Origin: Paramacrobiotus metropolitanus
Taxonomy: Eukaryota > Tardigrada > Eutardigrada > Parachela > Macrobiotidae
Assembly: GCF_019649055.1 (NCBI RefSeq)
Contig: NW_026570252.1
Location: forward strand, 558,001-622,000
Direction of reading: 5' to 3'
Length of the DNA stretch: 64,000 nt
Of this stretch, positions 1 through 64,000 are shown one piece after another (the first letter of the stretch is position 1; every line of letters begins with the position of its first letter). The notes under the pieces were generated by a model. That model was not told the origin of the DNA. It searched no databases and worked only from the letters and a program-made list of their open reading frames with translations. The translations under genes were made by a program, and so were the position numbers.

Positions 1-289
1 CAGCTATAGTAAATTCTTGGTAGTATAAATAAAAAGGATTCGCTATGAAGCCACTTCGTAAATAAAATCATGCGGCACTCCTGGACTTGACTCCGCTATA
101 AGATATTCCTGAACTTCGAACCAGCAGCGTGTATGTGATCGCGAAGCTCCACTGAAATGCGATATGGCGCGCATATTTTATCCCACCCGTTAAACTAAGT
201 AACCAACAGCATTCGGGGCGAGTGCTACGGTTTAGCTGAAACACTCAAAAGTGCAGAGCCCGAGCACCTTATTACATTTGTCGCATAAG

Positions 290-925
290 TGCGGTGAAGG
301 GGCCCTTCATTTGTGCCCTGATATGGCTACTCATTGTAATTATTATAATCATTATTAATATTAATACGAATATTATATTCGTATGATTAATTATTAACTA
401 ATTAATTATTGTTAGTAATTATTAATTAGTTATTATTGTTATTAACTGTTATTGTTATTAATTGTTATTAATTAATTATTGTTATTATTGTTAATTAACT
501 AATCTTATATTATTGTGATTAATTATTAATTAATTACTATTATTGGTTAATTAATTATTAGTAACGGGGTGAAAGGATCTGCCAGTATAAAACGATGAAA
601 GGGTCCTTTCCCCAACTGGATTGTCCAACCAACTGGAGGATCGGTTATCCAAATAGCTAACCTAATCCAAATAGTTAACGCTTATCAGAATAGTGATAAT
701 CAGTAAAGAAGCCTGAGTACAGTACATAAGTAATTACGCACCGATTAATCGTGTACGTAATTATTACGACACTAAGGAGAACTAAAAAACTGTTGGAGGA
801 GTAATATTGTACGTAATTATTCTACGATAAGGAAAACTTCAACCTGAGAAAGTTAGGACGAGTCATACAAACCAGGAAAACAGTAATAAAAATTATCAGG
901 GCACATAAGGGGGCCCTTCACCGCA
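290..925. mobile_element. MITE-like element with terminal inverted repeats
   Basis: Imperfect terminal inverted repeats of about 30 bp face each other. The left arm (290-322) starts TGCGGTGAAGGGGCCC and ends near TGTGCCCTGAT. The right arm (895-925) is its reverse complement with a few changes. TAAG directly flanks both ends (286-289 and 926-929), as expected for a 4-bp target-site duplication. The interior holds no open frame and includes the AT-rich stretch at 331-560. A TIR plus short duplication without a transposase is the signature of a non-autonomous DNA transposon; the family is not identified. Confidence 0.6.
331..560. repeat. AT-rich low-complexity tract (TAATTATTA-like)
   Basis: About 230 bp is composed almost wholly of ATTA, TTAATTA and GTTATTA words with very little G or C. 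It lies inside the TIR element at 290-925 and probably grew by slippage there. Confidence 0.8.
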
Positions 926-1078
926 TAAGTGCGGTGAATACAGAGGCAATGCATCTCGATTATCGCGGTCCGGTCCACAACCTTTGGCTATTTTCAGCAC
1001 TGCCGGTTGCGTTGTGGCGCCTACCGTGAACATTCGCAATAGTTCTTCCGTTTCAAAGCATCAACCTTTTTTATTGCA

Positions 1079-1773
1079 GATGGTGATTTGGCTGGCTTTA
1101 TTGACGTCTCCTCAAGAAGCAGAGAAAGCTTTTCAGTAACAAATGTAGTAAATTTTGGACGGCAAATCGCGGAAGGTCTGGTATTCCTCCATGATAATAA
1201 TATCATTCACGGAGATTTAAAACCAGCTAATGTACTTATCCGACGAACTAAGGCAAGCGAGACTAACTTATACATCGCTGATCTAGACGGACAAATCGTC
1301 ATGGCTCAGGGAGAAACATGCACCAAAGACGTTACGCACATCCACGGAACGGCACGCTACATGTCACCCGAGATGGTGAGAACATTTCTAGTCGGTGAGA
1401 GCCAGAAACCCGGTCGGAAAACCGATATCTGGAGTCTGGGTTGTGTATTGGTGGAACTACTGGACTGCCACTATAAAGTGGAAGAGACATGGCTGTGTAG
1501 AAAAGTAGCCGACGCAGTTGCTGAATACTTCAGATCACTGGAAAAAGTAGGAATTTCACTATCTTGCACAAAATTGCAGATGGATTTGTGCCCATTGTGG
1601 AATGCGATGACCGGCACATCAGTGACACGATACAAAGATGCCTTTGTGAAAATAGTAGTAATCGAATTTCTTCTTCGGATTTACTGCACACGCTAAACCG
1701 CATTTACACCATTACTGTGCACACCGGGTCTCCTGCGTTTCTACAAAATAATTGGGAGGCAGACCCGAGTTGA
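1079..1773 (+). pseudogene. Ser/Thr protein kinase catalytic-domain fragment, frame-broken
   Basis: From a good acceptor (TTTTTTATTGCAG, ending at 1078) the frame reads DGDLAGFI and continues through kinase landmarks. These are HGDLKPANVL (catalytic loop, HRD changed to HGD), IADLDGQ (DFG changed to DLD), GTARYMSPE (activation segment end) and DIWSLGCVLVEL (helix F). The helix-H/I part, ILHKIADGFVPIVE and later RISSSDLLHTLN, is in a different frame from about 1540. The frame therefore shifts somewhere between 1525 and 1545, with no room for a normal intron. The N-lobe (glycine loop, VAIK lysine) was not found upstream, where the TIR element sits. It is probably a pseudogene or degraded 3' exon. 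A sequencing indel in a live gene cannot be excluded. The kinase subfamily is not assigned. Confidence 0.6.
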
Positions 1774-2988
1774 GCTTTGTAGAACGCCGGATTTCTTATA
1801 AATTTCATTAACAGAGTTGCCGGCTCAAGCTCTCATTTAAACAAATTATTTGCCTCGCAGTGTCGCAGTATAGAGTTCTCTTGTAAGCGCCTCTTGTATG
1901 CTACCTGTACAGGTCAACGATGACCTATATGTGTACCTATGTGTACCTATACAACTAGACAACGCACCCGTGTGTCCGTGACCTTTAATCAACATATATC
2001 ACTATGCCCACTATAACAGTACTAATGCTGCTAAGCTAGCTATGCCAGGGAAGGCTTGGAGTGGACTGATCTGGTGCTGTGGTGGAGGGGGGCTTTATAT
2101 ATCGTCCCGGTCGAGGTGCGCCCGACGATCGCGGGCGGGGCTGGTGTAGGGAGGATCCAATGTCGGGGCGCATGACGGCATGACGATGTAATATGCCGTC
2201 AGCATGAAATAACATGACCGCGCGGGAATGTGCGCGGCATACCTGCACGCGCACTTCCGGTGACTAATGGCAGTGCGATGGCGGTGTGGTTCGACAAGTG
2301 ACGAGGTCGTCACAGCAGTAACATTTCTAAGAAAACCAAATGTTAAATGCAAAGTGTAAACAAATACAGCAGGGTCGCTCTATTGTGTAATGTATACGGG
2401 GAAAGGTTTTGCTTTTTAATGATCAACTTAACGAATACTTGTCGTGGTCAGACGGTAACTATAGGAATGGTTTCGGTTATGACTATATTATCTTTACTGG
2501 GGGTACCATTAGTAACAAATGTCTAATTAAAACGCGGTTTAATTGCTAATAACGGGGCGTACGAGTATTGTTCGCCTTGCTTGTCCCGCCCAGCTCTTGT
2601 TTCTCCACGCTAGCTCAGCACTGATTCTCCGTCTCTCTTCAAGGCCGTTCTCTGGGCGGTCTTCTGTTATCACAAAAATGACATCTTTCTTATACTGTTA
2701 CGTAACGAAGAAGGCCCGTAAAGAACAGCTTTGGTCTGCGTGAACAAACTTGTCTAGTTCAGAAACCAACGTTTTGCCATTCGGTCCATCGTTTTAATTT
2801 AGTGACCTTGCCGCCTCTAATGCTTCCATAACCTTGCTCTTAGAATTAAGTACATACTTTGGCAAAAATACCGTACATCAGTTCTATTAGCCTTTGCTGA
2901 ACTCTTTCCAGCAGCGAAGGGAATAAACAGCGAAGTAATTTAGCTATCCCGCTGCCGTCTTCGTTTATTCCTCACGTCTCCCACCGCC
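1774..2988. other. Intergenic, no supported gene
   Basis: There is no convincing coding sequence here. A GC-rich patch at about 2040-2300 contains short inverted repeats, such as GACGGCAT facing ATGCCGTC around 2170-2210. A short GTGTACCTAT repeat lies near 1930-1950. The 3' part should include the promoter and 5' UTR of the gene starting at 2989, but I see no clear TATA box. Confidence 0.5.
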
Positions 2989-5900
2989 ATGCCGGCCACA
3001 TTACGCTATTATCGGGAGTTACGCTCGGGCGCGCGGGAAGTGAACTACGGGAACACGGTGCTGGTGCAGCGCGACGACGACCAGTGGTGGCTGGGATACG
3101 TTCAGGATATTAACGGCGACCAGTTCTTCGTGGATTTCGATGCCAGCAGCATCCGCGCGGAGTGGATCCACACTGACCGTCTGTGGCCCCACCACTGGTT
3201 CGGGGCCGATCGCATCAAACCGGGCCTGATGGTGCAGGTGGCACTGCCGCTGGAATCCGGCGGACCGTTGATTTTCCGACCCGCCACGCTGCTGGAGGAC
3301 CTGTGCGACATGTTCTGTGCTGTTAGCCTGGAACAGCCCAATCAGAGCACGGCAGCAGAATCCCGTGTTGTCCCTGTGCGCCAGCTAACCTTCCACCTGC
3401 CAGCATCCCGTAGCGAGCCGAGTTTTTCGGGCAGAGTTAGCGGACTTTTGTACAAAAAGCACGTCATCGCTTTCGAGAGGGCGCATGCGTTACGCATGTT
3501 AAATTTCATGCCCAAGATGCTGATTCGCGCTTGCCAGGCAGTATTCGGCCCGGGTGTACCAGTTCACAACAGCTGTCAATTGGAAAGGCATGAGGGATGG
3601 GGCAGATTGTATTTCCGATGCGACGAACCGCATGAGTGGCCACAGTGGCAGTATGAGTTCGATGGCGGTTGTCGTGTGTTTGTGCGAGCGGGATGCGACA
3701 CCGTCACGTTTATCTGTGCCGAAGTGCACGGCGACGCAGTGGGAAGCAGTATGTTGTGGGACGAGGATGCGTTAAAGGGAGCGTGCGAAAACTACCTCGT
3801 CAAGCAACTGTCGCGGGGATCTGCTGAAGCCGGCGAGATTGTTGCTGCGATCGCTTCCCAACACGGTATGTATATTACTAGTAATTCTTGGATTAGCAAA
3901 AGTATAGATAATGGTTGCGGATAACCACTGTGAGGAGAAAGCGGCTCAAGTACAGCGATAAAGTTTTCAAAAGATTTCAACGTACAAGGGAACCTCCGGA
4001 TCCTGAACACCCTCGGTACGTAAATTTTCGTTCAGGGTTCAGAGGTGTTCACGGCTCAGAAGTTACCGCCAGTGTTATGCATTACGACGGTACGAAAAAA
4101 TCTGTTCGAGGTTCAGAGGTGTTCATCGCTTGGAGGTGTTCAAACTCGGAGGTTCCACTGTATTGCGCCGTGGTGCAGTGGTGGCACTGCCTACGCGGAT
4201 CTAACGACGTAGCCGGGATTCGATTCCCCCATCGGTGCATTCTTCGGCCGTTTCTCGGTTTCCAGTGGATGGCGCCCTGCTTAGACCACATTACGTTTTA
4301 TGGGGTTATCCATATGAATCGTATTGCTGGACGTGCCAGTACCACTGGTATTACCGTTAACTGGATATTTTGCAGAAACGGAGGAAATGCTTATTTACGA
4401 CCTTCCGATTGCGATACTGGCCAGTGTCTTTCTCAGCTTGGATGTGATTTCTCAGTTACGGATGAGTCAGTAAGTTGGCAAAACAATTAAATTCTACTCA
4501 CGGATCGAGTGAGGCCGTTAAAGTTCACACACTCGCAACTTTACTCCAAGAAATGACACTGCAGTCGACCCATCTCAAGGTTGATCGATATTTGTACGGT
4601 GTACTTGTACACTGTTCCGTTTAATAAGCTGAGATGCTAGGGACTCAGTCCTTCTGCGATAACTTAATCAGAATTCGACGCGGCACCACATGCAGTTAAA
4701 CGTACATCAGAAAAAGGATTTTTCTACACTATTATTGGTCTCGATCAAGTTTCGTTGGGTTATTTTTTTCTTGAAGCATTACCATTAGAGCATTTCTCTA
4801 CCTAACTATAGTTAGCGTAGTACGAGTACTTGTGCAGGTTCAGCCCTGAATCTCCTGATTGTTGTAGACGTCAAACAAGGTGCACAAACCAACAAAAAAC
4901 CTACATTTGAAAACAGGGTTCTTCATCCGGCTCAACTACATAATTGGTAAGGTTTTGAAGTCAAAATTTTATGTTAAATTCACAGAGCGTTAACGGTTCA
5001 TTCAATAAAATTCTGAAATCGATATTCGGTACGAAGAGAATACAGAAGTTTATCACTCACTGAAATTTTCAATATCGTTGAAAGCAAGATTTGAAGCTTT
5101 GACATGCTTGACACGAGATTCTTATATATTTTTATGTGTATTAGACATGTGTTTCTTATGTACTTCTAATAAATGTTAGTTTCTTCAGTGTTAATTCTGA
5201 CCGCTTTCAGGGTGTGCGCCTTGTGGAAGCTGATTGCGCGCGACTATCTGCGCAATCGTCATATCATCTTTGTCATCCCTGTGCCACGGTTCGCCGCCGG
5301 GGATGACTCGATCAGTTCTGCTTTGGACCATGTCACCGATTATAAGCTGCGAACCATCCTGGAACGAGTCATTTCCCCCAAAACACGAGCGCTGGCAGTG
5401 GTCGACGAACGAACGCGTGATAACCGAAAGAAGTGGAGCAAACAAGGCCGCGGCATCGCCACGAAAATGCAGACGATCGTGAATGTGCTGCAGAATAAAG
5501 ATCTTCGCCTGCCGCTTATCGTTGCCAAGAACGGCTACGAGACCCGATTGGCCGGGAGCCGCTCTTTCTTGATGCTGGGAATGAACGAGAAGACTCGGCA
5601 GTTCCATTGCCGTTTGCTGACGCAGTGGATGACCGTGTGCGAGACGCTGATGCTGATCAACTATACCGCCTCCTCCGAGGGCACCGGCTACCGCTCCCTG
5701 TGGCTGTATAGTGCCGGTCTGACGCAGCCGGCAGGCGAAGCGGCGTTTCTGCGGAATGTCGATGCCGGTCGCCTGGATGTGACGATTCCGTTTGTGCGCT
5801 TCGTCGGCACGCAGACATCCGCGGAGCTGTGCCAACGTTTCATCAGCGCGGCCAACAACAGCTGTCCGGCCGTTGCGCAGCGAACGCTGGAAAAGGTCAC

Positions 5901-7026
5901 CGCGATACATGCGCGCTGGGTGCAGACATTGGACTATCCCGGTCAGTGGGTCGGGATTCGCGACCTCTTCCAGATGTGAGTACGAAAACGGCATCAATAC
6001 ATGCTTGTCGACAAATTGAGCATTCGTAAATACAGCGAACATTAGAAATTTACGGGTAACGCGCAAATCCGTACTACGCCACGCCACTCTTTTATACACG
6101 TAACATGCATTTAGTTGGCTGGTGGTCTGGTGCACGCCAGATATTTTAATGAGAATAATTGTAACTGCCGGGCGGAATGTGGCTAGAAAACGGTCGATGC
6201 AGTAAGGGACAATGGCATAGGTCAATTGCTCTGTGTAAGCATTACGCGACGCGCAAGCGGCAGTCGGGTAAAAAAACATGACGTCACGGCGCGTAAGCAG
6301 GTAAACGATTTGATTGGTAAACCAGAATTCTGTGATGGGTTTTCAGCTTACCCGTCCGCGTAACCGTTGCGCTTCGACGTCGAAGCGCAACCGTTACCCA
6401 AACTACGAGTAACTCGTAACTCTCCTGCCCAGATCAACAAAATTTTTGTTTTTTTGAACCAAAAGTGCATCCAGCGATCCAGATTCACACTTCTAAACTC
6501 AGAATCAACTTTTTTGACGTTTTACCGCATTAAAGCATCAAAAACAGATTTTTCAGTTCCACTTCAGTTTTTCCGTTGTTCAATTTCTTTCTTGGCACGG
6601 AAGCGTACTCGCCTTACGATTGGACGATATTTTTTTCGCTGAGTCATGGACAGATTTTTACCCGTTTCTCTGTTACCCGACGCGCATCGGTTACCCAAAT
6701 GCAGTTGACCTATACCAATCTACTGCGAAGCGCAATTACGCGTTGTGATTAGGCGTAGTGCAGTGGCCATCATTCAAGCGCCAACTTTGCGCTAATATGT
6801 ATAGAAGTATCGCTCTTCTTGTACCTCCGCATGCTCAGTTTGTCGACAGGCTTGTAATTCTTAAACCTGACGTGGTTCCATTGCGAGATTCTTGTTGATT
6901 AGGTTCAATGGCACTCATCCCGACGGCCGTCCGCAGCGTTGGGATGTCGTGGACTTGCGCCAACTGGATGTGTCCGTATTGAACCAGTTAACCTTTGCCG
7001 CGCTCGATGTGTACTACAATGACTGA
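2989..7026 (+). CDS. Unrecognised 595-aa protein, three exons
   Basis: The exons are 2989-3865, 5189-5975 and 6903-7026. Donors GTATGT and GTGAGT and acceptors TTCTTCAG and TTGATTAG give matching phases (1, then 2). The total of 1,788 nt closes on TGA at 7024-7026. The start has a strong context (CCACCGCC before ATG). Residues 20-65 (GNTVLVQRDDDQWWLGYVQD, later FFVDFDAS, AEWIHTDRLWP) resemble a small Tudor/SH3-like beta barrel. A second stretch around GLMVQVALPL may repeat that fold; this is inference. The C-terminal half is globular, with no signal peptide or membrane segment. I do not recognise the family; a lineage-specific tardigrade family is possible. Intron 1 holds a tRNA-like sequence and intron 2 a TIR element. 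An AATAAA lies at about 7352. Confidence 0.8.
4036..4126 (+). repeat. Short direct repeat GGTTCAGAGGTGTTCA, two copies
   Basis: The 16-mer GGTTCAGAGGTGTTCA occurs at about 4036 and again at about 4110. A partial third copy (GGAGGTGTTC) follows at about 4132. It lies in intron 1 of the gene at 2989-7026 and explains part of a 191-codon open frame there that shows no other coding character. Confidence 0.7.
4164..4238 (+). repeat. tRNA-like sequence (degenerate tRNA or SINE head)
   Basis: The sequence has an A-box-like TGGTGCAGTGG and, about 40 nt later, a B-box-like GGATTCGATTCCC. The ends pair as an acceptor stem of about 6 bp (GCGCCG with CGGTGC). The D arm pairs GTGC with GCAC around a 7-nt loop. 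The anticodon stem CTACG/CGTAG encloses about 12 nt instead of 7. The pair closing the T loop is A-C. It is tRNA-derived but unlikely to be a working tRNA. Confidence 0.5.
6211..6718. mobile_element. TIR element in intron 2, with internal palindrome
   Basis: The left end GGCATAGGTCAATTGC (6214-6229) matches the reverse complement of the right end (6701-6716) at 14 of 16 positions. Further in, GTCGGGTAA on the left matches TTACCCGAC on the right at about 6672. Imperfect inverted repeats thus extend about 50 bp. The interior has a perfect 26-bp palindrome at 6366-6391 centred on GACGTC. No transposase frame is present. It sits wholly inside the intron at 5976-6902. No clear target-site duplication was seen. 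Confidence 0.5.
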
Positions 7027-8534
7027 AGCATGTGAGAAATCTGCGTTGCGGCAGCATGATATGAAGTATTTTAATATTTAAATCCTTTGAAGCACATCCG
7101 TCAGGTCTACCACTCGACGTTTAACGAGAAAGATGAGGAGGAACAATCAGCTGAATATGCGCTGCTGCATTGAAAGGAGTTGAAGTTTAGCTGTGCACTA
7201 GATCGCCGTTGAATTCTGAGCATTAGCTGTGTTTGGATCGCAACTGTGGCTGTACTTGTTTACGTTTTTTTTTATACTGTTTGTACTTTTTCTGGCTTTT
7301 CATCACAATCTGCCGGCAACGCTGTGCATTACCGTAATTAACAGTCACTAGTGAATAAATTCCGCTTACTCCACTGTTGGTTGGTAACTTAGTAGGTGTT
7401 CTTAGTTTAGTTTATTCAAACGGAAACCGCCACGGAGCAATGTGGTTTTCCCGCGTGCATGCGGGCATTCTGTAGTGCGCATGCGCACAAAAATTTCAGA
7501 GGGGAGACAGCATGTTGAAAATAATCTTGTAATCGATATTTTTTTATTTATAACGTTTGGCGGAACGATTGCAACGGTCAGGTAGAAAGTGAAATATAGA
7601 GAATTTGTTCTTTACATGTCCAATGTAGAACTTGCCAAGTACAATTAAATTTTATGAGAGAGTTTCAGGAAGCAGTAAACGAAATACACTGGTACTGAAA
7701 TAGAACTACTGTACTGAACTGCAGTACCACTGTGTGTGCGCCAACTGAGGGTGCGCGCAAGATGATGTAGCAGCTTGGATCTGGACATTTATGGTCAAAT
7801 TATTTTTGTATTGCGCAGATTACAAGTACATTTTCATGGACAAGTTTTATACGGGATTGTAGAGAAATAAAATTAATTCTCTACTGAATATGGAACGCGT
7901 TAGTAATTACTTACTATTATATACTAAAGTATTAATTATATACTAAAGTAATTATAAGCTAAAGTAATTATATAATATAATTAACGCGAGTTTTAGTACA
8001 TTTGTTAAATTTTTGAAATTTTATTCACAAGGATAAAAAGACATTTACAAATGGTGCTTTGGCACGCGCGAAAGGAAAGATTTCCATAAATGTACTCGGT
8101 GTTCGAATTTAGCACCGTGTACTGTACCGGGTAAAATACCAGATCGGCTTAATACGAGGATGCAATTACATGCTGTGTGCGTTTGCTTGTCTGTATGAAG
8201 AGCAACACACAAGGTGTGTTTTGCACGCAACACTAATCTTTATTTTTCCATACTTCAAAGAAGTATAGCCTTAATCAGAATGTTTGTCATGGCAGACAAC
8301 AGAAAAATAATCCGCGAATAATTAAAAAATATTTCGGGAAACAGCGCGCATTCAGTCGAAGCTATTCACTTTCACTGAACGAGATTATTAAGAAAGACAT
8401 TAATCCGTATTATTCCGTTATTATAATCCCCAGCCATTTCACAAATGACCGCGCCGCTGGCACGGCCAAAGAAATCCCACAAAACCCAACCGATACAATC
8501 GCGCTGTGATTTACCAGCGGAGTAAACACGCCGC
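7027..8534. other. Intergenic between two convergent genes
   Basis: No gene is supported. Visible items are a possible AATAAA for the upstream gene near 7352, the 12-bp palindrome TGCGCATGCGCA (7476-7487, matching the NRF-1 consensus), and an AT-rich stretch around 7900-7980. A reverse-strand AATAAA (8239-8244) could end the GPCR transcript. Confidence 0.5.
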
Positions 8535-11500
8535 TTACACAACCGTCTTAACGGACAGTGTGCGCAGGTACACTCCGTAGAAGATGGGGTTGAGTAGCGC
8601 ACTGAGTCCCAGCGAGACGATCATCAGACTGTCGCTGATCTGCAGGACCACGTCGTCCTTGCTGGGGTTGTTCTCCGCCACGGCCAGCTGCGTGACGAGG
8701 ACGACGTAGGGGGTGTGGCTGGTGATGAAGGACAGCAGGACCACCAGTGCCAGTTTGATGACGCGGTAGCGGGCTTCCCGTCGGATGCTGGTGTCCGTGT
8801 GGCGCAGCTGCAGGCCGGTGTTGAGACGGTCCCGGGCCGGTGTCGCCGGCGTATCACCTGGAGAAAAATTATACGCATTTGGTGACCTTCTCAAAATGTT
8901 GGTAAAGTTGGTAAAGATTTAAGTTTCCTACGTTTTTTGCCATTTCTTAATATATGTAAAGCGAGAATGTTGGCAGCTAATTACTTTTCGTGCATTTCTT
9001 TGCTATGGATGCCCGAAATATATATGCAGCTAGTGACCTTTTCGTTATGTTAGCAGATAGTTAAATCTTATATGGCTCTTTGCTATGGCTTAAAAATATA
9101 TATGCATTTTTTTACCTTTTGGTTGTATCTTAGTACATAATTAATTCTTTTACGACTCACTTGCTATGGCTGCCTAAAATATATATGAATTTGATGACCT
9201 TTTGCTGGTGTAAGCAGTCAGTTAATTTTGTTCAGTTTTTTTACTATAGCACGTACAAAAACACACATAAATTTATATATATGTGTAGCTACATGTATAT
9301 GTAGCTGATGACCTTTTTCATTATGTTAAGGGGTAATAAAGTTTTTACGAATCTTCGGTATGGTTGCCAAAACTACGTAGCAACGAATGACCTTGCGATA
9401 AGTCGTCAGGTATATCAATTATCGTGGGTTGTTTTGCTTTAGCTGATTCCTAAATTCAATTTAAATCTGGTAACGGCCAGGTTTCGCTGCATGTTTCAGG
9501 CTTCGGGACCACTAAGTCTTGAAAAGGATTCTAAATTTAAACAAGAAAAAACGTTTCGCATACGAAGTTTACTGACGTGAGCAGAAGCCGGCACTCGTTT
9601 TCGGTTCGATGTACAGTTACGGAAAGTTAAATAAAATTTTGTTTATTGCAAAAAGTTGCCATAAGGGCTTGAAAAAAGTTCCAGGATTTATTTTCCAGGT
9701 TTTGGCTTTTCAAAGAAAAATCTTTACACAACACTACAACAACAAATCTCAGATCAATCCAGCGATTGGCGTTACTGAGCCTGGAACATTAAACCAATAG
9801 TCGCCCGCAGCGTACTCTCGTTAATGCTGGGAGCGGAGTCCAAGTTGCTCTTGGATTAACTGAACATTCCGCCATTACGGCGCTTTATGGGCAATTAGCG
9901 TCGCGGTACCCACGTAGTCCATTACGCAACTTTTATCATTTTAACGACTTTACCATTCAAAACATGATCCTCTTTCCGTTTCACCATTAGACCAATAGCC
10001 CATAAGTGTAATGATAAAGACGGCGTCCAGTTTCGTCACCACGGCAAAACTGGTTTTTCCGTCTTAACAAAAAAATCGTTTTCGAGCAACAGATATCGCA
10101 CTACTGTGCGAGCATAACGCTCGGCCAGCACACTTATGACTCGCGCGTACCGGGAATTCCTCGTTCGTGAGCAATAATTACAAATTTCCTTTACCTTGTT
10201 CAGAGGAGAGCGTCTTGAGTGAGTAGCGCGACCCGATCTCGTACTCGCTCCAGTCATCGTCCCCGTCCAACTCCATCTCCTGATCCTCCCCGGCCTCGTT
10301 GATGACGTTGATGGAGATGGAGACGCGGGTCAGGCGGTGGGGACGGGGCGGTTTGGGTTTGGCCCGACAGGCTTTGTGCAGCAGTAGCCCGGTCAGCGGC
10401 AGCATGATGGACAGCGGCAGGACGTAGACAGCGATTAGGCCGAAGGCGATATAGGTGTGCTCGGCGTTCAGACTGATGAAAGAGCCGGAGTGGACGCACT
10501 GGGTGTAGTCCGGGTCCATGTACTCCACATGGTAGACGATCGCCTATTAATAAAGCAGAAGTGATGGTAAAAAATTGATGACAGTTTATTAACGAAGCGA
10601 GGATAAAGATTACCAGCTAATTACTAAAAACTTATAACTACTACTTTTCAGTTCAAGATAAAAATTTAATGTTATTAACTATTGCTAGAAAGGTAAGTGA
10701 ATGCTTAAGAATTATTAATAAAGGATACATAGAAACGTTGTTTATTAATGACGTATTGACCGGTTAATTAGACACCCACAAAGGTCACCGCTTAACTAAT
10801 AATCTGAATTAATGACTTTTAATTTCAAATTTGCTGTCGGATTCGAAACTTTCGGAAGTTTTGGTACATCAGCGAAGAAGCCGGTTTTAAGAGGTCAGAA
10901 AGAGGATCGAGCTAAAAATAGGCGAGATTCGCAGGCACGAGTTTTTGAGGCAGAATATTGCAATTCAATGGTGTAATGTCGCTTCTGTTATGGGTTCGGT
11001 AGAAAATGTTGTTTTGGTTAAGTGAAACTGTCTCTTGATATTGTTATCGCGTTACTAAAAAACCTTATAGTCAGCAGGAAAAGAACCTTATAGTCAGCAG
11101 GAAAAGGTCACTTAATCAAATTATTTAAATAAGTAAACGCAAAGCTCACCAGCAGCAACCACTTAATGCAGCAATGAGAAAGGCTACTTGAAAGATCGGG
11201 CGCCGATACAAAGAGCCCACTGGTTAAATGTCACGGGATCTATAGATTAATTATTCAGCTGATTATACGTATTGACCATGCCAGCGAATTTGAGATTACG
11301 AGCTTTGAAAGAAGATCCTAAAATTGAATAGCATGGCGAGATTACTGCCGCACATCGTAATCAGTGCGGAGTAGTTAATAAAGTAACTGTGGATTGGGCG
11401 CAGGCTCCCTGGGAAATCACGAGGCCTTAGAAAAGACCAGCCGCACGTGAGACCGCTAAATAAGCACAGGTACAATGGAACTATATTCAAAGAATGCGGG

Positions 11501-13528
11501 ACCTGTCTTCATCAATTCTCGTTATAAAGAAAAGACCGGTAATTTCGAGAAAAATCGTCGTGCGTTGAGATGGCGCGTGCTTTTCTGTAAAGGTGGTTTT
11601 GAAAAGATGCTAATTAAAACCGATTACGATTTAGCTTGTGCTTAAGTATCAGCTAGCCAAGCTTACTTAAAGGTCACGTTTTACAGATAGCAGAACCTAA
11701 TTAAAATTTATTACTGTCCAGCAAAAATGCAATTTTTTCTGGATTCGGAAATTTAGCTTATGCTTAAATGGCAGAAGTTTCAAGAAACCGTTTACTTGCG
11801 CCTATCCTCTTTGCAGGAAAAATGTAGTGGATTTTGTTAAGCTAATCGTTTACGGCGTATCGTATTTCAATAAATCTTCCGCCTTTCTTCACATTAGCAG
11901 CGGAAAGGCAAACGCCGGCGGAAGAAACGATCTGCTGCGGCGTAAAATGTACACTAATCGATCGGCTGCCTTGGCTGACGGGAAACATAAGCCGCTAATG
12001 CCCGGAACTAATCAAAGTGCGCGCGCGACGGGAGCCGGTAATGTGTTGTGCAGATGGTCACGCCAAGGAAACAGTCAACACGCTGTGTACATCACGCCGG
12101 AAGACCAGGCAGTGTGCGCCGCTGACCTGAAAAATCATTTACTCTCGCTTCCGCACACGCGCACACGGTCTTCGGGGAAGCAGCCGTACCCGCCCCGGAA
12201 TACACATAATCATGACGTCACATGCGGTTTTCATTCCGGCGCTATTATGATCAATCGAAGCGGGCTACTTGGCCGGCTTCGTGGAGATAATAAGATGCGG
12301 CATCGGAAGATGGTTAAAACATTCTACCGGCTGGATAAATCCGGATACTGCGCATCCAGGCATAAATAATTATATAGAAATCTGATCTTACGTAATACCG
12401 GCATGCATTATAGAATCTTAAAGTAAATGCTTCGTCATAACATGCGTTGCGCAAACAAGCGCATCATTATTCGAACCCGGTGTTGGCGATTTATGCGCAA
12501 TAGTGTTCCTGTTGTACATAGTTTGTTGATTCTATATTATTTAACTTTTTAAATTTCTGACCGATTTCTTTTTTTTTACGTTGCGTTGTACAATTATTGT
12601 GTATGCACCATGTGATTGGAATCCTGGAGACTATAGCGAAATTTCGTTCAAACATAACTACTTCAGTAGTTCAATAAAAAAATAATCTTCAGTAATGCAC
12701 GTCATATTTAGTCTTCGATGGAGTTTACAGCGGAACAAATGTTTATTATGTTTAGTATTTTTAAATAGTTGTGTTATCTAACAAGGTATGTTCTGGCAGT
12801 TGTAAATTATTTGATAATTATGCGCGACATGGGTATGAATACTTAGCCTGCGACAAAGCTTATAGCGGAACGAATATTAAATATTAAACAGAAAAAAAAA
12901 TAATAAGTATATTAACTCAGGCTTTACTCATACAGGCGATTCTAGGTTGTTTGATATCAGCGTCATATTTAACCTTCGATGGAGTTTAAGCGAGAAAGGA
13001 CATAATTTATTTCGCACCAATTGTTTATTCACTGACCTGCGGTACACTGAAGACAAACGCCGCCATCCACCCGAGCGCCACCAGCGTCTTGGCCCGCTCA
13101 TACCGCTCCTTACTGGGAATGGGCCGGCGCACCGAATAGTAATGATCGACACACATGGCCAGCACCACGTACGACTCGGCGTACAGTCCCATCGTCTTGG
13201 TCAGATTCAGGATGCGGCAGGCCACTTCGCCGGCACGCCACCGGATCGCCATCCGCCATCCCAACTCCAGGACCAGCGTGAAGAAACAGATGAACAGATC
13301 CGCCGCCACCAGGTTGAGCAGCATCATGCGCAGCCGGGCGTTGCTGCGGATGGTGGTCGGGCCGTGGATGCGGGTAGCGTGGAGGACCAGCGCCAGGAAG
13401 CCGGCGTTGAGGAGCACGGCCAGCGCGACGCACCCGGTCAGGATGCGGGTGGTGGCGTTGTACACGGCGAAGAAGCTCTCCTGCCGCTCCTGCTGGGTGC
13501 GGGTCATGTTCCCGAAGATGTCCTCCAT
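8535..13528 (-). CDS. Class A peptide GPCR, GnRH/AKH/corazonin-receptor type
   Basis: The exons are complement(13037-13528), (10195-10543) and (8535-8857). Phases are 0 and 1, and the total of 1,164 nt gives 387 aa plus stop. The N-terminus has Asn-glycosylation motifs NMT and NAT. TM1 is at about 29-51. TM2 contains ADLFICFFTLVLELGW, a hallmark of the GnRH/AKH/corazonin receptor group. TM3 starts after Cys104, which should bridge to Cys in YTQCVHSGSF of loop 2. TM5 is VYVLPLSIMLPL, and TM7 ends in NPIFYG. Two hallmarks are altered: DRY is DHY (128-130), and the TM6 CWxP is SHTP. The third intracellular loop is long and acidic (DGDDDWSEYE). It should sit in the plasma membrane and bind a neuropeptide. 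Which ligand it binds cannot be told from sequence. Confidence 0.85.
8873..9400. repeat. Degenerate tandem repeat beside GPCR exon 3
   Basis: About six diverged units of 70-110 bp carry a recurring core: TGACCTTTT, a TTATGTTAGCAG-like word, TTTGCTATGGCT and ATATATATG. The array begins within 20 bp of the exon 3 acceptor, inside intron 2. Confidence 0.55.
11061..11108. repeat. Short direct repeat (about 24 bp, two copies)
   Basis: ACCTTATAGTCAGCAGGAAA occurs twice back to back in intron 1 of the GPCR gene. Confidence 0.75.
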
Positions 13529-13554
13529 CGCGTTGCGGCTTGACTTAACTAATT

Positions 13555-14125
13555 TCCTATTCGCTTCGCTCGGCGCTAATTATATCGGCGTGATGCTGAT
13601 AACGACGCGATCCTCCGAATTGATATACGGAAATTCTGTGGTTACCGGAAGTGCAACAAACTGGCCAACTATAACACTGGGAGGTATGTATTCGTTTCGC
13701 TCGTTGCAGATGATGCCAGGGAAAAAATTAAGGACGCGATGATTCGAAGTGGTATACGCAAATTCCGCATATAGCAGAATTATTGTACTGCAGTTGTCCG
13801 TTTTACACGGTGGTTCCGAAAAAGGGGGACGCAAAGTCCGTTGATACTGCAAGTACAACAAACTGAATAGGTATTACGCGAAGATAATTGCTTGGCTCGC
13901 CGTAAATTATGTCAGCGAAATAGCCAGTTAGACGACGAGATTGCTCCCAGTAATGGACGCCGGTTCTGTTGATATCGGAAGTACAACAAACTGGTAAATA
14001 TTATACCGGGCTTATTCGCTTGGCTCGTTGCAATTACAACAGCGGAAATAGAGAGATTGCCGCGATCTTTCGAAGTGGTGCACGCAAATTCCGTTGATAT
14101 AAGAAGTACAACAAACCGCTTAATA
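13555..14125. repeat. Satellite-like tandem array upstream of the GPCR gene
   Basis: Four diverged units share GTACAACAAACTGG (at about 13651, 13853, 13982 and 14107), TTCGCTTGGCTCGTTGCA and TTCGAAGTGGT words. Spacing is about 204, 129 and 124 bp. The array starts about 30 bp upstream of the GPCR start codon, so it lies in or next to the promoter or 5' UTR. Confidence 0.7.
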
Positions 14126-14710
14126 ATTAGTCTTATTACTGTTATTATTATTATGATTTAAAGACAAACACACGGCAGATTATAGAGCGGATGGCATGTA
14201 ACGAGTGTGCTTGCACTAAGTGGCGGAAGTGCACAGTCTGTGTTTTCCCGGGTCGGGGATCAGCAGAACGGTTGGCGCATTGCAGCCGGCGGCGATCGAT
14301 TTTTAATGACGGATTACTTAAGACCACTGTATACGCCGGTCTCAAGCCCGGCACACTGCTGATTAGAACAGCGGGATGCCGGGCGCTGTTGATCAGCGTC
14401 CGTATATATATTCAATTGCACAGCATACGGACACCGGTATCACCGCAGCCGGGGATTAAGGAGCGCCCAAATGGCCGTGCTAATTGGCCGGTGGTTTCAC
14501 TTTACACACGGCACCGCCTCCCGCGCTCTGTCTTAGAGCGGGAGTGGAAATGCTGGTATCCTGTTGCGGCTGTTAAGAGCAATTATCTCCCGGCTGTCAG
14601 TTTCCGCCCTGTGTTTTCGGCTTCCGTTCGACTGTAAACAGGGAAGAAACGCTAAGATGTATTTCCATCGATCTGACATATGCTACTACGCGGTGCCGGT
14701 AAAGGTTTTT

Positions 14711-14930
14711 ACTGTTTCTATGTTTTCTTATGTTTTCTCATGTTTTCTTAGGTTTTCTTATGTTTTCTTATGTTTTCTTATGTTTTCTTATGTTTTCTTA
14801 TGTTTTATTAGGTTTTCTTAGGTTTTCTTATGTTTTCTCATATTCTTTCATGTTTTCTCATATTCTCTCATGTTTTCTTATGTTTTCTGATGTTTTCTCA
14901 TATTCTCTCGTGTTTTCTTATGTTTTCTTC
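14711..14930 (+). repeat. Minisatellite, 10-bp unit TGTTTTCTTA, about 22 copies
   Basis: The units are in strict 10-bp register. Variants include GGTTTTCTTA, TGTTTTCTCA and TATTCTCTCA. Because 10 is not a multiple of 3, the array is open in several frames and gives false Phe/Ser/Tyr-rich ORFs. Confidence 0.95.
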
Positions 14931-17565
14931 AATTTCTTGTAGGCTGAACTGCTTTGTTGGTTCCAAAGTTAAAAATTACTACTCTTTTCTTATTTTACAA
15001 AATATAAGTCAAATCCAAATAACGATCAATAATGATATTACCAAAAAAATCTACAAATAAAAATTGTCTGCCTGAAAATCAGTGCTGGCAACAAAAGTAT
15101 TCTGCAAAAATCCAGGTAATAATTCTGATCGTTAATTCAGGTAGTAATTATTAAAAAAATCATCAAAATTTTAGTAAGTTAAAGCATCCAGGTTAACGCA
15201 GTTAACCTGAATCCAACCATAAGACTTTGTAGTGCAACGGCTAACGGTCGTTATAAACACTGGAAATAATCCATTGGCTTACATAAAACGAAGTAACGCA
15301 AAATGTGTACGAGCACCTGAACTGGAATTTTCTTTTTTGTTAGACATTTGGCTGCGGAATTATTTACAGAAAAATAAATTATATAGTTATGTAGGTGCGG
15401 TTACCTAAATATAATGTAATTTCTAGCTGATACCTTCGATACCTTCTAACTGATTTATATAATTATATTCAGATAACTCACTGCTAGCGCTGTACATGTT
15501 TTACTAATCAGTAATCACTAAATTTTAATGTTAATATAATCTACCTACAATTACTTACTTTTACTTCTTAAAATTATTTACTTTTAATTCATCTAAAATT
15601 TCTTACTTTAAATTTTTTTTATTTTTATGTTTGATAATATCTTTGAATCTTTCGTATTTTTAATAGAAAGTATGTTGATAGAAAGTATGTTATTTTTACC
15701 GGAAAACTGAATATAAAGCATATCATCCAAATATGGACATGAATAAAAGAGAAGATCTTGTTATTGCAGGTTTGCCTTTAACCGGAGCGGAAAATGTCAG
15801 CACGTGGGATCCTTTAACAGCTTCCTGACGTGATGCCGACAAAAGCATGTCCCGGCAACAAATGCGCCGTGCTAACCGGCATGAAAATCCGCGCTGCTCC
15901 TGATGAATTATGTAAGGGAAATCGGCACGCACTGGACCGGCATGGAAGAGCACCTAAGAGCGCCGCGCCGTGAATTAGTCAAAACTCTAAAGGCTGTTTC
16001 GCTATTTCCGTCCACCGGCTGCGCGTCACTGTAGCACACAGCGCAGCGGGAGCGGAAGTAACAAGCCGGCATTACACCGACACACGGCCGTCATGCCACC
16101 CCGCTAATCACATCAAATTTTCATAAAATCGCCACATCAACACACGGTTCATTGGTATTTCTGGCGCTGGAGATTATATTATATGCAGACAGTATTGAAG
16201 ATTTGACCTTTGTCTTACCGGCAGCATAAACAACTTATATAAAAATATCATTGTTATACAGAGATTTTAAGAATATAATTTATGCGGTCATAATTTATTA
16301 ATTCATATACCATTTATTTGTACGCTTTGTATAGTAATACATATGACTCTTAATTACGTAACATATATTCTTCTTTCTTCTATTTATTTAAAAAAAATCT
16401 AATTTATGTCTAAACGGTGATAAATTTTTTAATTCATATAATATGGTACAAAATTGTATGCATGAATCTTTGTATTAAGTGAGTAATTAACTAAAATCAT
16501 ATTTTTTTGTCAGACTGCGTATTACACGGGTTATGTACTTACCGGTATATAAAATTGTATCGGACAACAGTGGGCTGAAAAATTTAATGCTTCGTGCTAC
16601 TGAATCTGTCTGTATATTTGCGCAAACGAACACTTCTCTGTTCGAGCCCAGAGCTGGCATTGTCTACATATGATTGATATGAACATGCTGATCGCCAGTT
16701 TTATGATTTAATGCTATGAAGACGATTAAAAATTCCATATTTGTTCATGCTTAAGTAAGCCACACAAGGGAAGCAATTGGTAGCGTAGAAATCGAATCAC
16801 AGTTTATGTGAAGGCGAGCGTAGCACAATGGCATTAAGATCTTATACGGTATAGTGTTGAATTTTCCAAATTACACTCGTACAACGTTCAGGCAGCTGGT
16901 ACTGTAATACTTATCAAATGACACCCTTTTTCATTTTCCTATAATTTTTTACAATATATAAATGGAAAAAATGGAAATGAAAAAATAGGTAATATCCTAA
17001 AGAAACCAGCTAATAATCGCAAAAAGAAATAATTCTCTTGAAAAGCATTTAAAAAATCCAAAAACATATATATAAACTAAAATATTAAAAATTACATATA
17101 TTTATATTCAAAATGTGCGTAAATCAAAGTGATTATATATTATAAAAATTAAATAAAATATAGTACCCTCTAAAGTATATATAAATGCATACTTTGTTAT
17201 TGAAGAATGCCAAATAAATAATTTGTAAGATTTTGCCGGTGGACTTTCTAAAGAATGCATCGGAGAAAATCGAAAGAAAATAACCGCTTCGAAGACAGGA
17301 ATGAATTGGTTATTAATTCCTGCTAACGCGTGTTTGTACTTGATGCATAAGTTATTAAGGATCAAGTGGCGGCATTCTCCGGTATAAGTACACACTTGTC
17401 GCTGTGCAAACTCACACGCAACGGTCGACACACACTGCCGGCCGCGCGTTCAGCACACACTATCCAAACAGAATACTCTCCACGTCGGCTAAAGATTTAT
17501 TTATAATCGCTTATGCTCCACAAACTCTATGCGGAATGCCGCCTACCTGTCGGCATATATCTGCA

Positions 17566-17574
17566 TATATAAAA
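17566..17574 (+). promoter_or_regulatory. Candidate TATA box
   Basis: TATATAAAA lies about 145 bp upstream of the start codon at 17718. That spacing fits transcription starting near 17600 and a 5' UTR of about 120 nt. Confidence 0.45.
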
Positions 17575-17717
17575 AACGCCGGATGATGTAATGAAAATGA
17601 CTCAGCGGAAAACACACCGTCAGCAAAATAAATCCAACACACAAACGCGCGCTCAAGAATTTCATTCAGTCGCATGTTTTTCTTGAGCGCGTACATTTCT
17701 GGAATTTTTCCACCACC

Positions 17718-18356
17718 ATGCCGTTGCGTGCGCACATGAATGCCGCGGCGTTTCCGCTGCAACACGAGAGCACCATCACTTTTTCCGATCACGACGAGGA
17801 GCCGACGGCCGCTCGCGAAGATGTTTTCTCCGGACCGGCATGGAACCACCAGAAATCTTTCTATACCGACCGCCCCCGGGTGCCGGTGACCCCGTCACAC
17901 GCGCCCCGCCCCTTCACCTACACCCCGCCCAATTTCCGGCCCAGCCTCCCCAAACCGGCGTCCGCCCCGCTGGAAGTCCCACCGGAAGTCCCGAAACCAC
18001 CGGAAGTGCGTCCGCTTCCGTCGGTAACGCGTGGGCGGTCGGCGCAGCGCCCGGAGATGTCGCTGGGCGAGACGATCGAGGTGTATGTGGACGATAAATT
18101 CTACACGACCCACAATATCCACTACGGCCCGGCGGTCATCCGTATCGGGGAGGAGGGGACGGCCGCGTCCCGGGAGGATGGCTTTTACCGGCCGGCGTCA
18201 TCCGCCAGTGTCGGCAGTTCCGCGGTGGAGATTGACGGGGGATGGGAGCGCAGTTCCAGTGCGTGGGAGGGTTCCCGGGAGTCCGGGAGGGGGTCGACGG
18301 GACGCGGGAGCTATCCCGAGAGCCGGGCGTCGGGAGCGTCAATTATCACCATTTAA
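17718..18356 (+). CDS. Proline-rich, probably disordered 212-aa protein
   Basis: This is a single open frame with a strong start context (CCACCACC before ATG), sitting in a sharp GC-rich island. The composition is low in hydrophobic residues. Residues about 50-100 are Pro-rich (PLEVPPEVPKPPEVRPLP), and the last 60 are Ser/Gly/Arg-rich. A short ordered segment (GETIEVYVDDKFYTTHNIHY) lies in the middle. No signal peptide, membrane helix or known domain is visible. A TATA box lies at 17566. The family is not recognised. It could be an intrinsically disordered lineage-specific protein, or one exon of a longer gene whose other exons I could not find. Confidence 0.55.
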   Translation: MPLRAHMNAAAFPLQHESTITFSDHDEEPTAAREDVFSGPAWNHQKSFYTDRPRVPVTPSHAPRPFTYTPPNFRPSLPKPASAPLEVPPEVPKPPEVRPLPSVTRGRSAQRPEMSLGETIEVYVDDKFYTTHNIHYGPAVIRIGEEGTAASREDGFYRPASSASVGSSAVEIDGGWERSSSAWEGSRESGRGSTGRGSYPESRASGASIITI

Positions 18357-19283
18357 ACGCGGCGCATCCGGTTCCATCTCGTTTCCGGTTCAATCTCCAC
18401 GCCGGGAATTTTTTTCGGGATAGTGGTTACTACTTCCGGTAATTTGTTGATCCTTTTTGGATAATGTTCATGGGAAATATTTTCGCTTTAATTACATCTT
18501 GAATGTTTTTCGTACATTACGGTAAAAATATTGTATAATTATTAAAGCGCGCAACACTGCTACTAGTACCGTTATGTTTAGCAATCAGTAGTAAAGTTGT
18601 AGTGCAGCGGCTCCGTGCCGAATTGGCTTCAAATTGTTAATATTAACAGCAGCGTTTATGGATTAAATATTCGATCTGCGCCAAACTTGTACAAGGAGAG
18701 CAGATCAGAATTTTTAATAAAAAATTTGCTACATAATCATTTGTTTTGAAAATTAAACGGGAAAAAATTGAACGTACGCGTACCTGAATTGTTTTCAAAT
18801 TTGATTTTAGGATCAATTTATTGTATTCTCCATGCGAGAATTTTTATTTAGCATACTCCCCACTAAACATATTTTCTCCGATTTTCCGGTAAATTCATCC
18901 ACATAAGACCGCTAAAAATAGATTTTCTCCGCGCTCCGGGAAATTTATTTCACATACTCCAACTAAAAACTAACATTTTCCCCCAAAATTCCCGGTGAAT
19001 TACACGCAACAAGTAAAATCCAGCATCTACAAAAAGGCATTCGAAAATCGGCACCAGCATCAAATCACCGCGAATTAAATCCGGCATTTTCTTCCGTCCA
19101 CCGTCACACACCCACACCCCAAACTGGCCCAAACACACACCGTTAAATTTCGCACAAAAATACTTTTACCACCCGGACATTACAGAAAAAATCCCAAAAA
19201 ATGCTGCCACAAGGGTCGAACGTGCCGCGGACGTCCGACAGGAAGGGGAGCAATAATTTGACAAATTTCTTTGTAAATTGGGA
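18357..19283. other. Intergenic with a short tandem repeat
   Basis: An A-box-like tag (TTGTAGTGCAGCGGC) lies at 18597-18612. From about 18845 to 19015 there are three diverged 55-bp units with words CACTAAA, ATTTTCTCC and TTCCGGTAAATT. It separates convergent genes, so both 3' UTRs should end here. Confidence 0.5.
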
Positions 19284-22200
19284 TCATCGGTACGCGTGGA
19301 TGGTCTCGGCTTCGTAGCGGAGGGATTTCATGACGCGCTGAATATCCTCGGTGATCTCGTGCCGTTGATCCCGCTATTTCAACGACAAAAAATAAACGGA
19401 ATAAAAAAATTATTAATTAAATAAATAAACAAATAAATACTGAAATAAATACCGGACATTCAATTTCTTGGGTAAAAGTACACATGCTGAGAGTGATGAT
19501 GCAGTTTTGCAAGCAGCCACTACACTACGATTATCGCAATAAAAGAATAATTTCATTTCACAACCAAGTATTAAGATACATCAGTCCGATTGATAAATTC
19601 TTCGATTTCACGATAAATATGCTTTTACGACATCTATTTTTCAATCTAATCGATGGATCTGTATTTCTCGCCGTACCTTTACGCAAGAAAAAAGTCACCA
19701 GGCTTGTACATAACGAAAATAAATAACGGTAAATAATTAACTTAACCAAATAAGTGACTAAATAAATGGCAGAACTAAATAAGCCACTGAACACGTAAAT
19801 ATAAATAAATAAAAGAAAACCATCATTTCAATTTTTAAACGTCAAGAAACATCCTGGAAAAAACGTTATCCCTAAATAACCGCTGAAATTAGCTTTAAAT
19901 CAATATTAAACAAATAAAAGTATAAAACCGTAAATAATTAAAAACAATCGGCAATTATTTTGTTTAAAAACATATCGTGCGTATTGTTTGCAAATAACTA
20001 AGGAAAATTAACTGAAAAATACCAATAAATACACAAAATAATAAATAAACAAAAACGCAATCACAGAAGATCTTTGGTCAATTACGAGTAAAATAATTGG
20101 CACTTACCGGCGAGAGATCATCAGCGCGCATCTGGGCCACCTTCTCGGCGTAATCTATCACATTTCCAATGAGCACCGTCACTTTCTGCAAAATAAATTT
20201 AATACAGAAAATATTGTATTCGGTCCGAAGACACATCCACGGCTGTGCAGAACGCATATTACACTAATTACAGTACTGGATTTTTGCATAGGAGAAAAAA
20301 TGCTCAGTAACTTCGTACCAAAATACCATAAATTAATTGCCACAAAAATTCAAAGTGGATTCACGCACAATAATTTCAACTAATAACAATTATTAAATTC
20401 TTTGCTAATTAATAAAACAATTTTCTAAATTTTAAAAAACGATTTTTTTTGAAATATTAATTAATTCTACTTAATAATAAATTTTTCCTTATAAATATCA
20501 ATTAAATGTTCCTTGTTTTGCTGATTAATACATACTAATTAAATTGTCCTTATAATTATGGTTTTATATTTTCGTATTTATTTATTATCATTCAGGCCCT
20601 ATCTTTATGATTTATTAGTTGTCATCTTATTATTTTACAGATATTATTTTTCTTTAATTAAATGTCAAAAAGGAATCAACGCAAACAAATCTATTGTAAA
20701 CAAACAAAAGGGATTAATATCTCAACTAACAATAATAATTAATTTATTTTTTGATTAGTATCAATTTGTTTTTCAATAATTACGCTTTAATTTCTTGCTT
20801 ATTTTATTCCATTTTTTTATTTACATTTATAATTGATTAATTGCCATGCAGTTATTTTGCAGACATTGATTTCTCTCATTAAATGCAATTTACCTTGCCG
20901 AAGCGCGGTGCATAGGGAGGCCGGTTGGGCTGGACGGTGTCGAGGCCCTGGTGGAAGAAGGGCAGCACGATGGGCGTCGGATCGCATTCGGCAATCAACC
21001 GTCCCACACCTGCACACAACACTCAGCAATGCCACCGATTTTCGCCCCAATTTTTCTCTTAACATTAATGGTTGATACAATTAAATCCTCCGATTTATTC
21101 ATTTCATTTTTCTCTTCTTTTATTATTTATTTCTGTTTTTGTTGATCGTGACAATCGACCAGGAAAAATTGAAATACTGCGTATTATCATAAGTCATAAC
21201 AGTCTTACGAAAATTTTTGCCACTTAAACTTTGCACAATTTTATTTCAACGTCAGATCCAATCCTCTAATGCCACTGTACTACGAACGCACTCAATGAGC
21301 CTAATTTCTGAGTAATGATAAATTAGTTTCTGTTTAAAAAACCCCGAAAAACAATTCTAATTCCTTTCAATCAACACGAGGACTAAGTAAATAAAAACAT
21401 ATGAAAATCATTACTGCTCCATAAAAAAAATATTAAAATAAAACTCGGAATTTCAGAGTCAGAGAAAAATCCTAATAATGAAATGGGATTAACATTTTAA
21501 AACAGCTTTATTTTTCAGCTGTATTAATACCACTTGCTGCGTTAATTATTTACAAATTTTGTTAAAGTATTTTCAAAATCTAATTTAGTCGCATATTTTC
21601 CAAACCAAAATAATGAAATTAACCGGGAAATGCTCTTCTTTTAAGGCTTTTTTCCAAACAAATACAACAATGTTTAATCAATTCAAATGTAATTAAAATA
21701 TAAAAACAAAACTGATACAAAACAACCATCGGATATTTTTAAAATTACACAACAAATAATAAAAAGAAGAAGATACTCCTAAGAAAACAAATAATTCAAA
21801 AAATGATAAATCAGCCAATAAACAAATATCACTAAGAAAATAAGCAAATAAATGATATATCAGCGAAAAAATAAATACAAAAATACTGCAAAGAAAATAA
21901 ATAAGCAAATAAACAATAAATCAACAATAAATAAATAAAAAAAATATTACCGAGAAAATCAACAGATGAATGATAAATCAGCTAATAAATAAAATTAAAA
22001 ATACTAGGAAAATAAATAAATGAACGATGAATCCGCCAATAAATAAATAAAAAATATTACAAAGAAAATAATTAATTAATGAATTAACTGATCAGCCAAT
22101 AAACACAAAATAAGAAATATTACTAAGAAAATAAATACATGAATGATAAATCAGCCAATAAATAAACAAAAAATTATCACTAAGAATATAACGAAATAAA

Positions 22201-23581
22201 TGATAAATCCGCCAATGAATTTCCGTACCCCATTTCATCCTGAGCCACTGGTGCTCCTGGTTGACGCGGGCCTCCGGGAAGACGTGCACCCACTCGCCCA
22301 AATTGAGTCGCTCCAGCATGAAGTCCATGCCGCGCTGGTAGACGCCGGCGCCGCGCACCGTCGGAACGACTTTGCCCAGTCCGAAGAAGGTGGCCGTGGC
22401 GTCCGTGGCGAAGCAGATCTCCGCGGCGCCCATCGACCAGCGCGTCCTCCTCGGTCGCAAATGCCGCCACGGGAGAATGCCTACAAGAGCCAAACATGCA
22501 GGTCCTATTCTGGAATTTTTATTTTATTTTTACATCATTTATTTCAGAATTTTATTAGGCTTTTTTCAGAGATATCGAATTTATTTTGGAAAATTTAAAA
22601 CAATTTTCATTAATTTTCTTCCTGAATTTTTCATTTATTGCACAAACTTCTTATTTCCAAAGCCAAGAAATTTTCGTATTTAAAATTTATTGTACGACAC
22701 TACACAAATAAAGGCTATTTTAAATGACAAACCTACAGGAGAAAAAATATATTCCTTATTTCAAAACTTTTATTTCTTATTTATACTTAATTCGGAAATT
22801 TATCAGGTTTTCTTGGGACTTTCTTGAGAAAAAATTTTAATTTTTCCGTTACACTTTTTTTACTTTTGGAAAGCCTCTCTTTTATTTCAGAAATATTTTA
22901 CTTTCAAAGAGGAAATGAAAAAACTTTCGGAATTAAAGATTTACTGGTTTTGAAGTCACAAATTATTTTTGACTCTATTTATTTGTTTATTATTTTTTTG
23001 TTTAAATGAAAAATACTGCCCAAATTGAGAACTCCGAAATTAATAATGCACAATTTAATTCAAATTCCAAGAAAACTGCGCATTATGCTAACATTCTGTT
23101 CCAGCACATCGCACACGGCGTCTTTGAACAGGGAAGTCGCCCTATCACGCCCGCCTCAAACACGCATTTTGCGAAATCAAGAAAAAATGGCAGAACTTTC
23201 CATCTTCTCTCACTAACGCACGAAAACTGCACCAATTTAGTACTAAAAAATAATCAGAAATTTAAAACTCGCCTTACCCCAGATTACGGGATCATCGGCG
23301 CAGCAGTAATGATTGGCGACGGTGATGAGGCCGCGTTTGGGATCGCGATTATCCAGCACCTGCTTCAGACGATCGCGGCCATGTATCTGCAGACCGTTCA
23401 ACGCTAAACACACCAAAAACCGTAGGAATTAATTTCCGAGAAGCATGGCGCAGTTGGCCGATTAAAGACGAGTACCGAGGACGAGCTTGCTGATGGAGGC
23501 GACCGCCGCGATCGTCAGACCGCTTCCCGCATGCCACAATTTCCCCGGGTTATCGGGAAACGGCCACCGCACGCGATCCAT
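19284..23581 (-). CDS. TAFAZZIN: Tafazzin, phospholipid-lysophospholipid transacylase
   Basis: The exons are complement(23476-23581), (23278-23403), (22229-22480), (20894-21009), (20108-20185) and (19284-19373). The total of 768 nt gives 255 aa plus stop, with consistent phases. The start MDRVRWPFP matches the conserved tafazzin N-terminus. Acyltransferase motif HX4D is at 67-72 (NHYCCADDP). Further conserved blocks are [28 protein letters not shown] (145-151), [13 protein letters not shown] and [12 protein letters not shown]. The enzyme remodels cardiolipin acyl chains at mitochondrial membranes. The length is close to short animal isoforms (262 aa in human). The exon 1 donor (CG|GTACTC) is weak and was chosen because only it joins exon 2 in frame. 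Confidence 0.93.
21690..22225. repeat. AT-rich tandem repeat abutting tafazzin exon 3 donor
   Basis: About eight units of roughly 63 bp carry GATAAATCAGCCAATAAATA and ATATTACTAAGAAAATA. The last unit (GATAAATCCGCCAATGAAT) reaches the donor of tafazzin exon 3 at 22228. Confidence 0.8.
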
Positions 23582-25160
23582 CAAAAATATTCAGAAAATC
23601 GAGGATTTACGGACTGTCAAGTACCATGCTCGAGCAACATGAAAACAACAGGAAAAAGAAGCCTACATTACCAAAAAAAATAATCTTTTCAAGGAATCGT
23701 AGAAGGTAATCGACAGGCAACATTAACAAAAAACTTGGGTTTTTCTTCGTTTTCGTTTTCACGTTTTGCCGTGTTTGCGGTTGTAGCTGTTTCGTCATAG
23801 ACATTTCGAGTTTAACGAGCGCCCAAGGGTGGCTACCGCTTTCGCCCAAATTAACACGCGCTCTGGCTGCACGGTTCTGCATGCAGCCGCTGGGCGGTCG
23901 CCCGCGCGACACGAGTAGATGCGGGATTTTTCCCGCCGCAGCCCGCACTCCCGCAGGAACTCCTCGGGATCATCAACAGTATTATCCATACTGCACCCTC
24001 AGCAATACAATCCGATAGTTCTGTTACGCACCCTGATTAACAACCTGAGCTTATTTCTTAACCATAGTCGATTTTTTGGAAGAATTGCAGAGCATTTGAA
24101 CCGTGTTCTGTTCAAGATGGCCACATCGACGTCCATTTTTAAAGCATATAAAATTATAAATGTTTAAATCTTCTGTTGTCTTGATTTTGTGTTTTTGTTT
24201 ATTGAGTGGGAAATTAACGGCCACCACGGGTTTGTCCTGTTCAGGCAGTAAAGGCAGATGGTTGCTACACGCTTAGTTGATCACTTAACGAGACCCAGCG
24301 CGGTTTAGAGATTGCGGGCTATTCCTGTCAAAGCCAACCGTCGGGATTGTCTGCACGGTGCACCCGATAACAAGCGGCCACACGGCATGACCTTTGATCC
24401 TGTACGCGATGGAAAAGCGGTTTTGTGGGTTGCGAAATGCTGAGATCTACTGTGGCCATGTCATATGTGCAGAAGCTCGAAGAAAGCGGGAAGCGCTCCA
24501 CCGTTATAGCTGAAGAAAGCAAAAGCCGGAAGTACGCTTTCGTCGAAGGTTTGGGCTATCTTTTTATTCTCTGGCAGTCGAGACATTTGGGACCTTTGAA
24601 GCGCCTTTCGCTGAACTGATTCGTTTCCTTGGCAGAAGATCCGTGACGTCACCGGGGAACCTCGATCTATGGCTTTTTAAAAAGTTCGTTGGAAATGCTG
24701 ATGCAGTGGCCAGTTTTCGGACGCATCAGCTGCCTATAAACACCAATTACACGTAATAAAGCAGCCGATGACCTTTACAATAAATCTCCACCTGCACTAC
24801 AACTATCACACTTTTGCAGTCAAAAGGAGCTAGCCAGCGGGAAGAAATAAAAACATCTGTATAAATTTATTTTTTGAGTGATCTTTTATTAAACATTTTT
24901 AACATTTTTTAACACATTATTTAACATTTTTTTAAACCTTTTTTATTATATTCTGTCGACAATTAATCTATAAGGTAATTTGCATTGATCTTTTATGAAA
25001 CTATTTATCCATTCGTGAAAACCTGCTCGCAATATAACTTATAATAAGATCTTTGCGAATTAATTTGTTTATTTTGTATTGATTTTATAAATTGACTTTG
25101 TTAATTGATTTTGATTTTGTTAATTGATTTTTTTAATTATTCGCTAACTACAAAGTACAG
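23582..25160. other. Region upstream of tafazzin, no firm gene
   Basis: A 64-codon reverse-strand frame (complement 23795-23989, starting MDNTVDDPEEFLRECGL) is GC-rich and could be a 5' exon. It has no recognised motif and no confirmed partner exon. The 24300-24660 segment is also GC-richer but matches nothing I know. Low-complexity T-rich runs lie at 24880-25140. Confidence 0.4.
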
Positions 25161-25169
25161 TACATAAAT

Positions 25170-26540
25170 TCGTAAATTACACAGTGTATACATTTTTAAA
25201 AAAGGAAATGCGGTTGGTTTTATGAAGTTTTTCAACACAGCGTTGTATCTTTAAGTCGGCAGCAGTTTTGAACGAGGTTTTTCTAGCCACTGCACTACGA
25301 CTGATACATGCACACAAAAATGCTGAGCAAACAGCCGGTGAGAATAAAACTCTGAAAATCAAACGGTAATTATATAAGAAGGAAACTTAAACAACGAACT
25401 TCAGATCCTGCGCCAGCCCATGTCGGACGGACTGCCTAATTTTTGTCGATAATTAATTTTTGAAAAAGGTATATTTGTCAGTGTTGTTTTCCAGAATTAA
25501 TTGTTAAAAATATATTGGATTATTTTTAATAATTTTCCACGCCATTGCAACGATCCCCAAATCAGCAGCCAAACCACATTTTTTGATTTTAATTTAACAA
25601 TCTCGTTTCATCTTTAGCCGCTGGCACCGCTGCACTACAATAGCCCACTAAAGAATAAATAAAAACATCAAACAATTATTTGTAAAAACATGTTTGCCTT
25701 TATTCTTGTGCTAAAATTAAATGTTCAAAAATTAATTCGATTATTTCAGTAAATTCCACTTTACTGCGATGTATCTGAAGTCAGCAGCCGAATAAAACCA
25801 CCTGTTTTTGATATCGTTTCTAGCCACTACACTATAATGAACACACGTAAAAACACACAAAACCGAAACAACCGCCGGCACGAATAGAACTCTAAAAGTC
25901 AGACTTGAGCCCCTGCGCACACGGCAAGTCTTTACTATAATTAATCGTACACCTCGCGCGGCTCATGTACTGCTTGATTTTCGTCGATAATTAATTCCTA
26001 TAAAAAATATTTGTCAAAGTGCTTTAACAGAATTAACTGTCGAAACTTAACTGGGGATTATTTTTTATTAATTTTCCACGTCCGAGCATCCTTTCGAAGT
26101 CAGCAGGCGAATAAAACCATCTGATTTTTCATGTTTTAGCCAGTATGCTACAAGTTTTAGCCAGTATGCTACAACTGTTACCTACTAGTAACACACCATA
26201 ATGAGGAAACAGCCGGCACGGATAAAACTCTAAAAAACCAAACTTCAGCCCCTGCGCGAGCGGCAGCTCCTTGCTGTAAATAATCGTACACGTCCCACGT
26301 CACATATACTGATTAATTGTTGTCGATAACTAATTTGAAAAAAAAATTTTGTCAATGTGGTTTTACAGAACTGATTGTTAAAAAATAACCTGGATTTTTT
26401 TATTAATTTTCCACGTCACTGCATCGTTTTCGGAGTCAGCAGCCGAATAAAGCCAGTTTTAAATTCCCGGTTTTGCCACTACACTACGATTAACACACAA
26501 ACAACACAATAAAACTGAGCAAACAGCCGGCAAGAAGAAA
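25170..26540 (-). repeat. Tandem relics of the ALDH7A1 3' end
   Basis: Three diverged units lie downstream of ALDH7A1. Each carries a copy of the C-terminal coding end plus following 3' sequence (AACAGCCGGCAAGAA, GTCAGCAGCCGAATAAA, TTAATTTTCCACG). The coding parts are at about 25395-25440 (very decayed), 25893-25970 and 26230-26315. The middle copy still reads [13 protein letters not shown] through to a stop. The third has TGA at its fourth codon. Two of them are preceded on the minus strand by an AT-rich GTCGA-containing run ending in AG. The intact coding end at 26552-26640 is the fourth, proximal unit. Confidence 0.75.
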
Positions 26541-26551
26541 GTTGAAACCCT

Positions 26552-29500
26552 TTAAAAATCAAACTTCAACCCCTGCGCGAGCGGCAGTTCCTTGCTGTAA
26601 TTAATCGTACACGTCCCGCGGCGCATATACTGCTTCCACGAATCACTTCCGCTCTCCCGTCCGCCGCCGGTGTGCTTATTCCCCCCGAAAGCGCCGCCGA
26701 TTTCCGCACCCGACGTCGACGTATTCACATTAACGATCCCGCAGTCCGATCCGCCGGCGCCCAGCCACGCGTGCATCGTCCCGATGTTCTGCGTGAAAAT
26801 GCTGGAGGAGAGTCCCTGGTCCACCTCGTTGTTCCAGGCGATGGCCTCCTCCAACGTCCGGTATTTCAGGACGTATAAAATCGGGGCAAAGGTCTCTTTC
26901 AGGATGACCGGGGAGTTGTGCGGGAGGTCGGTGATGATGGTGGGTTCGACGAAGTTGCCGCCCGAAGGGTGCTGGATGGGTTTCCCGCCCACGAGGACGC
27001 GGCCGCCGGCGGACTGGGCGTCGGCGATGGTCTGCTGGTAAGCGGCCATGCCGGCCGCTGTGTGCATCGGGCCGTACAGGGTTTTCGGGTCCAGCGGATC
27101 ACCTGGATTAATAATTAAATTAATCAATAATAATCAGCGATGAATAAAAATATTCCAGCATTTACTGCATTTTTAATTCAGTATTCAATTTAATTTTTAT
27201 TTCTGTTGTTAACTTCATTGCGTAATTGGTAAAGCTTAGCAGAAGACGATCTAGTATTTTATTAACTGAGGGATTCATTTTACTTTACCTTTTTCAGAAT
27301 TTCGCTTTAAAGTCTTAACTGGAATTTTAACAATTAACATCATTAACAATAAGTAAGTACTAGTAATTTATTGGTAACTGAATTGTTAGAAAGCCAATAA
27401 AAAATAATCCAAACGACAGCGCGATTTCATGGCTCCGATGTACTCGACTACTCGTATGCAAGCAAATTAAACAAATTAGGCTTCCTGGATCGCATTGTGA
27501 TTCATCTTTTGTCCATAAAAAGCTTCAATCAAATACAAAAAGAACACTGATAAAAAAATTACATGGAATCTGGGTGTTTCTAAATTTTTCGTGACAAGGT
27601 TCATCTATAAGGTTCACCTATTGATCTATCTAAATGCCATCGCACTACGTTAGATCAGCACATGCAGCAGTGCACAAGATCACTTAATATGCCATGATAC
27701 ACAGAAACAAATAAAAAAAACACATTTAAAAATCAACTGCAAGTAAAAAATGATTAAAATTAAAAAGACGAATTAAAAATGCATTTTTTCATATTTTTTT
27801 AATACAACTTACCCATGCGGCTGGGGATCTGCGCGTAGGCCGCTTGCAGCCGTTTCACCACCTCCTCATACACTTTTTCCTGCACAATCAGTCTCCGGAT
27901 CGTCGTGCAGCGCTGCCCGGCGGTGCCCACGGAGCCGAAGACGACGGAGGGGATGACCATGTTCAGATCGGCGTCCTCGGCCACCACCACGGCGTTATTC
28001 CCGCCCAGCTCCAGCAGCGGCCGGCCGAAGCGGGCCTGCACGCTGTTGGCCACTTTCAGCCCGATCTGCGTGCTGCCGGTGAAGGATACCAGCGGGAGGC
28101 GGGTGTCCGTCGCCAGGGCCTCCCCGACGTCCGCGCCGCCACACACCAGACTGCACAGTCCCGGCGGGAGGTGGTTGCGTTGCAGGACGGTGTTGAGGAC
28201 GTGCTGCACGGCGATGGCGCATAACGAGGTGCTCGGCGCCGGTTTCCATACCATTGTGTCGCCTGCAAATAAAAAATCCGGGTATTTTGTACAATAATAA
28301 ACAAAATGAAATTTTAAATAATATTCATAACACATGCGATTATTTATTATAAATTAATTTATCCTTAGTTTATTTACAGGTCATTTGAAATTTAAAAAAA
28401 ACTTACTGAATTTATTTAAAAATAATTAAGAGGAATATCTTAAAAATAATAGGAATATTTTCAAGACGATTGTTTTTCACCGGGTATTTTTTACAAGGAA
28501 AACCCAAATTATCAAAAACATGAAATTGTAAATATTGTTCATGAACCATAACACATGTGCTTATTCATTACTTAACAATTAATTCACCTTAGTTTACTTA
28601 CGAGTTACGATTAATTTGAAATTTCCTATTACAGTATTATTTTTGACATATACCTCCTAATTATTTTTAAATAAATTCTGAAGTTAAGTTCCCACTGCAT
28701 AACAAACTAACATACACAACTGATTTTTTATGAAAGTTTATTTACTGTAATTATTCAATTCAAAAACAAATATAAAAGATGAGATTGGAATATAACTCAG
28801 TAAAAGATTTCTGTTCATTGTTCGACATGGTCTCGTAGCCCGCACTCTCCATTTCGCAAAGGCCATTGCACTACAATTAGCCTATCCTCACACAAAGAAA
28901 ACTGAGAAACACCGGCAAGATTAAAGATAAAAAAATTAATCTTCCACTCCTGTATAACTGTTATAATAATTCTCATAATTACTATAATTAACCCTCGGAA
29001 TAATTATGCACACACGCGGCCAGAGTAATACCAAAGATTAAAAAAACCTAAAAAGCCAACTTCATACCCTGCGCCAACGGCAGCGCTTGCTGTAATTAAT
29101 CGTACACGTGCCCCGTCGCACAAACTGCTGAATTCCGTCGACAATTAAACATTTTTAAACACACCAGAAATAACAATAGAATCAAACATAATTCTGGTAA
29201 GTCCTACGCTAACCGTTAAAACTTGAAAGTCACGAAATATAAGAAAAACAACACTGTACGAGGATACCCTGTAGGAGTACAGATAAATACGCGAAAAAAA
29301 TTAGCAAAGCAGGGGTCATTTATTTCAGCTAGAGTAAAAAAAATCAGGCATCCAGGAAAAGTTTAAAACGGAATTTAGAAAATTATTCCATGTCCACGAA
29401 TGTCGTTAATGCCCTTAGCATGTACAGTACAACACCGATCGAGTACCCAGAAGGCAGTGGTAAGCCACCGTACTACGAAACACCGCTAAAGGCGTAGTAA

Positions 29501-31018
29501 CTGTCAGTTTATTAGGCTACTTAATTCTAAGAAAAATACAGCACAATAAGTAAAAGGGGGTAGAAAATGATAGATTGTCTTTAAAAAAATTTAAACTGTA
29601 CCGCAGATCATGGCGATGGCGTTGTTCCAGCCGTAGACGGCCATGGGGAAGTTGAAGGCCGAGATGATGCCGATGCAGCCGAGGGGGTTCCAGGTCTCCA
29701 GCAGCACGTGACCGGCGCGTTCCGACGGCAGGATCTTGCCCTCGAACATGCGCGACAACCCGGTGGCGTAGTCGCAAATGTCGATGTACTCCTGCACTTC
29801 GCCGACGCCCTCCGCGATAATCTTGCCCATCTCCAGCGAAATCAGTCGGCCTAATAGATCCCGCTTCGTCCGCATTTCATCGCCGATCTGCCGGACGATC
29901 TCGCCGCGTTTCGGACCGGGCAGGAACTTCCACGTCTCGAACGCTTCCACGCTCGCCTAATTAATGCCGAAAAAATTATAATCTTCATAAAATTATCACT
30001 AAAAATTTTAACAATCTTTTTTTACCTCATAAAATTTTTTGTCAAGTAAACAATCAGTAGTCACAGAATAAATTAGAAAAATAACGAACTGTATCGATTA
30101 CAATGAATGAAATTCTCATTTTACTTGTACAGATTAAAACGGAAATTAATGTTCTAATCAACCAAAATTAATTCAGTAATTTCTAAAAGCAGTATGACCT
30201 CGGAAATAAAACTGGAGAAATATAGCAGTAACACAGCATTATAATTTCTAATTGTTTATACCGCAATTTTTTTAATGTACTTACTTTAGTCTACTACGTA
30301 AAAACTAAACACAAATCTGTGAATATCATTTATCAATTAGAAAAAATCACAATTAAATTCGGCATTAAACAATAAAAATTTGCTCGTACAAAACCAATAA
30401 AATGTTATTCGCAATAAAACAATACCAGGATAAATACTGTTACAGTTTACAACGTTTTTCCAGTAAATTCGGAGAACACCTTCAACACATTATTTAGAAA
30501 AAAATGCAATTAATTTCGCTAACGATGAAAAATTTGAAAAAAAATCTAATGATAAAACTAATAAAAATCGCAGAATTTAACATTTTAATTCAGTATAAAT
30601 AAAATCGCTCATTTTTTATATTATACTTTAAAGAATTTTAAATCCGTTTTAATTACTGGATTGAAAGCTGGGAGGATAGAAAACCCAAAGGAAATTCAAA
30701 ATAATATCGTCTGACAATTTTCAGATTTTGTTGCGAATTTATCTGTACCTTCACAGCGGCGTTGTAATCCTCCACCGTCCCATTCCTGACATTGGCAATC
30801 GCTTTGTTATTATACGGATTAATCGACTGCGTGACCGGTCCACTGCCCTGCCACTTCCCCGTGAAAACTCCCGCGTTCTCCTCGGCCAGACCGAGCTCTT
30901 TCAGCCAGGCGTACTCCGGGCGGGAAATGAGCAGACCGCTGTTGGATGCTGTGGTCGCCATTCGGCACAGATGGAATGTTTTTTTCGATGGCAGACGCAA
31001 CAAGCTCAACAAAACCAT
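26552..31018 (-). CDS. ALDH7A1: Antiquitin, alpha-aminoadipic semialdehyde dehydrogenase
   Basis: The exons are complement(30749-31018), (29602-29956), (27813-28262) and (26552-27102). The total of 1,626 nt gives 541 aa plus stop (human 539), with consistent phases. The catalytic Glu is E293 in LLELGGNNA and the nucleophile C327 in GTAGQRCTT. The tail [20 protein letters not shown] is typical of antiquitin. It oxidises alpha-aminoadipic semialdehyde with NAD+ in lysine breakdown, and also betaine aldehyde. The first Met begins a Leu/Lys/Arg-rich leader typical of mitochondrial targeting. A second Met at residue 20 would give a cytosolic form, as known for human ALDH7A1. It is divergent from NUBP2, with 896 bp between start codons. 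Confidence 0.95.
28263..28630. repeat. Tandem duplication in ALDH7A1 intron beside exon 3
   Basis: Two units about 210 bp apart share GGGTATTTT, AACAAAATGAAATT (AAACATGAAATT in the second), CATAACACATG and CCTTAGTTTA. The first unit starts at the acceptor of ALDH7A1 exon 3 (28263). Confidence 0.7.
29045..29150 (-). pseudogene. Relic copy of the ALDH7A1 C-terminus inside its own intron 2
   Basis: The minus strand reads [14 protein letters not shown], then loses frame by a 2-nt deletion before the CTGCCG equivalent. It keeps the TTTTTAG end. Before it lies an AT-rich run with GTCGACGGAATTCAG, like the sequence that precedes the downstream copies. It is a non-functional partial duplicate placed between exons 2 and 3. 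Confidence 0.7.
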
Positions 31019-31914
31019 AACGGAGAAGCGCACCGGTGAATTTTCCGCAAACTCAGCAAAAAGGGACGGCGAACGTGGAATACGTACAAGGTCGTGGCGC
31101 GTACGGGCAAAGGCACACAGACGAGCACAGGCGAATGAATGAAAAGCATGTGCCTGTGAATTTTGTGCGTTGATTTGCCGTCGAGGGTCGGTTCTGATGT
31201 GAGAACGGTGCAAATCAGCTGTTAAAAAGACGCTTAAAGTGTGCTTAAACTGCTGTTACCCTGTTCGATAACACTGGGCACGAAACAAGAACAGTGACCA
31301 CGACTGCTTGCGCTACCGATCAAAAGCATTTCCGGTTGGACGTTTGCTTACGTAGTGGACGGTAGGGCGGCTGGCCAGGCGACCGATTAAACATTTTCCC
31401 TCACGATTTTTTTATTGTTATCAACAATAAAACCTTGTTGATTTTACCTTGTTGGTTTACTAGTTGCCTAATGCCTACAGTCGTTTCGCCAAATAATTTT
31501 ATTATTTTTGTGCATTAAGAACGTTTATTCACAAGTTCGCTCGTAATTTGAACGCCAACGCCAACGGTGAAGCATCCCCAACAACATCATCTGTTACAAT
31601 GGAGTTTATTTGGCGCGAAAGCAGCGGCTACCCTGTTTATTTTAATCATATACTGCAAAGAGAACAGGTAGCGCGTTTATTCGCGCTACCGATTAAACGC
31701 ACTTCCGGTTGGACTTTGTACATGTAGCGGACGATAAGGCGGTTGATCGAGCGACAGCTCAAACATGTTTCATCAATTTTTCGAGTTTTGATTTCCTTTC
31801 GGGCTTTGGGCTTTGAGGCTTTGAATTTCGAGTTTTCTGTTTTCACTTTTAGCTTCGCTTTAGAATTTGAATACCGTTTTTGTTCTCTGCTGGAAATAAG
31901 TGATTTTCTTGGTT
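31019..31914. promoter_or_regulatory. Divergent promoter region with a duplicated block
   Basis: It separates the start codons of ALDH7A1 (-) and NUBP2 (+). A block of about 90 bp occurs at about 31308-31400 and again at 31683-31775. Shared words are GCGCTACCGAT, ACTTCCGGTTGGAC (CATTTCCGGTTGGAC in the first copy), a GTAG-GGACG-T-GGCGG string and a terminal GCGACC/GCGACAG. The second copy's ACTTCCGG fits an ETS-type site. Each gene may use its nearer copy; that is inference. Confidence 0.55.
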
Positions 31915-34900
31915 ATGGATGGATCTGGGGATGTGAAACCGGAGAGTCATCTGAAGAATGTAAAGAACATCCTGCTGATCCTGTCCGGCAAAGGTGGAGT
32001 GGGAAAGAGCAGCGTCACGGTGCAGTTAGCGCTGACGCTGCAGAGCCAAGGCAAAAAAGTCAGTTGCTTGTGCTTGTAGCTTGCTCGATTTTTCTGATTA
32101 CCTGACACTTTCTTCTGGTCTCCGGTGCGATTTGCATTTGAAGAAATTTCTGTGCGTGTTTGATTAGGTTGGCGTACTGGACATTGATCTGTGCGGACCG
32201 AGTATTCCGCGTATGTTTGGCATCGGCCATGAGCGCATCTACCAGAGCTCACAAGGGTACGTCATCCTGTTAAAATTCGCATTGGCTCGCGAATGCATCA
32301 CTTCGACTAGCGACCGTATTTTTTAAGTACAGGAAAGCAATATCTTTTTTTAAAAAAAATAGTCTGGATCGTTTCGAAGTCTGTAGAAATTTTAGCGAAT
32401 TTAAAAGCAGTAAGGAACCTTGGGAAAACGCATATCGCTGTTTGTAACCCATGAACGAAATAATTCCTGTATTAAAATCGTTTTGCGTTTTTATTCATCT
32501 CCTTATTTTTTAATGGAAGAAAATGGTTTAAATTTCTCAGAAAAATTTATTCTGGATCATTTCGAGAACGGCAGAATGTTTTTTTTGATTTAAAACCGGG
32601 ACGCACCTGGAAGTGACGTTGGATGTCTGTACTCTGCAGCAATCACGATAAATTTCTGCGTATTAATTTTTAGTTGGGTGCCAATCTACACCGACGCGTC
32701 AAAAAGCATCGGCCTGATGTCCATCGCCTTCCTGCTGACCAATCCGGATGATGCCGTCGTATGGCGCGGACCGAAGAAGAACGGTAGTGTACGGCAGCCC
32801 TAGCTAGCATTAAGGAGTCATCGTAGTACAAGGGCATAGTTAGCCGTCATCGATTCTAATAACTTAGCGCTGCTTACCGTCTTTATATTGGTGACAAAAC
32901 ACATTTAATTATGAATGAATTTTTCGGCTATGGTATGTTTTTTTTTCTACGATGAGAGGAGTGTTGGAAAATGCGTTCCGCTGCACGTTGTCGGCATTCA
33001 CTCTCTTTTCTGCTTCCAGTAGTCGGTTTTCAGTTTGGTTTGAGATGATGTCGCGTGTTGTATGGGGTGTAGCCATGATCAAGCAGTTGCTGGATGATGT
33101 CTTCTGGGGCGACATTGATTATCTGCTGATTGACACGCCGCCCGGGACGTCCGACGAGCACATCACCGTGGCCGAAGCCCTGCGCGGTTATCATCCCGAC
33201 GGCGCCGTCCTCGTCACGACGCCGCAGGTGCGTTGCGAACTAATTGACCAGTTCAATAGGATCTGATTAATTTTAGAATTTATCTAGTTTTATTTTGAAG
33301 ACTTTCGATATAAGGGCAATAAAATTAAATTGCGGAGATAAAGCTGTCCGTACATGGCCAGTTTCCGTGCCCATATCTGCAGCGAATTGATCGTAGTGGA
33401 GAGGCAAAAGTTTGGATTGCGTTCGTCTTTAGTATGCAGTGTGCACTCATGGTCAGTTTCGCTCGATTTGCGCACGAGTGATTGCTTATACCGAAATTAC
33501 TAGAAGTAATTATAAAAGCGGTGTTTAAATTTTTTTCGAAAATGATTCATTTCACTGTGGAGGCCATTCACAGTTTTTCTGCTGGTGCTCCTCTCGAGGA
33601 TATGGATTTCCCGGATAAAAAATTTAATATAAATTAGAATTTTTGGTTTTTTATCTGATGTAATTTAAAAATCGTATGAATAAAAGTACAGTAATTTCTT
33701 TCTTTAACAAAGTGTATGTGGCACATGAGTGAATTGTTCGCCGGTTGGAATAATTGCAGGCGGTATCGATAGCGGATGTGCGGCGTGAAGTTACCTTTTG
33801 CCGGAAAGCCGGTCTGCCCATTGTCGGGATTATCGAGAACATGAGCGGCTATGTTTGTCCGCATTGCGAGGTGAGTCAACCCGCGTCAGTCACCTTTAGA
33901 AACGCATTTATGAAATTTAAGTACGTATTAAGACGTATTTTCCCTACGTATTCTTGGAGTAAAAATTCTGAATTATATTTATGTAGATGCAATTTAATTG
34001 CAGCTGTTCGTTTTATTTTATTAAAATATCATTTTTGTGAACGTTTTAAACAGTCGCAAGAATTATGTTGTATTTTTAATATTTCTGTGTTTTTTTCTGG
34101 TATAAACGTTGGGTCGTTTCTTGTTATTTCCGCGTGTTTTGCCTGGTCTGCTGAGACTGCATTTTCTTAGGAATGCACCAATGTTTTCTCCAGCGGTGGC
34201 GGACGAATACTGTCCGAACAGTATCACATTCCATTTCTCGGTATGGCTTTTTCATCGCGCATTTTTGCAGAATTTTTTTTATTTATTTTATTAAACAAAT
34301 TAATTTTCCGCACTTATTCATTTGATAAATGAACGTTTCTCCTACATTATACACAACGGAGAATACTGCTGAATCCCATTAACGATCTTTACTGTACACG
34401 CTCATGACAGATACTGAGTCGCTCAAACACAACTTCAGCCGAACGCTAAGAAATCAGCATAGAAAACAGACGTCCTTAGACACGATTAACTACGTGAAGA
34501 TAGTTCACAACAATTGCATAAACACTTGTTTACCAGCGAACGCAACTGTATACGCACGTGACTGCACGTCACATAACACATTAAGTTAATTTTCCGTTTT
34601 TATTACGCAGATAATTTTTTCATTTTCGCCCTCATGAGACTTCTGGTCGGTCAAGCAACCGCTTACCAAAGTTTTGAAAAATGATAAATTTCTCCTGTTA
34701 AAATTCTGCTGATTAATTACTTGCTTTAATTAAAATTTTTTAAAATTATTTTCCGTGAAATTGGATTTAATTCTGATTAGAATTCAATTTCCCTGCTTTT
34801 TTTATTTTTTCCAGGTTGTGTTCCCATTGATCCCGAACTGACCAGCACCCTGGAGAGCGGAATGAATTTCGTCAACAAATTCCCGCAGTCCAAAGTGGCC

Positions 34901-34969
34901 GGCGTGTTCCGCACGATTGTCGAAACGCTGGAAACGAATTCGCAAAATAAACTCAACGCGGACCAATAA
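31915..34969 (+). CDS. NUBP2: Cytosolic Fe-S cluster assembly factor NUBP2 (Cfd1)
   Basis: The exons are 31915-32058, 32168-32256, 32674-32783, 33073-33227, 33760-33870, 34171-34240 and 34815-34969. The total of 834 nt gives 277 aa plus stop (human 271), with all phases consistent. The deviant Walker A motif SGKGGVGKS is at 24-32. Further conserved blocks are [36 protein letters not shown] (Walker B region), VTTPQAVS and [14 protein letters not shown]199 and C202 form the CxxC that binds the bridging cluster in NUBP1-NUBP2, followed by EC at 204-205. It acts as the partner of NUBP1 on the scaffold of cytosolic iron-sulfur protein assembly. Confidence 0.95.
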
Positions 34970-36109
34970 TTTTGTTAGCCAAAAATAATTGTTTTATTTT
35001 TAAATTTGGTCGGTTTTACTGCGTACTTATTCGTGATCGGCCTGGTTATTGTTTTTTCCTGTAACCACACTCTGTCGATTTTTTAAAAACAAAAATGTGC
35101 CATTATTTTGCTTTACTTCCGGTGCAAAAAGCTGCCGCTGTATTTTGAACTGGGAAAAATGAATTTCTGAATACTTCTATAAAAACAGTATTCCCGTTCC
35201 GACATCCGGTGAAAAAATGCAAATTGCGAATAATCTTTTCAACATTCACAGAAAGAATAATCGCAGCTTTAAAGAGAGCGCCAAAAATAAACAGATATCA
35301 TTACGCTGCGTCACAAAAACCATTAATCACAATTATGTGAATTTTTCAGTGAACAGCACACAAAGCACGTGCTGTGCACAAGGAAAGCTGCAGCAGCCAA
35401 TGCCGATTAAGAAATGCAACTAAACCAGCCAATGGCAAGGCTTCAAGGCGGAGTCCAAACCTTTCAGAACGCATTTACAGTATTTTGCGAATAAACTGTG
35501 TAGACAGACATGCAAACCAGCAGCATCCAATGCCGATTAACGCTTTAAATCAACTAGCCAATAGAACGAGCGGGCGCGGGATGTGGGCGGTGTGATTCAC
35601 GCACGGCAGCCCACCGCTGCGCTGCGTGCGGAGATTGACATCCCGTTGCAATACATATCGATTTGACTGCATGGCTTCTATCTGATCACCCGATTAATTA
35701 ATGTGCTTTGGATTTTTCCGGGTTGGAATTTCAATCAGTGTTTTACGATCCTGTTATTCTTATCCACGAAATTATTCCATAAATCTATGCCTTAACGTTC
35801 GGGCAGTCTTGTGTTTGAGTGAATCTGAGTCCTTGATGATTTTTCATCGGTTTTTGAATCGAGGAAGTCCGACGCGTTGATCGCAGGGTTTTTAGCGTTG
35901 GTCGCGTTGTTGTCGGTGTGGGTGGATTGGTTACGGATGGGCTTAGCTGGAAATAGATGGAGATTTATCTTCCCGTGACAGTGGTTGAGCGATAACGACG
36001 GCGCTGGAATGCTGGAGCGACGGTTGGAGGCCGCGAGCCGCGGCGGCTGCGCGACGCGCTAGACGGCTATTAATTGTGCTGCAGCAACGAAAATTGAGAA
36101 AATCCGAAA
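34970..36109 (+). promoter_or_regulatory. Intergenic and probable Piezo promoter with four CCAAT boxes
   Basis: CCAAT occurs at 35397-35401, 35429-35433, 35527-35531 and 35558-35562, all on the + strand. Two of them sit in the shared word CCAATGCCGATTAA. A GC-rich patch (GAGCGGGCGCGG) follows at about 35570. The Piezo start codon lies at 36110. This looks like an NF-Y type upstream region. The NUBP2 3' UTR occupies the beginning of the interval. Confidence 0.45.
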
Positions 36110-39100
36110 ATGACGGAAAAACTCTTGCTGTTTAACTGGCTTACCTTCCGCTTGATCCTGCCCTTCACGCTGCTGGCAGGTATGAAAATCAGATAATAAT
36201 AAATTTCTCGGTACACACCAAACTGTATTTAAATAATTGATTAGTAATCGTTGGATTTATTGTTGAATTTCGTATTTTAATAGGGTAATTTCCGTTTATT
36301 TATTTCTTATTTTCCTTTCTGTATTTTCAGTTTTTTATGGATACAGTAATTTTTATTTTCCTGTTATTATACTTTTTATATTAATTTTTTTACTACATAA
36401 AATTAATTTCATGAAAATGATAATTTCTGAATTTGCGATGGTGCCGTTAAATTAACCGCTTTCCTGTTTGCAGCGTCCATCTTCCGCTTCAATCTCTTCA
36501 GTCTGATTTATGGACTATTTTTCCTCCTGACGCCGCTGGCACGTTCGCCCAATGCATACACGATCAGACGTATGTTTTTTTTATCAAAATCTTGACCTGC
36601 CCTTTATTTTTCAGTTTAAATCTGAATATTGTGAATTATACCGGGAAATGAATTTGAAAATAATATTAAAAAATCATGTAGGTAAATGTGAATTTTAATA
36701 TTTGCTGGAGTATTTCTTTTGCACAATATGCTTTTGAAAAATTGAAAAAAACTAACGTAGAATTAAAATGTAAAAATTATATTTTTGAAAAACTAACAGA
36801 GAAATTGGTAGCATAAAAATAAAATTAAAAATAAATTGTATGTAATAAATAAATTGTCGGCGTTTTTTGCGTATTGTTTCCCCTTCTTTCCGCTTGACGG
36901 GTTGTGTGTCGCAGCGTTGACGAGTGCCGAACTGATTAGATATTCCCTTGTTTATTTTGATTACCAAAATTCGATAACTGTCGCCGGAAAACTGCGGAAT
37001 GCACAGCGTCTTCCATTTGCACAATAGCATTTATCAGTGAAAAATGACTGTTCCAAATGTTGAACACACACCCGTCCCGTGTTGTGCATTTCGCCAGTGT
37101 TTTTCGGGGAAACGAGGTTACCGGGCATTTTGTGCTGATTATGCGGCGCAGGACGACACGGCGTACATTGCGCTGCTGTTGACAAAATGCTCCACTGTGT
37201 CAACATGACCAGCACGGTTATTTACTCTGTCTTGTTACTGAATCTTGTAAATTCCTGTTGGACATGTTGCCGTGTTGTCGTGAATGTTAACAAGTCAGGC
37301 ACGGTTGGGTTTCGACACAAAACGCTGACTTTTACGAGGCTTGTTTCCGAGTTTTATTGTATTGAGATGATCATTATTCGCGCACGCTTCACTGCGGAAT
37401 TAATCAGGCAGAAACGTTTTGTGGGGAAAATTCTACGCAATTTAAAAAAAATTATACCATTGCGTTCAGCATTAAGATTTTTTGTGAAATCCATTATTTT
37501 ATGTTTTCACATGTTGCAGAAATAACAATGCGGAGAATTAAATATGCGAGTGAAAGTGTGGGAATTTCGTTTATAATTATTTCAGATTAGATTTAATAAT
37601 GCCGACAATAAAATGTGTGAGTAGAAAATGTGGGAATTTTTGTATATTTATTTGATAATTTATTCTAAATTTGTTTGAGCTTAATAAAATAAAAACAAAC
37701 AAACCTGTTTTAAATAGTAATAAATTTTTTTCTTGGTTTGCATTTTTCTTAGAATAGTGTACGTTGCTGTAACTTCTCATCTTCGATAATTACTGAAAGC
37801 AGTATTGAAGAAAAAAGCTATTTTTAATATGTTTTTTCAGTGTTGCTTTTCCAGTGCATATCACTCTGAGACGTTTCTTCCCATTTTATTGAAGTTTGAG
37901 TTCCCAATTTAACTGTATTTTATTCCCGATACTATTTTTCAATTTTACGGGGTTGCACACCGTATTTTACAAGATTAGCAGGCTCTCGGTTTTGTTTTGT
38001 TTGTTCTGTTCAGTATTTTCTGTGTTTTACCCCTGTTTTTAGGCTACATAATTTATTTTTTATAATGTTAATTTTACCGGGATTTCAGCAAAATAATGCT
38101 TTAAATTACGGTCTAAATTGGTAGCTGTTTACTGGTAGCACAAACCATATGGCCGCTCGTTGCGAAACAGCGGTGGGTGGCATTTTCAGTCCGTCTGGTA
38201 AGTAATTTAGCCCATGGGAATTTTCTCATAAATTATTTCAGCATTTATCCTAGTCGCAGCAGCTGTTCTATACATAAACACCGTTAATTCCTCCGGTTTT
38301 TGCAGGACACACGGGAGCCCTGATCTGGGCGCTGACGGCCGTATCCGGGCTGTTTATGCTGGCGCAGATTGGCTTCCAGATCGCGTTGGCCGTGCGCAAG
38401 CCCTACGGCCACGAATTCCCCAACTGTACGTGCATGCGCTGCTTTAGAAAATAAATAATTCATTCTGCAACCCTACACTTCAAACGGATACATACTTTAC
38501 ATGCTGGGCGACATGTCAGCGCGGATTGTATTGCGCTGATGTCAGCAGAATGGAAAGGAGGAAATTATTTACAAGAATGAGAAAATGTGCTACTGAAATT
38601 TGATGCCAATTTGTGTGTTGCAGGTTCTTTGAATGAGAATATCACGCGGCAGGTTGGACTGTACCGGTAAGTCAAGTGTGCGGAATCGTAGTACGGTGGC
38701 TGTCAAATGTTATCACAGTGAGGCATTTCCCTACAAGAGCAGATGAAGCCGTCGTCGAGCCGACTAAAAGTTCGCAGAGCGCTTGCAAATCACAATCAAA
38801 AGTTACTGAAAAACAAAAAAAAATTAATTTTTTGAAAGTTAATTAATTCATAATTAATAGTTATTTTTTAGTTAATTTATAATTAGTATAAAAATAAAAC
38901 ATTTTTGATTTTAAATATTAACGTGAATGGTTGTGGGTTATTTGTTCTTATATCTGTACATGGTTTACATATGAGTACATTCTCGGATTTGTGCGTTGTT
39001 AATTGTCAATATTTTCGGCCTCTTCTAAATACCTAAGAGTGTATGGTTTATTATTTAAATATTTTACATTTTATCTATTAAAACGTAGGTTGAAAAACTG

Positions 39101-42100
39101 CTAAAAATAAGCTGGAAATTGCTAAAAAATAATTCTTCGTGCAGACTGGGCAGTGTTCGGTATAAATTGCCGAAGGTAATTTCGGTCAGCCGTTTCTACT
39201 GTTTGTAAACAGAATAAAAATCGGGTTGTTTTTCGAAGCGATTTCAATGTGGTAAGAGATTTTGAGTCTGCCGCTCAGGACAAACGTAAAAAAAATCGAC
39301 AGAAAATTGAAAAACAAATCGTAGAAATTTCTGCAGATAATGGTATTTATTGTTTCCGCACAGACTGGACAGCGCGCGGTTCAACCACGTGGTGCGGCTG
39401 GTCCTCCCGGACGTGGTGGTCTTCCTCATCGCCGTGGTGCTGGCCGTGCTGGCCTACCGCGTGCAGAGCGCCAATGCCGACGCTCCGTCCAACGCCGACG
39501 AGAATCTGCGGCCGCACCGCGAAGCCCGCCCCGGACTGTTGCGGCTCTGCACGGAGCTGGTCATCCTCATCTTCGTCCTGGCCGCCGGGATTATCTCGCC
39601 CTCCCTCATCTCCTCCTTATACTTCCTCTGTTTCCTGTTTATGGGGACGTTCTGGGCGTGTCTGGGCAATGCGGAGAAATTATTCGTGAAATATGTCAGA
39701 TACGGACTGCTGCTGTTCTGCGCCGCGCATCTCGCCGTGTTCTTCATCTACCAGATGGACTATATTCAGGATGTGCTGGATAAGGACTCTTTCCCATCAC
39801 GGTAAGGGTTTGGGCGATTTTTGAGGATTTTTGGGAATGTTTCTGATTTTTTTTTTGAATATTTTTTCAGTTTTTTTCCCGGTTTTTTTGGTTTTTTAAA
39901 TTATTTTTTACTTTTTTGCCGAATATTTCCGACGCAAGTAAGAATAAAGCGGATAAGGACTTTTTCGCGTCGCGGTATGGTGTCGGCTGTTTTTTGAGCA
40001 TTTTTGAGAATGTTTCTAATATTTTTTCGAATTGTCGGAATATTTTTGGTGTGTTTTTTTCCGCTGGTTTTTGATATCTTTTCAGTTAAATGTTTTAGTT
40101 TTTTTGCCGAATATTTTTGATGTAATTCAGCATGTACTGGATAAGGCCTCGTTCCCGTCGCGGTAAGGCGTCGTAGAATTTGCTGCATTTTTGTGATAAT
40201 TTTTTGGAAATTTTTTTAATATAATTTTTCGATTATTTAACTTTTTTATCTTTTTTGAAATATTTTTTCCAGATATTTTCGGTGTAATTCCGGCATAATC
40301 GAGTTGTTCCGAGTTGTTTAAAGAAAGTTGGGAAAAGTGGTTTAATTTTGCAAGTTTGAAAATTCGTAGTTATTGATCAACCGCTATGATTCTGGGCGCC
40401 TTATACATGGATGAGCAATCGTAGTGTAAGGGATATTTAGCCATGACTCGTTATACCTGATTGGATCGCCTTTTCTCTCTAATTTTCTTTAAGAATTGGT
40501 TGATCAAAAAATGGGATATTAGATCAATGTTTTTTCTATGGACATCTTTTTTTGTTTGCCCATCAGCATTTTCTGCCAGCTGTTGCAGTGATAAAAAAAT
40601 TGTGGGAAAAATTTTTACACGTGAATTTTATCACAAATTACCAGAAATTATTTTGATTAGTTACGTGTTTCTCTGTTTTGTTAATGTGTTGCGTTACAAT
40701 ATGCTGGTCTGCGTGGTGATAATCGTAGTGCAATGGTTGCTAACGCAGAGATGGCATGCTAATCATGGCTGATCTAACTTTGTATATATCGCCGCACTGT
40801 AATTATAGAAATGATTTTTTATCCGGTTTCTGTCGAGCTGAGTTGTTCTTTTAAAAAAACATATATGGAAATGAATTAAAAAAGCAACTGTGCAAGTACC
40901 AACTCAATAAATAATAACCAGTAAACGGCAAAATATTTAAAAGAACAAATGCAGACTATTTTACAAATCGACCGTAAAAATAAGCAGTAGTCGGTAAACA
41001 AGAAAATATTTATGAAATAGTAAAAAAAATATTGGATAGTGGTGGTGAATAATGGTAGCTAATAAACAGGAAAATAATCTGGAATTTGGGCAGGTTGGTG
41101 GGGCTGCTGGCGTTGATCCGCGTGGACTGCGGGGAGCCGCGCGATCTGCGCTACCATTCCACGCAGTGGTATAAATTCGTCAATCCCGCGATCCTCATCG
41201 TCCTGTACTACCTCCTGGCCTCGCACATCCGCCAGTGGAAAGGCTACTCGGTAAGCAGCGCCACCTGTCCCTCTTTTCAGCCATCCTCTTGCCCCATCAG
41301 CCGTACAGTTATTATGTTTTTTTATAATTCTTATTGTTATTATAGGGTTTTTTCATAATTATTTATTATTGTACATTTTTTCATCATTAATAATAATTTT
41401 TTTAATCATTAATTTTTCCGCAATAAATTTTTTGAATTTGTTTTTTAATTTTTGAAACTGATTTTTTGAATTTTTTAATCAGTAATATAATAATAATATG
41501 ATCTTGTTAATTTGTTATAAGCCGATTACAGTAGTCAAGCTCCATCGGCGATATTTAAATCAGACGAATAAAACGATGTTTTGATTTCCTTATTTGTAAA
41601 AATTGTAGTGCTAATTTTGGTATACTTTTGTTTGGTAAATTATAGAAAATAAATTAATTTTTCCCTTAACGTACATATCTCGATTTGGAATTTTTTTACT
41701 TATTGTTAGGTTATGTTTTTTTTAAATTTCTTATTCCCTTAACGCAGATATCTCAAGAGGGGATTTGAAATGTTTTTACTTAAGTTAGTTTTTTAAAATT
41801 TAATTGTGTATCGGTAAAAGGAAGGATGTTGTTGACGGTGCGTGATGGTGTGTTTTGTTTTGTGTGTTTTTGAAGGGGTTGTATGCATTGCAGCGCATCC
41901 GGAATCCCTTCACGCAGTACCGGGTAAGATCGCGGCTGGTGCGGAGTGCGTCCTCCTCGGGGGGCGGTGGCGGGGGTGTCAGTGGCGTGGAGAGTGTCAT
42001 TGTCGCTAATCCGCGTCCAGACCCCACGGGGGCCCGGCTGCCCCCTCATGTGAGTGTTCTTTCCCCTCTTTCTTCCCTCTTCCTGTCTTTTCTCCCGGGC

Positions 42101-45100
42101 TATGGGGCTGTGTGGTGTGCCGTGTGGTGTGTCGCGTCGCTGGAGTGTTTGTGCGTGTTTGAGTGTTGTGGTAGAATCAAGAAATGAAAAAAATGTACGC
42201 ATTAATCAATTAACCGCCGAATTTCTGCCGCATGGTGCCTCTTTTTTGCTTCTCTTCCCTACAGACCTTTTCCATCTGGGCGGCTGAGGATATTCCTGTA
42301 TGTGCACACAGGGATGATTTAAGTTTCGACTGACTGCTAAATGCCCGCCCTTAACGCTTGTTAACTAATTTTTTCTTGCATAAGAATGCCGGTGAAGCGC
42401 TCCATTATTTCTAATTTATTCGCGAATTATTTTGTTTCGTATTCTTAGGTTTATTTTAGTACTAGTGATGTAGTCTTCGATTTAAGTTATTATGTTTCAG
42501 TTTAATATTTTATAAGTTCTTCTGGTATTTTTTTTTAGTAAGCTCGATAGCGTAAGATTTAAAATTGGTTTTCTTTAATTTTTTTTTCATATTATGTCTA
42601 GGTTGTGGTGCTGCGGTTTGCTAACGTAGTTGTCTTATTTAATTTAGCGAACATTAAAATTAATTGTTTTTTTATCCTTATTTAGTTGTTATTCATTTTA
42701 CTAATAGTGTAATATTGTTTACTTGATTTATTTCGGTATTTATTAGTATTTTGATCTGGTATTTTCCTTATTGGGCCACGTACTGGCGCATTGGACATGG
42801 CGTGGAAATTGTACTAAGTTTTAATTTGATTTCGTTGAATAAGTGGCTGCTGGCATTCTCCTTTTGCCGTTTATTTTGCTGCTTCACAAGAGCGAATATT
42901 TTTGGATAAATATTTTTGCTTATTTCATAGTTGCTGTTGGCAGTTAGCGGACTGTAAACAAGCGAACTTATTTAATCTCGACACATTGCATTTTGTTAAA
43001 TTTATGCTACGCCGCGCCGCTGAAAAATATATCTGCCGCATTTTATTAAAAAATCTTTACAAAATAGGTGTTCATTGGAAGAAAATTAATCTGGGCAGAT
43101 TTTATTTTTTAAAAATGTTTGTACGCAGCGCCGTTGAAAAATAAATTGGCCGCAGTTTATTAAAAAAAATAGGATATTTATTGGAAAAAAATCCCGGTAA
43201 ATTTATTGACGCTCTATATTAACAGCTCCTGCATCCGGCGGCGGGCCGGCCGGTGTCCTTCAACGCGGCCCGCGAGGCGGTGACCATCGAGGCGTTGCCG
43301 CCGTCGCCGCACTCGGAGACCTCGATGCACCACTACCGCATCCGCATGGTGCTGCAGTACCTGGGGCGGGTGTTCGTCAAGCAGTCCTACATCATGTCCC
43401 TGATCGCCATGATGTCCTGGTCCGTCATCTACCATTCCTGGATGACCTTCGTCTTCCTGCTGTGCGCCATCTTCCTGTGGCTGATGCCGTCGTCGCGGGA
43501 TTTTTGTCTGAAATTATCCCCGGTGTATACGCTGTACGCGGAGATTCTGCTGATGGCGCAGTTCGTGTTCAGTCTGGATATTTCCAAGGAGATCAACAGT
43601 ATTGAGGCGCGGAGTTACGTGGATTTCAAGGCTATTGGGTTTGATCGCAGTGATAATCCCGTGTTCGATCTGGCCATAAGGGTACGGAGATTTTCTGTGG
43701 TCGGTTTTCTTAATTAAATTTTGGGTATAATTTTCTAGTAGATTATTTTTTTTCAGTTATGGCAAGATATTTTGTGTTATTTCAATTATGGTTGTAATTT
43801 TGGCATTTTAATCTTCGGTTTTAATCTGAAATATTATGTAACGATTTTATTTTTTTAAAAAATGTTTTCGATCCAAACGATTGTTCTCTGTTTCGGTTCA
43901 TTTTATTTTGATACATTATTATTTTTGATAATTGTTTTGCCGAATTAAGTTTGTCTGTGTGGGGTGTGTTCTTGTTTCAATTTTTGCAGATTTATTTCCG
44001 GTTAATTTCCTGTTTGTAAATTTTGCAGTTGATTTTTTATTTAGATTTAATTTGTCATTTTTTTAATCCGTGTTATATGTTTTTGGACTATTATTTGAGG
44101 AAAGGATTTTTCCTACAATTTGGATTTCCGTTTAGTGTTGTTAATGGGCCAACCTGAATGTTTTATTCTTGACTTTATTCTCGTTATTTTCGATTATAAA
44201 ATTCTTCTGCATGTAAAATTAATTTTTAATTTATTCTTTATTTTACTTGCGTTTTTTTTTGAATTTACTGTTTTTATTTTTTGTTGATACTGACGATGTA
44301 TCGATGTGTAGTCCATGTTCACCTTCTTTTTCTGGGCAACCTTTATTTCATTAAATATTTTCATTTATTCGTTTTCGATTGATTTTACTTGATTTTTTGT
44401 CGGTACTTATTCTAGATTTGGCTGGTGAATATTTTTACTGTTGTCTTGTATTTGTCGCTGATAAATACTTTTAATCGGGATTTTCCTGTATCTTTTAACG
44501 AATTTGTTTTTCTGCCGGTGTGTGGTCCATGTTCACCTTCTTTTTCTGGACAACCCTCATTTTATTTAATATTTTTATTTAATCGTCTTCCATTGATTCT
44601 AATTGATTTTTCGTTTTTTAATTATTTTGCATTTGGCTGGTGAATATTATAATGTTTTCTTGTATTTTTTACTAGTAAATATTTTTCTGGATTGTTCTGT
44701 ATTTTTTTACCCAAATGTTTTTCTGTCGGTGGGTAGTCCATGTTCACGTTCTTCTTCTGGACGACGCTCCGCCTGTTTATGCGCGAACGGCAAGCGGCGC
44801 AGTCGGCGTCGGAGGAGAGCGGTTACGGCGTCAACCTGGACGACGTGACGGCGCAGAACGCCAGCATCGCCTCGCCGGTGTCGGACTACGCGCTGCTGGA
44901 CCCGGGGACGCACAACTGGCTGCGCCTGATCGGCCGCAGCATCCGCATCCTCATGATCAAGTTCTGGATCGCGCTGTGCTGCGCCATGCTGCTGCTGATC
45001 AGCATGCAGGGCAAGGTGGTCATCTACCGCATCGTCTACATGGCCCTTCTCCTCTGCTTCGTCGTCATGCTGCAGGTAATTAAGAATTCAGCAAAAAACA

Positions 45101-48100
45101 ATTTTACAAAGTATTTTATAATTATTTTTACAGTCCTCAATTTTTTATAAGTGTTTTCTTTTTATTACTGGAATATTTTCTGTAATTATTTTCAGTGTGC
45201 AGTTAATTCGTGACGCTTGTTTTTAGTTTGAATATACATGACAGTATTAAATTCATGTAAAATAAAAAAATATACTTAACGTAAAAGATCAACATTATAA
45301 CTGTATTTATTACGAGCATTTTGCAATCAGTAGCGAGTTTAGCTACAGTAAATCGCACACAGCGAGACGCCATTGTGACACTACACTACGCTATTGCAAT
45401 ATTAGTAGTACAGCATAGAGAAATTGGCTATGTGCTGTCAAAATACATCACAATGTTTGTGTTCAGAAATTGCTGATTTATTTTGTGGTTAATGCGTTGT
45501 GCTATCTATCGTTATAAAACTTTGAGCGATACGAAAATACGGGAAAGCGGGCGCTATTTCCGCAATCCCCACTGCGGTCAGAACGTTCTAGAAATGCTTT
45601 TGACAGCAGTTTAAAATTAAAATTTTTGAGTTGTGATTATTGTGATTTAATCGATTTATCCCAGGTGTTAGTATTGTTTCACAGTTCATAAATTTTGTAC
45701 TTAATCCAAATTCAGGTTTAATTAAGCCGTTGTCGTTTTCTGGCATGGACACGCTAATTGTATTGCCAGTTGCATTTTATTTCCCGTACCCCGTTTCGGT
45801 AAATTATAACTGAATAATTCAGCAGTATGAAAATAATTTTAGAAAATTATAAGATTCTTGAATAAAAAGTTGATGCGGTTGCGATTTTATTCGATTTTTA
45901 TTTGGTCGCCAGTCCAGTTGTATTTTGACAGGTGTCGTACACGGTGTGGCGGAAGATGCTGTACGTGTTCTGGGTGACGGTGATCTTCTACTCGATGGTG
46001 GTGCTGCTGCTCATCTACACCTACCAGTTCAAACATTTCCCGGAATACTGGCAGAATTTCACGCGCCTTTCACCGGAAACGTAAGTGCTGACCTTATAAG
46101 AATTTATTTTACGTGCGCGATAATTTTCAACATTGTATTTGTCGATTTTATTCTCAACTTGAAATAAAATTTAAAATTTCGGTTGTGCAGTAGTTTCCTG
46201 AAATTTTAGCAAAAAGGTTGGATAAATTTTGATATTAGAGTTTCTTTAGTTAGTACCGGGTGAAGTGATAGTTACAGAAGAGTTTGGTTTGCCACTGCAC
46301 TACGTTATTCCGATAAATGTTGAACGGACTAAAATCAACGATGATGGAACAGTACTGAATTTCGGATACAACTTGTGTAAAATGAAAACGGAATTTTGGC
46401 GAAATATCAAGCAGTTATATCCGCTGGAAGCAAAAGGGATTTTGTGAGGAGATATATTACAATAAAACTGCAGGAATATTACTGAATTTTTTGATTGAAA
46501 TACAATAAATATTATGAAAAATAAAACGGGAATTTTTTTGGTAAAATGTTAAACAGTTTCGGCCGAGTTGAAATGAGGTTAAATTTTGTGATGAATAGCG
46601 TGGAGTAAAATTAAGCTGAAGTAGAACAAAATTTTTGGTGCAATAATTTTTACAGAGTTTGAAATTATGGAAAAATAAAATATTACGGTAAACAAAATAT
46701 GCAGCAGGAATAAAAAATTCTGATTAGCATAAAATTTTACAGTTGGGGTAACCGGGAATTTCTGACTGCAAGAAATTTACAAAATCCAGAAAAACTTTAT
46801 CAGTTGAACTAAAATGGGAAATTCTGGTGAAATAAATTACTGCATACATGTGGCGTTCATTTAAAAACTGAAATATGAAAAAATAAATAATAAATAAAAT
46901 AGTTACTAAATTTATTGAAATATTGCGTAAATTTGAGAAATAAATAAATTGAAATCTTGCATAAATTTGAAAAATAAAAAAAATGAGAAAATAAATAAGT
47001 TGAAATATGGCATACATTTCGCGGGTCGGTTGCAGATTGGCGGATTTCGGTCTGGAGAAGTACAACGAGTTCGATAAGGGCGCGCTGGTGGTGGGCTTAC
47101 TGACGCCGACAGCCTTCCTCATCCTGTGCATTTTACAACTGCACTACTTCCACAAACATTTTCTCCACATCACCAGCAAGCAGGACGGCCAGTACAAGCT
47201 GCCCTCCTTCCAGATCGAGAACCAGTCCACCGACATGGCCAAACCCTCGGGCTTCTTCCTGCGCTGCGTCCAGTTCGTCTACCGCTGGGGCCATTTACTG
47301 CTGGAATTCTCTTGGCGCCTCCTCGAGATCCACATCCTCAAGGTAAAACGCCCAGCAAGAAGAGAATTTATTAACAATAATAGTAATAATAATAAACAAA
47401 TAATAAAAAAATTAGCAATCAGAAATAGAATAAAACGAGTAAATAATAATAGTAAATATAATATTAATAAATAATAATAATAAAAAATATGCGAATATTC
47501 GTCATTGCTTTCTTTGCGTTAGTATGCGTTGTATGCGCTACTTTGCTGATATGAAAACGGAGGTTGTTGCCAGTGTGTGCCACGCTTCGTCGCTATATCA
47601 GATGGGGTCTGATGGGCGCTGCAATAGTAGTATTTTTTATCATTGTGTATTGTTTGGATGTTTTCGGGAAAATGTGTTCTTTATGATATTATAATGTATG
47701 GTTTGTTTTAAATTCCAGGTAACTTAGAGTGGTTTTTTTTATTGCATTTTCATCCTTTCTTTTGCTAAGAAAAAACTAGATAATTAATTTTCTGTTTTCC
47801 AGTAAATATTCACAAAGTTGAGAGGTGGTCCAAGAACACAGTAAGCCGCCCTTACACTACGTTTAATCACAATGTTTCGTGTACGCTGCAATTACGTTAA
47901 TCACACTAGTTGGCCAGTTGTCGTTAAATGCCGGTTTTTTTTACTGAATTATTATCGGAAATTCGTTCTACGAGTTTTGATATTTTTTTTCTGATTACAT
48001 TTTCAGTATTTTCTTTATTCGGCTGTTATATTTTTGAACAAAATCTTAGTGGAAATTGTAGTTATCTTTTTTTTAATTTTGCGAAAATAAAAGTTCTACT

Positions 48101-51100
48101 GCTCATAATTATGCTGCACGAATTCCGTAAAAATTCAGCGAAAAAGAATGGAGTGAAAAAGAAATTGGTGAAATCAGTGGAAAAAAATGAATTCACTAAA
48201 AAAAAGCAGGGGAGTAATTTTCTTCTGTGACATTAGGTGTGTCTGTTTACCATCTTTCTGGCGGCGGTGCTGGACGTGTCGGCGATCAATCTGATCTTCA
48301 TCCTGCTGGTGGCCATCTCGCTGATGGCGTATAACGGCGTGGCGGTGGTGGCGCAGAGCTCCAGCGGGATCGCCGCGGTCCTGGTCATCGTCAAGATGAT
48401 CTACCAGCTGCGCATGGTCAAAGAGGAGAACTTCTCCGCCAACTGCACCTGGTTGAACGCCTCCAACTTCAACCGCACCGACAACGACTGGGTCGGCTTC
48501 CGTAAGGTGCCGGACATCGCGCACGAACTGCGGGTGTATATTTCCGTCATTTTGATCGTCACGCTGCGGGCGATCATCGTGCAGCGCCATCGGTAAGCGG
48601 AAAAAAAATTACCGACGTTACAGTAATTAATGAAAATAAGTTTTGTTATCGATGGAATAGTACTGACATTTAATTTCGGCTTTTTTGATTTAATTCAGCA
48701 TTTTTTTTTGAATTTAGTGATTCTTTCGTGCAGTTTTGATTACTAATTAATTTTACGCTTTGTGCATCCAGAGTTTTTAAAAAAGAATGGCTGGCTGATA
48801 TTGTTTTAAAGAATATTATTTGATTTAATTTATAAATTTTTCATTTGATGTTAATTTACTAAGTCGTGGTCGCTTATATGAATATTGCGAACAAAATACG
48901 AAAAATTCCGTCCTGTTTTTTGTTTATTCATGCATGATTTTACCAATAATCTGCTGTTTGGGCGTAATTAGTATGAATATATTTAAATGAATCAATTTAA
49001 AAAAATAAAGAAAACTGCGATCAAAAGTAAAATAAAAACCGAAGAAAATTACTTGTTATTTTTTCCTGATTTTTAATAAAAATTTCGGGTGGTGGTGTGA
49101 TTATTGTGCAAAAATAGGTATTTCGCGGAGTCGATCCCGGTGAACCAGCTGCCGAAACCGGGGATCGTCTTCCCGGGGGTGGAGCGGAAGGACGCGGACG
49201 TGGGTCTCGTGTCGTGCATCCAGTACCTATGGAACTACGGCTTCTACCGGTTCGGCCTGGAGATCTGCTTCGTGACGATGGTGATCAATATGTGCACCCG
49301 GCTGGACGTGTTCGCCGTCATGTACGGCATCCTCCTCCTCATCATGTTCATGCTCAGCCGGCGCGCGTTGGCCAAAATCTGGGGGGTGTACGTCGTCGTC
49401 CTCGGGCTGCTGCTGCCGTTGCAGTATCTGCTGGTGCTGGGTATTCCGCGCGGATTGTGCATCAGTACGTAGAACCCGTCTGAAATGAAATAAAATTCTG
49501 ACAAATAAATTTTTTTGATTTTATTTTCGCAATATTTTTGCTTTGCGAAACAAGGAAACAGTATTTTCGATTTTGTATTAAGTAATTATTTAAAAAATTC
49601 AGTTTTTTATCAGTTGTGCGAAGCTCGACTTGATTTTGCAGCGATCTGAAAGGAAATGAAATTTGAAATTATAAAAAGAGAAATTTTTTTGAAACTTGAA
49701 ATCAGTTTAACCGGCGAAAACAATATGAAAACGTGTCTTGATTCTTGAGGCGTGTTATAATAGAAATGGCGGTTGTCGATTTACGCCTCTGCACTACAAT
49801 CTGGTGTTAGAAAATTACAACCTCGACTTGAGAGTTTTAGACTACTATTCCGGTAATCTACTTGAAGAATTTACAAAAAAAGACTATTTAATTTAATTAG
49901 CGTTTCTAATTTGATTGTATTTACTTTTTCTAACGTATTCAGTTTATTTCTGGAATATTATTGCTGTTCCGAACAAGGAACAGTGTTTTCCAAGTTCTTA
50001 TTTTTGGCTTTCAGTTAAGTACAGTAGTCTTTTAAAAATTGATTTTTTTTTATGAATTGTACGAAGCTCGGCTTGATTTTGCAGTGATCTGAAATGAAAT
50101 TTGAATTTAAGAAAAATGAATTATTTTAAAATTCAATTTAACCAGTGAAAACGGTATGAAAACGTGTCTAAAGGCGCGCTATATGAGACAACTTTGAGAA
50201 GGCGGCTGATGATTGACGCCTCTGCACTACAATCTCGTGTGTGAAAATTACAACCACGACTTGAGAGTCTTAGACTACTATTCCGGTAATCTACTTGAAC
50301 AATTCACAAAAAAACTGTTTAATTTAATTAGCGTTTCTGATTTAATTGTATTTCATTTTTCTAACGTATTTAATTTAATTGGGGAATATTAATTTAACGG
50401 ATAATATTTTTTGATTAAATAATTTGACGTTTTCGTCCATGCGTAGCGGATACAAGGGATGGAAATCGATTCAATAATGAGTCACACTATTAATGAATTT
50501 TCAGTATTATTGCTTCGTACGAATTGTTAGCACATTATTTGATTTATTAGAAAAATCATGCTGGGATCGGCAAAATTTTTATGAATAGCAATGGGGAAAT
50601 TTTGCACGCTGTGTGGAGCTCCACGGGATCGAACGAAACGCAGTAATAATTTACACTGACAGTAAAATTTAAATATTAATTTCCTCAGTAGACTTAGACT
50701 GGAATTTTTGATTTAAAATGCGGAACAACGATTTACACGATAATATATTTTTTATGAAATATGATTTGCCCTTTTTTTAATGCCTTCATGGGATCAAAAA
50801 ATATACACAAAAATATTTTTATGAAATATATTTTGCCCTTTTTTTAACGCCTCCATGGGATAAAAAATATACACTATAATATTTTTATGAAATATAATTT
50901 CCCTTCTTTTATCGTATCCGTGGGATCGAAAAATATGTACAAAAATATTTTTATGGAAATATACAGTAATTTGCCCTTTTTTTAACGCCTCCATTGGATT
51001 AAAAAATATACCCAATAATATTTTTATGAAATATATTTTGCCCTTTTTTTCAGCGTATCCCTGGGATCGGCTGGATGCCACCAAGATCTTCACGGCGGAA

Positions 51101-54100
51101 TTAATCCAGTGGCTGTACCTGCCCGACGCCTTCTTCGCCCCGAAAGCCAGCATCTTAATCGGGGATTTTTTCCAGTTATTATTCGCGTGCTGTCAGTGGC
51201 GGGTGTTTAATCTGGAAGCGGTGTACGCCAGTGAGCAGTACGAAGGCGGGAGTAACGAGAATATCATTCGCTCGGGGAAATACCGGAAGATCTTCGAAAA
51301 TCCCGTGCCGGATTTTATGACGTACACGACATCGTATCTGGACGTGCTGAAGGTGTTCACGTTCAATTTCATGTACTGGGTGACGCTGGCCGTGGTGTTC
51401 ATCGCGGGGACCAGCCGGATTTCCATGCTGTGTTTTATGTATCTGTGCGGGTGCTTCTTCTTCCTCTGGCACGGGAACGAGTTCTTCCGCAAGCCGATCA
51501 AACGGATTATGCGCCAGTAAGTTATATTGTTGTGGTTTCTTATTTTTTGAAATTTTTATTTTTTACATACCTGCATTTTTAAATGCCATAGCAAAATTTA
51601 TGTTAAGAAACAATAATAAAATAGAATACTAATAACAATAATAATAATAACAAAATAGAACAGCATTAGATTAGAATAGTGAGTGTTATTGATAAAATAA
51701 TTTTATTAAGGATCAAACGGATTATTCTGCAGTAAGTGCAGTATTATGTTGACTCTGTTGAGTAAGCGTAGTGCAGTGGCTGTTTGAGTCCCGGCTAACA
51801 CTATCAGTCCACAGCGGTAAAGAAAAAGATTTGCAAAATATGAAAAATAATAATCTGACTGGATCAGAATTTCGAAAGTTTTTTTCTCAATAATTGTGTT
51901 AAAATTTTGGGCAACAAAATTATCTAAATTAGAGAAACCAGGACCATGGCTATTTCACATAGGAATCATCTTCTGCTGCTGTTGAGTACGGGACAAAATT
52001 GAAAATAGTTATTGCTGCTGCCCTCAAAAATGTGTTTATACATTTCCTTTGAAATAAATAATTTTCCGAAAATAGCTACCGCAAATCAATCGTTTTTACT
52101 ACACAGCCGAAATTACTAAAAAAATTTGCATAATTTATAAAAGACTACTTATATCAACGATCCAAACGCATTGTTGTGCCAGTGAATGTGCTATAGATCG
52201 TCAGAAATCGTAGTGTATGGGCCGTTCATTGGGTTCTACTCGTCTTCAATCAAGTAGCTGTATTGTGATAAAGAATATCGTCCAAATAAGTTTTTCGGCA
52301 AATTGTTTGGGTATGGTTTTTATAATTTTTCTTTTATTTTTTTCACAACAAAAATTGTCGAATTATTTGGAGGAATTTTTTTGAAAACTTATTTATTTTA
52401 GTATGTGATTTCGTAAACTGATTTGCCATTGCTGTAACAGTTTCTGTTTGAGAGTAATAAATAACATGGCAAACAGTAAATCCTGAATAAATATTAATAA
52501 TAAAATTTATCAAGCGATCAAACCGGCTATTACGTTGTTTGGCATTGAGCGTGCTTAATGCTTACTGCTGTCATCCATCGTAGTGCAGCGGCTAGTCGAA
52601 ATCGTTGGAATTTTCTGAAGACTTTTCGGGCAGTTAGTCTTGAAATACAGCTGAATAATTTTCAATAAAATGTTAGAATTGTATTTTTCGTGAAAATTGT
52701 ATTTTGGCTAGAAATTTTAGTTTTCGTTATTTTTCATTGATTGCTTGCATTTTAACAACAAATTGAACCTTTAATAAGTATCGTGGTACGAGTGCAAACT
52801 ATGCACCAGAACAAAACGGCATTTACAAAAGAAACACTTCCTCTATGCTATCCTGGTCGGGGATCGTACCCATTACACAAATCGCGTTTCCCCGTTGTAT
52901 TTGCATAGATATTCGCTGTTTAAAAAACTCTTTCGCCCGCTTTTGGCCAGTTGAAGCCGCAATACCGTTTCCAACCGTTTCCACTAGCTTTTTAGTACCA
53001 TCTCCAAAAGGTCCGTAAATTTCGAAGGCTGCGGCAACGAAGCCAATCAAGCTGCACGAAGCCAACAACAAAGCCAATCAAGCTGCACGATGTAACGAAT
53101 TTTTAAAACTTTTTCAGCCGAATGGTTTACTGCATGAATGGGGTTTTGCATTTTTTCCGGGTAGGAATTAATAATTGGATTTAACCTGTTTTTCTGAGTA
53201 GGTGTATAATTTCTGACCTGTTTTTGAACGATGAACAATGTGCTAATAATATTTTTATCGCTTTTCGTTGTCTTTTAAATCAGTAGTAAACACCTGACAA
53301 GGAATAGCAAGGAAAAAAAATCTGGTAGAATAAAAACGTAAATCAATTTTAAAATCAAATAACGATATCTGCAGTTGAAAGTGGTCATTATTTAAAACTG
53401 CCGAACGGGAATTTTGTTTAATTTTAATGTTAAAATGCAGACGGAAATTTGAATTCACAAACTATGTTCGATTTTTTTGTTTCCTTCACTGCCACAATAT
53501 TTTAGGCTTAGTAATCGGTTTTTTCTAAGCGCCGACATTTTTTAATATTTTTTTGGTGTCACATTTATGGAAAAAATATATGTACAGTTATTTACAATGT
53601 CGCTGTTGCGACGTTCGGTCTTATAACTGCATAACATCACACATAGCATCTGTTTTTGATCGACGCATCAATTCGGCCACTGCACTACATACTTTTCTCT
53701 AAAACTGAAAATACTGCATCTGACTCTTGCAGGTGGAAAAATTTCGGTAAAAAATAATATAATTGAAAAATAAAACGTTATCAGAAAACAATTCTAAATA
53801 TAATGGAAAATAAAATGTCGTTTTAAAAAAATCAGTTGGAAAACAAAATTTATTACAAAAATTAAAATAACTGGAAAATGGAAGATAATTAGAACATTTT
53901 TACTAGAATAATGCATTAAAATTTTTGGAAAATAAAATTTAATTTTGAAAGATCATTTGGAAGCAAAATATATTATGAAAAATTAAACTGGATTTTAAAA
54001 TAAACTGGAAACTTGAAGACCCAGATTAATCAGAGCAAATTAAAATTATCTACAATTTTTCTGCCATAAACAGGTGGAACATTTTCCTCACCGGTAACGT

Positions 54101-57100
54101 CCTGATCATCCTGCTCAAAAACCACATTCGTCTGGAAATAAAATTTAATTAAATAAAAAGATTAAACTGGAATATACAATTTAATTCGAAAAATATGAAA
54201 TTAATTACAATTTTTTATCGTAAACAGGTGGAACATTTTCCTCACGGGTAACGTCCTGATCATCCTGCTCAAATGCGTCCTACAGGGCGTGGGATGTGTC
54301 CACCTCGCCGGTTTACAGCAAAAGAACTGCTGGGTAATCCAGTTATTCGGGATCGCCTGTCTGCGCTTCGCCGACGGCGGCCCGACGGTCGTTAAGTCCG
54401 CCGCCGCCGCCGTCGCGCTGCCCCTGGAGAAAAGCGGCGCGGTGGTCAGCGGTATTGCCGGGGATAGCGCGGTGTGCGGCGCCACCACCGGCGACGCCGG
54501 CCTGGTCCTGGACGCCGTGGTCTTCGTGTTTTTGCTGCTGCAGAAACGCATCTTCTCCAGCTGGTACTTCCAGTGGGTGGTGCTGGAGCATAAAGTGCAG
54601 TCGGCGTTGGCCAGTCGCGGTGCGGAACTGATTAACGGCCAGGTAATAAATATTTAAATAAGTGATAATTTTAATAAATAAATGAATGATAATACGTGTG
54701 TTAGGAATATTTACAATTTAGTATGATGAATAATTGCTAAATTTCGTATTTTAATTAAATAAATGATTCATAATTTGGTACAAATGTTAGGAATATTTTA
54801 CGAAAAATTCACTTACAACTTTGCAGAAATAAATAAAGAAAATAGTACCAGTAAGCTTTTTTATTGGAAATCAAACCGGCAATTTAATCCGTAAAAAATG
54901 GAATTTATTAATGTAATTCCGCGCTGATTAATTACAGCCGCCGAATTTATCACTTATTTCGAAATTAAATTGGATGACCTTAGTTATTGCAGATCACAGT
55001 AACAATCAAATTTAACAAATTAATTCCGCATGTTGTTAATCAAGAAAATCCTGTGGGTTTAGTTAGAAAAAATTGAAGCGAATACTGTAATTCGCGAATA
55101 CTGTAATTGATAAAAGCTCTAGTCCATGAATAAATCGTACGTTTGTTACAGAATTTGAATTTTATTATGTGGTTTAGTTTTCATAACGCTGTAACATACA
55201 ATCGTTATGGATGGAAAAGGGAGTTTTGTCGTTTTGATTATAAACTGGCTAATGGGATGGAACATGTAGGTGCAAGATTACACGAATAAGCAGAAGGAGG
55301 ATGAGTGTAAGGTGATGGAGAAGATTCGCCGCAAAGTGGAACGCATCCGCGAGCGACAGAAACGCTTTAAAGGCACCGTGGAGCCGGCGCTGCCGGTGGT
55401 GGTCCCCATTGAGGTGCTGGGCACGCCCAAGGATCCCAATTTCGAGGAGCACTACCAGAGTGAGTCAGGCAAAATTTAATGCATTGGACATTATTTTGTA
55501 TGAATTTTCTGTGCTTGACCGCTGTGGAGTGACTCCACAAATTCGTTTTTAGAAATAATCAATTTTTTTTGAATACAAATAATAAGGAGAAAGCGTAAAA
55601 AATTAAAAAAAAATTAAAAACGAAAAAAATAAAACATATTACATTTGGTTTGTATGTCGGTTGGCAGACTGCCAGATGCGGAGGAAATTAAGAATCTGGG
55701 TGTATTAATTTGTGTATACTATGAAATTCGCTGATTTAATAAATTAGTAGATTCGCTGGTTATGCTGATTAATTGCACAAATTAAATTAGTCGATTCCAT
55801 AGTGTAATTAATGCGAAATTACATGAACATGGTGTTGTGGTTTACATTTGGTTGTAATTTATTTATTCTAAATGCACTGTGATTGTAGTACAGCGGCTAT
55901 AATCTCGCGTTCCGTTACACTAGCGGACTTTGTATGTCGCAGTTTGTGCTACGACAGCTGTTCGTCGGATTAAATTTACAGCACTTATTTTCTGTTAAAT
56001 CAATTTAAGAATCGTATTTATATTAAATAAATTTTAAATTTAATAAATTCAATAATTGTAGTTGTATTTCAGAAGTTCAAAATGTCTATTTAATAAATTC
56101 CGGATTTATATTTAATAAATTCGGATTGAAACTGTAGAATTTGGTTTTCGCAGGGAGAGAAAGTCTCTCTTATTTTGCGACAAGTTGAACAAGGTCATCC
56201 TTGATATTCATAATTTATTGTGGTTGGCGCATACTCTACTTGGTGTTTTCTCGTGTGTGATGGTGGACTGGTGGTTAACGAAATAAAATTATAATGGTCA
56301 ACGAGAATTTCTCTGTATAGCGACACGGTCCGGAGATTACTACATGTTCGAGGATTCGGATTCCGATGAGGATGACATTAATCTGGCGCCGTCGCGGCCG
56401 CCCGAAGAGGATAACGATCCCGCCCAACCCACCGGACCCGATCCCCTGCAGGTGCAGTTTTTTCTCAGATTTTTTTATTTATTGCTGCGATAATTTTATT
56501 TTTAAAAATTAACTGTATTTTATTTAATATTAATTAAAGTTGTTTTTATTTTTTTAATTAATATTTATTTAAATTCTTTTATTGCCATACTGGTAAGACT
56601 AATTTCCCGAATTAATCTGTAATTAAAAAACTTTGATCGTTTAGAGGTTCCATGATTTTTTTGGAAATTCGTTAGTTTTTGCATTTTTATTCCCATAAAT
56701 TTACTGAGTGTTGTTGGTGCGTGTGTGTAGATGCTGAATTACGCGGTGATGATGGACAACATCAAGAACGTGGTGCACGATATTAAAGTGGTCAGTGAAC
56801 GCACGGAGTCGGAGCGCGGCAGCGAATTCGCCAGTCCGCAGCAGCGCAACTCCCTCCTGCATCTCAATCAACGCGTAAGCCAGTTAACTGAATGAAATGT
56901 TTTTCTTATTATATTTTTTTTGGTTGTAACTTTTTAATTTATTTTTTTTTGTAAAAAACTGAATGATATTTTATTTCTTTACTGCGGCTATTACTTGTTG
57001 ATGTTTCTCTGCTGTAAGGAATTACGTGATGTTTATTTTGCGTTTTTGTTTATTTTTAGAATTACGTGATGTTTATTTTCCTTTTATTATTACCTGGCAT

Positions 57101-60100
57101 TGTTTTTTTTATTTTTGTGCTGATTTTTCTTTCCTTTCTTATCACTTACATTTATGTTAACTTTTTGTTCTTTTTCCCTATACAAATTGTATAAATGGTT
57201 GTTTTCAGCGCAGCTGCCTGAAAATTAATACGGTTATTTATTTTTATGTCTTTTATATTTTTCCTAAAAGAAAATTTTTATAAACGGTCATTTTCAGCGC
57301 AGCCGCATGAAAATCAATACTGTTATTATTTTAATATTTTTTCTATAAGAAAATTGAATAGAAAATTATTTTCAACGCAGAGCAGCATAAAAATTAATCC
57401 TGTTATTGATTTCTATATTTTTCCATAAGATAATTGGATAAAAACATATTTGCAGCGCAACAGCCTGAGAATTAATTTGTTATTTAATTTGGTATTTTTC
57501 CCATAAAAAAATTGAATAAAAAACATATTTGCAGCGCAACAGCCTGAGAGTTAATTAGTTATTTAATTTGGTATTTTTCCCATAAAAAAATTGAATAAAA
57601 AATAATTTGCAGCGCAACACCCTGAGCAGCGAGCGCGCGCGGCTGCCCTCCGTCGGCACGGAGATGACCGCCGCCCCCACCTCCGCCCCGACCCTCCCCA
57701 CGGTCCACCTCTCCCCGGTGCACTCGTTAACCAACCTCCACGAGCACGACGACGACTCCCCGCTGGAACCCGGCCGTCTCCCGCGCTCCATCAGCGACAC
57801 GGACGCCGTCCTCCTGGCGCACGCGCTGGACGAGATCCCCGACGCCCCGAGCAACGCCAACATCTTCGTGGAGCCCGAGGCGCCGAGTAGTGTGTGGGAG
57901 AAGGCGTACCACGTGACCATCTTCGCCAAGATGTTCATTACCCGGAGTATCGATGAGCTGAATGTTAGACTGAATAAGATTAGCAAGGATTTCCGGTTTG
58001 TGGCGGATAAGCTGCGGACGGAGAAGCGGCGGATGAAGAAGTTTTATGTGCAGAAGGTCCGCGAGTATTTTGACCGGGTGGCCGGGGTGGCCGCCACGCC
58101 CGTGGATAATCCCGAGGAGGTGGACGCCGCCATCGAGACCGTGGAGAAGGTGGCGCTGGGCAAGCCGGGATTGCGTTCCCAACGGTAGGCGGGGCTTGTT
58201 GTAATTTTAAATGATTTTTATTGCGTTTCATTAATTTAATTTGGATTTTTTTTCCCGATTTTCCCGGACTGCGCGCCGAGCGGTAGACGGGGGGTAGTTT
58301 TAGTTTTTCTAATAATTCTTTTATTTCTTCTGATTATTCTTTTTCATTTTTATCATAATAGTTGGAAAATGTTTTTATTTTTTCTGGTTATTAATTTAAT
58401 TTGTATCACATTTTGTAATTTTTCTGGTTATTTTTTTTAATTTTATCATATTATTTGGAAATTTTCTTCTAATTTTTCTGGTTAATAATTTTATTTTTAT
58501 CACATTTTTAATTTTGTTCTAATTAATTTTTTTATTATATCATATTATATTTAGAAAGTTTTTTAGTTTTTCTGGTTGCTAAATGTTAATATATTTGTAT
58601 CACATTTTTTTAATTTTTCTTTATTATTCTTTTCATTTCTGTCATATTAATTGGAAATTTTTTTAAATTTTCCTTGGGTGCGCACGTTGCGAGGCGGGCT
58701 AATTTGTGTTAGTTTTATGCTTTTCTGTTTCTTTAATTTCTTTGTGCTGCGCATCCGCAGAAGGGCGTGGCGTAAATTGAGCTTTGTTGCTTATTTTCGG
58801 TGTTATTACAAGATTTTCTATTTTTTCCCGACTGCGTATTGTAATCTAATATTATGATGGTTGTAATTTTAATGAAAGTTGATAAATTCAAAGATGTTGG
58901 GAAATTTCCACTTTGGAATTGCGACAGTAATCCGCGCTGTTTTCGCCTGCTGATCCGACAGTAGTACGCGTTGAGTGTGGTGCTAACGTAGTAGAGTGGC
59001 TCTTAAGCGTTGGGATCGTGTTGATGTCATAATGAGCGTTTTCTCTCATTTGCTATTAATGAAATTTCTCAGCTACTTTTTTTCATGAGATTCAACCGCC
59101 AATGTTATCCGACCACCGATTAATAATATTTTGCTGGGATTAATATAAAATTAATTTTATCTGGCGAACATTATTCTAATGCACATATTCTCGTAAAATA
59201 CATAGTACTTAGTTAGTTTGGAGAAATGACAGAGTAATTTCGATTAATTAATTACAGAGAGGAATTGATTAATTTTGGCAATAATCATATTAAAATGCGT
59301 AATCTAGTACGATCAACGATGTGCTGGAAATAATTTCTAAGCTCTACATGTTTAAAATTTAAATAATTTTAAATTTAATTTAATTTTAATTTTTAACCTA
59401 TTTATTTTTATTTTTTTTATTGTCGTTCCGATCGAAATGGACCCTGAAATTACCGTGTCGTACTGAAAATTTATTAGCCACAATACTGTCTTAGATGCAG
59501 TAATACTAATAGTAATCTGCGTTATTTTTTTATCAATTTTTTTTATCTGTATTATTTTTTATATTTTTTTTATTTGAATTTTCGTCGTAGATCGGAGTTG
59601 ACCTTAGAATTGCCGGGGCGTAACGAAGAGGAATTCCACCAGCAGCACAACGTCTTGATGCGCTTCGTCATCGCGGCATACTTCGCGTTGATGGCGCGCA
59701 GCGAGTTATTATCCTATTTCATGATCATCCTCTTGCAAATGACCTCCGCCACCGTCCTCAGCCTCCCCCTGCCCCTGATGCTCCTCCTGTGGGGCTCCTT
59801 ATCCATCCCCCGCCCCACGCGGGCCTTCTGGGTGGCCATCATCACCTACACCATGTTCTGCGTCATCGTCAAGTATTTCTTCCAGTTCCCGTTTATCCCG
59901 CAGAACTGGCCGCTGTACGGGAATCCGGACGACCCCCTGTACCCCCCGAAGATCCTGGGGGTGGAGCGGGCCAGTCACTATGCCAGCTTTGATCTGGCGC
60001 TGCTGTTGGTGGTGTTTTTTCATCGGTCGGTGTTGAAGAGTCTGGGATTGTGGCGGACGGCGCGCGAGGAGAAGGAGCAGGAGAAGAAGGAGGCCGTGGA

Positions 60101-63100
60101 GGGCGGCGAGGGGCTGGCCAGTACGTCGCATGCCGCCGAGGTCAGTGAGAATGATTATTTTATTTTTTAGGATTTTGTATTGAATTCTTTTTGGATGCTG
60201 GTAATTTATTGGGATTTTTTATTGATTAAATTTGGTATTTTTTTATAATTTTTTGGATCGATGAAGGTATATTTAATTCGGTTTCTTGTAGGTTAAATTT
60301 AGTTTAGTATTTTTAAGAAGGTTTTTGTACAGTTGAAAATGATTGGGATTTTTTCAGTCAGTAAGAGTTAATAATTTATTTTTTAGGATTTTTTTGGGAT
60401 TTTTTGCAGAGTAAATTTAGTAATTTTTTATAATTTTTTTGGACGATGTATATTAAATTTATTGGGATTTGTTGTAGCTTAAATTTGTGTTTTGTGATAA
60501 ATTGTTTGGACGATGTGAATTTATTACGATTTTATGTTGAGAAAATTGGTATTTTTTTAAGAATTTTGTTAGGGCGATGTAGATTCATTTATTAATGTTG
60601 TTGATTAAATGTAGTATTTTTTTATAATTTTTTGGACGATGTAAATTGAATGGGCTTTTTTATTGATTAAATTTGGTTATTTTTTTAAGAATGTTTTTGG
60701 GTGCTGCTAAGTGATTGGGATTTTTCGGGAGCTTATTTTTTAATGTATATTTATTTTGTAATTCTCTCATTTATGCCAAGTACGTCGCGTGCCGCCGATG
60801 TCACTGACAAAGCTGGGGAATCAATGGGGATTTTCGGTTCATTGTAAAGTCTTTTTTTGTAATTTTCTCGTTTAGTTTTCTGGCTTAATATTATGTTATT
60901 AGTATTTTTAACAGCGCAAGGTGCTATAAATTATTAGGATTTTGCCTCATTTTAAGTCGAATATTTGTTATTTTTGCATTTTATTTAACTTGGTTATTTT
61001 TATGTAAGTATGTGATGAATTTTCGCTTTCGGCGATGGGAGGGGCTGTAAATTAACTGTGGAATTTTTAAATGTCCATTTTTGATTTTAAAATGGGATTT
61101 TTTCAAAGTGGCCTCGAATGTGTGTCGAGCATTTCTATCTAGCCACGGGGTGAATGTAGTACAATGGCATATTCTCCACGGTTCCTATGTGGTCTAGTTA
61201 ACCGATTTGCACTTGAATTACTTAGTTAAAATTCCTATTCTTTTTTCAGAAAAATACGAGTAAAATTCCTTTATATAAAAATTTGTTTTTACAACAATTA
61301 AAATACAGTAACATAATATATGTTCTCAAAAAATGATGATAATAATGAATTTTATTTCCACATGTGACATTTTATTTCTGCATCAGACTCCATGTGTAAT
61401 TTGTTTCGAAAAATACAATGTAAAAATTTGTTAAAATTTAATTGGGCATTAAGACAGTTTCCTCGTTGTAAAAAAACTAGGTGGTCTTCACGCCGGACGT
61501 GGATGTGAAAGAAACCCGCATGAGCGGATCCTGCATATGCAATATATGCACCGAAATATTTGCAGTATTATATATATTTGATACTTTCACAATCATTAAT
61601 TAATTTATTAATAAATAACGAAGGATAGTGATAGTAACAATAATTTTTTCGATAATATAGAAAGCTATTCGTGATTTAATTAAATATAATAATTTTAATA
61701 TAATATTTTTAAAATAAATAGGTGGTCTTCACGCCGGACGTGGAGGTGAAGGAAATCCGCATGAGCGAACCGAGTAAATCCGAATTATCGCAGTTACCCT
61801 GGTATAAACGCTGGTACGCTAAAGGGCAACGCTACATCCAGTTAGTCAACAACTACACGTCCCGTTTAAACACCAACGTGTACTCGTACCTCTTCCTGTG
61901 CGATTTCACCTGTTTCATGATCGTCGTGGCTTGTTACTGGGCCTTCGGACCCGACGCCGGGGGAAAAGACAACATTAAGGATTATTTCGAGGAGAATCGC
62001 GTCCCGACCGCGTTTCTCGTCATCTTGATCATCCAGTTCTGCCTGATGATTCTGGACCGGGCGCTGTATCTGCGGAAGAATTTAAAGGGGAAATTGGTGT
62101 TCCAGTTGGTGCTGGTGTTGACGGTGCACGGGGCGTTCTTCTTCTATCTACCGAAGGAAACCGGGAGGATGTTTATCCGCAGTTGGCCGTTGCAGATTTG
62201 GTATTTTGTCAAGTGTGTGTATTTCTTATTATCCGCGTATCAGATTCGCTCCGGGTATCCCACGCGGATTTTGGGGAATTTTCTGACGTACCGGTATACG
62301 TATACCAACCTCTATCTCTTCAAGGGGTAAGTGTTTTTTTTTTTTATTTCATTTAATTATGGAATTATTAGTTGTATTTATCTGCGCTTTTTTATTGTTG
62401 ATTTCATTTTAAAATTTCAAGATTATTCGTAATTATTGCTTTTATTTTGCTACTATTTATAAGAATTATTATGGTAATATAATATTTATAGGAATTATTA
62501 TGTTATCGGTTGGTTGTGCGTGTGAAAACTGAGAAATTCATTGTATTTTTTAGTGATAATGGCATTTTTGTTATAGTTCTGCTATAATGAGTTTTATTTC
62601 AAATTTTTATTACTCCATTACTAATGAGATTTTATATCGTGTTTGTTGTTATGGATTTTATTTGAATTTCTTATCATTGAATTAATTCTATTTATTTGAT
62701 TGTTGAATTTAGAATTCTAGTTTTCGGTAACGGAGTTTATTTTGATAACTGCATTTTACATAATTTGCGAATTAATCTTGCAGCTGAATTTACTAAGCTT
62801 GTTCTGGTAAAAGTTTTTTTTGTCTTTGTTATTGATAAGTAATTATTTTGGAATTAGAGAAGGATGTCTGCTTGAGATTTCCTCAGGTAGTAATGGAAAA
62901 CGGAGAAATCGTAGTGTAAAGGTGCAAAATCCGTCACAGGAATTGCCGTTATTTATTACCGATTAAAACTATTTATTTATTTATTACCGATTAGATGTGA
63001 AATTTGCTTGGGATGTTTTGAAATTCCTTAGTTAAACAATTTTTTTTTCAGTAGTAATAATTGTTCTGAATAATCGTAGTGTAAGGGTGGAAATTCTGGC

Positions 63101-64000
63101 CCATGTGATGACCGATTGCCGTCACATTGCATCGCTTAAAAATTTCTTTAAATTGGAAAATTGCTTGAAAAATTCATGTTTGTAAATTCCCGTGCTGCTT
63201 TATATTTTTACCGATGAGAATACCTGTGCTGAATAATCGTGGTGTAAGGGTGTGCGAAATCTGGCTAAAGATGGTGGCTGATTGTCGTCATTTACCACTG
63301 AATAAAAATTTATTAAATGTGAAGATTGCTTGTCAAATGACTGTTTTTAAATTCCCTGGCTAATTTATGTTTTTATCAATGATAATAATTATGCTGAATA
63401 ATCGTAGTGTAAGGGTGCAGAGTCAGGCCCGTATGGCTCCCATTTAGTACCGATTAACAATGGCATAAATTCGAAAATTGCTTGTAAAATACAAATTTTT
63501 AAATTCCCTTGCTAATGTATATTTTTTATCAATGATAATAATTATGCTGAATAATCGTAGTGTAAGGGTGCAAATTCTGGCCCAAATATTGACTGTGCGC
63601 CTTCATTTACCATCGATTAAAATGTAGTAAATTTGAAAATTACTTGTAAATGAATGTTTTTTTTAAAATCTCTGGCTAATTTTTTTTTATCAATGATAAT
63701 AATTTTTGCTGCATAATTGTAGTGTAAGAATGCAGAACCTGAGCCAAAAGATGGATAATTACTGTCGTTTAATACCGATCAGAAGTTGAATAAATTCGAA
63801 AATTGCTTGTAAAATGAGTATTTTTAAATTCCCTGGCTAATTTATGTTTTTCTAAATGATTATAATTATGCTGAATTATCCCAACAGCTTCATCATCATT
63901 CCCTTTTTAATGGAGCTGCGCTCGCTGATGGACTGGATCTGGACGGACACGTCCATGTCCATGTCCGAATGGCTGAAGTTAGAAGATATCTACGCGAATA
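36110..64000 (+). CDS. Piezo: Piezo mechanosensitive cation channel, 3' end missing
   Basis: Twenty-three exons are visible: 36110-36179, 36474-36569, 38306-38425, 38624-38666, 39364-39801, 41094-41250, 41894 (or 41876)-42049, 42265-42297, 43226-43681, 44737-45075, 45932-46080, 47036-47342, 48237-48592, 49118-49464, 51054-51516, 54228-54642, 55270-55459, 56321-56451, 56731-56874, 57613-58184, 59591-60140, 61722-62326 and 63888 onward. All join in frame, giving about 2,083 residues. Piezo landmarks include SYIMSLIAMMSWSVIYHSW, VFQLVLVLTVHG, WYFVKCVYFLLSAYQIRSGY and MELRSLMDWIWTD. A charged coiled coil (KVMEKIRRKVERIRERQKR, about 1340) matches the beam. The acidic DYYMFEDSDSDEDD follows. The blade's repeated transmembrane units are present. 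The rest of the anchor, the extracellular cap and the pore lie beyond the window. Exon 16 has an unusual Ala/Gly-rich insertion. Confidence 0.96.
39944..40172 (+). repeat. Two relic copies of the Piezo exon 5 donor end
   Basis: The exon 5 end (GGATAAGGACTCTTTCCC then TCACG|GTAAGG, at 39779-39807) recurs at about 39952-39981 with donor GTATGG, and at about 40138-40168 with donor GTAAGG. The intron sequence between them also repeats (TTTTTTGCCGAATATTT). Period is about 175-187 bp. Confidence 0.85.
42990..43200. repeat. Tandem duplication upstream of Piezo exon 9
   Basis: Two units of about 105 bp share ACGC-GCGCCG-TGAAAAATA, GCCGCA-TTTATTAAAAAA and TTCATTGGAA/TTTATTGGAA words. The second ends about 25 bp before the exon 9 acceptor. 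Confidence 0.65.
44295..44736 (+). repeat. Tandem copies of the Piezo exon 10 acceptor edge
   Basis: Two relic copies of the exon start (TCCATGTTCACCTTCTTTTT) lie at 44312 and 44526, upstream of the real start at 44737. Period is about 212 bp. The first keeps an AG acceptor; in the second it is GG. Intron words such as TTTGGCTGGTGAATATT are repeated too. Confidence 0.88.
46860..47015. repeat. AT-rich tandem repeat upstream of Piezo exon 12
   Basis: Three or four units of about 45 bp carry GAAATAAATAAATTGAAAT followed by TTGCATAAATTT-like words. They end about 20 bp before the exon 12 acceptor. Confidence 0.65.
49525..50390. repeat. 430-bp tandem duplication in Piezo intron 14
   Basis: Two units share GAAGCTCG-CTTGATTTTGCAG, GGTATGAAAACGTGTCT, GCCTCTGCACTACAATCT and TTAGACTACTATTCCGGTAA at a constant offset of about 430 bp. 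Each includes a reverse-oriented A-box-like tag. Confidence 0.9.
50755..51060 (+). repeat. Five-unit repeat of the Piezo exon 15 acceptor edge
   Basis: Units of about 60-75 bp each have TATTTTTATGAAATATA, TTTGCCCTTTTTTT and a version of the first exon bases (CGTATCCCTGGGATCGG in the real exon; CCTTCATGGGATC, CCTCCATGGGAT, CGTATCCGTGGGATCG and CCTCCATTGGATT upstream). Only the last unit has a CAG acceptor. Confidence 0.85.
51767..51800 (+). repeat. A-box-like tag with adjoining B-box-like word
   Basis: GCGTAGTGCAGTGGC fits the Pol III A-box pattern (TAGTGCAGTGG). It is followed within 10 nt by GTTTGAGTCCCG, close to a B box (GTTCGANTCC). The spacing is too short for a tRNA, so this looks like an internally deleted tRNA-derived repeat head. 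Confidence 0.5.
54066..54131 (+). repeat. Relic copy of the Piezo exon 16 start
   Basis: From TAAACAG onward the first about 46 exon bases (GTGGAACATTTTCCTCAC... to CTGCTCAAA) are repeated almost perfectly 154 bp upstream of exon 16. The acceptor AG is kept. One substitution turns CACGGGTAAC into CACCGGTAAC. The copy then diverges. Confidence 0.9.
57200..57612 (+). repeat. Six-unit repeat of the Piezo exon 20 acceptor edge
   Basis: The acceptor plus first exon bases (GCAG|CGCAACACCCTGAG) has upstream versions at about 57208, 57297, 57375, 57455 and 57535, most of them with an intact CAG. Period is about 76-90 bp. The two nearest read CGCAACAGCCTGAGA and then hit in-frame stops, so using them would truncate the protein. 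Confidence 0.88.
60180..60740. repeat. T-rich tandem repeat in Piezo intron 21
   Basis: Roughly seven diverged units of 60-90 bp share TTGATTAAATTTGGTATTTTTTTA, in parts, and TTTTTTGGACGATGTA. Confidence 0.7.
60778..60815 (+). repeat. Relic copy of the Piezo exon 21 donor end
   Basis: AGTACGTCGCGTGCCGCCGA followed by TGTCACTGA matches the exon 21 end AGTACGTCGCATGCCGCCGA|GGTCAGTGA at 60120-60149. The donor GTCAGT has become GTCACT. Confidence 0.85.
61479..61530 (+). repeat. Relic copy of the Piezo exon 22 start
   Basis: TAG|GTGGTCTTCACGCCGGACGT and the following GGATGTGAAAGAAACCCGCATGAGCGGA repeat the first about 48 bases of exon 22 with few changes, 241 bp upstream. The acceptor AG is intact. 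Confidence 0.9.
62895..63885 (+). repeat. 163-bp tandem array carrying the A-box-like tag
   Basis: Six units have the tag AATCGTAGTGTAAGGGTG starting near 62908, 63073, 63237, 63401, 63553 and 63716, a spacing of 152-165 bp. Other shared words are GATTGCCGTCATTTACC, GAAAATTGCTTG and TTTTTAAATTCCCTGGCTAA. The array ends at the acceptor of Piezo exon 23 (63887). Confidence 0.92.

Follow-up and report, generated by a model that had tools for sequence, protein, structure and literature searches.

Local duplications across and beside exon boundaries in a tardigrade Piezo gene

The window analysed here is a 64,000-nucleotide stretch of Paramacrobiotus metropolitanus DNA (contig NW_026570252.1, positions 558,001 to 622,000), and it holds a Piezo gene on the plus strand together with ALDH7A1, a GPCR gene and two genes that we take to be tafazzin and NUBP2, names that follow the initial annotation and behind which Acyltransferase and ParA domains, respectively, were detected. 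Gene structures were predicted anew with a small gene finder, and all exons are in silico models. Four tiny, doubtful 5' exons (37152-37216, 38139-38172, 38738-38769 and 39279-39285) were left out of the Piezo model, whose exon numbering, once these are removed, is that of the initial annotation. Predicted exons upstream of 30938 and downstream of 26554 were likewise left out of ALDH7A1, and the start of NUBP2 exon 4 was placed at 33075 rather than 33034. The GPCR model, with two introns only, was used solely in the array-end, GC-step and mismatch analyses, and predicted genes at 1-19 kb were excluded from the edge tests. Searches for tRNA genes and RNA families returned none, nor were Piezo relatives found in viral and prokaryote collections, where a relative of an animal gene is not expected.

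Local copies of exon edges were sought by comparing each 40-nt exon edge with the adjacent intron, against a null of equal lengths of other introns (36 introns, 72 edges). The floor of this test is P = 0.005, at which 0.36 of the 72 edges would be expected by chance; eight reach it, all of them in Piezo, and 12 reach P ≤ 0.05. The eight comprise the donor of exon 5, the acceptor of exon 10, the acceptor and donor of exon 15, the acceptors of exons 16 and 20, the donor of exon 21 and the acceptor of exon 22, so that both 5' and 3' boundaries are hit (three donors, five acceptors), and they belong to the same seven exons that the initial annotation had singled out. Self-BLAST at E ≤ 0.01 recovers seven of them, the missing one being the exon 15 donor, and among the tafazzin, NUBP2 and ALDH7A1 introns 0/28 edges reach the floor (lowest P 0.030). 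Direct copies number two each at exons 5 and 10, four at the exon 15 acceptor, five at exon 20, and one each at the exon 15 donor and exons 16, 21 and 22, in agreement with the one to five per edge described earlier; inverted copies with exon sequence were found above threshold at none of the eight edges. The best copy of each edge retains 14-46 exon bases together with the junction, much as had been described (15-50), a range from which two copies at exon 20, the weakest of all, depart with 4 exon nt each. By our count on the copy alignments, GT or AG is kept in 11 of 17 edge copies and lost in six. Copy and exon differ chiefly at third codon positions (1/3/11 mismatches by position), an excess greater than expected for wholly neutral copies and one that counts against the explanation favoured below. 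The principal features are collected in Table 1.

Table 1. Edge copies, arrays and duplicated pairs, with positions in the window
Feature	Position	Strand	Repeat unit (bp)	Details
Array starting past tafazzin exon 3	21754-22220	-	~57-116	Starts 8 nt past the exon
Duplicated pair past tafazzin exon 4	20604-20885	-		Starts 8 nt past the exon
Array across ALDH7A1 stop codon	25263-26635	-	~320-340	Stop codon 26552-26554; 81 coding nt included; no splice site
Piezo exon 5 3' edge, master copy	39764-39801	+		Donor at 39802
Exon 5 edge copy 1	39951-40014	+		24 exon nt + 40 intron nt; GT kept
Exon 5 edge copy 2	40125-40168	+		38 exon nt + donor; decoy donor score 8.61, real 8.42
Tandem array across exon 5 donor	39764-40268	+	~173-188	
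Array across exon 10 acceptor	44301-44769	+	~214	Acceptor 44737; 33 exon nt included; decoys near 44302-44344 and 44516-44558
Array across exon 15 acceptor	50731-51069	+	~66-70	Acceptor 51054; 16 exon nt included; four copies, all without AG
Lone exon 15 donor edge copy	51711-51737	+		21 exon nt + GTAAGT; 188-nt spacer not alignable to tandem unit
Exon 16 acceptor edge copy	54009-54119	+		46 exon nt, 1 mismatch; 155 bp upstream of original
Array across exon 20 acceptor	57164-57626	+	~79	Acceptor 57613; 14 exon nt included; five copies, four with AG
Intron 21 array	60141-60725	+		First base exactly at exon 21 donor
Exon 21 donor edge copy	60775-60810	+		21-24 exon nt; 659 bp distant
Lone exon 22 acceptor edge copy	61466-61526	+		46 exon nt, 3 mismatches; 180-nt spacer not alignable to tandem unit
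Array 5' of Piezo exon 23	62907-63880	+	~163	Ends 7 nt 5' of the exon

The repeat unit spans the exon-intron boundary at exons 5, 10, 15 (acceptor) and 20, and because it includes much intron the earlier description of copies of the edge only does not hold there, though it stands for exons 15 (donor), 21 and 22, and partly for 16. A tandem arrangement is seen at four edges. At the other four the spacers fail to align in the way expected of simple tandem units, which counts against the core explanation; the test is weak, since the region itself was eligible for its null draws. The lone copies (exons 15 donor, 16, 21 and 22) might alternatively descend from staggered double-strand break repair, the edge being duplicated on either side of inserted filler DNA, and their spacers (188 nt, 44 nt, about 620 nt with the first 200 tested, and 180 nt) are, by the same weak test, unlike the sequence expected of a tandem unit. 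Single incomplete pairs occur within introns too, however, so that lone copies may also be a product of decay or of subsequent insertion; the exon 21 spacer, moreover, contains another array. Break repair seems a rather unlikely origin.

Self-matches touching exons are 69-90% identical, and their sequence differs locus by locus. Only four Piezo self-matches (E ≤ 0.01) lie at least 1.5 kb apart, in keeping with the earlier view that the copies are locus-specific; one mobile repeat is not favoured as their source. Repeats within introns are known to cause errors in assembly, yet an assembly artefact, or a set of copies of one mobile element, is very improbable here, the matches not being near-perfect and each locus having its own sequence.

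Other arrays adjoin exons without entering them, four of them stopping 0-8 nt outside an exon. The gaps are 30 nt at Piezo exon 12, 33 nt at Piezo exon 9 and 30 nt at ALDH7A1 exon 3, and the abutting arrays reported earlier are found at these three exons as well as at tafazzin exon 3 and Piezo exon 23; the GPCR exon 3 array is 139 nt off. The edge copies reported for the ALDH7A1 C-terminal segment are real, yet they carry the end of the coding sequence with its stop codon and no splice site. Because this array crosses a stop codon and the four others stop just outside exons, duplication seems not to require a splice signal.

Local direct duplications, at spacings of about 60-660 bp, are frequent in the AT-rich non-coding DNA of the window. 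A local copy is present for 169 of 736 (23%) 40-nt intron windows versus the 8 of 72 edges given above, or 5 of 68 tiled edge windows, and duplications span 7/72 junctions versus 1119/5783 (19%) random intron points (ratio 0.50, bootstrap 0.19-0.91). Edge copies had been expected to be commoner than copies of random intron segments; the opposite is seen, and with junctions spanned at half the rate of intron points, edges are not enriched in this respect. Protection from deletion near exons is not favoured either, since duplicate coverage is no higher near edges (15/68) than far inside introns (119/476). Duplicated bases amount to 20.5% of introns versus 2.3% of exons. Within exons, windows at least 40 nt from an edge are copied (P < 0.011) near the background rate, in 2/63, 2/82 and 4/177 cases (8/322 in total, about 3 expected). 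Three windows inside exons lie above every null draw (40 nt into Piezo exon 3, 280 nt into Piezo exon 16 and 160 nt into tafazzin exon 3), which counts against the explanation favoured below. The exon-interior rate, together with the lack of inverted copies with exon sequence, does not favour templated insertion from any part of the exon. Second copies make up 12.8% of the 30,280 intron bases, a local measure of the share of intron DNA that is recognisable local duplication, and therefore local duplication lengthens introns, as had been proposed; longer introns tend to hold more duplicated bases (rho 0.67, P 8e-6) and a larger duplicated fraction (rho 0.62, P 6e-5).

The ends of arrays are distributed differently, 16 of 22 arrays having an end no more than 50 nt from an exon edge where 5.3 would be expected (P 4e-5; rotation null P 7.5e-4), for window sizes picked post hoc and 22 clusters from one locus. 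With E ≤ 1e-4 and a ±25 nt window the clustering has P 0.055, and at the loosest threshold, E ≤ 1, clusters merge and it vanishes (12/33 versus 10.4 expected, P 0.27). A GC step was rejected as the general explanation of array ends, since away from exons it is not significant (P 0.13). Tentatively, borders between coding and non-coding DNA, whether splice site or stop codon, may be preferred breakpoints for local duplication, in which case introns and 3' flanks would grow outward from the coding edges and continually seed decoy splice sites. The clustering, although not the duplication itself, could instead arise with no edge preference, if intronic duplications fall at random and those at exon edges, being of complex sequence with one copy under selection, stay recognisable for longer. 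We consider this possible but doubtful: intron windows are copied at twice the edge rate, and random unit placement without purging predicts 6.3 of 20 arrays across an exon where seven are seen, yet the exon overlaps of those seven are all at most 46 nt (2.0 such expected), and wholly intronic arrays, which are detected without the help of an exon, end within 50 nt of an edge in 9/15 cases against 2.18 expected.

Decoy splice sites are created, as the initial annotation had suggested. Edge copies supply five of the 45 intron sites whose strength matches or exceeds that of the median real splice site, a local measure of the share of the strong decoy load that comes from exon copies, and several decoys equal or outscore the real site. 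Decoys lie at 39975, 40163, 51732, 54074, 57209 and 61481. Selection on the copies as functional decoys or alternative exon starts would accord with such scores, with the 11 of 15 mismatches at third positions and with the exon 16 copy, which differs at 1 of 46 exon nt versus 15 of 63 intron nt (Fisher P 0.0018; small and post hoc). It is nonetheless improbable, for AG is lost in all four exon 15 acceptor copies and the core dinucleotide in 6/17 overall, and a roughly twofold faster divergence of intron pairs is to be expected in any case; the tests, moreover, are small and post hoc.

The best explanation, to which we assign a probability of roughly three in four, is that minisatellite-like local duplications have arisen in this DNA, some across or against exon boundaries, as in the structures termed 'mirages', and that their copies decay in the lengthened introns. 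A unit, probably generated by slippage or unequal exchange, would capture an exon edge; splicing would presumably continue at the original, outer site, with the copies lying in the intron, and the protein would be unchanged while the intron became longer. As the copies decayed, remnants of exon edges would be left behind, in some of which a decoy splice site is still intact. Copies internal to exons may be purged by selection, and the copies in introns may be close to neutral. Of the interpretation first offered for this locus, local direct duplication, intron lengthening and decoys are retained; edge enrichment by copy frequency is not, although array ends tend to cluster at edges.

Known systems offer several points of comparison. 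Intron gain by tandem duplication (the Rogers model), described in the cited accounts for potato RdRp (PMC4974935) and for Drosophila cases (PMC2891723), likewise involves a duplicated segment that includes an exon edge and splice signals, whereas here introns already present are lengthened with no sign of a new one, and the outer sites give an open reading frame. Internal tandem repeats at exon-intron boundaries of human segmental duplications, which touch introns and splice sites as the present ones do, are portrayed as recent, often polymorphic and often transcript-changing (PMC2812944); the copies here are diverged and the in silico gene model is intact. The Piezo edge arrays appear to belong to a known kind of structure, the mirages of the lancelet (amphioxus), minisatellite-like tandem duplications of exon-intron boundaries in the globins BflGb6 and BflGb9, Adh3, troponin C and PGBD5 (PMC3087553; PMC3902484, which cite Canestro et al. 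2002, NAR 30:2871). In those accounts, the hosts are cephalochordates, both intron ends are affected, splicing is reported as undisturbed and a route of intron change is proposed; copy-number polymorphism or somatic instability is a further trait of mirages. Shared with them are units holding exon edge and intron, the involvement of 5' and 3' edges, several copies, and splice signals kept in some copies only. Units at splice edges measure about 66-214 bp here versus 10-160 bp as published, and identity is lower (69-90% versus 81-100% in BflGb6), with splicing here being that of an in silico gene model only. Unlike the published examples, the present ones affect many edges of one gene and include some lone copies and one stop-codon edge. 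Many edges of one large gene are thereby added to the lancelet mirages, and edge-anchored intron growth is now testable genome-wide.

Edges of many exons of one gene, Piezo, are duplicated into the adjoining introns as copies that are real and represent an already described kind of intron repeat. Each 40-nt exon edge was compared with its own intron, against a null of equally long stretches taken from other introns; of 72 edges, 8 reached the floor of P=0.005 and 12 reached P<=0.05. All seven Piezo exons named in the initial annotation (5, 10, 15, 16, 20, 21 and 22) lie at this floor, exon 15 at both ends, hence eight edges. None of the 28 edges of other genes reached it in the same test (Piezo against the rest, Fisher P=0.019), a difference qualified by the greater richness of Piezo introns in duplications overall (145/531 windows). 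The copies are in direct orientation, and the single inverted match to reach its threshold, at the exon 15 acceptor with a score of 27 that equals the null maximum, involves intron sequence only.

The exon models come from a simple gene finder based on codons and splice sites, and GT occupies 36/36 of the donors used. Animal genes are present in the window: 7/10 open frames match a Pfam family above cut-off (among them rhodopsin-type GPCR, acyltransferase, aldehyde dehydrogenase in two frames, ParA/NUBPL and Piezo), and PDB searches matched Piezo and antiquitin/ALDH7A1. Two of the modelled genes are presumably tafazzin and NUBP2. Across 16001-64000, introns appear T-rich on the sense strand: minus-strand genes (16-32 kb) show an AT skew above or close to zero and plus-strand genes (32-64 kb) one below zero, save +0.002 at 52-56 kb.

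The edge copies take two shapes, either a tandem array straddling the junction or one copy set apart by a spacer from the original at the real splice site. Lone-copy spacers gave no significant alignment to the tandem-unit prediction, and the units at exons 5 and 10 gave P 0.005 in the spacer test, in each case with null draws that could include the region itself. The exon share of edge copies is <=46 nt throughout.

Features of the window, with edge copies referring to Piezo exons and spacer P values to comparison with the predicted tandem unit
Feature	Position	Strand	Length	Detail
Exon 5 tandem array			unit ~180 bp	38 exon nt beyond junction
Exon 10 tandem array			unit ~214 bp	33 exon nt beyond junction
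Exon 15 (acceptor) tandem array			unit ~66 bp	16 exon nt beyond junction
Exon 20 tandem array			unit ~79 bp	14 exon nt beyond junction
Exon 15 (donor) lone copy			27 nt	spacer P 0.55
Exon 16 lone copy			111 nt	spacer P 0.15
Exon 21 lone copy			32-36 nt	spacer P 0.23 (first 200 nt of spacer only)
Exon 22 lone copy			61 nt	spacer P 0.25
Piezo, gene-finder model	36110 to window end	+		23 exons
NUBP2, gene-finder model		+		
ALDH7A1, gene-finder model		-		
tafazzin, gene-finder model		-		
AWCGTAGTGYARNGGC example site	26476	-	16 nt	
AWCGTAGTGYARNGGC example site	40418	+	16 nt	
AWCGTAGTGYARNGGC example site	51765	+	16 nt	
AWCGTAGTGYARNGGC example site	52577	+	16 nt	
Decamer TTTCTTATGT array	14715-14929			21 copies

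The proposal that exon-intron junctions are preferred places of duplication fails on copy frequency and draws provisional support from where array ends lie. A significant same-intron copy was found for 169/736 (23%) of 40-nt intron windows. Among tiled exon windows the figures are 5/68 within 0-39 nt of the edge, 2/63 for 40-79 nt, 2/82 for 80-159 nt and 4/177 farther in; pooled, the windows at least 40 nt from an edge give 8/322 where chance would give about 3, and exon interiors may therefore hold slightly more copies than chance alone. Self-BLAST at E<=0.01 covers 20.5% of intron and 2.3% of exon bases and spans 7/72 junctions against 1119/5783 intron points (ratio 0.50, bootstrap 0.19-0.91). 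Together, these counts and this ratio indicate that edge duplication is no commoner than intron duplication.

Array ends gather at coding edges, a pattern read as real but provisional. Across 38 introns, with GPCR introns added, 16 of 22 clusters of local self-matches (E<=0.01) end <=50 nt from an exon edge (5.3 expected at random, P 4e-5; rotation null P 7.5e-4), as do 9/15 wholly intronic arrays (2.18 expected, P 6e-5); the first window used, -46 to +8, holds 11/22 clusters against 2.9 expected and was derived from the data. At E<=1, where clusters merge, this last measure is lost (12/33 against 10.4, P 0.27), while 5/18 wholly intronic clusters lie within 8 nt of an edge (0.66 expected); at E<=1e-4 with a +-25 window, P is 0.055. 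No measure of where array ends fall relative to coding edges turned up in the open-licence literature searched in excerpt.

The ALDH7A1 C-terminal copies reported initially do form an array at the coding end, but it crosses the stop codon, 81 nt into coding sequence, and four further arrays end 0-8 nt outside an exon; neither seems to require a splice signal. GC is 0.55-0.58 over the final 20 exon nt and has dropped to 0.29 in the intron at 20-40 nt from the junction. The step at array ends away from exons is not significant (0.054, P 0.13, n 27), and melting or base composition as their cause is therefore only a guess.

The suggestion that introns grow by local duplication is borne out: second copies make up 3,876/30,280 intron bases (12.8%), and longer introns have more duplicated bases (rho 0.67) and a higher duplicated fraction (rho 0.62). 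Edge copies also create decoy splice sites, as anticipated, supplying 3/19 donors and 2/26 acceptors among intron sites of at least median real-site strength. One exon 5 decoy donor is slightly stronger than the real one (8.61 vs 8.42), and 4/5 exon 20 decoy acceptors outscore theirs. GT or AG is retained in 11/17 copies, counted on alignments. Copy/exon mismatches at codon positions 1, 2 and 3 number 1, 3 and 11 (best copy per edge), and the exon 16 copy has 1/46 in its exon part vs 15/63 in its intron part. Synonymous-site changes in the exon explain part of both biases; weak selection on edge copies may also play a part. By sequence, the exon 16 copy (54037-54119), 45/46 identical in its exon part with a far more diverged intron flank, looks as if shaped by recent conversion or constraint.

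A separate 16-nt motif, AWCGTAGTGYARNGGC, has sharp limits and is scattered over both strands from 2267 to 63568. Its 15-mer core, at <=2 mismatches, has 21 matches against 0.58 expected, all within 19.5-63.6 kb. Flanks show no strong conservation across the 16 sites kept after two duplicated groups were merged, and a matrix built from these same sites finds 35 matches, five in 1-19 kb (shuffled sequence: mean 1.1, largest of 10 shuffles 4). The motif agrees with the pol III A-box pattern TRGYNNARNGG; tRNA and Rfam searches returned no match.

Exon-boundary repeat structure has already been named in the literature, as lancelet 'mirages' (PMC3087553), as the available excerpts attest. In these, lancelet PGBD5 likewise carries 60 and 108 bp repeats, with Adh and troponin C also cited (PMC3902484); introns arising from tandem duplication are described in Drosophila (PMC2891723) and potato (PMC4974935); and human segmental duplications likewise have tandem repeats at exon-intron boundaries (PMC2812944).
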